From contig VCMS01000351.1 of assembly GCA_022539475.1 (NCBI GenBank), forward strand, positions 38,530 through 93,730: DNA of 55,201 nt. Reading direction: 5' to 3'. The notes beneath the pieces are model-generated. The model saw nothing but the letters and a program-made list of their open reading frames with translations, ran no database searches and was not told the origin of the DNA. Position 1 is the stretch's first letter; each line of letters opens with the position of its first letter. Source of the DNA: Gracilaria domingensis (Eukaryota > Rhodophyta > Florideophyceae > Gracilariales > Gracilariaceae). Of the stretch, positions 1 to 55,201 are shown piece after piece. The position numbers and the translations under genes were made by a program.

Positions 1-85
1 GACGCCGGTAGAAACCGAAGTGCTCGAGAGTAGTAGTGATGACGATTTGCCAATAATGAGGCTGCGAGCGCCTCGAAGTGGATGA
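1..85 (+). pseudogene. C-terminal tail of ParB-like/2OG-oxygenase gene (left-arm copy)
   Basis: Codons from base 14 to the TGA at 83-85 give an acidic serine/aspartate-rich tail ending APRSG. It matches the last residues of the gene that ends at 48353 in the right arm. Relative to that copy there is one extra A near base 13, which shifts the frame of anything upstream. The rest of the gene lies outside the window. It shows that the inverted repeat reaches into the oxygenase gene. Confidence 0.75.
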
Positions 86-384
86 GAATGAGATGATTAG
101 TAAATTATGTGTGTCTTGCGAGTATTAAGAGTAGTATACTATTACAAGGCTATACATATGAACATAGAAAAGGTGCGGCAGGCTGGTAATTGAACAAATG
201 TCATACGTCTTTGGTCCAGTTGCGTCTAATTGCAACATGCCAAATGCTCGTATCGTTAACATCATTGGTGGCACCAGTCAATTCGCAATTGAACATGTAG
301 CGTCCTAACACTTCTGAAACTGCACTTAAGGTTGCTTTTAAGAGAAGTATATGCAGTTCCTGTCTATGCGGTACTTGTGGCAGT
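86..384. other. Intergenic region upstream of HAD-A
   Basis: About 300 bases separate the oxygenase tail from HAD-A. I see no gene here. A 90-codon frame on the minus strand is not supported by any recognisable motif. The right-arm equivalent (48039-48352) has small indels relative to this one. The region presumably holds the HAD-A promoter, but no clear TATA box stands out. Confidence 0.5.
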
Positions 385-1245
385 ATGGTGACTGTATCAG
401 GAAAAATGGCAGAGGAACAGAGAGACTTGGCGGAAATTTCACCAAATACCTTGTCTAAGTTCATATATGCCAATGGTTACGGTATATTAAGTTCCGTTGA
501 TGGAACGTTGAGAAGAGAAGGAGAGTCAATTCCAGAAGAAGTTGTGAAGTGTATGAAGTTCATTGACGAACGTGTTGGTTTCGGACTTGTCACAGGGGGT
601 GATGTGGGCGACGTGGAGGGGAAAATGGAAGGACTCGGAGACTATAAGTTTGGTGTCTCGGCGAATCATGGAGCTTTCATGCGTTTCTCTGACGAGAGGG
701 AAATTAAGGGTGCATTCAATGATCACACCCTTGACCACACTGTTGACGGACTACTGTTCCTGGCAAGGGATTTGAATAGGAGGCATGGTATTGTGAATGA
801 TGATGACAAGGGGTTCGTGGAGACCAGAAGTGATAGTGGCCTTCCCAATTTCGTGTACAACAAACTGTGGCAGTGGAAAGAAGAAGTGGATTCTGCTATT
901 GGGGACCTGTTGCAGAAGATGGATGCGTTTGTTATCTATCCCGGCGATAAAAGTTGCGAAATTGTGGACAAGCGATACACAAAAGGAAGCAGAGGAGAAA
1001 ATCTTGTGGATAATGAACCGAGATTTATTGATACGGATGACGTCGTGACGTTTGGAAGTGCTTTGAGCGACGGGCCTTTGCATGAGGTAGGCGTGTACGG
1101 CGTTCACGTCAAAGAAGATTGTATCCCGCGTGGAGTACACAACCTGTTCGAAAGCGTGGAGGATGTACATTCGACAATTATGTTGGTGGCTCTGTTGTAC
1201 GGCTACGAGGAAAAGCAGCACGATAAAAACCACCATGAATCATAG
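385..1245 (+). CDS. HAD-like phosphatase paralogue A, probable pseudoenzyme
   Basis: An intact 286-residue frame starts at the first ATG; a second in-frame ATG lies at 406. It is clearly paralogous to the neighbouring HAD-B gene and to the HAD-IIB/sugar-phosphatase fold: a DGTL block near residue 39, a VTGGD block near 70, and an FGSALSDGPL block near the C-terminus. The nucleophilic first Asp of the DxDGT motif is Ser37 (SVDGTL). In the last motif the usual N-D pair is changed to S-D, and the usual GRD has become GGD. Phosphotransfer through the standard aspartyl intermediate is therefore unlikely, and a regulatory or binding role is an inference. It converges on HAD-B with about 50 bases between stops. 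The right-arm copy is frameshifted, so only this copy could make a full protein. Confidence 0.8.
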   Translation: MVTVSGKMAEEQRDLAEISPNTLSKFIYANGYGILSSVDGTLRREGESIPEEVVKCMKFIDERVGFGLVTGGDVGDVEGKMEGLGDYKFGVSANHGAFMRFSDEREIKGAFNDHTLDHTVDGLLFLARDLNRRHGIVNDDDKGFVETRSDSGLPNFVYNKLWQWKEEVDSAIGDLLQKMDAFVIYPGDKSCEIVDKRYTKGSRGENLVDNEPRFIDTDDVVTFGSALSDGPLHEVGVYGVHVKEDCIPRGVHNLFESVEDVHSTIMLVALLYGYEEKQHDKNHHES

Positions 1246-1297
1246 AAGGGTATTGAGATATATACGACACTTTTATTACTGAGATCTCATATCATAG

Positions 1298-2170
1298 CTA
1301 AGTATTACAGGCATCGTAGCACTGGAAACAAATTCCAAGAGCATTTCTAAACCATTGACACTTGCATTTTCTGTACCCGTACAGTTCTGCCACCCTTCTG
1401 ATGGTCTCATGCACGTCCTCCACCCCATCAACAAGATATGTTACCGCTGGTGGAGGGTCGTCTCCCTTCACATGAACTGCGAGGGTTGCCATTTCATATA
1501 GAGGACCATCATTGGAAGCATTCCCGAAAGCAACGATTAAATGTGTGTCGAACTGGGGGTCGTTTTCAACCAAGGCTAGCGCCCCACTATTTTTCGTGAA
1601 ACGAATGTCCCCTATGTCACAGTTTTCATCTTGAGGGTACGCAACCAGGTTCGGAAAGGATGTCAACACTTTTGAAATACCGGAGTTAACTTCTGTTTTC
1701 CACTTCGATAGTCCATTGTACGTGAAGTTAGGGAGTCCACTGTCTTTTCTAGTGCTCACCACTGCTTGTTGACGCTCTTCGTGAAGTCCGTGCGATTCAT
1801 TTAAGGAGAGTGCAAGTCTCTCAAGTTCGGCTGCACATCTTTCGTAACCTTCCCTGTCAAGGTCCTGATCAATTTCGGTGCCATTGGATAATCTCACCCG
1901 TGCGCCTTGGTTTCCAGAGATGCCAAAAGTGTAGCCACCCAGGTGCTCCATGAAACTCTCGGCATCCTCTATATCTCGCCCAGTAGCAATTCCGAAACCA
2001 ACGCGTGCGTTGATGTACTTCATGCATTTGACTGTTTCGGCAGGAATGTTCTCCCCAGCTCTTTTCAGAGTACCGTCAACATCACTAATCACGGCGTAGC
2101 CATTTTCGAATATTTCGTTAGCCAGCTGCTGAGGAGTTACTTCTTGGGCTCTAACTTCCGAGTTATACAT
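1298..2170 (-). CDS. HAD-IIB-like sugar phosphatase, paralogue B
   Basis: The frame gives 290 residues from the first ATG (2170); a longer reading to 2248 needs a GTG start, which is unlikely in a eukaryote. HAD motifs are complete: DVDGTL at residues 30-35 with both aspartates, IATGRD near 61-65 with the motif II Thr, a Lys near 193 (RFTKN), and GNASND near 216-221. The layout fits HAD-IIB phosphatases such as sucrose-, trehalose- or mannosylglycerate-phosphate phosphatases, and phosphomannomutase is a more distant possibility. The substrate cannot be read from sequence. A Cys-rich tail (KCKCQWF, CFQC) follows the domain. The right-arm copy is also intact, with few substitutions. Confidence 0.82.
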   Translation of the reverse strand: MYNSEVRAQEVTPQQLANEIFENGYAVISDVDGTLKRAGENIPAETVKCMKYINARVGFGIATGRDIEDAESFMEHLGGYTFGISGNQGARVRLSNGTEIDQDLDREGYERCAAELERLALSLNESHGLHEERQQAVVSTRKDSGLPNFTYNGLSKWKTEVNSGISKVLTSFPNLVAYPQDENCDIGDIRFTKNSGALALVENDPQFDTHLIVAFGNASNDGPLYEMATLAVHVKGDDPPPAVTYLVDGVEDVHETIRRVAELYGYRKCKCQWFRNALGICFQCYDACNT

Positions 2171-2766
2171 GTTTTGAAAGCTTTCGAAAGGGTTCGTTTT
2201 GCAAATGGGTGTGGGTATACGAATGAGAAGGATGTGATTGATGTTCACAAGGTGTTTCGTAGTATAAAAAGAGTCTAAGAACGACCATATACGGGTATTG
2301 TAGTACTGTTTTAAAACGTTACTAGGAGGAGAAGTTTTTGCATCGATTTGAAGTAAAGAAAGGATGATTTAGTCATAAATTATATGTACGGGTTCAAGTG
2401 GGTAAAGAAAACTGTAAATATCTTTAACATGAGCTTAGAAATCAAGAAGAGTAAAACAATCTCCATTATGGGTTGAAACCCATAAAAGGTATACCTTACT
2501 TTATACGGGTGCCCCAAGTAATGCAAACGCTTAGTTCTTCAGAAATATCACAATTTTTGTACTTGTTTCGTTACTAGTATCGTGCACTTTAATGATATGG
2601 AATGACCATTTTCTATCTAGCAAAATCTTAGCGAAGTATTAGTGATAACGGATGTAGGATTTAAAGGGGCATATTTGAACCACAGAAGGACGAACAATAT
2701 AAGTAATGTAATAGGAACAGGTCATTTCGATAAAGTAACTTTTATGTCTAACTATGTCTAAAAGGT
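2171..2766. other. Intergenic region between HAD-B and the reductase gene
   Basis: No coding signal is visible. The stretch is AT-rich and should hold the HAD-B promoter and the 3' flank of the reductase gene. A short perfect hairpin (TTATGGGTT, loop GA, AACCCATAA) sits at 2466-2485. In the right arm one arm of that hairpin carries a substitution, so the structure is not conserved between copies. Confidence 0.6.
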
Positions 2767-3687
2767 TCAGAACACCGAAAAGTCATGTGTTCTAACCTCA
2801 AAGCTGGGGGATAACTTTTCCTTAACAACGTTGACGTAGTTCGTATGAAAAGGAGCCGGGTCACGGCCTACGATGTTTCTTTCTTGGCGGGAAAAGTCGT
2901 AGAAGTACGCGTTCCTAAACTGAAAGTCGGAGAAAGAAGTAGGGAAGCCAATGAGAGTTTTCCCATATGCAAGAAGTCGCCCAACGGTCTCTTCCAGGTT
3001 GAAAGTAGTACCTGTCTTAAGCGAAACTATCTTCAACAGCTCTTTCATTATTGTGAGCACAACCGTACTGCACTCCGTAGCGACTACGTCCATAGGAATG
3101 AGACCTCTTGAGGCCCCGACGATGTTGAACGCTGATAGCCACACGAGCTTCTCATAATAGCTTACGAGAAATGTGTCTTCGTCGACAACCCCGCAAGTGA
3201 GACCCATAGACCTAAACCTGTCTGCAACGTTGGAGGCCCACTTTCCTGTTGCGACAGTGAGACCATCCGGACTTTGAGGAGTGACACCATCCTGCGGAGC
3301 TGCGTTTCTTGAGGGGACACCAACGTATAGGACAACTTTTGAACATTTGTCCACACCGAGCTTCGAAAGCAATGGTATGATGTCTCCATTCTGGAAGAAA
3401 ACGAGATTCTCTCTGAGCGAATAAGGGCAAGCCTGAATTACGGTCTCCAGGGTGTTCGTTCTTCCACAAACTAGTATCGGTACATCAGAAAGATGAGAGG
3501 TAGCAGCCATGCTGCAGAATTCGTGTGCGGAAATGACCGTATCTTCTTCGTTCGCCAGCATGGTACCTATACGCCCCCTTCCAACAATAACGGCCCGAGT
3601 CCTTCGGGCGGGAGATGAGGCCTGAGGGACGTCAGAGTATCTGGGACTCGGAGGCGGAGTCGGAGGCATGTCGGACTGGGAGTTCAT
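2767..3687 (-). CDS. Ketopantoate reductase-like (ApbA/PanE family) oxidoreductase
   Basis: The 306-residue frame is taken from the ATG at 3687, the start shared with the right-arm copy. The open frame runs on to 3888, but the right-arm equivalent of that extension is interrupted. A proline-rich leader of about 30 residues precedes a Rossmann nucleotide-binding block AVIVGRGRIG (residues 32-41). An FFQNG block at 97-101 matches the lQNG signature of the family. Lys180 in YYEKLVWLSAFN sits where these enzymes carry their catalytic Lys, and a helical C-terminal dimerisation domain follows. The family reduces 2-dehydropantoate to pantoate with NADPH, but many eukaryotic members have unknown substrates. 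No pantothenate-pathway neighbour supports that specific reaction. Confidence 0.8.
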   Translation of the reverse strand: MNSQSDMPPTPPPSPRYSDVPQASSPARRTRAVIVGRGRIGTMLANEEDTVISAHEFCSMAATSHLSDVPILVCGRTNTLETVIQACPYSLRENLVFFQNGDIIPLLSKLGVDKCSKVVLYVGVPSRNAAPQDGVTPQSPDGLTVATGKWASNVADRFRSMGLTCGVVDEDTFLVSYYEKLVWLSAFNIVGASRGLIPMDVVATECSTVVLTIMKELLKIVSLKTGTTFNLEETVGRLLAYGKTLIGFPTSFSDFQFRNAYFYDFSRQERNIVGRDPAPFHTNYVNVVKEKLSPSFEVRTHDFSVF

Positions 3688-4084
3688 TGCAAGTGTTCGA
3701 TTGTTTTTGTGTGACGATAAAAAGGGAAGATGGGGCGGAGAACTGCTGGGGTAAAGAGTGATACGTAAGTACAAACGGTTGGGAAGCGCAGAACGGGAAC
3801 ATGGTTCACTTTGTGAAAGTGAGCGAAATGTATGATATGTGATTGTACTGAATGAATGATAGGGCTTGTATGAGACGACAAGCCACAAAGTGTGATGATG
3901 TTTTATGAAAGGTAGGTGGAAGAGTAGAAAGTGTGCAATGAATGAAACTGATTTCGAACCTGAGTTGTAAAGTAGTTGTAAAGTACGAGTTACGGGGAGC
4001 TTGAATACAGGATGAAAGGAGCCATTTTGGCTTCATAAATGACGTGAACGGGTTCTATAGCTTCACTTGGATTGCCATAATTAA
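3688..4084. other. Intergenic region between reductase and epimerase fragment
   Basis: About 400 bases lie between the reductase start and the epimerase fragment. The part next to the reductase is C/T-rich on its coding strand. I see no conserved domain in any frame. It is presumably the reductase promoter and 5' leader, plus whatever is left of the sequence upstream of the truncated epimerase. Confidence 0.5.
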
Positions 4085-4405
4085 AAGGATGGAGTTGGAT
4101 TGCGCCCGAATACGTCTATAAAGGTCGTAGAAGCACTTATGAAGGAAGGAGTTGTAGACATGTTATTGTTGATGACGTTGGAGCCAGGGTTTGGAGGACA
4201 GGCGTTTATGGAGGGTGTTCTTGATAAGGTGCGACATGCAAGGGAGTTGTACCCAAGAATAGGGATACAGGTGGATGGAGGTATTGGACTGAGTACTGTG
4301 AAAGCAGTAGTGAAGGCCGGTGCAAACATTTCAGTTGCAGGATCTGCCATCTTTGGCTCGAGTAACCCAGCTCATGTCATAGCTGGTTTTCGAAAGGTTG
4401 GTTAG
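4085..4405 (+). pseudogene. 5'-truncated ribulose-phosphate 3-epimerase (left arm)
   Basis: About 106 codons encode the C-terminal half of ribulose-5-phosphate 3-epimerase, a TIM-barrel enzyme of the pentose phosphate pathway. Recognisable blocks are GLRPNTS (the family's G-LKP-T), MTLEPGFGGQAF (the family's MTVEPGFGGQ), IQVDGGI with the catalytic Asp, and AGAN-SVAGSAIF. A TAA at 4082-4084 sits directly upstream in frame, and no ATG is placed to start a full enzyme. The N-terminal half with its metal ligands is missing. Family members are about 220-230 residues, so this is half a gene. A lost upstream exon cannot be excluded. The right-arm copy reads MTVEPGFGGQ, so the Leu here is a change from the family consensus. 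Confidence 0.85.
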
Positions 4406-4472
4406 AGATAGTAGCATAAATTTATTGTTTATTACATTGTTACCTTTACGTGTTATCACAACTAAATTCTCC

Positions 4473-4804
4473 GTCTCCATTGGAGATGTATTTCTCTTGT
4501 ATGACAACCGGGAAAGGATGTGAGAGAACATAAATATATCCCCAGTGGACGCTGAGAGGGAGGATGAACTACTCTACGTGCTACCATTGTTACCCATCCG
4601 GTGTCGAGTGGTGACATATTCTTTTTTGTCACAACCCACAAAGGATGTGACGGAAGAAGAACATGCCCCCAGTCGAGACAGAGGGTGAGCAACTCTAAGT
4701 ACAATCACTAGTCCCTAGCTTGCCTCCACTGGCAATATCTTCCTGTTTTGCTATAACCATCGAGTGGGGTTATGGTGGAAGAGAAAAATATCGCCGGTCG
4801 AGGC
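4473..4804. repeat. Three tandem hairpin units (left arm)
   Basis: Three units, 4473-4552, 4601-4679 and 4722-4804, start 128 and 121 bases apart. Each folds on itself with arms of about 35 bases. In the third, GCCTCCACTGGCAATAT faces ATATCGCCGGTCGAGGC. The arm sequences are related between units: each begins with a G-YC-ACTGG-like block, has a TTCTC/CTTC block mid-arm, and closes on an ACAACC or ATAACC and GGATGTG or GGTTATGG core. Spacers of about 45 bases share little. The right arm has the same array at 43610-43938. This could be a MITE multimer or a hairpin RNA locus. Confidence 0.8.
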
Positions 4805-5037
4805 GAGGTGGGTGGGGACTATGTGAAGAGGGGACAGAGAGATGGCGCTTAAATAGTGGAAGGTGCGGAGGTGTACAGTGGATGTTTTGGCGGGAAATGG
4901 GATGAGGGAAACAGAGACAATCATGGTGCTGGATATAGCCCGTGTGGTTGGACAGTGGGGGTGGACAGCACAGTTTAGCTCGATTGCACTGTATCGCAGC
5001 GGAAACTTCGATCCAACTACTACTTCTTTTTCTGAAG

Positions 5038-5967
5038 ATGTCGAACGGATACGTGAAGGATGAGGAGCTGTGGGTGCTGTTGGAGGGGAAGGAGGTACCG
5101 CAGACGCCGTCACCAAAGCGGGAAGAGGACGTGATTACGGCGGCTGGTCGGATGTCGCAGAAGAAGGAAGTGGCTGAGGAAGGAAAGAAGTGTGAGGCGA
5201 GGAGAGGGGATGGTGATGAGGTGGAGAAGGGGGTAGAATTGGAGGTGGAGGGGGTCGCAATGGAGAGAAGGGGTGCGGTGCATCTGAGTCAGTTAGAGGT
5301 TGGAGACCAGATAGAGAGTGGGGGCGGAGAGGGTGACAGGGAGATGCGGTTTGTGGGGGAGATGAAGGCGAGGGTGGGGATGTTGGGGTTGGTGATGAAG
5401 GAGCAACTGGACGATGGAATTGTGGAGATTGTAACGGAAATGGGCGGTGTGGTGCTGAGTGGGGGTGGTAGTGGTGTTTCGGTTGAGGCGATTTCGAGCT
5501 TGCGGAATTCGTTGTCGGTATTGGGAGTGGAGATGAGAAATCATGTGTATGGGATAGTGGAGTGTGCGGGAAGGGAGGTTGGAGAGTTGCGGGAGGAGAA
5601 TAGGGTTCTGAACGAGAGGTTGGACGTGCTGGAGAAGGAGGTGAAGGAGCTGTGCAAGAGGCAAAGATTGGTGGAAGAGGAGACGGTGAAAGGAGGTGTG
5701 GAGGGAAAGACGGAGAAGGGAAGTGTGGGAAGGGTGGCGGTGCAGAAGGGGTCTCCTGTGACACCGAAGACAAAGGGTGGTGGGGTTGGGGATGGGAAGA
5801 GCCGTCTGAAGAAGAGGCGTAAGGAGATGAAGAAGGTGGTGGAGGAGGTGCCGCGGGAGGGAGTGGGAGCTCCGGTGGTGACTGGGTTTAGGAGTGCGGC
5901 GGAGGTAGCGCGGACTGCGAAGGGGATTCTGAGGGGACAGGAGGAGAGAAGGATGGGAGGGATTTGA
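5038..5967 (+). CDS. Coiled-coil protein, C-terminally truncated (left arm)
   Basis: The frame gives 309 residues from the ATG at 5038 (MSNGYVKDEEL). It is highly charged and Gly/Glu/Val rich, with a predicted coiled coil near residues 180-215 (ELREENRVLNERLDVLEKEV) and a basic patch near 260-275 (KSRLKKRRKEMKKVVEEV). I recognise no domain and assign no function. The right-arm copy continues for 25 more codons. Here a G-to-T change makes TGA at 5965-5967, where the other copy has GGA. Long open frames exist on the opposite strand because of skewed composition, but they show no domain. A TTAAATA box lies near 4850. Confidence 0.6.
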   Translation: MSNGYVKDEELWVLLEGKEVPQTPSPKREEDVITAAGRMSQKKEVAEEGKKCEARRGDGDEVEKGVELEVEGVAMERRGAVHLSQLEVGDQIESGGGEGDREMRFVGEMKARVGMLGLVMKEQLDDGIVEIVTEMGGVVLSGGGSGVSVEAISSLRNSLSVLGVEMRNHVYGIVECAGREVGELREENRVLNERLDVLEKEVKELCKRQRLVEEETVKGGVEGKTEKGSVGRVAVQKGSPVTPKTKGGGVGDGKSRLKKRRKEMKKVVEEVPREGVGAPVVTGFRSAAEVARTAKGILRGQEERRMGGI

Positions 5968-6405
5968 AGCCGTTTTGGGGCGAGGCGGGTATACGAGAAG
6001 GGGGAGAGTTGTGCACCTGACTTCTACAAAATGAACGCGTGATGGGCGAGAAATGGGTAAATAGCGGGGGTGGTGTGGACTGGGAAGAAGTGATGGGATG
6101 ATTGAGGTGGGATGAGTTGCGATTGGCATTGCAACATGGGAGAAAATGGAAACGCAAACTAGCACGAGTGCAGTTTTGAGAGAGGGTCGCGGAAAAGAGT
6201 GAATGGGGTGGTGCGGCGAAGTAGAACCTCTACAAAAACTAGGGGACCCAAGCACTAAACTGCGCGAAATGGAATTTAATATTCCAAAATTTCTTAATTT
6301 TTTGAGTGCCAGCCTCTGCTACCCCCTCGCGCGCCCCAAATAGCCCCAAAACTAGCTTAGTTTCCAAAGCGAACAGACTATATTCCACTTTGCAGAACAC
6401 AGACG
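5968..6405. other. 3' relic of coiled-coil gene and inner end of left arm
   Basis: The first 75 bases or so are the out-of-frame remainder of the coiled-coil coding sequence, matched by the right arm. The rest is noncoding, contains an AT-rich stretch near 6275-6305, and ends at the inner breakpoint of the inverted repeat. I see no gene. Confidence 0.6.
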
Positions 6406-6456
6406 CAGCCAGTCGACGCTCAGATTACTGGAAATGGGAACAAAGCTGATTTTCGA

Positions 6457-7392
6457 ATGACTCTCGGGGTGCCACAAGGTGACCCGTTCAGCTGTACACT
6501 GTTCAACATGTACATAGATTCGCTACTGCATCGATTGCAGGAGGTACCATATCATGTGTCGGATCGTGGTGCAAGCGCGTTTGCAGACGATGTGATAGTC
6601 AGGGCAAAGACAGATGAAGGTCTACAACAACTTTTGGACATATGCAGTAGTTGGGGGAATGAGATGCACATGCCGTGGAATACTGCAAATGGGAACTCCA
6701 TGGTACTCCAACTACCTGGAAACACAAATCAATCCACTCCATTCACTCTGGCCGGTGATGTACTGAGTGTTGTGAGTAGTGCGGTGTATCTTCGAGTGTC
6801 TTTAAACACCACCGGAGTTGCACCAGACAAGCATGTAGAACGCGTACTCTCTGCACAACGTCGACTTGGAAGCCTCGCCGCAGCAGGGCTACACCGAAAT
6901 GGATTCGATACGCGAAGCTGTGTAAGGCTGTACCGCGTATTCCTTAGGTCGATTTACGAATATGCGATCCATCTTGTACCACTTACGCCACAGTTGGACG
7001 TTTTCATTGTGAAGCTAGATGCAACTTTCTTCAAACTGATCCTCGGAAAAATGGCGTCCCGATTCGGAACATATCGAGTTCCGATGATGCGAGCACTGTG
7101 TCGCTTGGAGTCAGCCGAACTGCGAAGGTTAGTGCTTGCAACAAAACGCGTTCGGCACTACCAATTGTGTCGTGAAAAAGCATTGGAAACGGAAATGAGA
7201 GACGGCGATCGGCAGAAAAAGGTGAACCGAGCATGTCGACAACTGTCCCTCTACACTTCACATCCGTCAACAACCTCTATGCGGGCGGATATTGAGAATG
7301 TGATTAGTACTGGAATCGAACCACTTCGAGTTCGGGAATGGAAAAATGCGTGTGCGAGACGTGCGCGCAAGATCCCATGTGGTACAACTAAA
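6457..7392 (+). pseudogene. LINE reverse transcriptase, C-terminal half
   Basis: About 310 codons begin inside the reverse transcriptase domain. GVPQGDPFSCTLFN (residues 4-17) is the motif before the active site, and FADD at 42-45 is the catalytic YxDD-type box of non-LTR elements. A thumb/connection region follows with basic segments (KRVRHYQLCRE, RQKKVNRACRQLS). The start is arbitrary because the 5' end is missing, including the fingers subdomain and any endonuclease. The frame is broken by the solo LTR after codon 312 and resumes at about 8189 to the TAA-type stop near 8411. No endonuclease or RNase H domain is visible. Confidence 0.85.
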
Positions 7393-7397
7393 GGATA

Positions 7398-8183
7398 TGT
7401 TGGATGTTGACCCTGTGCTGTCACTGAAAACCAAAAGTGCTGGGGAGCATGGGCTGTTTTGGAGGGTGCCGTTGGAAAAGCGCATATGCGCCTCTGAGCA
7501 AACTCAACGTGAAACGGGCTTCTGATTGGCTACTGAAAATGGTCATATGCATTGTGGTTCGTACAAGTGTTGTGGCGCTAATGGGTTGTTTCCAGGTTAA
7601 AAGTGTGTAGCTAATACACTGGGCATGCTGTACATGATGCACAGGGTACACACGTATGTACGTGGAGATGTAGGACAGCTTCATGTGACTTTGGCACTAT
7701 GGTGAGGAGTAGATGCGCGGTCAAGAGGTTTACACTGTGGTATTGTTGGTGACGTAGGACTTGGAGTGAGTTTGTGCTGACGTGTTAGTTGGTGAGCTTG
7801 TACGTAACTGTTATGGTGGCGTGTACGGATTACAGTGTGTTGGCACTATGTGAATCTGTGCATGGTCATGGTTATGTGTAGGCACGTAACTTGATGTGCA
7901 CGGTTGTGCACTGTTGTGCGTTGTTGTGCTTTGTTGTTGTAAGCTGTCATGATAGTGTGGCAGTGGTACCATGTTATGTTAGAAGATGATTGGTAGTATT
8001 GAGTGTCTCTAGCTATTGGTTTAGGTATTGCTTGGAGTTGGAGGTTTGCGATGGTTGCGCAAAGTAGTTCTATATAAGCGGTGACTCGAGCGCCTCCAAG
8101 TAAATTCCGAGCCAGAGCTGGCGAACTTCCCTTCATTCCCCTATCCTTTCCTCAACCTTCCCTTTCAGCTTCAACCTCTATCA
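7398..8183 (+). repeat. Solo LTR of copia family A (LTR A1)
   Basis: The LTR is 786 bp, starts TGTTGGATGTTGACC and ends CTCTATCA (TG...CA). It is flanked by the 5-bp target-site duplication GGATA (7393-7397 and 8184-8188). A TATA box, TATATAAG, lies at 8071-8078. A GCGCATATGCGC palindrome sits near 7484. The uninterrupted target appears in LINE-2 near 15180. Recombination between two LTRs has removed the internal region. Confidence 0.95.
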
Positions 8184-8188
8184 GGATA

Positions 8189-8411
8189 TCCTCCGATTTT
8201 GCAGTTGAAAAAGCCGTCACAACGAATGATTGGAATAAGATGGTACTTTAATGAGTACCCTCCGAACCCTCCAGAAGCACGTTCAGTGCTTCGAAAGGAG
8301 TACCGGAGGTACGAACGGTTGAAGATACTGCTTGGATTGGATGAGTGGACACCTGCAGAGATGCAAGAGGCCACGAAAATTCTGAACATGTTAGAAGAAG
8401 TATTGGTGTAA
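8189..8411 (+). pseudogene. LINE ORF C-terminus downstream of the solo LTR
   Basis: The last 70 or so codons of the LINE ORF continue from 7392 once the LTR is skipped. They read QLKKPSQRMIGIRWYFNEYPP and end KILNMLEEVLV. The same segment is continuous with the upstream part in LINE-2 and LINE-3. No known motif was recognised in this tail. Confidence 0.85.
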
Positions 8412-8536
8412 CTCACCGATACTACCGCCTAGTAAGCATCGTTTAGTAATCTACCCTTGCCAGTGTTACTCTGCTGCTCTTAATGGGACATTGAGAACAC
8501 TATAAATAAATTGAATTTGATTCAAAAAGAAAAACA

Positions 8537-10027
8537 TGGGATCTATTGCCAAGGCCAGAAGAGAGCAACGTGATTTCGTCCAAGTGGGTGTATGTGCAGA
8601 AGTATGAGGTTTCGTCGTCTAGTGAACCGACAGGGCGTTAGAAGGCTCGTGTGGTTGCAAGAGGCTTCCTGCAGATCGAGGGTGTGGACTTCTCAGAGAC
8701 TTATGCACCTGTGGTGAAGTTCACATCCATCACAATGATCTTGTCTGTGACTGCCGTACAAGACTTTCACTTGCACCAGATGGACGGGAAGACTGCCTTT
8801 CTGAACGGTGACCTTGACGAGACAGTGTACATGGAGCAGCCAATGGGGTTCACACAGCAGGGAAAGGAGGACTTGGTGTGCCGACTGAAGAAAGCGATCT
8901 ATGGGCTTATACGAGCACCAAGACAGTGGCACGCCAAGATATACGCCTTCCTTGTTGGTGAAATGCACCTCAAGCCGAATGACGCAGACGAGTGTGTCTA
9001 CACCAGGATCATACTGGGTTTCTTGGTTATCATTGCTCTGTATGTTGACGACTTGCTGATTGCGAGTCCGAGCATGAAAACCTTGGAACGTGTGAAGGCA
9101 GAGCTGTCAAGTCGTTTCCGCATGAAGGACCTCAAAGAAGCTCGCATGGTTCTTGGATTTGAAATCCATCGAGACAGAACCAAGCGAGAGCTGTACTTGA
9201 CTCAGTCAGCGTACACGAACAAGGTCCTGGAGCGATTTGGCATGCAGCGGTCGAAACCCGTTGACACTCCTATGGAGTGCGGTGTGGACTTGTCTGTTGA
9301 GAAGGAAGTGCTCACGCATGTACCGTATCGTCAGGCGATTGGCTGCCTCATGTATCTGTCTGTGGGAACTCGTCCGGACATCTCATATGCTGTGTCTAAG
9401 CTGGCCAAGTATGTTGAGAAGCCGGGAAACACTCACTGGAAGGAGGTCAAGCGTGTTCTTCGCTACCTCAATGGCACTACCACGTTCGGGTTGACGTATG
9501 GCTCCAGCACCGATTTGCAACTGCACGGCTATGTGGACTCTGACTGGGCTGGCGATGTTGCCAACCGCAAGTGCACTAGTGGATACTTGTTCATGATGTG
9601 CGGTTGTGCTGTGTCGTGGTCGTCTCGTCAACAGGAGGTAGTTGCTCTGTCGAGTGCAGAGGCTGAGTACGTGAGCTTGTGCTCTGGCACCAAGGAGGCG
9701 ATCTGGCTTAGGCGACTTTGGAACGGCATTGGCAGCGTGATTGGCATGGAAGCAGACGGGTCTGTGAAGCTGCTGGTTGAACCAACTCCCATGTATGTTG
9801 AAAACCAGGGCAGCATTGACCTTGCTCGAAATGGAGTGGTGAACAGGAGAACCAAACACATTGAGATTTGGTTTCACTTCACTCGAGAAGTTCTGCAGGA
9901 CAAGTCGATTGTACTGTTCTACTGCACGACGGATCCCATGATTGCCGACATGCTGAATAAGCCACTTGCCCGAGTGAAGCACGAGAGGTTCCTCGAAGCC
10001 GGTGGAGTGATCCACATAGAAGTTTGA
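8537..10027 (+). pseudogene. Copia A pol: reverse transcriptase and RNase H (5'-truncated)
   Basis: The frame from 8651 gives 458 residues. Similarity to the second copy extends back to about 8537, with a stop in between (TAG near 8639). The RVT_2 domain shows LHQMDGKTAFLNGDL and LYVDDLLIA (the YVDD catalytic box). The RNase H domain shows GYVDSDWAGD, LSSAEAEYVSL and the terminal TKHIEIWFHF block. Protease, integrase and gag are absent. The sequence begins exactly where the LINE-1 tail ends, so the 5' part was lost by LINE insertion plus deletion. A G-rich polypurine tract (GACAGAGGGGGGG) precedes the LTR at 10048. Confidence 0.92.
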
Positions 10028-10047
10028 AGTCAGTGACAGAGGGGGGG

Positions 10048-10825
10048 TGTTGGATGTTGACCCTGTGCTATCACTGAAAACCAAAAGTGCTTTAGAGCAT
10101 GGGCTGTTTTGGAGGGTGCCGTTGGAGAAACGCATATGCGCCTCTGCGCGAACTCAACGTGAAACGGGATTCTGATTGGCTACTGCAAATGGTCGTATGC
10201 ATTGTGGTTCGTACAATTGTTGTGGCGTTAATGGGTTGTTTCTGGCGTACACGTGTGTAGCTAGTACACTGGGCATACTGTACATGATGCACAGGGTACA
10301 CACGTATGTACGTGGAGATGTAGGACAGCTTGGTGTATCTTGGGCACTATGGTGAAGAGTCGATGCGGTGTCAAGAGGATTAGAGTGTGGTGTTGTTGGT
10401 GACGTAGGACTTGGAGTGAGTTTGTGGTGAAGTGATGTTGGTGAGCTTGTACGTAACTGTTATGGTGTCGTGTAGTGATTAGAGTGTGTTGGCACTATGT
10501 GAATCTGTGCATGGTCATGGTTATGTGTAGGCACGTAAGTTGTTGCGCACTGTTGTGCACTGTTGTGCTTTGTTGTTGTAAGCTGCCATGATAGTGTGGG
10601 AGTGTTACCATGTTATGTTAGGAGATGATTGGTAGTATTGAGTGTCTCTAGCTAGTGGTTTAGGTATTGCTTGGAGTTGGAGGTTTGCGATGGTTGCGCA
10701 AATTAGTTCTATATAAGCGGTGACTCGAGCACCTCCAAGTAAATTCCGAGCCAGAGCTGGCGAACTTCCCTTCATTCCCCCCATCCTTTCTATCAACCTT
10801 CCCTTTCCAGCTATAACCTCCATCA
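10048..10825 (+). repeat. 3' LTR of copia A (LTR A2)
   Basis: The LTR is 778 bp, runs from TGTTGGATG to CCTCCATCA, and directly follows the polypurine tract of the pol copy. It has the same TATA box and GCGCATATGCGC palindrome as the solo LTR. The flank is GGCTT. No matching left duplication exists because the 5' half of the element is missing. Confidence 0.93.
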
Positions 10826-10829
10826 GGCT

Positions 10830-11092
10830 TTGCATCTGGCACAGTTGGAATTAGTTGTTTGAATTTGTATTGTTTTTTGCGCGCGCTTTTGGTGGCAAAG
10901 TGTACACTTTGACAACGTGTGCTGCTATGTCGCACGCTGCGACGGCGTCGGCGAAGCGCGCTAGTATATGTGGATGGCGATCACTGCCCGTTGAATAAAC
11001 TGGGGGAGAAGGTGGCCTACCCCCTTTATTTGTTTTACCCATCTTCTTCACCACTACTTCTCTTTTTTTCCCTAACCTGCTTACCTAGCGAT
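10830..11092 (+). repeat. Copia family B LTR fragment (3' part)
   Basis: This matches the 3' portion of the family B LTR seen at about 17525-17773 (plus) and 12228-12500 (minus). It includes the GTGTACAC dyad at 10896-10911 and the conserved GTGGCCTACCCCC and ACCTGCTTACCT stretches. It ends against gag sequence in the opposite orientation at about 11093, so it marks a rearranged or nested insertion junction. Confidence 0.75.
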
Positions 11093-11522
11093 AGTATTCG
11101 GACATGTTCTGCCCAATGTATGTTATACGGAATAGTTGGGTCTGAACGGCAATCCTAGAAAACGTGCGATTCGAAGCATAGCGTGCATCCAGCAACTTGA
11201 TCATCTTTGCCGGATCGTCATCCACGTCCATAACCACACGTAAAGGAGCATCACCAAGTGCACAGGTGATGATTCCGCAAGCCTTTTCGCGTTTGGATAT
11301 CGTGCGAATGGCATCAACAGAGGATCCCTAACCATCAGTACCGGTCGTCTCAGTTGAAATAGACTGCTCAGCATCAGTGTTAACCACATTCCAGACACCT
11401 TTGATGCGACAGGCGGCACGAAGTCGGTGCCTCCAGAATGCATAGTCCTCACCACGCTTACCGTGGAAGCGAGGAATCTTCACATCAGAGTTGGTATCCG
11501 CTTCCTTTTCGGAATCAGACAT
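11093..11522 (-). pseudogene. Copia B gag, copy 1
   Basis: From the ATG at 11522 the product begins MSDSEKEADTNSDVKIPRFHGKRGEDYAFWRHRLRAAC, split here as the start and the FxGxRGxDYAxWR block typical of copia-type Gag N-termini. The frame is open to a stop near 11328. Homology then continues to about 11093 (ALGDAPLR, the DARYASNR region) with stops. The plus-strand copy at 18472 covers the same region. It is truncated by the family B LTR fragment on the left. Confidence 0.8.
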
Positions 11523-12227
11523 GACAAAAGACACTGAGAAACACTGTCAGAATCGGAAAAACAGATAGTAACCAAGCCAAGAAAAGTAGACAAACAGCTC
11601 GGAAGTGAAGAAAAATTCTCAAAAGCACAAACAACGAAGCGGAAAGAGGGAATCAACGCTTCTGTTACACAAAAGGGTAAAGGCTGGAGTGGAGTAATCT
11701 CAACACTCAAGAGCGAAAGCGCCAGCGGAGACCCTGTGACCAGGTCTACAACGCTCGTCGGGACGCGTCCCGTACGCGTTCACAGGCGGAGTTCGGGTAT
11801 TTGACGCCTAAAGTATACTCACGAGTGAGACAGAACTCAACTCTTAAACAAGGAGAAGAAGAAGAAGCAGCGGGTCCACTAGCAGGGTCTAATATCCGGT
11901 TACCCTAGAGGTCCGGACCTCTGGTCCCTGGTTACTCTCTCCAGGTGAAACACGAGTTCTCCTTGACCTACCCTGCTCTGCGTACTTCAGAGCGAGGGGC
12001 TTCAAAATCCCCACGAGACGTTCCAGGGAGGTTAGTAGCCAAAGATATGCGTTCGCCAGTTAGCCCCTGCTAGTCTCTTGTGAGAAATCAGCGGGGTCCT
12101 TCTGCTCGCTCGCTCGCTCGCTCGCAACGCGTACCTGTCGCAGATAGAAAAACTTCGTAGAATCCACAAGAAAGATGAGTAGAAGAGCGTGACGTCTGCG
12201 AAGAGTCGACGCTCTGGGTCTATAACC
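11523..12227 (-). other. Copia B 5' leader (copy 1)
   Basis: This is the untranslated leader between LTR and gag, read on the minus strand. It has a GA-rich microsatellite (about 11848-11868), a perfect 16-bp stem-loop block at 11907-11922 (AGAGG-TCCGGA-CCTCT), and a GCTC microsatellite at about 12104-12125. At the LTR edge is a primer-binding site, GGTTATAGACCCAG (12214-12227 on the minus strand), a diverged form of the site in copia A. No long reading frame is credible. Confidence 0.7.
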
Positions 12228-12900
12228 TAACGCAAGGCGCGCAGGGTTGAGAAAGGGAAGTGACAAAGAGACAAACAAGAAGAGTAGAACAAGTAAGGGG
12301 GGTAGGCCACCCTCGACCGAGTTTAGTGAACGGGGACGATCGCAACCTACTAGTACTAACCGCGCACCGCCGCCGTTGCTGCATGCGACATAACAGCACA
12401 CGCTGTCAAGGTGTACACCTTGACAACGAAAGCACGCGCAAATCACAATACGAATTCAAAACTACTAAATCAAACCGCGCCAAATCCAATGCCAACTCCA
12501 TGCTCCATTAGTAGCCCCAAAAAATCAACATTTTCAATCCGACGCATCAAACCCACTCGCGCAGCTCAGAATCGCACAGTCGCTCCAAAACCTTTCGCAA
12601 TAGCCTAGAATCGCACATATTGCAAAAACCGCTCAGTATAGCCTGTATTCGCACATTCTCAGCTAGTGCTTAACTGGCCAGCACCAGCGGACGCCAGCCA
12701 ATCACAGCGCACCACTTGTGGCATCTGCCACTACTGCCCCATACAGCCAGAACCACTTGTCCAAACTACGTTGCATACACGCATTTGCAGTATCCAATCA
12801 TATTGCAGTATCAAGTTGGGTTTGCGGAGAGGCGCATATGCGCTTTTCGCACGAGGGTGCCCAAAAGTGCCCATGCTCCCCTGCAACTTTGTGTTCCAGG
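12228..12900 (-). repeat. Copia B LTR, copy 1
   Basis: The LTR is read on the minus strand. Its 3' end abuts the primer-binding site at 12228; the 5' end is somewhere near 12900 and is not sharply defined. It contains a perfect 22-bp palindrome at 12404-12425 and a GGCGCATATGCGC block near 12831 that it shares with LTR A. The 12660-12900 part is repeated at 16490-16705. Confidence 0.75.
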
Positions 12901-12903
12901 TAC

Positions 12904-13255
12904 TTGGACAAACATTCAAGGACTGCCAGGCACTCGACACCATCCAAACATCAACAAACCCAGCGATGCTACCACTGTGGTGAAGAAGGTACATTCTGAC
13001 GATGCAAAGGAGTACATCGCTCTGCAGGAGAATCTGGAGAACTCCTTCGACGATACATCGTTCTCTGCCCCATACACCCCGGAACATAACGCCATTGCCG
13101 AGCGCATCAACCGTACCATGGAAGAAGCTGCTCGAGCTTTGCTCATTCAAGCAAATCTACCAGAGCGCTTGTGGCCGTTCGCACTCAAACATGTTCTGTA
13201 TGTGCGTAACCGTGTACCCCATTCCACTACTGGGAGTACGCCGTTCTTGTTATAG
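12904..13255 (+). pseudogene. Copia B gag zinc knuckle joined to integrase C-terminal part
   Basis: At 12960-12995 one frame reads QRCYHCGEEGTF, the first half of a CCHC zinc knuckle. The overlapping frame continues as KKVHSDDAKEYIALQENL, with the second catalytic Asp region of a retroviral-type integrase. Then come PYTPEHNAIAERINRTMEEAARALL with the catalytic Glu context and LWPFALKHVLYVRNRVPHS. A deletion has therefore fused gag to integrase, removing protease and the HHCC zinc domain. A stop ends the frame at 13253-13255, but homology (KPALKHTRVFGCPAFVLK) runs on to about 13320. Confidence 0.8.
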
Positions 13256-13296
13256 ACTGGGAACAAACCAGCGTTGAAGCACACTCGCGTGTTTGG

Positions 13297-13878
13297 TTGT
13301 CCTGCATTTGTGCTGAAGATGACCCAATAGCAGCGCGCCACAAGCCTGAATCCCCTAATAACACGGTTGCATCTGCGAAGGACCGAAAGAGAAGACAAGC
13401 GAATTTCGAAAACGTTGAAATTTCAGCAGTGAAGGCTTCTGCGAAAGTGCCGAAACCGCACGAGACTGAAGCAATAGAGTGTCTGGATGCCATGCGAACG
13501 CATCTTCGATTTACGGAAAACTCCGAGATTACGGAAAAGGCAATCGACGGACGTGCTGACTTGAGAACTCATGTTCGCTTTGCAGAGGATTCGACTACAT
13601 CTGCTGTTGCAAGAAGGGTTGCAACCACTGATGATCACCCTGCAAAGCCAGTAGAAGGACATAGTGCACTGCGCATTCACTTACGTTTCAGTGCAGAAAA
13701 TTCTGAATCAGTACCATCGGTTCAGCCCATGAGCATTTCAAGCGGTTCTGAAACTCAGGATGATCCGCAAATCATCTCCAGAGATTATGAAACTTTTCAT
13801 ACCTTGGACCCGAGCAACAGTCGCAGTTGTCGGATTTGTCCACCCACTCTGGACAAAGCCCTGTTTCGGAATCTGTAG
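13297..13878 (+). pseudogene. Copia B linker with three R-T/I-H-x-RF repeats
   Basis: This 193-codon frame follows the integrase relic. It is the variable linker between integrase and reverse transcriptase, rich in Ser, Asp and Pro. It carries three related blocks about 30-40 residues apart: AMRTHLRFTENSE, DLRTHVRFAEDST and ALRIHLRFSAENSE. Each precedes a Ser/Thr-rich spacer. No domain was recognised. The reverse transcriptase expected downstream is missing; the sequence ends at LTR A3 (14035). Confidence 0.6.
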
Positions 13879-14034
13879 CAAACAACAAACAACACACGAT
13901 TCCGAATCGCTCAACAAATCTCGCAGAAGATACTCCCGCATCAGATAAAATCACTGCAAGTACTGGTGCAGTGACTGCCGATCCTATAGACATCACCATC
14001 AATTGTGCCGGACACAGCTCCGGAGATAGTATCA

Positions 14035-14822
14035 TGTTGGATAATGACCATGCGCTGTCACTGAAAACCAAAAGTGCTGGAGAGCATGAGCTGTTTTGGA
14101 GGGTGCCTTTGGAAAAGCGCATATGCGCCTCTGCGCGAACTCAACGTGAAACGGGATTCTGATTGGCTACTGCAAATGGTCATATGCATTGTGGTTGGTA
14201 CAAGTGTTGTGGCGCTAATGGGTTGTTTCCGGGGTACACGTGTGTAGCTAGTACACTGGGCATGCTGTACATGATGCACAGGGTACACACGTATGTAGGT
14301 GGACATGTAGGACAGCTTGGTGTAACTTGGGCACTATGGTGAAGAGTTGATGCGGTGTCAAGAGGAGTACAGTGTGGTGTTGTCGGTGAGGTAGGACGTG
14401 GAGTGAGTTTGTGGTGAGATGTTGTTGGTGAGCTTGTACGTAACTGTTCTGGTGTCGTGTAGGGATTACAATGTGTTGGCACTACGTGAATCTGTGCATG
14501 GTCATGGTTATGTGTAGGCACGTAAGTTGTTGTGCACTGTTGTGCACTGTTGTGCGTTGTTGTGCTTTGTTGTTGTAAGCTGCCATGATAGTGTGGGAGT
14601 GTTACCATGTTATGTTAGAAGATGATTGGTAGTGTTGAGTGTCTCTAGCTAATGGTTTAGGTTTTGGTTGGAGTTGGTGTTGTGCGATGATTGCGCAAAG
14701 TAGTTCCATATAAGTGGTGACTCGAGCACCTCCAAGTAAATTCCGAGCCAGAGCTGGCGAACTTCCCTTCATTCCCCATATCCTTTCTCTCAACCTTCTC
14801 TTTCCAGCTATAAGCTCCATCA
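14035..14822 (+). repeat. Copia A LTR next to LINE-2 (LTR A3)
   Basis: The LTR is 788 bp, from TGTTGGATAATGACC to AAGCTCCATCA. It joins LINE sequence at CTGATCCTCGG. The same LTR/LINE junction occurs inverted at 19782/19783. The left flank is the copia B linker, so the LTR is not flanked by a target duplication here. The duplicated junction implies copying of a segment rather than two independent insertions. Confidence 0.93.
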
Positions 14823-15530
14823 CTGATCCTCGGAAAAATGGCGTCTCGATTCGGAACATATCAAGTTCCGATGATGCACGAACTGTGTCGTTTGGAGTCA
14901 GCCGAACTGCGACGGGTAGTGCTTGCAACAAAACGACTTTGGCACTACCAATTGTGTCGTGAAAAATCATTGGAGAGGGAAACGAGAGACTGCGGTCGGC
15001 AGAAGAAGGTAAACCGAGCATGTCGACAACTATCCCTCTACACTTCACATCCTTCAATAACCTCTATGCGGGCAGATATTGAGAATGTAATTAGTACTGG
15101 AATCGAACCACTTCGAGTTCGGGAATGGAAAAATGCGTGTGCGCGACGTGCGCGCAAGATCCCATGTGGTACAACTGCAAGATATCCTCCGTTTTTGCAG
15201 TTGAAAAAGGCGTCACAACGAATGATTGGAATAAGATGGTACTTTAATGAGTACCCTCCGAAACCTGCAGAAGCACGTTCAGTGCTTGGAAACGAGTACC
15301 GAAGGTACGAACGGTTGAAGATACTGCTTGGATTGGATGAGTGGACACCTGTAGAGATGCAAGAGGCCACGAAAATTCTGAACATGTTAGAAGAAGTATT
15401 GTTGTAGCTTACCAATACTACCGCCTAGTAAGCATCGTTTAGTAATCTACCCATTCCAGTTTTTCTGTGCTGCTCTTAATGGGACATTGAGAACACTATA
15501 AATAAATTGCATTTGATTAAAAAAAAAAGA
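14823..15530 (+). mobile_element. LINE-2: 3' end fragment
   Basis: It carries a 189-codon frame (14838-15407) that is the C-terminal end of the LINE ORF (MASRFGTYQVPMMHELCRLE to KILNMLEEVLL), without the solo LTR that splits LINE-1. The tail AATAAATTGCATTTGATT is followed by an A-run near 15520. It is nearly identical to LINE-3 on the other strand. It lacks the catalytic FADD box. Confidence 0.9.
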
Positions 15531-15670
15531 AAGACATTCCAGACTCTTTTGCTACGACATGCAGCACGAAGAGGATGTCGCCAGAGTGCGTAATCTTCAC
15601 CACGCTTACCATGAAAGCGTGGAATCTTCGAACCACACTTGGTTTCAGTTTCCTTTTTCGAGTCCGACAT
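15531..15670 (-). pseudogene. Copia B gag, copy 2 (short N-terminal piece)
   Basis: Starting at the ATG at 15670, it reads MSDSKKETETKCG then KIPRFHGKRGEDYALWR, and stops matching after VWNV, where the LINE-2 tail begins. It keeps the family's FHGKRGEDYALWR block. It is a 5' fragment of gag only. Confidence 0.75.
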
Positions 15671-16703
15671 TGTAATATACTCGTTCTGAATACAACCAGA
15701 TCCAGGAAACCAGGTAGAAAACCGAAGAGGGAACCACTAAAGTAGCTTTGACAAACAACAATACAAGCAGAGTGAGGGACTCAATGCTCATGTTACACAA
15801 AGAGGGTAAAGACTGGAGTGGAGTATTCTCAACACTCAACAGCGAAAGTGCCAGCGGACACCGTGTAACCAGGTCTACAACGCTCGTCGGGACGCGTCCC
15901 GTACGCGATCACAGGCGGAGTTCGGGTACTCGACGCCTGAAGTATACTCACGGGTGAGACAGAACTCAAACCCGGTAGAGTCGTTCTTCTCCGGACTTGC
16001 GGAGGAGGAGGACAAATCGGCTCAGAATGTGCAGTTGTAGCAGCAGATTAGAGCGACGAACGCAGGTTAGAGAAGTAGACAGGAAAAAGATGTGAACAAG
16101 ATGGGTAAGGCAGAGAAAAAGGGTGGGCCACCTTCGACGGAGTTTAGTGAGCGGGAACGATCGCAACCTACTAATACTAAACGCGCACCGCCGCCATCGC
16201 TGCATGGGACTTAACAGCACACGCTGTCGAAGTGTACACCTTGACAACGAAAGGGCGCGCAAATCACAATACGAATTCAAGACAAATAAATCAAACCGCG
16301 CGAAATCTAATGCCAACTCCATGATCCATTAGTAGCCCCAAAAAATCAACATTTTCAATCCGACGTATCAAACCCCCTCGCGCTGCTCAGAATCGCACAT
16401 TCGCTCCAAAACCCTTCGCATTAGCCTAAAATCGCAAATATTGCAAAAACTGCTCAGTATAGCCTGTATCCGCACATTCTCAGCTACTGCTTAAGTGGCC
16501 ACCCCTAGCAGACTCCAGCCAATCACAGCGCACCACTTGTGGCATCCGCCACTCCTGCCCCATATAGCCTGATCCACTTGCCCACACTACGTTGCATATA
16601 CGCATTTGCGGTAGCCAATCATATTGCAGTATCACGTTGGGTTTGTGGAGAGGCGCATATGCGCTTTTCGCACGAGGGTGCCCAAAAGTGCCCATGCTCC
16701 CCT
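15671..16703 (-). repeat. Copia B leader and LTR, copy 2
   Basis: The minus-strand leader covers about 15671-16045 and is shortened relative to copy 1. The LTR covers roughly 16046-16703 and contains the dyad at 16225-16246 with two mismatched pairs. The primer-binding site seen in copies 1 and 4 is not recognisable here. At about 16704 the sequence turns into an inverted copy of the same LTR. Confidence 0.75.
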
Positions 16704-16984
16704 GCGACGCAGTATGGACAAGTGGAACTGGCGGTATGGGGCAGGAATGGCGGATGCAACAAGTGGTGCGATGTGATTGGCCGAAGTGTGCTAGTGCTGG
16801 CCAGTTATGCAGTAGCTAGGAATGTGCGAATAAAGGCTGTTCTGGGCTGGTTTTTGCATTATGTGCGATTCTAGGCTAGTACGAGGGGTTTTGGAGCGAA
16901 TGTGCGATTCTGAGCTGCGCGAGGGAGTTTGCTGCGCCAGATGGAAATTGTTGAATTTTTAGAGCGAGTTATGGGTCATGGAGC
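16704..16984 (+). repeat. Copia B LTR, inverted piece (5' part of copy 4)
   Basis: The block 16704-16980 is the reverse complement of LTR B sequence at about 16330-16600, so the two LTRs stand head to head at 16703. It shares the CCAATCACAGCGC-type, GAATCGCACATTC and GAGCTGCGCGAG stretches. It is interrupted at about 16984 by the hairpin-rich insert and resumes near 17525. Confidence 0.75.
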
Positions 16985-17056
16985 CTGTCTTTTCGCGCAT
17001 CGCGTGCGACCAACAAAGCGCTTTGTTGGTCGCACGCGATGCGCGAAAGGACAGGC
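16983..17056. repeat. 74-bp near-perfect palindrome
   Basis: Centred between 17019 and 17020 (AAAGC/GCTTT), it has 37-base arms with one mismatched pair (16990/17049). The arms include TTTCGCGCATCGCGTGCG and its complement. It lies at the start of a foreign insert in a copia B LTR. Such a palindrome should extrude or recombine easily and may be an element end. Confidence 0.95.
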
Positions 17057-17524
17057 GAGCAAAGGGAGGAACAAAGCAAGGGAGCAGGCACAAAGGAACT
17101 CCAACAGTCTCTGTTGGGTTCTGCCTCCGGACAATAGCGGTCTCCCGCTGTGTCCGGGTATTTATTATGCCCTTCCGGCCAAGACAGCAAGGACAGAGCA
17201 GCCGCTTTAGGCTGCAATTCTGTCTTGTCCACAAACGGGAAAGCAATTCAAACTACAGGCCACCCAGACTCTGGGTGGCTGATTCTAGCTGTGCTGCTGT
17301 AGTTCCCCACGCATGCGCATACGCAACCGTGCGGCTATTAACAGTCCCCCATAGCCAAACACTTGTTTAGTTATTGTGTTATGATGGCGGAGGTTGCGTT
17401 ATGAGCGTGTCCTTGCTTCGCCTCTTAACTGTCGTAGAACTTACAAGGGGATCGAAGGTGTATTTCAGAGGTTACGTTACGAGCAGAACTCTGCTTCGCC
17501 TCACGAACTGTCAAGGAACTCTCC
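16985..17524. mobile_element. Hairpin-rich insert of about 540 bp in a copia B LTR
   Basis: The LTR sequence stops near CATGGAG at about 16983 and resumes near 17525 (GGCAATTCAAAG...). The insert contains the 74-bp palindrome and then three short hairpins with 3-nt loops. These are CCAACAG-TCT-CTGTTGG (17101-17117), a CCGGACA...TGTCCGG hairpin (17127-17157) and GCCACCCAG-ACT-CTGGGTGGC (17259-17279). No credible ORF exists. The insert ends are not defined to the base. It may be a nonautonomous element of unknown class. Confidence 0.6.
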
Positions 17525-18471
17525 TGGCAATTCAAAGTGTATAGCATTCGTATTGTGATTTGCGCGCGCTTTATGTGTCAATGTGTGCACATTGACAACG
17601 TGTGCTGTTATGTCGTAAGCGGCGACGGGGGCGGGGCACGCTAGGTTATTAGTGGGTTGCGATCTTCCACCCTTGAGTAAACTTGGTCGAAAGTGGCCTA
17701 CCCCCCTTCTTTGTGTTACCCATCTTGTCCACATATTTTCCTTTTCCTTCACTAACCTGCGTTCGTTGCCTTAGATTATGGGCCCAGATCGTCGACTCTT
17801 CGCAGACGTCCCGCTCTTCTGCTAATTTCTCTTTTGGATTCTATGAAGTTTTTCTATCTGCGACTTGTACGCGTTGCGAGCGAGCGAGCGAGCAGAAGGA
17901 CCGGGCTGATCTCCCGCAAGCGAGTAGCAGGGGCTAACTGTTGAACGCATATATTTGGCTACTAACCTCCCTGGGACGTCTCGTAGGCATTGTAAAGCCC
18001 CTCGCTCTGAAGTACGCAGAACAGGGTAGTTCAAGAAGAACTCGTGAATCACCTGGAGAGAGTAACCAGGGACCAGAGGTTCGGACCTCTAGGGTAACCG
18101 GATATTGGATCCTGCCATGGAACCTCCTTTTCTTCTTCTTCTTCTTGTTCCCGGGTTGAGTTCTGTCTCACCCGTGAGTATACTTCAGGCATCGAGTACC
18201 CGAACTCCGCCGGTGATCGCGTAAGGGACGCGTCTCGAAGAGCGTTAGAGACCTGGTTACACGGTGTCCGCTGGCACTTTCGCTCTTGAGTGTTGGGAAT
18301 ACTCCACTCCAGCCTTTACCTTCTTGTGTATCTGTAGCGTTGATTCCCTTCTTTCGCTTCTTTGTTTGTGTTTTTGAGCTTTTGTTTCAATTCCGAGCTG
18401 GTTTTATAATTTTTCTTGGCTTGGTTAATCCCTGTTTTTATGATTGGCTGTCCTCCACCAGGTCTTTCGTC
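17525..18471 (+). repeat. Copia B LTR 3' end and 5' leader, copy 4
   Basis: The LTR part ends near 17773 and includes the dyad at 17576-17597. A primer-binding site GATTATGGGCCCAG follows at 17774-17787. The leader continues through a GCGA microsatellite (about 17878-17893), the stem-loop block AGAGG-TTCGGA-CCTCT at 18075-18090 and a CTT microsatellite near 18131-18149, up to the gag start at 18472. Confidence 0.78.
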
Positions 18472-19084
18472 ATGTCTGACTCCGAAAAAGAAACGGATAC
18501 CAACTCTGGTGTGAAGATTCCTCGCTTCTTTGGCAGGCGTGGCGAGGATTACGCACTCTGGAGGCACTGACGTCGTGCAGCCTGTCACATCAAAGGTGTC
18601 TGGAATGTAGTTAACAAAGATACAGAGCAGTCTATTTCAACTGAGACGACCGGTCAGGGATCATCTGTTGATGCCATTCGCGTTATCGTTATCCAAACGC
18701 GAGAAAGCCTGTGGAATCATCATCTATGCACTTGGTGATGCTCCTTTACGTGCGGTTATTATGTATGTGGATGACAATCCGGCAAAGATGCTCAAGTTGC
18801 TGGGTGCACGCTATGCTTCGAATCGCACGGTTTCTAGGATTGCCATTCAGACCCAACTATTCCGTATAACATACAATGGGCAGAACATGTCCGAATACGT
18901 TGACCAATTCACGGCTCTGTTCTCGCAGTTGAGTCGTATGGGCAAGGATGTTGCCATCCCCGAATCTCACAAAGCTCCAATGTTATTGGCTTCTATTGAT
19001 CCACAGAGCTCACTGGAGTCCACGGCTGCTGCATTACGTACCAAGGAGATCTCTGAGTTGACGTGGGACTATGTTTCTTTTTTT
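18472..19084 (+). pseudogene. Copia B gag, copy 4
   Basis: It starts with MSDSEKETDTNSGVKIPRFF and GRRGEDYALWRH. A TGA follows at about 18568, where copy 1 has an Arg codon. Homology continues in shifted frames through GVWNVVNKDTEQ, ALGDAPLRAVIMYVDDNP, LLGARYASNRTVSR, ITYNGQNMSEYVDQFTALF and RTKEISELTWDY. This is the UBN2/Gag region of copia elements. It is cut at 19084 by the LINE-3 tail. Confidence 0.85.
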
Positions 19085-19782
19085 TGAATCAAATGCAATT
19101 TATTTATAGTGTTCTCAATGTCCCATTAAGAGCAGCACAGTAACACTGGCATGGGTAGATTACTAAACGATGCTTACTAGGCGGTAGTATTGGTGAGCTA
19201 CAACAATACTTCTTCTAACATGTTCAGAATTTTCGTGGCCTCTTGCATCTCTGCAGGTGTCCACTCATCCAATCCAAGCAGTATCTTCAACCGTTCGTAC
19301 CTTCGGTACTCGTTTTCAAGCACTGAACGTGCTTCTGCAGGTTTCGGAGGGTACTCATTAAAGTACCATCTTATTCCAATCATTCGTTGTGACGCCTTTT
19401 TCAACTGCAAAATCGGAGGATATCTTGCAGTTGTACCACATGGGATCTTGCGCGCACGTCGCGCACACGCATTTTTCCATTCCCGAACTCGAAGTGGTTC
19501 GATTCCAGTACTAATCACATTCTCAATATCTGCCCGCATAGAGGTTATTGACGGATGTGAAGTGTAGAGGGATAGTTGTCGACATGCTCGGTTTACCTTC
19601 TTCTGCCGACCGCAGTCTCTCGTTTCCCTCTCCAATGATTTTTCACGACACAATTGGTAGTGCCAAAGTCGTTTTGTTGCAAGCACTACCCGTCGCAGTT
19701 CGGCTGACTCCAAACGACACAGTTCGTGCATCATCGGAACTTGATATGTTCCGAATCGAGACGCCATTTTTTCGAGGATCAG
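19085..19782 (-). mobile_element. LINE-3: 3' end fragment
   Basis: A minus-strand LINE 3' end with the tail at 19077-19090 (T-run on +). It contains a 189-codon ORF end (19198-19767) almost identical to LINE-2; one visible difference is VLENEYRR against VLGNEYRR. It is inserted in copia B gag copy 4 and joined at 19782/19783 to LTR A4. Confidence 0.9.
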
Positions 19783-20568
19783 TGATGGAGCTTATAGCTG
19801 GAAAGAGAAGGTTGAGAGAAAGGATATGGGGAATGAAGGGAAGTTCGCCAGCTCTGGCTCGGAATTTACTTGGAGGTGCTCGAGTCACCACTTATATGGA
19901 ACTACTTTGCGCAATCATCGCACAACACCAACTCCAACCAAAACCTAAACCATTAGCTAGAGACACTCAACACTACCAATCATCTTCTAACGTAACATGG
20001 TAACACTCCCACACTATCATGGAAGCTTACAACAACAAAGCACAACAACGCACAACAGTGCACAACAGTGCACAACAACTTACATGCCTACACATAACCA
20101 TGACCATGCACAGATTCACGTAGTGCCAACACATTGTAATCCCTACACGACACCAGAGCAGTTACGTACAAGCTCACCAACAACATCTCACCACACACTC
20201 ACTCCAAGTCCTACCTCACCGACAACACCACACTGTAATCCTCTTGACACAGCATCAACTCTTCACCATAGTGCCCAGGTTACAAAAAGCTGTCCTTCAT
20301 GTCCACGTACATACCTGTGTAGCTGTGCATCATGTACAGCATTCCCAGTGTACTAGCTACACACGTGTACCCCGGAAACAACCCATTAGCGCCACAACAC
20401 TTGTACGAACCACAATGCATATGACCATTTGCAGTAGCCAATCAGAAGCCCGTTTCACGTTCACTTTGCGCAGAGGCGCATATGCGCTTTTCCAACGGTA
20501 CCCTCCAAAGCAGCCCATGCTCCCGACAGTTTTGGTTTTCAGTGACAGCACAGGGTTAACATCCAACA
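19783..20568 (-). repeat. 3' LTR of copia A element on minus strand (LTR A4)
   Basis: The LTR is 786 bp, read on the minus strand from TGTTGG (20568) to CCATCA (19783). The polypurine tract (CAGACGGGGGG on the minus strand) lies at 20569-20579. It is the 3' LTR of the pol copy that follows, and its flank CTGAT is LINE-3. Confidence 0.93.
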
Positions 20569-20588
20569 CCCCCCGTCTGTCACTGACT

Positions 20589-23585
20589 TCAAACTTCTAT
20601 GTGAATCACACCACCGGCTTCGCGAAAGCTCTCGTGCTTCACTCGCGCAAGCGGGTTATTCAGCATGTCGGCAACCATGGAATCCGTCGGGCAGTAGAAC
20701 AGTACAATCGACTTGGCCTGCAGAGCTTCTCGAGTGAAGTGGAACCGAATCTCAATGTGTTTGGTTCTCCTGTTCACCACTCCATTTCGAGCAAGGTCAA
20801 TGCTGCCCTGATCGTCAACATACATGGGAGTTGGTTCAACCAGCAGCTTCACAGACCCCTCTGCTTCCATGCCAATCACACTGCCAATGCCGTTCCAAAG
20901 TCGCCTAAGCCAGATCGCCTCCTTGGTGCCAGAGCACAAGCTCACGTACTCAGCCTCTGCACTCGACAGAGCAACTACCTCCTGTTGACGAGATGACCAC
21001 GACACAGCACCACCGCACATCATGAACCAGTATCCACTAGTGGACTTGCGGTTGGCAACGTCGCCAGCCCAGTCAGAGTCCACATAGCCGTGCAACTGCA
21101 AATCGGTGCTGGAGCCATACGTCAACCCGAACGTGGTAGTGCCATTGAGGTAGCGAAGAACACGCTTGACCTCCTTCCAGTGAGCGTTTCCTGGCTTCTC
21201 AACGTACTTGGCCAGCTTAGCCACAGCATATGAGATGTCCGGACGAGTTCCCACAAACAGATACATGAGGCAGCCAATCGCCTGACGATACGGTACATGC
21301 GTGAGCACTTCCTCGTCAACAGACAAGTCCACACCGCACTCCAAAAAAGTGTCAACGGGTTTCGACAGCTGCATGCCAAATCGCTCCAGGACTTTGTTCG
21401 TGTACGCTGACTGCCTCAAGTACAGCTCTCGCTTGGTTTTGTCTTGATGGATTTCAAATCCAAGACCCATGCGAGCTTCTTTGAGGTGCTTCATGCGGAA
21501 ACGACTTACCAGCTCTGCCTTCACACGTTCCACGGTTTTCATGCTCACATTCGCAATCAGCAAGTCGTCTACATACAGATCAATGATAACCAAGAAACCC
21601 AGTATGATGCCGGTGTAGACACACTCGTCTGCGTCATTCGGCTTGAGGTGCATTTCACCAACAAGGAAGGCGTATATCTTGGCGTGCTACTGTCTTGGTG
21701 CTTGTCTAAGCCCATAGATCGCTTTCTTAAGTCTGCACACCAAGTCATCCTTTCCTTGCTGTGTGAACCCCATTGGCTGCTCCATGTACACTGTCTCGTC
21801 AAGGTCACCGTTCAGAAAGGCAGTCTTCACGTCCATCTGGTGCAAGCGAAAGTCTTGTACGGCAGTCACAGACAAGATCATTCTGATGGATGTGAACTTC
21901 ACCACAGGTGCATAAATCTCTGAGAAGTCCACACCCTCGATATGCAGAAAGCCTCTTGCAACCACACGAGCCTTGTAACGCACTGTCGGTTCATCAGATG
22001 ACGAAGCCTAATACTTCTGTATATACACCCACTTGGACGAAATCACATTGCTGTCGGCTGGCCTTGGCACTAGATCCCACGTGTCACGCTCTATCAACGA
22101 TTGGTACTCACTCTTCATCGCCTTCCTCTAAGCTTCGGTATCAGGACGTGACACTGCGTCACCGTACGACGAAGGGGTATCATCACTGGCTGTAAGCAAA
22201 GCACTGGCACCACGCCACCATGAGGATGTCGTCTTTCTCTGACGTGTGGATCTACGAAGGGGCTGCATCTCTGTCACTCCCGGCTCATCATGGGCGTCTG
22301 GTGTGGTTTGTTCATCTGTACTGGCATTCGTGGTACTCTCGTGAGAAGCTGGTGCAGAAGGGTCATCTTCAGAATGATCGGTGGATGTGTCAGAGGTTGA
22401 GGCTTCAGCAGCTCCCGACCTGTCGACCAAGTCGATATCCGCGTAGTCCTCGTGTTCAGAGTGCTCGTCATTTTCAGTTCCAGAGCACTCGTCAAACCTC
22501 ACATCTCGTGACACAATCACCTTCTTCTTCTGGCTGTCCCACAACTTGTATCCGTGGGAGCCTGAAGTGTACCCAATGAAGATGGCTTCCACTGCACGCT
22601 CTTCTAGCTTTTTCAACTTGTGATCAACCACCTTGTACCAGCAACGGCTACCAAACACTCGCAGATTGCTGAGATCAGGCTTCTGTCCATGCCACAGTTC
22701 AAACGGAGTAACGTCACTCGGAAGCGCTTTGCAGGTCACTCTGTTGCGCACATACACAGAAACATTCAGAGCCTCAGCCCAAAAGCTTTTTGGCACATTC
22801 TTGTGATGCAACATCGACCTGACCAAGTCCATGAGTATGCAATTGAACCTCTCGGCAAGCCCGTTCTGCTGCGGATTGTAAGGCACAGTTCGCTGATGCT
22901 CAATACCGTACTGCTGCAGTTTTTAAGAGAACCGATTGGACAGGTACTCACCACCGTTGTCTGTGCGCAAAACACGTTGCACACTTTTTCGAGCGGTGAT
23001 GGTAAGCACCTTCCTCCCCACCTGGTTCTCCACAAATCTGAGCCACTTGATGAACATCCGGAACACCTCATCCTTCGTCTTGAGCATGTACAGAAAGCAG
23101 TGGCGGCTGTGGTCATCGATGAATGTGACAAAGTTGTGCGAGCCTCCCAAGGACTTCACGTTCACTCGACCCGAAATGTCAGAGTGTACCAGGTCCAGTA
23201 CGTGTTCAGCTCGTTCCCTCCCTTGCTTGGGAGTCGGAGCACGGGTTGCTTTGCCCACTACACAAGAGCCACACACATCCAGCTTCTGAGCCACATCCAC
23301 ATTCAGACCTGACACAACACCGTTTCGAGCCATCTGCTTGATGCCTTCCACATTCACATGAGCCATTCGAGCATGCCAAAGAGAGCAGTCTGACACAAGC
23401 TGGCTGTCCGTGTCCGTGAGCTGTTCTGCAGCAGTGCAAAGGTAGTACAGGTCTTTGACGCGTCGCCCGACGGCAACCACTTTTGACCCCTTGTACACAC
23501 ATACCTTTTCTTTGTCAAACACTACCGTGCAGCCCAGATCACATATCTGCGACACAGAAAACATATGGTACGGCACGTTGGGCAA
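20589..23585 (-). pseudogene. Copia A pol: integrase, reverse transcriptase and RNase H
   Basis: Read on the minus strand from 23585, the order is a GAG_pre-integrase region with H and C ligands (LWHARMAHVNVEG, LDVCGSCVVGKATR), an integrase core (LVHSDISGRV, TFIDDHSRHCF, LRTDNGGEYLS; then NPQQNGLAERFN), and an acidic linker (22150-22480). After that come RVT_2 (HQMDVKTAFLNGDL, LYVDDLLIA) and RNase H (VDSDWAGD, SSAEAEYVSL). Stops or shifts occur near 22920 (in the integrase), between about 21990 and 22130, and near 21687. Gag and protease are missing. It pairs with LTR A4 and the LTR fragment at 24839. Confidence 0.93.
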
Positions 23586-23770
23586 CAGCGGAGCAAATCA
23601 AATACGGCGGTAGCAGGTAGACAGCAACGGCAAAAAACGACAGCAAATAACGACAGCACACAACGACAGCAAACAACAGCAGTAAACAACGACAGCAAAC
23701 AAAAGCAGCAAACAACAGTAGCAAACGACAAAAATGGCAAACAAAAACAACAACAAAAGAAACTTCAATA
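23586..23770. repeat. Low-complexity CAACGACAGC-type tract
   Basis: About 185 bases consist of irregular repeats of ACAACAGCAGTAAACAACG-like units. They are part of the leader of the minus-strand copia A element. Open frames across it are composition artefacts. The deletion that removed gag and protease must lie at its left border. Confidence 0.7.
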
Positions 23771-24838
23771 GTCGGGACCACTGGCAGGAACTAAATTCCC
23801 AGTACCCTAGGGGATCGGACCCCTGACCCCCGGTGACCCTCCGGGTAGGAGGCGACTTCTGCAGTCTACCTCCTCCTGCGTTCCAGGAGAAGGCGCGTTG
23901 CTATCGACGAAGCGTCCAAAGGATGATGAATGGCCAAAGATATGTCTTCACCACTTAACCCAATCTGGCCGCTTGCAAGAACTTTGCGCGACCTCGATAC
24001 TGCAGCTACTATGACAAACCAAGGTACGCTCCTAACGAGCAGACAATAATGCCCACACGCGGCCTGATCCTGAAAAGGAGGTCAGCCTTCGGTACGTCGC
24101 CTCCCCGCTCAACCGAGGTTGCACGGATCAAAAGCTCGTTTCGGTTTGCCTTCACCACAGGTCAAGAACCCGACACAAAGTCAGGTCAAGATCAACAAAG
24201 GTAAGCCACGCAAGTCCAACAGTGCGTCACAGCACCCCGTCCACTTCAGCACTCGCGGTACTACCAGGTATTACGACCGACACCGTTATCCGCCCCAAAG
24301 GACCGGTGGGAGCCTGCTAGACAGCACGTTCGCTTTGGTTCAAGCCGCCAGACTAACGTCCCCGATTGCTCGGATCAACCGCTTGTCGCTGGACTTCAGA
24401 TGACAGCCTCAAAACGCTGAGCACACATAGTGCACAGACTTCAATAACTGCTGAGCACACACGCAGTGCACAGAAGTCAACAACAAACGGTCCTCAACCT
24501 CTCGGATCAGAACCCGCAACACGACGCGGGGATTCCAACAATGACGACAGAGGGAGACCAAGCGAAACGGATGGCGATTGACAACACGGGCAACAACGAG
24601 CGCCGAAACACAATCACGATACAGAATCAACGTCGAGCCACTACCACGACAACGCCCTCAGGGAAGAACGCACGACTGAAAGGAGAAGATCAACACCAAC
24701 CAACAACACGGTCAACACACCCGTCGCAACGACGAAAAGGAAGAGAAGGGAAAACAGCGAAGCGGGTGAACGGTGATGAGGGAGAGCGGCGATAGACGAA
24801 TGATAACGGCAGAGGTCAGCGGGGCTGGGCCCATAACC
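23771..24838 (-). other. Copia A 5' leader
   Basis: Over 1 kb of untranslated leader lies between the 5' LTR remnant and the pol relic. It has a stem-loop block at 23809-23824 (AGGGG...CCCCT) matching those of copia B leaders. The primer-binding site is at its LTR edge. Two plus-strand frames (24119-24403 and 24466-24795) are antisense and carry no domain, so I do not call them genes. Confidence 0.65.
24824..24838 (-). promoter_or_regulatory. Primer-binding site of copia A
   Basis: On the minus strand the LTR end CCATCA is followed at once by GGTTATGGGCCCAGC. The plus-strand complement GCTGGGCCCATAACC matches the anticodon stem-loop of eukaryotic initiator tRNA-Met (GGGCCCAUAACC). This is the internal 'half-tRNA' priming known from Drosophila copia. 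The tRNA match is from general knowledge, not a search. Confidence 0.8.
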
Positions 24839-25007
24839 TGATGGAGGATATAGCTGGAAAGGGAAGGTTGAGAGAAAGGATGGGGGGAATGAAAGGAAGT
24901 TCGCCAGCTCTGGCTTGGAATTTACTTGGAGGTGCTCGAGTCACCGCTTACATAGAACTACTTTGCGCGACCATCGCACAAATCTAACTCCAAGCAATAC
25001 CTAAACC
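24839..25007 (-). repeat. 5' LTR remnant of copia A (3' 169 bp)
   Basis: It matches the last 169 bases of LTR A, including CCTCCATCA at its 3' end and the GAGTCACCGCTTA block. It breaks off after ACCTAAACCA, where LTR A should continue into CTAGC. The sequence then becomes GTCTGTGTTCTCG, which resembles the inner end of the right arm at 42005. Confidence 0.9.
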
Positions 25008-25954
25008 ACGTCTGTGTTCTCGTTCTGCTAGTTAGCAGTCCAAAAATGCTAGTTTCGAAATGCTAGTCTTTCATATGTTAAATTGCACTTTCTGTAGTTT
25101 CCATTTGGAGGAAAAACTAGAGAAAACTACGACTAATGAATGGTTCTGAGGTATGCTAAAGTATGCTATGTTTTTTATACTAGACATCTAAAACTAGCAA
25201 GTATGAAAGATGACAGAACCGTACTTCCAGTCCTCCTCTTTTGCTAGTGCTCTAGGTGAGTGGGCCCATTCGGGTGGTTCACCGACGGACCACATGGGAA
25301 CCCCAGAGGAAGGACTAGTCTGGACCGAACGCCGCCAGCCTCCGAGAACATTACGGCTGGAACATTCATTTGCTGCAGTACCCCCTGAGCACCACCACCG
25401 CAACCGCATATCCTCAAAACACTATGATCAAACCCAGAGCTCATCTTCACAACTTCTTCATCGGCTGTTGCTTGTAACCTCTTCCTTCGCACAGTCCACA
25501 TACCTCAATCACATCATCACTGAAAGCCGTAAACGGACACGAAGTTAGTAGCCATACTCAAAACAACCATGAAACGTCTCTTTGATACCTGAACCTCTTA
25601 CCTCTCTATCTCTTTCAGTCCCAATCACCGTCCACACACTTGCATCGCGGCACCGCACAGAAACACAAGCTGAAACACAGTTAGTACCCATAGCGCACAC
25701 ACAACCATTTCATTGCGATATCTCCCTACCTTTTCAAATCCTCCAGTTCTCGTATCCAAACACACCTTCATGTCCCTATTCAAGAATCAAGACTTCGCAA
25801 GAAGCAGCAAGGAGACACACAGTTAGAAATCAGATAATACACACGAACTTCTTCTCGATTCATTCGTGTTGAATACCTCTTCATGTCTTCTAGTCCGCTA
25901 ATGCGACACATTCACCCTCCACTGCTCCACGATTCATTTTTCTAGAGTTTTGAC

Positions 25955-26000
25955 CCATGTTGAATAGGGAAGTGATCGTTACCGTTCCTATTCAACATGG
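25955..26000. repeat. Hairpin with 14-bp stem
   Basis: CCATGTTGAATAGG (25955-25968) and CCTATTCAACATGG (25987-26000) are perfect complements around an 18-base loop. It lies in the repeat-rich leader. It could be a terminator-like or transposase-binding structure. Confidence 0.9.
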
Positions 26001-26388
26001 ATCGAAAATCTGCAAGCAGTAATTGGACACACAGTTAGTACATATACAACAAAGGTAAAACTCTCCTCGTTAAGATATTGTTACATACCTCTCCATGTCT
26101 TCCAGTCCTGATAATGCGACACCTTCGGGGTCTACTGCTCCACCCTCTACCCTCAACGCCCCCTTTGTGCCACAGTTTCCAATCCAATTCAATGGACGAC
26201 CCAAAGGTCACTATGCCAGAACTAAAACGAAACCCAGCTGTTAGTCATTAGAATTTCTCTAATTAAGTTCTACAAGCGTCTTCAGTGAGAATTGTAGTAC
26301 ATTTCTCACTCGAATCGCTTCTTAGAGCGTAATTAGCAACGTACCTTACGAGCGCGCACATACGTTCCTAGAACCGTTTCTCGCTCTC

Positions 26389-26632
26389 CGTACATCGCTC
26401 GCGTCAAACGGGGTCAGCAAGAACTAGATCCCATGACAACCGTGGATAGAGTTTCCACCGTAACAGTACGTCACTCGCATGATCTGCATAGTAGTCTTTC
26501 GCTCGTTATTCGTACATCGCTCGCACCGAACTAGGTCAGCAACAAATAAGATCTCAGTAAGAGTCGAAACCGTTACGTGTTTCACGTACCTGTATGGAAC
26601 TCGCATGATCTGGAAGATAGTGTGTCGCAGAG
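26389..26632 (+). repeat. Two tandem units of about 122 bp
   Basis: Unit one starts with CGTACATCGCTCGC at 26389 and unit two with the same 14 bases at 26511. Both continue with GGTCAGCAA, later CTCGCATGATCTG and a final GATAGTGTGTCGC or TAGTAGTCTTTCGC. The copies are diverged in between. It is a candidate subterminal binding array of the transposon. Confidence 0.75.
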
Positions 26633-26995
26633 AAGTGCCATGATCAGAGCTCGCATCGCACTCGTCAGGCCCGTGCTATGGCAATTTCCTGACTTCTCCA
26701 GTTCAGCACTATCTACTTCTAGTGTATAGTTCACGCCTGCCGCAAAGTACGGGCTCAAAAATTTAGGAATGTTTTCAGTTTTTCACAATTCCTTCCCTCC
26801 TCGACGTACCCATATCATATCGTGATGTACGTAAACCATCAAGTGCATAACGCCGATTCGACTCTCCCTATATTCTCCCCCACACAGTACGGCAAACCTT
26901 TTCCCACAACTTGCAACACTGTACCTTAGACCTCCGCTTATCACCTCCAACGTTCCAACCAACCGCCTTCCCCCACCTCCCCGCCCTACTGCATC

Positions 26996-29900
26996 ATGTA
27001 CATATGTTGCTTCTCCCGCTGTGCCTTTCACACAGACTCTATCGCCTCCCTCGCGCAACATCAGAAACGATGCAGACACCGGCATGACCCAAACCCTTTT
27101 CTCACTCCTCCTGCCCCCGCGATTCCCTCTTCCCCCCCGAAGAAAACGTCGCTGACTCAGCAGTACCAAACCCCCTCTCTCTTCTCCCTCCAACCGACCC
27201 TCCGATAATGTAGCACTCGCCACTGACGAACCGTATGAAGAACAGCAGCTTGCTCTCTCCATACGTTCTTCTGACGCAGCACATCTAGCTACACCACAAC
27301 CCCCATTCAATTCTCAGTCTCTTTCCGTAGGTTCCGGTCATGCCCTCTCCCTGCCCGCTTCAAGTGATAACATTCACAATCTCGTGACATACATTTCCTC
27401 CACCGCCACGAAACTCGGAAAGCGCTCCGCAGACGAGCTTATCAACATTCGCAGGCAGTCCAACTTTCCCCCTGTCTTTTCCAAACCTCCATCACCTCTG
27501 CTTCTGAGTGTCTCAAACTACACTCCAAAATCTTTGAAGAGACCATGAGCTCCATGGGCTTCACCTCCAGCACCATTCACGATAACGACCTTCAGTTCTC
27601 TGCCACCCTCTATGTCAAGGACCCCATTCAAGTCCTTCAACAACAACTTCGGCTAGCATCCCATGAGAAGGCCTTCTTTCGCCCAATTCACCACGCCTCC
27701 CGCATAGGAACCGACGCATTTGCACATCCCATGGCCTCCAAACTCGAACATGACGTCGTTCTCGCTCTGAAAAAGCATATCGCACATTCTCCAAACCTAA
27801 GAGTCATCTGGCATGATCCCACCACTACCGGTATAGACTCCTTCATCGTCATGTTCAACTCTACTCCGATAAGTCCTCCACCACGCTAAAAAGCTCCTCT
27901 GTCACATCATACCCCCTCCATATTACGTTTCTCAACTTCAAGGACTCTTTCCGGAGAAAATGTATCACACACCAACACACTCTCGTCGGCTACATTCCCA
28001 CTTCCTTTACATCCTTCTCACCCGATTCTTCTTCCACCGACACCCACTCTTTGGAAATTGGCCACTTTTCATCGAACATAACTCGCGTTGTGCGCATGGA
28101 GCTCGTCCAGAAGTCCTTGGAAACTATCCTCAAACCTCTGTACCACATATGCAAAAAGGGCTTCCCCTTCAGAGACGCCAAGAGAGTCCTTCGTCAGTGC
28201 CATCCCATCATCGCTAACTATAGCGCTGACATTCCCGAAGCAAAGGACATTCTCGCTGTCTTACATGGCAGAAAGCCAAACAAGCCCTGTCATAGATTCC
28301 TCATCCCTCGTTCGCAACTCAACATCTATCCACCAATCCTCAATGAGCGAACTGTATCCCACACCTCTGCAACGAGAAAGAAACACCAATATCTACTTCC
28401 CGGCGCTGAAAAGAGGCTCTGCTCTCCCGCAGACCTCGAGTGGCAAGGACCCTGAAAAATGAAGCTGTTGAACTACTGCAAACTACCTCCTTATCTACTT
28501 ACAAGACCTTTCTCGAATCTTTCCCTATGCTCAATGTCTCCGAGCTGCTCACTCCTTACTCAATCTTCTTCTTCGAGCCCCTTCATAGCTTTCATCTCGG
28601 AATCTCCAAACTCATCAAACTCGCCTCGACTGAACGGCTCAAGTCCGATTTGCTTCACACTTCTGTTGGTTCTCAAGGAAACCCGAGGTCTTTCAAGACC
28701 GTTCGAACTTCTATTCTAAGCCACGCCAACGCCATTCTCGCCGACATTGAGCGCTCCTATCCGGCATCAGGACTTCACATCGACTTCTCCACATCCGAAA
28801 GAGGAAAATCTCTCAACAGTTTCTTCACGACAGACAGCATCATGGGTATGTTGGAAGCCAAGGACTACCGTTCCCTTGATATGGTCTTCCCTCTCATTGG
28901 CGCTTTCTTTGACCGCTGTTGTGGTGAGGAATCCTCCGTCTTTATTACACCGTGTTCCCATCCTACGTTGACCTCTTCAACAACGTCCTTCGCTACAATA
29001 TCACTCCAGATTGGACGGAGCATCGCATAGATGCGTTGTAAACTATAATCAAGAACTTCACGTTTCACACAGTTTCCATTCTCGGCGCGTACCAAGCCTC
29101 CAACTTTCGTACTCTTAAGTTCCACCTCCTTGAGAACATCATTCCAGAAATACGGCGATACGGAGATCTGCACTTTGGCGATGCAGGCGTGTACGAACAT
29201 GCTCATCTTTTCTTCAAGAACCACTATCATCGAACTTCTCGAAGGCGAACTACAGCTCATAAGGAAACGGTGAACGCCATTCAAGAGTCGCAGGACTATT
29301 CGCAATCCCTTTCGGTCAGAAGTCACTTCTCTGTCTCCTCCAACTCTCGCACCCCTTCCATCAACCGTTTTCCGGCCATGGTTCGCGACGGTACCTCCTT
29401 CTCACTCTTTGACATCATCACAGCTGACAAGTACCTACAATCGCATCCACATGTATCTTCTTCGGCTCTGGCAGAACTTTTCTCGACAACCACACTGCAG
29501 TTAATCAACCAAATATCTCGCGATGCTCTCACCTCCTTCCGCACCCTTTGTGTGTAAACTATTCAACAGCTGAAGAACCCTCACGACATCAAACTCACTG
29601 TCGTTAATTCTGCATACGTTCTTAGCGGCTTCTGCCCCTCTCTCGATGATTACGATCGGGATCTTCGATGCATAAGACTGAGAAGGCCCGATGTACAACT
29701 ATGTGAACGCATCTTCGCTACGACCTCCTTCGGACCTTGCAAGTTGCCTAAGTTCTCCACGGTTCTCGTGCACGGAACACCCCCTCCCAACTGCACGTTT
29801 TCCAAAGCGTGGGTATGCAAAGTATTTGCATTGCTTCGCGTCAGGGACAAGACCTTAGACAACTCTGAATCGGAGCTCGCTTTCGTTCGTTTCTCCGAAG

Positions 29901-30205
29901 TGACAGAGCCCTTGGATAAAATTGATGAAACTCTGAACTGTATATTACTCCGTTGGGCCACCGAAGACGAGCATGATCACACAGTGCATCCACGTACGTC
30001 AAGGATGAAACCTCGTTCTGCTACGGTCTCTCCTTGGTTCGGGCTTATTCTCTTCTCCTCAATCAAAGGCTCCATACACTTCATTCGCCAAAACTACCCC
30101 GCCCGACCATTTTTCCCTCCCCTTCACTGGCAATTCCATCGTTTATACATTAACAGATTCTATCGTAACCCTCGAGCGCACATTCATCATACTCATACTA
30201 CGTAA
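26996..30205 (+). pseudogene. Plavaka/KDZ-like transposase (decayed)
   Basis: A chain of plus-strand frames spells one long transposase. An N-terminal Cys/His finger (CCFSRCAFHTDS..HQKRCRHRH) comes first, then an ADELINIRRQ region, then LYSDKSS, SYPLHITFLNFKDSFRR and LVGYIP. Next come CHRFLIP, PYSIFFFEPLHSFHLGISK and finally RRYGDLHFGDAGVYEHAHLFFKNHYHR. These match the order in Plavaka-type (CACTA/KDZ-related) DDE transposases: Asp in YSDKS, a second acidic residue before LH, and Glu in E-A-H. The second position is Glu rather than the usual Asp. Frame changes or stops occur near 27200, 27470, 27890, 28450, 29030 and 29555. The end (HWQFHRLYINRF) is typical. Confidence 0.8.
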
Positions 30206-30233
30206 CATTCTTAACATAAACTGTTCATGTACT

Positions 30234-32558
30234 TTAAATATTCTCCTCCTGGTCTTCCATCTCGTGCTCATTTTCCACGCCTCCCCCGTCTCGTGCCCTA
30301 CTTTGTTCACAGACATTCGGATTACAATCGATCACATTATTATCTCTGATTTCATCGATTGCTCTTATAGGTAAGTATACGCGATCCCGTCGGTCACAAT
30401 TCCCAATATAGCATTCTAATACGGCTCCAAGATGTTCCGTAATCTCTTCCACGAAAAAATCTTCTCGAACAGCTTTATATAGATTCCTTTTAGACCGTAT
30501 CCAGTATGCCACAGTTCCCACACGGCCATCATTTCCATGGGGTGGATCTTGAGCCATTGAGTCGTTTCTGAACTTCGTTCCAAACTTCTGCTCCATTTTC
30601 ATTCGTACAGCCATCAGTATACTTTCCAATGCCTGTGCAACATACTTTCCGAAAAGGTTGGAGAACAACACCTGCATTTTACCCCCCCGCACTCCTTCAA
30701 ACTCTGTAGCTCGAACAACTGAGGCGATCCAAGCGTCTAGACGCGTCAACTACACTATTGTGCCATCCAATGGGTCCTTATTACCCGCATTTCTCGAATC
30801 CTTTTGGTTCACATCGTAACCCATAAACTCCCGTAGGACCTGTAGGCTTAGAACGTTTCTAAACAGCAAGTCTTGCGGCTTGTTATCTTCGCCACGGATT
30901 TTGAACCCGGAAAATGATATGTCCTCTCTTTTGGATGTTCTTCATGTGGAGAGAATCTCACACCTTTTTGTATCTAGCGGCAGAAGCTTCTCCCGTAGTT
31001 CCTCTGCTTGTTTTAGGTATATGCTCCTCTTCCTCTCATGAGATGGTGTCTTCACCAACATGTCACACCCTAGCCTCATCAACAACTTCTCCTTTGCATG
31101 GCGTTTTCGAACCCCCACTGCATCGCTCAAGGTCTGCTTCAACCTCTTCCGTAAGCACATGTCGTTGGTCGGCTGTCTGATGCAGTCTTCTTCCATCTTC
31201 ATCTCCCGGATGGATTCCCAACGAGGTTTCATTACCTCCGTCTCCATGATTTGCATCAGCAAGTTATGACCCGTACCACGAATCGATGGAGTATACGCTC
31301 TCATCTCCATCGCGACCTCCATTGGACAGCGTGGAACAATCTCTTTCCCATCAACGACCAAGACACTGTACTCAGTCTCAGGTCCGAGTGTTTCACTTCG
31401 ATTCCCCCAGTTTCTCGCCGATGAACTCATCTCGAAGCACAATTTCCTTGTCTCGTCTTTCGCATATCGCAGTGTGGACTCGTATACTCTCTTCGCTACC
31501 CCTACATACGCGTCATTCACATCAATCTCGTATCTTTTCCTTCCCCTGTGCGATTCACGCTCCCTCCGTGTTGCTCCTCGCTTTAGTGCCTCTTTAAGTG
31601 ATTGTATTAGAACATCTTGCTCCTTTATCTTTAGCTCTAGTTCCGTCAAGCTTTTCTGTTCTATTCTTACGCTCATCTTCAGACTTTCATTATCCTCGGT
31701 TGCTCGAAAGAGATCCGCTCTCAAGTCTCCAATGTGGTCCAACAGCTCGTAGCGCGGCGTTAGGATTTCATTTTCTTCACCTTCTTCGTCTATACCAGCA
31801 AGAGCACGAGATGGAAGCGTACGGTTAATTTTCCGGCAACCTGCCCCATTACGACCCCTTTCGTTCCATGTCTCTCTCGGTAATTCTGACCCCACCTCTG
31901 TCCGTTCCCTACGCATCTTGCCAAAGGAAATCGAAGTCGAACCCTTCCTTCTCATTTGATTGAACCTATTCTGCGATGGTACGACCGTACGAGGAGCAGG
32001 CTGTATCTCGTCGATTTCTTCCTCGTTCGTACGACGTTCGGGATGAATGGAATCGTCTCCATTCCGGAAACTCTTCCTCGACCGTGCGGGTGCAGGTACA
32101 GAGGACTGTATATAATCGACTTTTACCTCGTCACTAGCACGATCGGCATGAAGGGGATCGTTCCGATTTTTGATCTCCCTTCGCAATGTTGCGAGCGCAC
32201 GTACAGTGGGATGTATATCATCGGCTTCTTCTTCGTCCTCACTACGTAGAGGTTCAATGGAATCGTTTGTAATGCACCTCGTCCTACCAGGTGAGATTGC
32301 TCTTTCATGTCTGTCTAACTCTTCTTCGATGACATTGTTTCTCAAATTTCTTGTCCTTCTTCCTTTCGCTTTCGTACGTCTCTCGGCAACATTCTCTTCT
32401 ACATTCGCATGATCGATTATTCTTGGCACTTCCTCTGCAGCCATGTGTCGTGTAATCGGCCCCCGCACTGAGGTGTGATGTAGTAACACTACTTTGCTCT
32501 CTGTCAGTTCCGTTGTGGTCGTAGTAACACCCAGCTTCGGTTTTGGTTTTGCCTTCAA
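30234..32558 (-). pseudogene. Companion ORF of the Plavaka-like element (coiled-coil, tandem repeat)
   Basis: A 538-residue frame (32558-30942) and a 171-residue frame (30749-30234) lie in the same register. They are separated by a TGA at 30942-30944 and a TAG at 30751-30753, so one gene of about 775 codons with two nonsense mutations is likely. It is charged. Three 35-residue tandem repeats lie at residues 98-202, and a coiled coil at about 280-330 (LRADLFRATEDNESLKMSV). The C-terminal part is richer in hydrophobic residues and may be folded. I recognise no domain. It ends 28 bases from the transposase end, tail to tail, as second genes of such transposons often do. Confidence 0.6.
31953..32267 (-). 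repeat. Three 105-bp tandem repeats inside the companion ORF
   Basis: The protein units begin NDSIEPLRS, NDPLHADRA and DDSIHPERR, each 35 residues long, with a D(Y/E/D)I-(H/Q)(P/S) block in the middle. The period is exactly 105 bases, so the reading frame is kept. The units have diverged by point changes. Confidence 0.9.
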
Positions 32559-33224
32559 AGCCCAGAGTGCTGCCTTCGAACCAGACTTCTTTCCAGTAAG
32601 CCCGACACGGGGAGCTCGTCGTCGAGTGCTTCTTTTGGTCGCGGCAGGCCGAGGGTTCTTCCGCTTAGCGACGCCAATACCATATTGCGGGGTTGTTTGG
32701 GATCCCTTCGTCTCTGGGTCGTCCGCGTTGCTGGATTTTTGTGGAGCATGATTTCACTTCAAAATCGCGTGAGAAGAAAGGGATTATGTTCGGATTATGA
32801 AGTGGGGAAACGGAAGCTTCTGGAGTTCTGCTCGTAGTGTGGGGTGAAAAAGCGGAAGGGAGGAAGCTTGTCAATCCTTTGCAGCAGGTGATGGAGACCT
32901 TCAGTGGTTCTTGAGCCCTGAGTGAGCTGGTCCATTCCTGTAGCAGACATTCATACCAATTCTCCACATTTCCCATGGCCGTATTTTTCATTGGCTGTGT
33001 TCTATGTGCCAGGTCCGTCTGTTGGGTCCCTTCATGATGAAGGTCCTCTTTTCCTTAGTCCAACCTCCCGGGTGTGAGGTGTTAATTCTGAGGTGTTTCT
33101 TTTGAGATGGTAGCTCTGACCGCTGTGAAGTATTCTTAGTAGCTCTTTGCTTAGCACGACAATGTGTCCTTGTGCCATGTTGTCGATTCCTGCAACAATA
33201 GGCTTACTAGAATGATGAATTCAT
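32559..33224. other. Noncoding region between companion ORF and SET-like domain
   Basis: About 660 bases form the upstream region of the companion ORF and the 3' flank of the methyltransferase/SET gene. Small frames exist without motifs. The right border of the Plavaka-like element should be here, but I could not find terminal inverted repeats matching the left side. Confidence 0.5.
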
Positions 33225-33845
33225 TCAATAAATGACGCAGTAGTTATGAAATACACTGCAATATTTTGTACTACGTAAAAATATATATTCTACATACAGT
33301 TCGTCCTGTTCATGAATACTCTTTGTAGCCATCACCAACAGTATTCTATAGCTTGCGAGTGTACCCAATGTAGTAGCTTGATGCTCGGAGGGCTGTCGAA
33401 TAATAAAGTTTGGTAAGCGGCCTTGGTAAGACTCCATCTCGGCCAAATCCTTCTCTTCGTTCCCATCCCGGTACGAAGCATCACTGATGTAGGCTGCTAT
33501 ACAGAAAGGAGCGGGTACTACCCAGGCAATCGCAGTATTTATTTCGGAATCATAGTGAGGAAGCGTGCTGTACATCTTCCCTTTCAGCTTTACTTCCATG
33601 CAATACCTCCTGAAACGAGAAACGGTGGCACCGAGCACTCCGCTTCCGTATTTCATCTGTTTTGCATTGCGTCGGCTTATGTCATGATATACCAATGTCC
33701 CATAGAAGTACCCCACAACCTCTCCTTCCGAGAACGATCTACTACTGAACACTCCATCTCCACTTATGGGGTTTTTGATGTTTGATTTCTTCCTGTACAA
33801 CCATAAACCTGCTGCTTCAGCGGCAAGCAGAGTCTGTATATACAT
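33225..33845 (-). other. Domain: SET-like protein methyltransferase
   Basis: This 206-codon frame shows GDGVFSSRSFSEGEVVGYFYG, like the GxGvfa-r-i-kGe-i-eY-G start of SET domains. It then shows CIAAYISDASYRDGN with LPNF (the NHSC-PN region, degenerate) and MATKSIHEQDELYVEY (A-x-I-x-x-xEL-x-x-Y). The NHSC Cys and Asn are not conserved, so catalysis is uncertain. It probably forms the C-terminus of the fusion protein, although a separate ORF is possible. Confidence 0.65.
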
Positions 33846-34062
33846 CGTCTCCCATGCGACTTAGAGATTCAGAGGCCACTCGTGCACCGGTTTCTCCTTG
33901 TGCTGCGGGATGATACTAGGTTCTCTCCAGAAAGTTGCGATGTAGGAATTGATATGAAACGGGAAACATTGGTATGGCAGGAATCCTTTCCGTGCAATCC
34001 ATATACGCGAGGTTCTTTGCTTGCTTCTTTTCCGGGAACTTTGTCTGTACTAAGTACAAGGC

Positions 34063-34900
34063 TTAAACGACCTCATTACTGACAGTTATTTTTGCGTTGA
34101 ACTCGTTACCCCAAATCTTCCTCGCATACATCACTACAGCATTTTGTTCAGCATGAGCGAAGCACTGCTCATCCCTCTCACATCTAATGAAGCGTCGGGG
34201 CTCTTCCATGTCCATGCGCGCCAAGGCACGGGAAAATGTTCCACTATAGGGATCAACCACAACGTCGCCGGGATTTGAGAACCTGGCAATGAGTTCCTTT
34301 AGCAGTGCCCTCGGTTTCTGTTCGGTACCTGATCGATAATGCAGTAGTGCCCGGAGTACTGCGTGGGAACGTAATTGAAATTCTTGTAGTTCACCATCAC
34401 CTTCTGCTCCTCGTACGCGTTTCCCTTCCGGACTCCGTGCACGGCATACTCAGTTGCAGAGAACAACCGTGTTTTGTTCCTTCCGGGGTTCTTCAAAGTG
34501 TGCGTACGAGAGCGAATGAATTGCATCGGTGTGGGGTCGACTAAGAACGAAGCACTTTGCCTCTCCACTGCATTCTCCGATTTGGGCTCACGTAGAATCT
34601 CCTCCCAGTCCACGAACTGTTCGATAATACAGAACATTATAAAATGACCGCCAGGGCGAAGCATTGAGGCCATCATTTCTGCAGGATTAACCATATCTTC
34701 GTCGAAAAGCTCATCATGCTCACTGTCACATATACCATAAGGCAGGTCCGTGAGTAGGAGTTGAACATTGCCCTCTAGGGAATTATCGGAAGGGAACAGT
34801 GTACCATGAGCCTCCACTAACTCTTCATAACCAACGCAATGCATACAGAACTGTTGCTCCATGTTCTCTTTGACCACACCGAGAGCCTTCGTCGTCCTTA
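34063..34900 (-). other. Domain: permuted amino-DNA-methyltransferase
   Basis: Motif IV is LLLTDLPYGIC (residues 289-299 of the 35624-34299 frame), a DPPY variant with Leu at position two. It is followed by MLRPGGHFIMFC, typical of the next strand. After a frameshift near 34320 comes KELIARFSNPGDVVVDPYSGTF (split by that shift) with the FxGxG-like motif I, then the acidic E/D of CERDEQCF. Motif IV before motif I is the beta-class order of N6-adenine/N4-cytosine enzymes. Base specificity cannot be read. Confidence 0.78.
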
Positions 34901-36310
34901 CCTCGCCAAAGTCGTGAGGTGGAAGAATACCATCAGGAACATTATAAAAGGGGTGCGCTCTATCTTCGTCATCATCCGTGTCGTTTATGACAATGAAATC
35001 CACCGGACCCGGGTCTGCACCGGATATTTTACCGGATGTTTTACCCACCGCCCTAGCCATTGGCGTGGAGGAAATGGTTCTCTGTGCCCTAACCGTATCC
35101 TCAATCTTCACCGTGACCGTGTTCCTTCCTTCCTGACGTCCTGACAGAGTGGCCCGGGATGGCTGCTGGGAAGGTCTCAGGTTCAGATGGACAATAGCGG
35201 TACGAAGAGTAGCAAAATACTCATCGTAGAAAGCATCTAAACGAGATGGAAAGAGTGTCCGAAGTTTGCTTCGAAAGCCTTTCAGCAGTTCCCACTTGGT
35301 AGTAGCGGGCATTTTGTACAAAACTCCGCTTAAGACAACCTCTTTCAAATCGGACAGGAACTCTTTTGACAAATCCCTTAGTTTGGTATCTATATCATCC
35401 GAAAGGGTGTGAACCCAAGGCACAGTAGCGTTGACCTCTGTGGTTGGCTTCACTTCGATCCCCAATGCGTTGAACACCGATGCTGGGCTGTATCCGGAAG
35501 AACAGGACTCAATTGCGCCGAAAGAAAGCGTCGCTTTCTCCATGGCAAGAAACGGTAACAGCATTTGTTCTGCGTCACGAAACCCAAGACTGGAAGCAAA
35601 GGAATCCCATTCTAGACATACCATTTACACAGCATAACCCATCCGCCTTATGTGCGCTTGGTTTGACATGACGAAACCATCAACAAACGGTACCTGTCTC
35701 ATAGAACCTGTTGCAGTCCTCGCCTTCTTCGCAACTGGAAGTCGCCTCTTCATAGTGACACGCTTCACTAGGGATAGATAGAGCAACAGGTGAAAACGAG
35801 TAGCAGGCTCAATCCGGAAGGTAGTTTTCTCGTCTGCTTGGATCCGGGACCATGCTCTTTGAATAAGTCATTCCAGAACACACGCTCCATAAAAGAATTC
35901 CCGCCATCCACATTCTTATCCAAACTCCATTCGAAAAGATCCCTAGCCCGACGATCCTCACTCCAGTCATCCACGTCAATGATACGGATATACTTGTAGA
36001 CCCGACTTATGAACCTAATATCGGTACTTATCTTCACCAGCTCCTGCGGCGTATAGTTCGCGTACGTGCTCTTCGTAATATTCGTGAGAAATTGCCGTGC
36101 ACAAGCCAGATTGGCACAGTTTGCGACAGCGTACTCAACGAGAGCCATGTACCCAACCTGAGGATGGGAACCAATGCCGCCTCGAGGCGCCGCAAACGAG
36201 TCTCTCAGCTCGAGAAGTATGCTGAACAAACGAAGGAACCGGGTCGCCCTAATATCCTTCTCACCGGAGCTAGACTCCGTAGATGCCACGAAAGATGCGG
36301 TAGTAAACAT

Positions 36311-37038
36311 CGCTCTGCTGTTAAGACCACAGAAAGGTCTGTTTTCGACGGGCGCCAGGTAACTCTCGCAAGAACTCGCGAAAGCGGAATATACAGTGGC
36401 GATGAAACTCGCTGGAGGAGTTCCCGAAATAGTAGTAGACGGCGGTGATGTTATTCTAATTTCGTCTTTGAGCGGGTGTTAGTCGTACGCAGGAGGGTGT
36501 GAATAGGGTTGCGAGAGCGGATATAGAAGGCAGACTTGTGTAGAATCACCTAGTAGTGACCCCCCTGGTGCCCGGATGCGACGTGTTCAAACCGCGGTCT
36601 GGACCGCGGTCAGCAGTCGAGTTCATAGCCGAGATCATGTCCATCATGGCCATGATCTCGGCTATGAACTCCGCTGACCGCGGTCCAGACCGCGGTCTGA
36701 ACACGTCGCATCCGGCTGCCAGAGAAGGGTACCAGAGGGGAACCGTGGGGGTTGATAATGCTGTCTGGTATGCATCTAAACCTTCTACACCGTTTCTAAC
36801 CGCCTATACCACTCTTTCAAAGTGATGCGAATGTTCACGCGAGCATTTCCACGTGCTGCACCACAAATCTGGGATACGAACGGGTGCGACACTTCAACCG
36901 ACAGCGAAACGTGTACCGTGTTCAAACCGAGCGGTTGCACCGTTTGCTGACGTGATCAGAGCATTATACGATTACCGCTTTGTTCTGCATTCAAGCTTTA
37001 TAGGTTTTTCACGAAGCTAAATTCAAACAGGCTATATA
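36311..37038. promoter_or_regulatory. Divergent intergenic region of gene pair, copy 1
   Basis: About 730 bases separate the two divergent starts. The centre is a palindrome (36572-36715). A TATATAA box lies at about 37031-37037, directly against the ATG at 37039, so the true start may be further downstream. No similarity to the copy 2 intergenic sequence is visible by eye; only the palindromic design is shared. Confidence 0.55.
36572..36715. repeat. Long palindrome between the divergent genes
   Basis: Arms 36572-36639 and 36651-36715 are complementary apart from small indels, with an 11-base loop (TCCATCATGGC). Each arm contains two ACCGCGGT palindromes separated by CTGG, and the stem runs from CCGGATGCGACGTG to GAGATCATG. 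It can form a cruciform of more than 60 bp. Confidence 0.93.
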
Positions 37039-40000
37039 ATGGAGCCAAGAGGATTGGGGAACCGGCAGATGAGGGGCTCCCGAAAGCCGCGGAAAGTTCG
37101 CCACCCCATGGCGCCGCATCTTCGAAGTGCAAAGAAGACAAAAGAAGGAGGGAAGAAGAGTAGTGAGGAAGCACAGAATCCGGAGACAAGTATGAGCTCT
37201 AACTCGGGGAAGGCGAAACCCGCACCGGGGGAAAAAGTGACGCTTCTTATCGCGGGAAATGGAGGGGACAAGGTCCCAATTGGCACGGCTGATGTGGTGG
37301 CCATCGGGTCTGCCGGCGACGGCAAAGACTATCGAATAGAAATGCATGGTCATACACTGGAAGGGAAGCCGGGAGAGGATATAGTCGGTATATGGCGAGC
37401 TGATGTATCGAAGGAACTCCATACACCGTACCCGCATCCTTTTACGTGTACGGATGAAGACTCCATTCCGAAGACCGTTGCGGACTTAAACAAGATGGGT
37501 TTCTATGCTTGAGACTTGAACTTCATGGCTTCGGGTGAGACCGTTCAGAACACCACGGCGGAGGTGCCCAGTAAGAAATCAGGGCATACCAATGCGGCGT
37601 CCAAGACAGGAGGGAAACAAGTGCGTATGGTGGAAACACCGAAACCCCCGCGAACACCGAGTGGGAAGCGGTTGTCACCTCAGATAGCCCAGGCCAAAAC
37701 ACCAGGCAAACAACAGAAGAACAAAGAGGGGAAGGAAGTACCGCCCCAAGCGCCTGGGCCTGTGCCTAAAACTCTATCTAAGCAAAAACAGGGCGGTACA
37801 AAGGTAGGAACTGCACAATTGACCACAACTCCAGAGAGTTCGGTCTCTGCATTACGGAAGCAACCAGCGATGAATGTGCAGTCTGGGTCGTCCAGAAATA
37901 GCACTGCTGAAGCGATTGCAAAAGCTGGGAGTCGCAATGGAGCTAGAATGGAAGTTGTGGATGTGGAGGAAGTGGATGATGACGACCTTTTCTTGGTGAA
38001 GGAGAATTTGGCTGGGAACGTCAATGAACTACTCGACGACGGTCATGAATAATTACCTTCGGATGATGTGAATATGAGTCTGGCCTCGCTCAAGTTCACC
38101 CTGTACCATTATGAGTACGAGTCCGTGAAGGTAGACATCGACCTAATCAGAATCCCGGACGCAACTGTGAAAGGGACAGTTCGGGAGCATGTTGAAGCTC
38201 TGAAGGCGGAGATTCGAAGGAAAGGGTTTCTTCAGGCCCTTGGAACGATGAGTGTTGCTACTTTGATCACGGGAAAGTCCGAGAAGGAGATGGTAGAGGG
38301 CAATCGCGTGAAAGTTACGTGTATCCTCATGGATGGGGTTCATCGTCTTGTGTTACTCAAGGAACTATGTGAGGAGGATGAAAACATAAAGAAACTGTGT
38401 AAAGGACTTACCGTTTCCTTATGGAGGAGAAAGGATCGACAAAACATGAAATTATGAGAGCTTCTGAGCCTGAATAATGCTTTGAACGATGGACTGAAGC
38501 AGGCGCGACTTATGAACTTCGCCTACAAGGTTCATTCCATTGTATCCTTTATAACCGCGATAGTTGAAGAGGAGAAGAAAGTGTTGAACAACATGACAAG
38601 GACCGCTGTAACGGGGGCCTTAAGTGTATGCGGAATCATAGGTCAGTACCATATCAGGCATCTATCGAGGTTTGCGGAGATGGGTTTGAAGGTGGCTAAG
38701 AGTCCTCGATTGCTGAAGCATTTGGAAAGTGTGTGTCGGGAGTATAATGAAATTGGTATAACATGTATCTCCAGTGATGAGTTCTTTTCTATGGATGAGG
38801 ACACAACCGATTTCATCGTGGACGCCCTGGCAGCATATTTTGCGAGGAGACGAGAGACCTAACTGAAGGAAGGCTTTGAAGACATACGAAAGTATTTCTT
38901 TATATGCTGCCGCTCTCTAAATGAGCTGGCCGTTGAAATATCGAAAAGAAAGAAACTCTCTCTGAAGGAAGTGTACGAGATGCAGATTGAAGGCACTAGG
39001 TTTGAGAAACTCAAACTTCGTGAGTATCTTGCGACACAGGCCGCACGACTGGAAACTGCTGTGACAAAGAAGCTCTGGGGCGGAAAGATATCTAGAAGGG
39101 TGGCTTATGCTCGTGAAAAGCTGAAGAAGTTCGTCGGGGTGGATTTCAATTCGACTGTGGGGCCGTCTGCCGTTGAAGCGGGAAAAGCGACCACGCCTAC
39201 GACACAAGTCACTAAACCGGATACTCGGGCGTCGCGATCTAAACGTGTTAAGGCGAAGAATGCCCGGGAAGACGTTCAGGAAGTGGTAAGCGACGTGGTT
39301 TTAGTGGAACCAAATGGTGCGGGGTTGAGAAGGAGCACGCGAAGAAGTCGTCGACGAAGGAAGATGATGAGCGATAACAACTCCAGGGCTCAAAAGAAGG
39401 CGAAAGTAAGCAAAGTGCCCCAAGATGAAACATTCGTCATCAATCATCTGAGTAAGCTTGGAGGGAAAGGGTTCACAAGCTTCCTCAAAGCTCATCATAT
39501 CTCCTTCAGCAGCGACACGGACTCTGATTCAGCGCCGAATGTTGAGACGCGAGAAGACGACAGGGATTCTTTCGACGACACAGTCCCGGAAATTCTACCC
39601 CCAGGGCTGAAGAAAGCAGACGAAGGACCTTACGAGAGGGGGGATTCGTGGTTGAAATTGTTGAAAGCAGTTCCTACCAAGTGGCCTGCTGGAGGTGAGG
39701 GATTAAGTCGGTATATCCGTGGATGGATGCGATACATCTCCAGAAGGAGCACCGAGGCCATTTGCTCTCGCCGAACTACTTTAAAGGAGTAAATCATGCT
39801 GTGTTTTGGCATGCTGCGTATCAGGGTCAGAAGCTTCTCGGCGAAGCGGTGGGAGGGGGGAGGTTGATGATGCCACCCTATGGGCACAGGCAGTGAAGAA
39901 AGATTCCGTCACGTATATGTATTTTGTGAACAAGAAGGCTGAGCTTCGGGAGAGAGGTTTCTGTATTTTGGAAGGCTTTGCTTGTGAGAACGACCTTTTG

Positions 40001-40924
40001 AAGATGGCTTAAAGTCCCAGCAAGCTCATTGATGGGGATGTAATCGTCGAGTTATTAGAATTTTTCAAAAAAAGTTTCGAAAAAGCCCCAGACCTCAGGG
40101 TACCAGAGAATAGAACTACATGGATTTCTATAATCAACGCTGACAATGGGAGGTATATGAAGACGAGAAGATGTATAGTGGGTGATCTGGAGAATAGACC
40201 GGAGACGCATTTGCTTGTGAAGAAGAGGACGTTGTTAGATGCTCGGCTTGGTCAGATATGTGCGGCGTTGGGGCTAAAAGACAAGAAGCAACCGAATGAG
40301 AGAATGTATGCATCGAAGACGGGAGGGAGAATCTTATGTACCGGAGTGGCTTTCCAGCGACAGTAACTACATACTGACTTCGAGACCTTGACAAACGAAT
40401 ACAAGCTGGAGGGAAAGAACTCGGGGCACTTCGTGATGGTCTCCAGAACTGTGTCGTTCCCACTTTGGATATGTGAAGGATCCCTCAGTCACTTTGCTGT
40501 AAAAGCAAAGGCATTTGAAGGGTTGGCACGAGGAAAGGTTGTGAGAAAGTTTTTTGTCCCACCTATGTCTGTGTTTATTGGGAGAGGGGATGTATTTCAT
40601 GCCGGTGCGGGCACTAAAGATGGAAGATTCCCGGAAAACCCACTGTTTTGCTACCATATGTATATGGTACCAGAGAAGTACAGTTTGCCGGATGCAGTTC
40701 ATCCGAAACACCATTTTCGACCGACTTTTGCGGAAGAAGACGACCTCATGGGAATGGAGGACAACACAGGTGGTCCTGCGGTGGACATAGAATTGGTGGA
40801 GGATGGAGAGGACGAGGACGAAGAGGATGAGTTGATGGTCGAGGAAGGAGACAGCGACGAAGAAGACGAGAACTATGAATTGCAGGAGATGGAGGAAGGG
40901 ACAGAGGATGGGGAGGAGAACTGA
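37039..40924 (+). pseudogene. ParB-like / 2OG-oxygenase gene, copy 1
   Basis: One reading frame runs from 37039 to 39792, interrupted by in-frame stops at 37510, 38050, 38455 and 38860. A frame change near 39738 leads to a second register that carries stops at 40010 and 40364 and ends at 40924. Order: N-terminal domain (VTLLIAGNGGDKV...), Ser/Pro-rich linker, ParB-like domain with DGVHR near 38331, a helical domain (NFAYKVHSIVSFI), a basic linker (RRSTRRSRRRRK), then a C-terminal oxygenase-like domain. That domain has HTD (about 40371), GRGDVFHAG and YHMYMVPE. An Arg expected before YHMYM is Cys here. An acidic tail follows. Homology to copy 2 holds throughout. Confidence 0.8.
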
Positions 40925-41146
40925 ACGAGCCATGAATTTATGATTTTATGATATTGCAGTTGACGAGTGGATATTCGGAGATGTCGTCACCATGTTTTGT
41001 TGTTGTTGAAGATATTGATTGTTGTTTTGCGTAAAAACATATGTCACAAGTGCTATATATATGTTCAAATGTTTCCACAAAGGGAGTTCATTAAGAAAGA
41101 GTTAAATGTTTGTTCTTTACCTATTTACTACTAATAATTATCGTAG
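40925..41146. other. Short intergenic region
   Basis: About 220 AT-rich bases lie between the oxygenase-like gene and the membrane protein gene, which converge here. Nothing specific was recognised. Confidence 0.5.
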
Positions 41147-42004
41147 TTAGTGTCTAACGTATTTCTCCAATAGATGCCGAGTCTGGGGTCTATGATGCTC
41201 GCCGAGTGCACACAAGTACCTCTTGAGGTTGACCAGTGGTTCGTGCTTGACGATACCGGCACACACAAGAAGTGCAACGAATAGGGTGCTTGTAGGAAGA
41301 GGGGGGATGCCTCTGTACATACAAAACGCTGATGGTTCTAGCGACTGGGAAAGCGTGTGGGAAAAGAATAGTGGGACCACTCTGTTCAAAAACATTCTGA
41401 TGGAGAGCAATACATCATGGAAAAAGAGAGCCATTCTGAAGGAGTGTAGGACACAACGGATGTACAGACAGGGCCTTTGAGTTCCTACGCGGTGCGAGAG
41501 CGGTACAATGTTGTTAATGGTTTTGCCTGTAGAGTAGAGAATAGAGAGTGCGTTCACGACGATAGTGAATAGGCCGAATAGAAATCCACCTGGAAAAAAA
41601 GCTATAGAGGCTGTTCTGACAGAATCTATAAGATTGGACGGGGATGGATGGAGTTGATAGGTGACGAAGATGGAGAGATTGAGAGCGAAAAGGCCACCGA
41701 CCGCTATACCCAAGTATTTATTGGTCAATATGGAGGAGGTGCTCGTCATTTGCGAAGAATTCGTTGGTCCGAGAGCTAGGGTACCGTATCTTGCGGCATG
41801 TAGGGAAAAGGCGAGGTCGAAGAGAATAATGTGTAACATGGTTTCCAGAATGCTATAGAGAATGGTTAAACCTAGCTGAGCATGGCCAGAGAAGCGCTTG
41901 AATAGAAGCGCTTGGGCCAAGACGGGCTTGATGATACCGTAAATCGCGCCTATGGCTACCGTTAACAATGAAGCAAATAACACCATTGAAGGTGGCGAAA
42001 GCAT
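41147..42004 (-). CDS. Predicted multi-pass membrane protein
   Basis: The frame gives 285 residues from the ATG at 42004. Hydrophobic segments suggest five or six membrane helices, at about residues 5-28, 42-66, 94-116, 132-158, 188-210 and 236-252. I recognise no family. The start codon lies exactly at the inner breakpoint of the right inverted-repeat arm, so the upstream region belongs to the repeat. The 5' end of the gene may have been cut off and the present ATG may be internal to a longer original gene. The sequence TTTGCAG just upstream could also be an intron acceptor. Confidence 0.5.
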   Translation of the reverse strand: MLSPPSMVLFASLLTVAIGAIYGIIKPVLAQALLFKRFSGHAQLGLTILYSILETMLHIILFDLAFSLHAARYGTLALGPTNSSQMTSTSSILTNKYLGIAVGGLFALNLSIFVTYQLHPSPSNLIDSVRTASIAFFPGGFLFGLFTIVVNALSILYSTGKTINNIVPLSHRVGTQRPCLYIRCVLHSFRMALFFHDVLLSIRMFLNRVVPLFFSHTLSQSLEPSAFCMYRGIPPLPTSTLFVALLVCAGIVKHEPLVNLKRYLCALGEHHRPQTRHLLEKYVRH

Positions 42005-42367
42005 CGTCTGTGTTCTGCAAAGTGGAATATAGTCTGTTCGCTTTGGAAACTAAGCTAGTTTTGGGGCTATTTGGGGCGCGCGAGGGGGTAGCAGAGGCTG
42101 GCACTCAAAAAATCAAGAAATTTTGGAATATTAAATTCCATCTCGCGCAGTTTAGTTCTTGGGTCCCCTAGTTTTTGTAGAGGTTCTACTTCGCCGCACC
42201 ACCCCATTCACTCTTTTCCGCGACCCTCTCTCAAAACTGCACTCGTGCTAGTTTGCGTTTCCATTTTCTCCCATGTTGCAATGCCAATCGCAACTCATCC
42301 CGCCTCAATCATCCCATCACTTCTTCCCAGTCCACACCACCCCCGCTTTTTACCCATTTCTCGCCCA

Positions 42368-43372
42368 TCACGCGTTCATTTTGTAGAAGTCAGGTGGACA
42401 ACTCTCCCCCTTCTCGTATACCCGCCTCGCCCCAAAACGGCTTCCAATCCCTCCCATCCTTCTCTCCTCCTGTCCCCTCAGAATCCCCTTCGCAGTCCGC
42501 GCTACCTCCGCCGCACTCCTAAACCCAGTCACCACCGGAGCTCCGACTCCCTCCCGCGCCACCTCCTCCACCACCTTCTTCATCTCCTTACGCCTCTTCT
42601 TCAGACGGCTCTTGCCATCCCCAACCCCACCACCCTTTGTCTTCGGTGTCACAGGAGACGCCTTCTGCACCGCCACCCTTCCCACACTTCCCTTCTCCGT
42701 CTTTCCCTCCACACCTCCTTTCACCGTCTCCTCTTCCACCAATCTTTGCCTCTTGCACAGCTCCTTCACCTCCTTCTCCAGCACGTCCAACCTCTCGTTC
42801 AGAACCCTATTCTCCTCCCGCAACTCTCCAACCTCCCTTCCCGCACACTCCACTATCCCATACACATGATTTCTCATCTCCACTCCCAATACCGACAACG
42901 AATTCCGCAGGCTCGAAATCGCCTCAACCGAAACACCACTACCACCCCCACTCAGCACCACACCGCCCATTTCCGTTACAATCTCCACAATTCCATCGTC
43001 CATTTGCTCCTTCATCACCAACCCCAACATCCCCACCCTCGCCTTCATCTCCCCCACAAACCGCATCTCCCTGTCACCCTCTCCGCCCCCACTCTCTATC
43101 TGGTCTCCAACCTCTAACTGACTCAGATGCACCGCACCCCTTCTCTCCATTGCGACCCCCTCCACCTTCAATTCTACCCCCTTTTCCACCTCATCACCAT
43201 CCCCTCTCCTCGCCTCACACTTCTTTCCTTCATCAGCCACTTCCTTCTTCTGCGACATCCGACCAGCCGCCGTAATCACGTCCTCTTCCCGCTTTGGTGA
43301 CGGCGTCTGCGGTACCTCCTCCCCCTCCAACAGCGCCAACAGCTCCTCATCCTTCACGTATCCGTTCGACAT
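42368..43372 (-). CDS. Coiled-coil protein, full length (right arm)
   Basis: The frame gives 334 residues from the ATG at 43372 (MSNGYVKDEEL), continuing 25 residues past the stop found in the left copy and ending PPDFYKMNA. The composition is the same, with the ELREENRVLNERLDVLEKEV coiled coil and a basic KKRRKEMKK patch that could be a nuclear signal. Function is unknown. A long antisense frame (42245-43117) is a composition artefact with proline and histidine runs. Of the two copies this is the one more likely to make the complete protein. Confidence 0.6.
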   Translation of the reverse strand: MSNGYVKDEELLALLEGEEVPQTPSPKREEDVITAAGRMSQKKEVADEGKKCEARRGDGDEVEKGVELKVEGVAMERRGAVHLSQLEVGDQIESGGGEGDREMRFVGEMKARVGMLGLVMKEQMDDGIVEIVTEMGGVVLSGGGSGVSVEAISSLRNSLSVLGVEMRNHVYGIVECAGREVGELREENRVLNERLDVLEKEVKELCKRQRLVEEETVKGGVEGKTEKGSVGRVAVQKASPVTPKTKGGGVGDGKSRLKKRRKEMKKVVEEVAREGVGAPVVTGFRSAAEVARTAKGILRGQEERRMGGIGSRFGARRVYEKGESCPPDFYKMNA

Positions 43373-43609
43373 CTTCAGAAGAAGAAGTAGTAGTTGGATC
43401 GAAGTTTCCGCTGCGATACAGTGCAATCGAGCTAAACTGTGCTGTCCACCCCCACTGTCCAACCACACGGGCTATATCCAGCACCATGATTGTCCCTGTT
43501 TCCCTCATCCCATTTCCCGCCAAAACATCTACTGTACACCTCCGCACCTTCCACTATTTAAGCGCCATCTCTCTGTCCCCTCTTCACATAGTCCCCACCC
43601 ACCTCGCTA

Positions 43610-43938
43610 CGACCGGCGATATTTTTCTCTTCCACCATAACCTCACTCGATGGTTATAGCAAAACAGGAAGATATTGCCAGTGGAGGCAAGCTAGGGACT
43701 AGTGATTGTACTTAGAGTTGCTCACCCTCTGTCTCGACTGGGGGCATGTTCTTCTTCCGTCACATCCTTTGTGGGTTGTGACAAAAAAAGAATATGTCAC
43801 CAATCGACACCGGATGGGTAACAATGGTAGCACGTAGAGTAGTTCATCCTCCCTCTCAGCGTCCACTGGGGATATATTTATGTTCTCTCACATCCTTTCC
43901 CGGTTGTGATACAAGAGAAATACATCTCCAATGGAGAC
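43610..43938. repeat. Three tandem hairpin units (right arm)
   Basis: Mirror of the array at 4473-4804, with substitutions that mostly leave the stems intact (for example ACTCGATGG in place of CACTCGATGG in the loop of unit three). It lies between the coiled-coil gene and the epimerase fragment, as on the left. Confidence 0.8.
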
Positions 43939-44005
43939 GGAGAATATAGTCGTGATAACACGTAAAGGTAACCATGTAATAAGGAATAAATTTATGCTAC
44001 TATCT

Positions 44006-44326
44006 CTAACCAACCTTTCGAAAACCAGCTATGACATGAGCTGGGTTACTCGAGCCAAAGATGGCAGATCCTGCAACTGAAATGTTTGCACCGGCCTTCA
44101 CTACTCCCTTCACAGTACTCAGTCCAATACCCCCATCCACCTGTATCCCTATTCTTGGGTACAACTCCCTTGCATGTCGCACCTTATCAAGAACAACCTC
44201 CATAAACGCCTGTCCTCCAAACCCTGGCTCCACCGTCATCAACAATAACATGTCTACAACTCCTTCGTTCATAAGTGCTTCTACGACCTTTATAGACGTA
44301 TTCGGGCGCAATCCAACTCCATCCTT
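44006..44326 (-). pseudogene. 5'-truncated ribulose-phosphate 3-epimerase (right arm)
   Basis: Same C-terminal half of the enzyme as in the left arm, about 106 codons. Here the motif is MTVEPGFGGQAF, the family consensus, and there are a few other substitutions (NEGVVD, MEVVLD, TVKGVV). An in-frame stop lies just upstream of KDGVGLRPNT. The N-terminal half is absent in both arms, so truncation preceded the duplication. Confidence 0.85.
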
Positions 44327-44723
44327 TTAATTATGGCAATCCAAGTGAAGCTATAGAACCCGTTCACGTCATTTATGAAGCCAAAATGGCTCCTTTCATC
44401 CTGTATTCAAGCTCCCCGTAACTCGTACTTTACAACTACTTTACAACTCAGGTTCGAAATCAGTTTCATTCATTGCACACTTTCTACTCTTCTACCTACC
44501 TTTCATAAAACATCATCACACTTTGTGGTTTGTCGTCTCATACAAGCCCTATCATTCATTCAGTACAATCACATATCATACATTTCGCTCAGTTTCACAA
44601 AGTGAACCATGTTCCCGTTCTGCGCTTCCCAACCGTTTTTACTTAAGTATCACTCTTTACCCCAGCAGTTCTCCGCCCCATCTTCCATTTCTATCGTCAC
44701 ACAAAAATATTTGAACACTTGCA

Positions 44724-45626
44724 ATGAACTCCCAGTCCGACATGCCTCCCACTCCGCCTCCGAGTCCCAGATACTCTGACGTCCCTCAGGCCTCATCTCC
44801 CGCCCGAAGGACTGGGGCCGTTATTGTTGAAAGGGGGCGTATAGGTACCATGCTGGCGAACGAAGAAGATACGGTCATTTCCGCACACGAATTCTGCAGC
44901 ATGGCTGCTACCTCTCATCTTTCTGATGTACCGATACTAGTTTGTGGAAGAACGAACACCCTGGAGACCGTAATTCAGGCTTGCCCTTATTCGCTCAGAG
45001 AGAATCTCGTTTTCTTCCAGAATGGAGACATCATACCATTGGTTTCGAAGCTCGGTGTGGACAAATGTTCAAAAGTTGTCCTATACGTTGGTGTCCCCTC
45101 AAGAAACGCAGCTCCGCAGGATGGTGTCACTCCTCAAAGTCCGGATGGTCTCACTGTCGCAACAGGAAAGTGGGCCTCCAACGTTGCAGACAGGTTTAGG
45201 TCTATGGGTCTCACTTGCGGGGTTTTCGACGAAGACACATTTCTCGTAAGCTATTATGAGAAGCTCGTGTGGCTATCAACGTTCAACATCGTCGGGGCCT
45301 CAAGAGGTTTCATTCCTATGGACGTAGTCGCTACGGAGTGCAGTACGGTTGTGCTCACAATAATGAAAGAGCTGTTGAAGATAGTTTCGCTTAAGACAGG
45401 TACTACTTTCAACCTGGAAGAGACCGTTGGGCGACTTCTTGCATATGGGAAAACTCTCGTTGGCTTCCCTACTTCTTTCTCCGACTTTCAGTTTAGGAAC
45501 GCGTACTTCTACGACTTTTCCCGCCAAGAAAGAAACATTGTAGGCGGTGACCCCGCTCCTTTTCATACAAACTACGTCAACGTTGTTAAGGAAAAGTTAT
45601 CCCCCTCCCCATTCCCCCAGCTTTGA
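44724..45626 (+). CDS. Ketopantoate reductase-like protein, right-arm copy
   Basis: The frame gives 300 residues. The nucleotide-binding block reads AVIVERGRIG instead of AVIVGRGRIG, so the first Gly of GxGxxG is Glu; NADPH binding should suffer. A 13-bp insertion (TCCCCATTCCCCC-like) near 45600 changes the last residues to SPFPQL. The FFQNG block and the YYEKLVW Lys are kept. I infer that this copy is losing function while the left copy keeps the family motif. Confidence 0.75.
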   Translation: MNSQSDMPPTPPPSPRYSDVPQASSPARRTGAVIVERGRIGTMLANEEDTVISAHEFCSMAATSHLSDVPILVCGRTNTLETVIQACPYSLRENLVFFQNGDIIPLVSKLGVDKCSKVVLYVGVPSRNAAPQDGVTPQSPDGLTVATGKWASNVADRFRSMGLTCGVFDEDTFLVSYYEKLVWLSTFNIVGASRGFIPMDVVATECSTVVLTIMKELLKIVSLKTGTTFNLEETVGRLLAYGKTLVGFPTSFSDFQFRNAYFYDFSRQERNIVGGDPAPFHTNYVNVVKEKLSPSPFPQL

Positions 45627-46253
45627 GGTTAGAACACATGACTTTTCGGTGTTGTAAACCTTTTAGAGATAGTTAAACATAAAAGTTACTTTATCGAAAT
45701 GACCTGTTCCTATTACATTACTTATATTGTTCGTCCTTCTGTGGTTCAAATATGCCCCTTTAAATCCTACATCCCTTATCACTAATACTTCGCTAAGATT
45801 TTGCTAGATAGAAAATGGTCATTCCATATCATTAAAGTGCACGATACTAGTAACGAAACAAGTACAAAAATTGTGATATTTCTGAAGAACTAAGCGTTTG
45901 CATTACTTGGGGCACCCGTATAAAGTAAGGTAAACCTTTTATGGGTTTCAACCCGTAATGGAGGTTGTTTTACTCTTCTTGATTTCTAAGCTCATGTTAA
46001 AGATATTTACAGTTTTCTTTACCCACTTGAACCCGTACATATAATTTATGACTAAATCATCCTTTCTTTACTTCAAATCGATGCAAAAACTTCTCCTCCT
46101 AGTAACGTTTTAAAACAGTACTACAATACCCGTATATGGTCGTTCTTAGACTCTTTTTATACTACGAAAAACCTTGTGACCATCAATCACATCCTTCTCA
46201 TTCGTATACCCACACCCATTTGCAAAACGAACCCTTTCGAAAGCTTTCAAAAC
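45627..46253. other. Intergenic region between reductase and HAD-B (right arm)
   Basis: Counterpart of 2171-2766. It is noncoding and AT-rich, with no additional feature beyond a degraded form of the hairpin seen on the left. Confidence 0.6.
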
Positions 46254-47126
46254 ATGTATAACTCAGAAGTTAGAGCCCAAGAAGTAACTCCTCAGCAGCT
46301 GGCTAACGAAATATTCGAAAATGGCTACGCCGTGATTAGTGATGTTGACGGTACTCTGAAAAGAGCTGGGGAGAACATTCCTGCCGAAACAGTCAAATGC
46401 ATGAAGTACATCAATGCACGCGTTGGTTTCGGAATTGCTACTGGGCGAGATATAGAGGATGCCGAGAGTTTCATGGAGCACCTGGGTGGCTACACTTTTG
46501 GCATCTCTGGAAACCAAGGCGCACGGGTGAGATTATCCAATGGTACCGAAATTGATCAGGACCTTGACAGGGAAGGCTACGAAAGATGTGCAGCCGAACT
46601 TGAGAGACTTGCACTCTCCTTAAATGAATCGCACGGACTTCACGAAGAGCGTCAACAAGCAGTGGTGAGCACTAGAAAAGACAGTGGACTCCCTAACTTC
46701 ACGTACAATGGACTGTCGAAGTGGAAAACAGAAGCTAACTCCGGTATTTCAAAAGTGTTGACATCCTTTCCGAACCTGGTTGCGTACCCTCAAGATGAAA
46801 ACTGTGACATAGGGGACATTCGTTTCACGAAAAATAGTGGGGCGCTAGCCTTGGTTGAAAACGACCCCCAGTTCGACACACATTTAATCGTTGCTTTCGG
46901 GAATGCTTCCAATGATGGTCCTCTATATGAAATGGCAACCCTCGCAGTTCATGTGAAGGGAGACGACCCTCCACCAGCGGTAACATATCTTGTTGATGGG
47001 GTGGAGGACGTGCATGAGACCATCAGAAGGGTGGCAGAACTGTACGGGTACAGAAAATGCAAGTGTCAATGGTTTAGAAATGCTCTTGGAATTTGTTTCA
47101 AGTGCTACGATGCCTTTAATACTTAG
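46254..47126 (+). CDS. HAD-IIB-like sugar phosphatase, paralogue B (right arm)
   Basis: 290 residues from the first ATG (46254). All HAD motifs match the left copy: DVDGTL, IATGRD, RFTKN and GNASND. The few differences (for example Val to Ala in KWKTEANSG and changes in the last residues) avoid the motifs. Both copies look functional, unlike HAD-A. It converges on the HAD-A pseudogene with about 50 bases between. Confidence 0.82.
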   Translation: MYNSEVRAQEVTPQQLANEIFENGYAVISDVDGTLKRAGENIPAETVKCMKYINARVGFGIATGRDIEDAESFMEHLGGYTFGISGNQGARVRLSNGTEIDQDLDREGYERCAAELERLALSLNESHGLHEERQQAVVSTRKDSGLPNFTYNGLSKWKTEANSGISKVLTSFPNLVAYPQDENCDIGDIRFTKNSGALALVENDPQFDTHLIVAFGNASNDGPLYEMATLAVHVKGDDPPPAVTYLVDGVEDVHETIRRVAELYGYRKCKCQWFRNALGICFKCYDAFNT

Positions 47127-47178
47127 CTATGATATGAGATCTCAGTAATACAAGTGTCGTATATATCTCAATACCCTT

Positions 47179-48038
47179 TTATGAATCATGGTGGTTTTTA
47201 TCGTGCTGCTTTTCCTCGTAGCCGTACAACAGAGCCACCAACATAATTGTCGAATGTACATCCTCCACGCTTTCGAACAGGTTGTGTACTTCACCCGGGA
47301 TACAATCTTCTTTGACCTGAACGCCGTACACGCCTACCTCATGCAAAGGCCCGTCGCTCAAAGCACTTCCGAACGTCACGACGTCATCCGTATCAATAAA
47401 TCTCGGTTCATTATCCACAAGATTTTCTCCTCCGCTTCCTTTTGTGTATCGCTTGTCCACAATTTCGCAACTTTTATCGCCGGGATAGATAACAAACGCA
47501 TCCATCTTCTGCAACAGGTCCCCAATAGCAGAATCCACTTCTTCTTTCCACTGCCACAGTTTGTTGTACACGAAATTGGGAAGGCCACTATCACTTCTGG
47601 TCTCCACGAACCCCTTGTCATCATCATTCACAATACCATGCCTCCTATTCAAATCCCTTGCCAGGAACAGTAGTCCGTCAACAGTGTGGTCAAGGGTGTG
47701 ATCATTGAATGCACCCTTAATTTCCCTCTCGTCAGAGAAACGCAGGAAAGCTCCATGATTCGCCGAGACACCAAATTATAGTCTCCGAGTCCTTCCATTT
47801 TCCCCTCCACGTCGCCCACATCACCCCCTGTGACAAGTCCGAAACCAACACGTTCGTCAATGAACTTCATACACTTCACAACTTCTTCTGGAATTGACTC
47901 TCCTTCTCTTCTCAACGTTCCATCAACGGAACTTAATATACCGTAACCATTGGCATATATGAACTTAGACAAGGTATTTGGTGAAATGTCCGCCAAGTCT
48001 CTCTGTTCCTCTGCCATTTTTCCTGATACAGTCACCAT
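47179..48038 (-). pseudogene. HAD-like paralogue A, frameshifted (right arm)
   Basis: Same gene as 385-1245, but a single-base deletion in the run corresponding to GACTATAAGTTTGG (near 47777) shifts the frame. The first 86 or so codons (to GLGDY) are in one frame and the rest (NRRHGIVNDDD onward) in another. The SVDGTL motif lacking the nucleophile is present here too, so loss of that Asp predates the duplication. Confidence 0.85.
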
Positions 48039-48352
48039 ACTGCCACAAGTACCGCATAGCAGGAACTGTATAGACTTCTCAGTTTCATACTTCTCTTAAA
48101 AGCAACCTTAAGTGCAGTTTCAGAAATGTTAGGACGCTACATGTTCAATTGCGAATTGACTGGTGCCACCAATGATGTTAACGATACCGAGCATTTGGCA
48201 TGTTGCAATTAGACGCAACTGGACCAAAGACGTTTGACATTTGTTCAATTACCAGCCTGCCGCACCTTTTCTATGTTCATATGTATAGCCTTGTAATAGT
48301 ATACTACTCTTAATACTCGCAAGACACACATAATTTACTAATCATCTCATTC

Positions 48353-48988
48353 TCATCCACTTCGAGGCGCTTGCAGCCTCATTATTGGCAAATCGTCATC
48401 ACTACTACTCTCGAGCACTTCGGTTCTACCGGCGTCCGCTTCCACACCAATCTCCACGACCACTTGGTCTTCGTCCATGTCAACCGCCCCACCCTCCTTA
48501 TCGGACAACAGTTCATCCTCCGCCTCCTCCTCCTCGTCACCATTGACAAACGTGGGTCGGAAATCCCGCACCCGATGAACAGCATCAGGTAGTGCGTAGC
48601 CCTCTGGTACCATGTACATGTGGTATCTAACCAGCAAATCCATAGACTCGGGCCTATCCACCTTGTCCTTCCCACTTGCTCCAGCATGTGTCACATCACC
48701 ACGGCCCACGAATACAGAGTACGGTGGGATGATTATCTTCTTCGCTGGATACACCTCCGACATCACTCGCAACTGTTGGTTGTTCATCCCCACCAGTTGA
48801 TGGCTTCCAGCGCTCACCCAGAGAGGAAAGCCCTCTTTCCCAGAGGCCATTACAAAGTATCCGGGGTTGCCAGTATTCATTGTTTCCTTCGTAACCAGAC
48901 CACTGAAGTCGGTGTGCAGCGTCTGGCGCTTGCACTTTCTCGTCGTCCCCAGAAATCGACCACCAGTTTTCGGAGTGTACATCTTCAC
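48353..48988 (-). other. Domain: 2OG-Fe(II) oxygenase-like
   Basis: The H-x-D (HTD), distal His (THAG) and Arg (VRYHMY) order, spaced about 80-110 residues, fits a double-stranded beta-helix dioxygenase. The acidic serine tail follows. The family could be DNA- or protein-acting. I do not place it in TET/JBP or any other named family from sequence alone. Confidence 0.55.
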
Positions 48989-50899
48989 AGCTTCCCTTTC
49001 ATTGACCCATAGTCTAAAGCCGCAGCAATTGTACCCATTCGAACATCAAGTAAAGCACGCGACCTTACAACCCACCTGAGCTCCTCATTATCCTCCGGCT
49101 TCTCCACCGTACCCCAACGTGTCGACATCACTCTCCCCTCAAATGGTCCATCGCTACCGTCCTTCCATCCTTCATCATCGTTGATTATTTGAACAAACGA
49201 CTTCTGTTCCTCTCCTTTCCGTATATCCGGCATCGCTCCATACACGTTCTCGAAGAAGTCCACCAACTTCCCCGACACATCTCCGAACTCCCGAACTTCT
49301 TCCAACTCCTCCCATTTAGGGACACCATTATCCGTCGCAAACCATCAAGCACGCAATATCCATTCTGCCTTAGCTCAGCTTGCATTCGGGCGAAGAACAT
49401 TTGCCCAAATTCGTCATGCTCCTTCGCAGCAACCCACAGCACCTCTTCATCATCCATACCTGTCGGTCGAGTACGAGGATACTGCATACCAAATGTCTCC
49501 GCCCGTAGGCGATGTTCAGCCCTTGCAGCGTGGCCAAAAGACAAGATGGTGTACATCTCTGAGATTCGAGACACTTAGCAGCTCCGACCTATGTCCCTTC
49601 GGCAAGTGAATGACTCTGAGCCAGGGGTCCTTGTGCTCAATTACGTTCTTCCCTTGCCATTCCTGCGGTCTCAGCCTGGCATACCCGCACCATGATGGGT
49701 TCGGTGGGCCATCATATGGGTCACCTCGAACAAGTCCGTGCTCCTCATATTCCGGAAGAGCTGTAGGTAACTCGTCATCAAATGACCCCCCACCTGTCTC
49801 TTGCTGATCGTCTGGCGCAGCATCTTTCTCGACGGTGACAACCCGTGGAACTGTCACAGAAAGAAGCTCATCGTCATCCAAAATGCAGAACTGCCTGCGT
49901 TCTCTGCATTCGCTCCATCTCCCAATGCCACGAACGAACCTTCATCGACCTTCCTCTCAGCACATGTTCATTTAGTTGAGACATCAGGTCATCCGGTGTC
50001 ATGCTGTTCAGAGTAGATCTCATCTGTTGTGTGAAAGTCTTTCTCCGTTTCTTCCTCGGCGGAGCCCGCTGTTCTTCTTCAGAGCTATCCAGAACTTCTA
50101 TGGCACCTCGATTTCGGCCGTGCTCAATTTCCCTATAACTCACTGCGCCCGTTCTCGTGCACTTCTTCGCGGCTCCCCTTCTTCACTGGCAGATGTTGCA
50201 GCAGCAGCAGCGGGAGTCCTCCTCTTCGTCACGGACTGCTTCACTGGTGCGGGGGGCGGAATTACCTTGAGCATCGTCCGCAATCGATTCTGAACGGAAG
50301 TCGTGGCAGTTCTAATTGAGTTCGTCCTGCTCCGAACACGCGACAATGTGTTGAAGTTCACAACTTGTCCCAAAAGGAACTGATACACAGCTGCGTTGTT
50401 GTCTGGGTTTCAACGTCATCTTCATTCGATGGAGCAGAAAGACTGACTTCGCGTTTCAGGAACACTTCCATGGACTCTTCCTCGTTCAGTTCATTCCTCA
50501 CTGCTCTAGCCGCGCGGAACAGAGACACTGCTCTATCATAAAAGAAACCTCGAACCTCCTCAAAGCTTTTCCATTGCTTTGTCTTCGTCGACTTGCCCTT
50601 CAATAGAAACATCTGAAGACAATCAAGAATGAAGGAAAACTCCTCGGCATCCAAAACATATAGCGGAGTATGGGACAGATGTGTGAGACCTATGTCACTC
50701 ACAGTCTCACATATATCCTCGAAATGGGCCAGCATTCCCTCACGAGACATGAGTTGCAGGGCGACATTGGCATATCTCAGGTACTGACGCTCTTGCACAG
50801 TCCCAATCAGTTGGCTCTCCTTCAACACTTCTGTCACTTCTGCAGGATCCACGTCTGCCGGCGTCACCCCCTCAACATCTTCAATTAGAATGGCGACCA

Positions 50900-51360
50900 C
50901 ACTAACTATAGAGTGTATCTTGTCTGCAAACATCATCCTTCGCATGGTACTCGTCGACTCATTGAGGTACGAAGCAACACATAACAATTCCTTCATCCCA
51001 ATGGGCCTCCCATCTCTTCGTATCAGCAGATTGCAACGCCAAAACTTGGCTAATCGCTTCCACTTCGGTGCACCAGTCGCTGCCAAATATTGTATAGCTT
51101 TCAGACGATGCAAACCATCTACAATGAAGCACTTCTTCGTTAGGCGTCCCTTGTCAGTATCCCTCTCTCCCGTAGTAGCATCTTGTAAGGCCACCACTGG
51201 AGAACCCATCGACTGCAATATCCCCCGCTCCTCCATACTCTTCACAAGGGCTTCAACGTGGCGTTTACTTACTCCACGGAGTAAATTGGGCGGAGTGTCC
51301 ACCAGAGTGATGTCAACAGTAACAACAACCATCCGGTACTGATTGAGGTTCACCTTTGGT
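50900..51360 (-). other. Domain: ParB-like nuclease fold (DGxHR)
   Basis: Residues about 308-435 of copy 2: VTVDITLVDTPPNLLRG, SKRHVEALVKSMEERGILQ, then KKCFIVDGLHRLKAIQYLA and FWRCNLLIRRDGRPI. This is the ParB/sulfiredoxin-like arrangement, where a strand, a helix that sets the element in place, and a D/G-x-x-HR or ERR loop bind nucleotide. ParB proteins bind CTP and DNA, and related domains are found beside DNA-modifying enzymes in phages and mobile elements. Exact activity here is unknown. Confidence 0.7.
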
Positions 51361-52324
51361 ACCTTCTGACGAATTCGTCTGTACGTCTTGCTCCGAGTAG
51401 GTGTCCCTTGTGTTCCAGACCGCTCGCCAGAAACACTTGAACGTGCCATTCTTGCGGACAGAAGCACAACGTCATCGTCCTGCTGCTCCGCAGTTTCTGG
51501 TGCAGTTTGGGGTACAGATGGACCAGCTCCTTGCGCGGATTGCGCATCCGCGTCTGGAAGGGGACCTTTCATGATCTCATCTTCCTCCTCTTGCACAGCC
51601 GTCCCCTGCTGAACCGTCTGTTTCGACGCAGAAGATCCCCTTGTGTCGACGGTCTGATTCATCGCAGGAGAAGCCCTTTTCGACGCAGTGGGCTTCGTAG
51701 CGGAGGTAGACTTTGTTTGACCTGTCCGCTTCGTAGCTGGGGATGCTCTCGTCTCCATAGACCGCTTCGTAACAGACGACGGACCTGCCCGCGGAGGTGC
51801 TACTGATGCGCTACCTCTCGGTGTTGATGAACTTCGAATTGGCTCCGTGCGGCTTGTCGGCGTCATCACCTCACTCATAGCGCTCACCGTTCCTCGCTTC
51901 GACGCCGGAATGCTGGCTGCCACCGGTTCCATCATTTTCTCATCCCAAGGAGCGGCCGTCCGGAGATCCTGGATATATTGTGGAAGATCCAGGCCCTCCG
52001 CCCGGTAAGGGTAGAACGTCTGACCGCTTCGACTGATGAGAATATTATGAACCACCACAAGACCTGGGTCCAATTGCTTCCCGTGCAACTCGCGGCGTAG
52101 AACACTTCCAATTCCATGCAACAACGCTTCCCCGACTATCACCTTTCCTTCATCCTCAATATCCATCTGCAGAGAAACCCGCATTCCACCTTGCAATAAT
52201 CGAGTGCTCCGCCGAGTGCGAGGAGTCACGCTTTGCGTACGCTTTCGAACACGAGTTGGCTTCATGTTGAACAGCTATTGCAGTGAAAGGTGTATATCAA
52301 CAATACGCTCGCTCTGGACGATAC

Positions 52325-52433
52325 AACAACGGAGGCGAGCCTTTAAATGGCGACTTACGCTGGGCACCCCCGCTTTCGGCAGCTCCTCCCAGCGCACTGC
52401 CAGTCTCGTCCGTGTCCTGTCCGTGGCCGCTCG
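52325..52433. repeat. Promoter-side inverted repeat, left copy
   Basis: It matches 53562-53665 in reverse orientation almost base for base, from AACAACGGAGGCGAGCC through TTTAAA to GTCTCGTCCGTGTCC. One short indel (CTGTCCGTGG) is present. It reads outward toward the oxygenase gene, giving both genes the same core promoter sequence. Confidence 0.92.
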
Positions 52434-52795
52434 CACACTGATTGTACGCTTTAGAGTCGTGGAGTTCGCGCAATGATGACTCACGCGAGCAATGGTCGCG
52501 TTCTCAATCATGCTCTTCAAATGCTTTGCATAGTAGTCAAGAGTACACTCATTCACTTCCATGTACAGCCTACTCCCGCAATACACGTGGACAGCGGCGC
52601 CAACGTACCGGCGGCCGGGTGTAGCGAAATCACTGCGCGGCGGCGTGTTTTGGGAGGTCCCGGGAAGGCACCGGAATGTGGCCAGAACGTGCCCGCGGGC
52701 GGGGGGGTCGGTCGTGTTAGGGTAGGTACCCTAACACGACCGGACCCCCCCGCCCGCGGGCATAAAATCGCACATTTTTCAAAAAATCGCCCAAA

Positions 52796-52875
52796 ACGTG
52801 CCCGCGGGCGGGGGGGGTCGGTCGTGTTAGGGTACCTACCCTAACACGACCGACCCCCCCCGCCCGCGGGCACGT
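52796..52875. repeat. Perfect 80-bp palindrome
   Basis: ACGTGCCCGCGGG at one end and CCCGCGGGCACGT at the other, with 39-base arms and a CC centre. Eight Gs on one side face eight Cs on the other. I checked it base by base from the sequence. Confidence 0.95.
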
Positions 52876-53135
52876 TCTGGCCACATTCTGGCACCCTCCG
52901 GAGACCTCCCAAAACACTCCTCCCGGCACTTCCTGTACCCACTGCGTCACCTTAGTGCACCATCCCGTCATCTTCACCCTCCAGACACTCCCTAATTTCC
53001 GGGATGGTGCACTGAGGTGACCATCCCGTCTTCTCCACCCTCCAGACACTCCCTAATTTCCGGGATGGTCACTGAGGTGACGCAGTGGGTACAGAAGTGC
53101 CGGGAGGAGTGTTTTGGGAGGTCTCCGGAGGGTGC

Positions 53136-53243
53136 AAAAAATCGTCCAAAACGTGCCCGCGGGCGGGGGGGGGTCGGTCGTGTTAGGGTAGTACCCTAAC
53201 ACGACTGGACCCCCCGCCCGCGGGCACTTTTGGACGATTTTTT
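53136..53243. repeat. 108-bp extended hairpin
   Basis: The third hairpin of the array has longer arms, because AAAAAATCGTCCAAAA on the left faces TTTTGGACGATTTTTT on the right, outside the shared GTGCCCGCGGG stem. There are small mismatches in the G/C runs and near GACTGG. Confidence 0.9.
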
Positions 53244-53518
53244 GAAAAATGTGCGATTTTATGCCCGCGGGCGGGGGGGTCCGGTCGTGTTAGGGTACTA
53301 CCCTAACACGACCGACCCCCCGCCGCGGCACGTTCTGGCACATTCCGGCGCCTTCCGGAGACCTCCCAAAACACTCCTCCCGGCACTTCCGGCAGTGATT
53401 TCGCTGCACACGCCGTGCACATATATCAAACTAGAGAAAACTAGCGCTTCACACCCACTTGATCCGCGACTTTTAGCACAATACGGGACCGTTGCAATAG
53501 CTCCGAATCGCGACGTGG

Positions 53519-53560
53519 CCGACACGCGACGCTATCGCTCCGACACGCGACGCTATCGCT
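53519..53560 (+). repeat. Two 21-bp direct repeats
   Basis: CCGACACGCGACGCTATCGCT occurs twice without spacing, next to the right promoter-side inverted repeat. The arrangement is that of an iteron or operator pair, and no factor is known. Confidence 0.9.
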
Positions 53561-53561
53561 C

Positions 53562-53665
53562 CGAGCGGACACGGACACGGACGAGACTGGCAGTGCGCTG
53601 GGAGGAGCTGCCGAAAGCGGGGGTGCCCAGCGTAAGTCGCCATTTAAAGGCTCGCCTCCGTTGTT
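53562..53665. repeat. Promoter-side inverted repeat, right copy
   Basis: Counterpart of 52325-52433, ending 12 bases before the ATG at 53678. The TTTAAA box lies 30 bases before that ATG. The shared sequence is therefore a candidate core promoter and 5' leader of both divergent genes. Confidence 0.92.
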
Positions 53666-53677
53666 TGCGCTGAAGCG

Positions 53678-55201
53678 ATGGATTCCACCGATGTTGGAGA
53701 GGAGATACATCCTATCGACATGAGTGCTCCGCCTCCGGCGTTCCATGCATATGTCAGACTTTTCTTGGTTCTTCGCGATGCTTTGGCAAACAGCGATGGA
53801 GGCCCTGATCGGCCACGGGACGTGGGGTTTAGAGGGTTAATAGAGTTCTGCGCCGAGAACTATAAGGATATTCCGGAGGCAAGGAAGATGTTTGAGGAGG
53901 CCACTAACTCCAAGAACCTGCAGAACTTGACACTGCAACAGCTGCGAAAGAGTGTTGTGAATAACAAACCTGTGGAACAGCGATATCTTGTAACGAAGCT
54001 TCTTGACAAGAAGGACGGGGATGAGGACCAGAGACTGCGCGATTTTTTCCTTCTCTCTATGGATATGGGTATATACCTACCGGTGCGATGCCTGGTTGGT
54101 TATTTCATGACCAGGAGAAAGCAGGTTCTGAAGACGACAGTGTTCATCCCACCAACAGCTGTGAACCCATTTGAGGTCGTTATATACTTATCATACCTCG
54201 GCCACATAATGGGAGAGAACGACAACATCCGAATGATGAAGAAGAAACAACCGAAAAAGAAACGAAAAGTGAACCATGCACCATCTGTGTACATACCCAC
54301 TTTTACGTCGTTCTCCAAAGACAACTGTGATCGACTGGGATTCGCTATCAGTGAGGTCGTATGGGCATGGAGTTGTTTTGCGGCTCATCTTGGATACACG
54401 AACGTTCAGCACATGGTGAAACCATACATTTACATGAATATGCAGACGTTGAAGTATACAGCGCTAGAGACACGGGAGTCTGGTTATGCCCCGCCGAGCC
54501 AGAGTACTCGATTCAACACAAAGGATGTGCCACAGAGCAGTACTAGTGGATCGGTGGAGACCTTGAGTGATGAATGCGATACAAACCTGCGAATACTGGC
54601 TAAGGAGTTTTTGACAGACCTCGAAACCATATGCACCCACGATAGCCTCTATAGCTTACGGGTTGATCAGATGAGGAACTGGATAGAGTTTTCGGAGATA
54701 CGGATGGATACCGTATCTAGCTCTGACTCCGGTGAGTTGCCTGCTCGATTTCAGAAGTTTTCGGAGTTGCTATGGAAACCGATACAGGATATGCGTCATG
54801 CGGCAGGGTTCCATGTCGGCATTCACGCGAAACCTGATATTGAACTGACGAAAACCCCTAAAACTTCCGGTAATGCCGAACCTTCTTCGACCAAGTCTGC
54901 CCCACCCCACCTCGTCGAGAGTATATGAACCTCGTGAGCTCCGATAGCGACGAGTTCGAGAAGCCGGTGAATCTTGCGGAGCATGAATCTCGGGTTGCCG
55001 GTTACAACATCCAAAAGACTGGTATTGAGCCGCCCATGAAGGGGATATCCAGTCTCCTTCGAATGAATATGGACAAGGTGTGGAAGGGGATGAGAAGTCA
55101 CACTTTGTAGCGTACAACTGTGACATGAAGGACCTGAGGCACACACACGAAACGTTTGTGATCAGAGTGAGATTTTATGGGTGAGCGCACAGCTTGTCAT
55201 A
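53678..55201 (+). pseudogene. DNA methyltransferase-SET fusion gene, copy 2 (N-terminal part)
   Basis: An intact 416-residue frame (53678-54928) corresponds to the N-terminal domain of copy 1, for example FHAYVRLFLVLRDALAN, DRLGFAISEVVWAWSCFAAHLGYTN and TLSDECDTNLRILAKEFLTDLE. A Lys-rich stretch (KKKQPKKKRKV) resembles a nuclear localisation signal of the SV40 type. After the TGA at 54926-54928 homology goes on in another frame (54925-55110), then shifts again (HFVAYNCDMKDLRHTHETF against FCMHCVGYEELVEAHGTLF). The methyltransferase and SET domains expected downstream lie beyond the window. Confidence 0.78.

Follow-up and report, generated by a model that had tools for sequence, protein, structure and literature searches.

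Two divergent gene pairs in the genome of the red alga Gracilaria domingensis, each joining a methyltransferase-SET gene to a gene for a ParB-like and putative 2OG oxygenase-like protein, are parts of larger elements, giant DNA transposons, and natural intact genes of the pair are present elsewhere in the genome. The window, i.e., the whole stretch of DNA that was analyzed, covers 55,201 nt (Gracilaria domingensis, Rhodophyta; GCA_022539475.1, VCMS01000351.1:38,530-93,730, forward strand; hereafter C351), and the contig stops at window position 55201. Judged from their sequence, the elements are giant autonomous cut-and-paste DNA transposons of the Plavaka/CACTA kind. For the gene pair itself, we infer a function in marking, reading and erasing.

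Nested giant transposons of the Plavaka/CACTA kind

Element A (25009-42004) is decayed and harbors element B, which is inserted in it and extends from 42005 to the window edge; a portion of another B element (B2) occupies the left end of the window, its own gene pair lying further to the left (Table 1). One copy with both ends measures 22.5 kb. Families A and B have a common core composed of the terminal motif, the transposase, the coiled-coil protein, the methyltransferase-SET gene and the ParB-like gene, and their cargo genes are family-specific. The counterpart of the second HAD-like gene of B, at 385-1242, matches Hydrolase_3 (2.4e-4). In the A copy on contig C440, a gene similar by look occupies the position that the terminus-proximal gene has in B.

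Table 1. Features of elements A, B and B2 in the window.
Feature	Position	Strand	Basis or remark
B2 (part of second B element)	1..6405	-	98% identical to 42005-48436 reversed; L029 and L032 compared
Left terminus of A, CGTCTGTGTTCTCGTTCTGC..	25009..25030	+	Motif recurs at B (42005), B2 (6405) and C440
A, Plavaka/CACTA-type transposase, broken here	27156..30202	+	Reading frames; homology to B-family transposase
A, coiled-coil-like protein, relative in B	30237..32753	-	Two pieces scanned: no Pfam match above cut-off
A, N-terminal domain, beta-class amino-DNA-methyltransferase and SET, decayed	33225..36463	-	Pfam on intact relatives
A, divergent promoter with palindrome	36480..37038	.	About 1 kb absent relative to most fetched copies
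A, ParB-like (DGxHR) and putative 2OG oxygenase-like gene, decayed	37039..40924	+	Homology, motifs
A, hydrophobic protein; similar one in A' by eye	41147..42004	-	No Pfam match
Terminus of B, inside element A	42005..42059	+	Same end in other insertions
B, terminus-proximal coiled-coil-like gene	42371..43471	-	Noise-level Pfam matches only
B, cargo gene, NAD-binding look by eye only	44379..45623	+	44724-45623 scanned: no Pfam match
B, HAD-family hydrolase cargo	46056..47123	+	Pfam Hydrolase_3, 3.8e-13
B, second HAD-like gene, two frames here	47182..48095	-	Homologous to 46056..47123 gene
B, ParB-like and putative 2OG oxygenase-like gene, 3' part in several frames	48353..52265	-	Homology; PHROG ParB-like
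B, divergent promoter, nested inverted repeats, 93-base exact arms	52266..53677	.	Sequence
B, methyltransferase-SET gene, 5' part (N-terminal domain), cut by contig end	53678..55201	+	Homology to L029 and L050

The terminal 12-mer CGTCTGTGTTCT occurs at 601 sites in the genome against 14 in the control, and the right end of the A copy on C440 carries the terminal motif of A, B and B2. B starts exactly at this motif inside A both in the window and in another A copy (L010:9133), and a B end was also found inserted into a B-family transposase gene. Plavaka transposons make target-site duplications of 2-3 bp; putative duplications at the A-type end pairs measure 3 bp (one of five), 2 bp (two) and 1 bp (two), and B-type pairs gave 3, 2, 1, 0 and 0 bp by eye, the two ends of a B-type pair perhaps belonging to different elements. 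The one B-family transposase that was scanned matches the Pfam Plavaka family (PF18759; 4.1e-20, 72.7 bits, the cut-off being 26.3). At least 931 of its 932 query residues are covered at 49 scored places (query included) with 96-100% identity, and 45 of these 49 are stop-free, in frames mostly of about 1100 aa. The A transposase pieces of the window compare with the B-family protein at 33-57%, and those of another A copy at up to 70%; CxxC and HxxxH-like motifs, candidates for the C(2)C and H(3-4)H motifs that Plavaka transposases have besides their catalytic DDE residues, are visible in the transposase sequence.

The selfish, multicopy nature proposed in a preliminary description of this DNA is thus borne out by the Plavaka transposase, the terminal sites and the nested insertions. 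Its statement that the gene pair matches no named element class is not, since the transposase match rules out an unnamed class, and the accessible text on the red alga Chondrus crispus describes enlarged En/Spm elements that are CACTA-like, 16-20 kb long and endowed with 4-5 ORFs (PMC6431247; Kojima, Bao and Jurka 2013, Repbase Reports). The likeness, drawn from that description, lies in the red-algal host, the CACTA-like character and the size, and the ORFs may include the present pair. PF18759 likewise brings the elements close to Plavaka, of the CMCT group (CACTA/EnSpm-Mirage-Chapaev-Transib). Neither the CATCA..TGATG ends of PlavakaB nor the TGT..ACA ends of PlavakaA are present; the termini found here, CGTCTGTG, have only C.TC in common with them, and a lineage separate from PlavakaA and PlavakaB is therefore likely.

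The two proteins of the pair

The fusion of a DNA methyltransferase to a SET domain is a solid prediction. Pfam N6_N4_Mtase (PF01555) and SET (PF00856) were both matched in all four relatives, including P0002, which comes from another source, with SET counted at E up to 0.01. SET scores were 1.7e-7 at best, 2.6e-6 in L033 and 1e-4 in L009, the latter two being intact natural relatives that carry both domains in frames of 1118 and 1121 aa, respectively. In all four, motif IV (DPP[YF]) precedes motif I, as in the beta class, and the solved proteins nearest to the methyltransferase part by sequence are the bacterial adenine methyltransferases DpnA (1.2e-5) and CcrM (3.6e-5), from which the present protein differs by its fused SET and N-terminal domains and its location on a eukaryotic transposon. 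SET domains usually carry NHxCxPN and ELxxDY motifs. The end motif reads ELYVDY, EIYVDY, ELYFNY and ELFVDY in the four relatives, and the NHxCxPN position is occupied by GYINDA in three of them and AFINDY in P0002; the predicted SET domain is divergent. A search of bacterial and archaeal genomes gave no relatives.

Window copy A contains stops and shifted frames; its SET piece narrowly misses the Pfam cut-off (3.1e-4), and the Pfam scan of its methyltransferase piece returned no match. It is devoid of two stretches (~46 and ~75 bases) present in most other fetched copies. Introns were rejected as the explanation of these differences, L009 reading through in a single frame. The methyltransferase and SET parts of copy B lie beyond the window edge and were read in L029, a broken member of the same family, and in L050, which has an open frame of 1055 aa and is 99.7% identical to window copy B over 1779 bases; the notion that family B lacks a working methyltransferase gene was discarded on this account. 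The methyltransferase-SET fusion that had been described at both loci is upheld by the Pfam matches in relatives, the methyltransferase and SET of copy B being located outside the window.

The partner gene is preserved as an intact natural frame of 1326 aa in family A' (L046:204-4181), and other B copies have 1308-aa frames free of stops in the match. Residues 309-352 of the 50361-52265 frame, a single B-family protein, match a PHROG ParB-like family at 6.6e-4; a second PHROG ParB-like score in B is 0.063, A' gave no such PHROG match, and no ParB-like domain was found in Pfam (A, A' and B) or NCBIfam. A ParB identity is thus weakly suggested. HTD and RGDVxHAGA motifs are conserved between A' and B and hint at a putative 2OG domain, for which Pfam, PHROG, NCBIfam and PDB returned no oxygenase match, only noise-level matches to unrelated families. 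Pfam contains a TET/JBP model, and the Pfam scan of the protein gave no TET/JBP dioxygenase match. The HMM searches that had been proposed as a check recovered the methyltransferase and SET domains in all four relatives, and in Pfam neither of the domains proposed for the partner. No relative of the full-length partner was found among 5.8 billion proteins, and a 670-aa piece of it had one match, a G. domingensis protein.

Conserved pairing and a shared palindromic promoter

The head-to-head arrangement of homologous genes reported for both loci is confirmed, matching pieces of the A and B pairs being ~30-40% identical, and families A, A' and B, at least, all keep the methyltransferase-SET gene together with its partner. 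The divergent pairing is conserved across the genome: all 45 listed pairs less than 8 kb apart are divergent. Genome-wide copies that never pair the two genes, the outcome named in the preliminary description as refuting it, were therefore not what the comparison showed. Among the matches listed, 59 of 104 methyltransferase-SET loci have no partner within 8 kb, a number to which unlisted matches and contig ends may contribute. Between A and A', the families covered by the selection test, dN/dS is 0.10 for the methyltransferase-SET gene and 0.17 and 0.18 for two pieces of the partner gene (0.10-0.18 overall), with dS near saturation (2.7 and 1.6-1.9), which indicates purifying selection on the pair in this comparison. 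Between A copies, dN/dS of the methyltransferase-SET gene is 0.71-0.93 (three pairs), and that of the partner gene between B and B2 is 1.28.

The promoter common to both genes contains large inverted repeats that are conserved between A and A' and different in B; outside these palindromes, the A and A' promoters show no significant alignment. The palindrome half-site is found at 241 places genome-wide and at none in the control, and of 40 site clusters examined, 31 sit 5' of a listed methyltransferase-SET or partner gene, 17 of them 5' of both. Window copy A and L022 lack most of a 1.0-1.2 kb promoter stretch, and in their shortened promoters inverted repeats do not exceed the control. A longer word common to the A, A' and B promoters was sought and rejected: among words with at least six occurrences overall, two 7-mers were present in all three, and nothing of 8 to 10 bases was. 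As for possible methyltransferase target words, an increase common to the three promoters was seen for GCGC, ACGT and CG, in a count made without a shuffled control, and not for GATC, GANTC or CATG.

Possible roles of the gene pair

On balance, we lean toward a Plavaka/CACTA transposon that keeps itself active by placing base and histone marks at its own promoter, the partner acting as a site-specific reader or eraser. The ParB-like protein would bind the family-specific palindromes in the promoter common to both genes, where the methyltransferase-SET protein would methylate amino bases (6mA or N4-methylcytosine) as well as a histone. Together, these marks would set the promoter in an active state and so maintain expression of the element, and the partner's putative 2OG domain would remove or edit marks, either silencing marks of the host or those of the element, so that the pair would form a self-regulating write/erase switch. 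According to the accessible text of a study on green algae, 6mA lies near transcription start sites and may coordinate with H3K4me3 (PMC12636532). A stronger version, which we consider possible but hold only tentatively, is a complete self-addressed epigenetic system in which one protein writes both marks on the promoter and the ParB-like partner finds the palindromes and edits the marks; by analogy with bacterial partition proteins and their sites, reader and palindrome may have co-evolved between families.

Self-marking could instead serve transposition rather than expression, telling the transposase which copy to act on and when (e.g., newly replicated vs. old DNA), as Dam methylation does for bacterial Tn10. 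The closeness of the beta-class amino-methyltransferase to DpnA and CcrM, and the fact that families A and B both carry it along with the transposase, fit this idea, which nevertheless leaves the SET domain and the divergent-promoter palindromes unexplained and seems unlikely to us. Quite unlikely, too, is a role in silencing the element or its rivals, whereby SET and base methylation would deposit repressive marks to hold copy number down, with the partner relieving them. Some other mobile elements do restrain themselves, and crowding is evident from nested insertions, seen in L010, in L032 and in the window, but the many near-identical B transposase copies speak against the strong form of such restraint.

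A cargo module for addiction or immunity, in which the methyltransferase would shield element DNA from a partner acting on unmarked DNA, is improbable: two divergent genes including a modification enzyme do recall the layout of restriction-modification systems, yet the partner matched no nuclease domain in Pfam, PHROG or NCBIfam, and the SET fusion would have no explanation. An endogenised virus is more improbable by far. Giant viruses are known to carry both methyltransferase and SET genes, and a large multi-gene element with such genes might resemble one; against this stand the Plavaka transposase, the terminal repeats and the exact nested insertions, the absence of any viral hallmark match above cut-off in the subset of A and B frames scanned, and a search of viral contigs that, at the sensitivity used, yielded no relative of the methyltransferase-SET protein.

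Transposons with one chromatin enzyme are already known. Some fungal Plavaka families carry a TET/JBP dioxygenase, and HarbingerS and MuDR elements of Phytophthora, which belong to other superfamilies, carry a SET histone methyltransferase gene, no fused DNA methyltransferase being mentioned for them in the accessible text (PMC12730594). The present elements depart from those Plavaka families by their termini, their red-algal host, their size (~20 kb) and the methyltransferase-SET and ParB-like pair in place of TET/JBP. The Plavaka giant repeats of Amoebidium are described as rich in tyrosine recombinases, and the text available on them mentions no methyltransferase-SET gene. Plant VANDAL elements encode VANC anti-silencing proteins, a sequence-specific counter-silencing of their own (PMC10398659); both the elements and the proteins belong to other families, and the accessible text names no writer enzyme. 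A literature search within the reach of the accessible texts, which did not extend to the Repbase Reports on the Chondrus elements, found no description of a DNA methyltransferase-SET fusion on a transposon. Maintained in families A, A' and B, placed head to head with a putative reader or eraser over large palindromes, and under purifying selection in the A-A' comparison, the fusion would amount to a portable write/read/erase unit. Two questions would then become testable: whether methylation of adenine or N4-cytosine serves red algae as an active mark, and whether mobile elements, besides evading chromatin states, also build them.

Nested giant transposons and their copies

The two pairs of divergent genes in the window, methyltransferase-SET (gene one) and ParB-like with a putative 2OG oxygenase-like part (gene two, ParB-2OG), belong to a mobile element that combines a fused methyltransferase and SET protein, divergent pairing and promoter palindromes. 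Both pairs noticed in the preliminary description were located in the window (C351:38530-93730, in a source genome of 77.9 Mb and 680 contigs), and sequence comparison showed the copies to be homologous to each other. They are not free-standing, being parts of a larger repeat that extends far past the pair. Elements of families A and B start with the same terminal motif, CGTCTGTGTTCT, and B lies within A; a second B copy (B2) ends near the left edge of the window, and the right edge is the end of the contig. Another B start lies within A at locus L010. An A copy on contig C440 has its right end ~2.2 kb past the point equivalent to 42004, and a copy on C36 with both ends spans ~22.5 kb. The 12-base terminus was counted 305 + 296 times in the genome vs 7 + 7 times for the reversed control, and the methyltransferase-end DNA of copy A has at least 39 further scored genome places at 87-93% identity (best 40 of 111 first-look candidates scored).

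Left of the window on C351 (L032 and L029), a third B copy lies within the B2 transposase gene, so that B nests in B as well as in A. On C440 (joined L031 and L025), the sequence that immediately flanks an A copy on its right is 83% identical to a stretch of the window, which indicates that a diverged B-like element has also been a target of A insertion. The segment preceding A contains nested Copia-type retrotransposon pieces (RVT_2, SH3, rve, gag_pre-integrs) and many repeats of ~90% identity, into one of which A appears to have inserted.

A stretch of 932 aa from a B-family gene has a Pfam match to Plavaka (4.1e-20), and a gene of A is homologous to this transposase (33-57% by window piece). 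Queried with the B transposase, the genome contains at least 49 places (query counted) covering at least 931 of the 932 residues at 96-100% identity (best 49 of 1699 first-look candidates scored); 45 of the 49 are free of stops, and most belong to frames of ~1100 aa. Judged by sequence, B would be young and A older. A and B have in common, in the same order, a transposase, a coiled-coil protein, methyltransferase-SET, the promoter and the ParB-like gene. Their cargo consists of a hydrophobic protein in A (similarly in A', by eye), and of two HAD-like genes and one gene without assigned function in B. The HAD-like genes are convergent and 45-53% identical to each other, the better of the two matching Hydrolase_3 at ~4e-13. 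Two coiled-coil-like genes belong to no known family: the one between transposase and methyltransferase-SET is homologous in A and B, and the one beside the other terminus has a similar position in both.

Coordinates of features (window positions unless a locus is named)
Feature	Family	Position
HAD-like genes	B	301-2368; 46056-48095
End of second copy (B2)	B	6405
Copia-type pieces and repeats		6400-25008
Left start of element	A	25009
Gene homologous to B-family transposase	A	27156-30202
Coiled-coil-like gene next to transposase		30237-32753
Start of element	B	42005
Coiled-coil-like gene beside other terminus		42371-43471
Stretch resembling the A flank on C440		45661-45834
Promoter compared for words	B	52266-53677
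Promoter compared for words	A	L009:4886-6320
Promoter compared for words	A'	L033:3301-4470

The divergently paired genes

Gene one was studied in natural intact frames of A (L009, 1121 aa), A' (L033, 1118 aa) and B (L050, 1055 aa), and in P0002 (1001 aa), a protein from another source. Pfam domains N6_N4_Mtase and SET were matched in all four (best E 4.3e-17 and 1.7e-7), and DPP[YF] stands ahead of [SA]GTFS, which is the beta-class order; the initial methyltransferase-SET reading was right. Against Pfam, the decayed pieces in the window itself gave SET below cut-off (3.1e-4) and no methyltransferase match. Among solved chains, DpnA (1.2e-5) and CcrM (3.6e-5) are closest by sequence. SET domains usually carry an NHxCxPN stretch; its position is here occupied by GYINDA or AFINDY, and the domain ends in an ELYVDY-like stretch in which N replaces D in B. 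P0002 was the sole match at E <= 0.001 in a search of 5.8 billion protein sequences (7999 candidates scored), and to judge from it the fusion occurs outside the G. domingensis genome or in a distant family. P0002 is encoded on a 6.6-kb contig and is 29% identical to A.

Gene two is an open frame of 1326 aa in A' (L046); in B copies, stop-free matches extend to 1308 aa. Its DGxHR motif (DGAHR in A', DGLHR in B) belongs to a part of the protein that is conserved across families. In PHROG, one B protein gave a ParB-like match at 6.6e-4 and a second at 0.063, an A' piece gave none, and Pfam and NCBIfam gave no ParB-like match; a ParB identity is likely. The C-terminal motifs LHTDF, GSH, GRGDVxHAGA and YHMYMVPE are common to A' and B, and by eye this end looks like an oxygenase barrel; the libraries scanned (Pfam, PHROG, NCBIfam, PDB) gave no oxygenase support, and a 2OG identity is possible.

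After merging of matches, at least 104 methyltransferase-SET and at least 135 ParB-2OG loci (66 A-type and 69 B-type, some partial) were listed, short or fragmentary rows having been dropped before the count (34 of 74, 9 of 55 and 9 of 50 for methyltransferase-SET; 11 of 77 and 0 of 69 for ParB-2OG). The divergent pairing is conserved, since all 45 methyltransferase-SET loci with a listed partner within 8 kb are divergent. Extending the limit to 13 kb gives 48 divergent listed pairs and 1 convergent pair; at 16 kb there are 51 divergent pairs, 2 tandem pairs and 1 convergent pair. The remaining methyltransferase-SET loci have no partner at that distance among the best matches listed, and many contigs are short, so that these loci argue neither for nor against pairing there.

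The comparison of A with A' gives a dN/dS of 0.10 for methyltransferase-SET (dS 2.7) and of 0.17 and 0.18 for two ParB-2OG pieces (dS 1.6-1.9), with dS near saturation throughout; these low values indicate that both genes are constrained between A and A', the families compared. Among A copies of methyltransferase-SET the ratio is 0.80, 0.71 and 0.93, as expected for decaying copies, and within families it is 0.55 (A'), 0.45 (A vs window) and 1.28 (B vs B2) for ParB-2OG, 0.52 for the A transposase, 0.28 for HAD and 0.68 for the coiled coil. Many single copies are thus dead.

The shared promoter and its palindromes

Long inverted repeats lie between the two divergent genes. Exact self-complementary arms or palindromes reach at most 39, 44, 44 and 64 bases in four copies of A, 76 bases in A' (one palindrome with arms of 38; one A value of 44 is likewise a palindrome), and 93 and 65 bases in two copies of B. 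By the same measure, 289 control stretches (1400 bases each), taken from the same loci and possibly including promoters, have a median of 11 and a 95th percentile of 30. A copies with a deleted or short promoter gave 16 (L022) and 24 (window). The palindrome is the sole significant alignment between A and A' promoters (86-94% over 30-56 bases, E 4e-12 to 3e-8; next best, E 0.045), while the genes are near-saturated in dS.

With up to 2 mismatches, the 23-base half-site of the A/A' palindrome occurs at 241 genome sites vs 0 for the control. From 59 of 100 listed sites, 40 clusters were built: 31 are 5' of a listed pair gene at a distance of up to 6 kb, 17 of them 5' of both genes, and 9 have no listed neighbour gene. 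The B palindrome differs from that of A and A', and is built in four B copies around CGTGTTAGGGTA..TACCCTAACACG. Family-specific palindromes, here of just two classes, are what a reader protein diverging together with its site would give.

GCGC reaches 10.5 (A), 6.0 (A') and 5.7 (B) per kb in the divergent promoters vs ~2.0 elsewhere in these loci, and ACGT 6.3, 7.7 and 5.7 vs ~3, both in unshuffled comparisons; CG is likewise commoner in all three promoters. These excesses may reflect higher G+C or target words of the methyltransferase.

Known elements and a proposed role

TET/JBP dioxygenases occur in fungal DNA transposons from many lineages, among them Plavaka, and SET genes occur in the HarbingerS and MuDR transposons of oomycetes (PMC12730594). 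Giant repeats flanked by Plavaka are described in Amoebidium, along with recombinase genes whose matches include red algae (PMC11244446). The enlarged En/Spm elements reported from Chondrus crispus (16-20 kb, 4-5 ORFs; PMC6431247) probably belong to this kind too, and their ORFs could include the pair. The transposon kind itself is already known; the new part would be the methyltransferase-SET fusion and the paired promoter system.

In the mechanism that we propose, the ParB-like protein would bind the promoter palindromes, bases and histones would be methylated there, and the net effect of these marks would be activation. The same marks could possibly serve self-restraint of the element or control of its transposition, and the gene pair may instead be an addiction module. 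Two observations favour activation: the high success of B, and the position of 6mA in green algae just downstream of start sites, where it may coordinate with H3K4me3 (PMC12636532); the paired genes would then mark their own shared promoter for expression.
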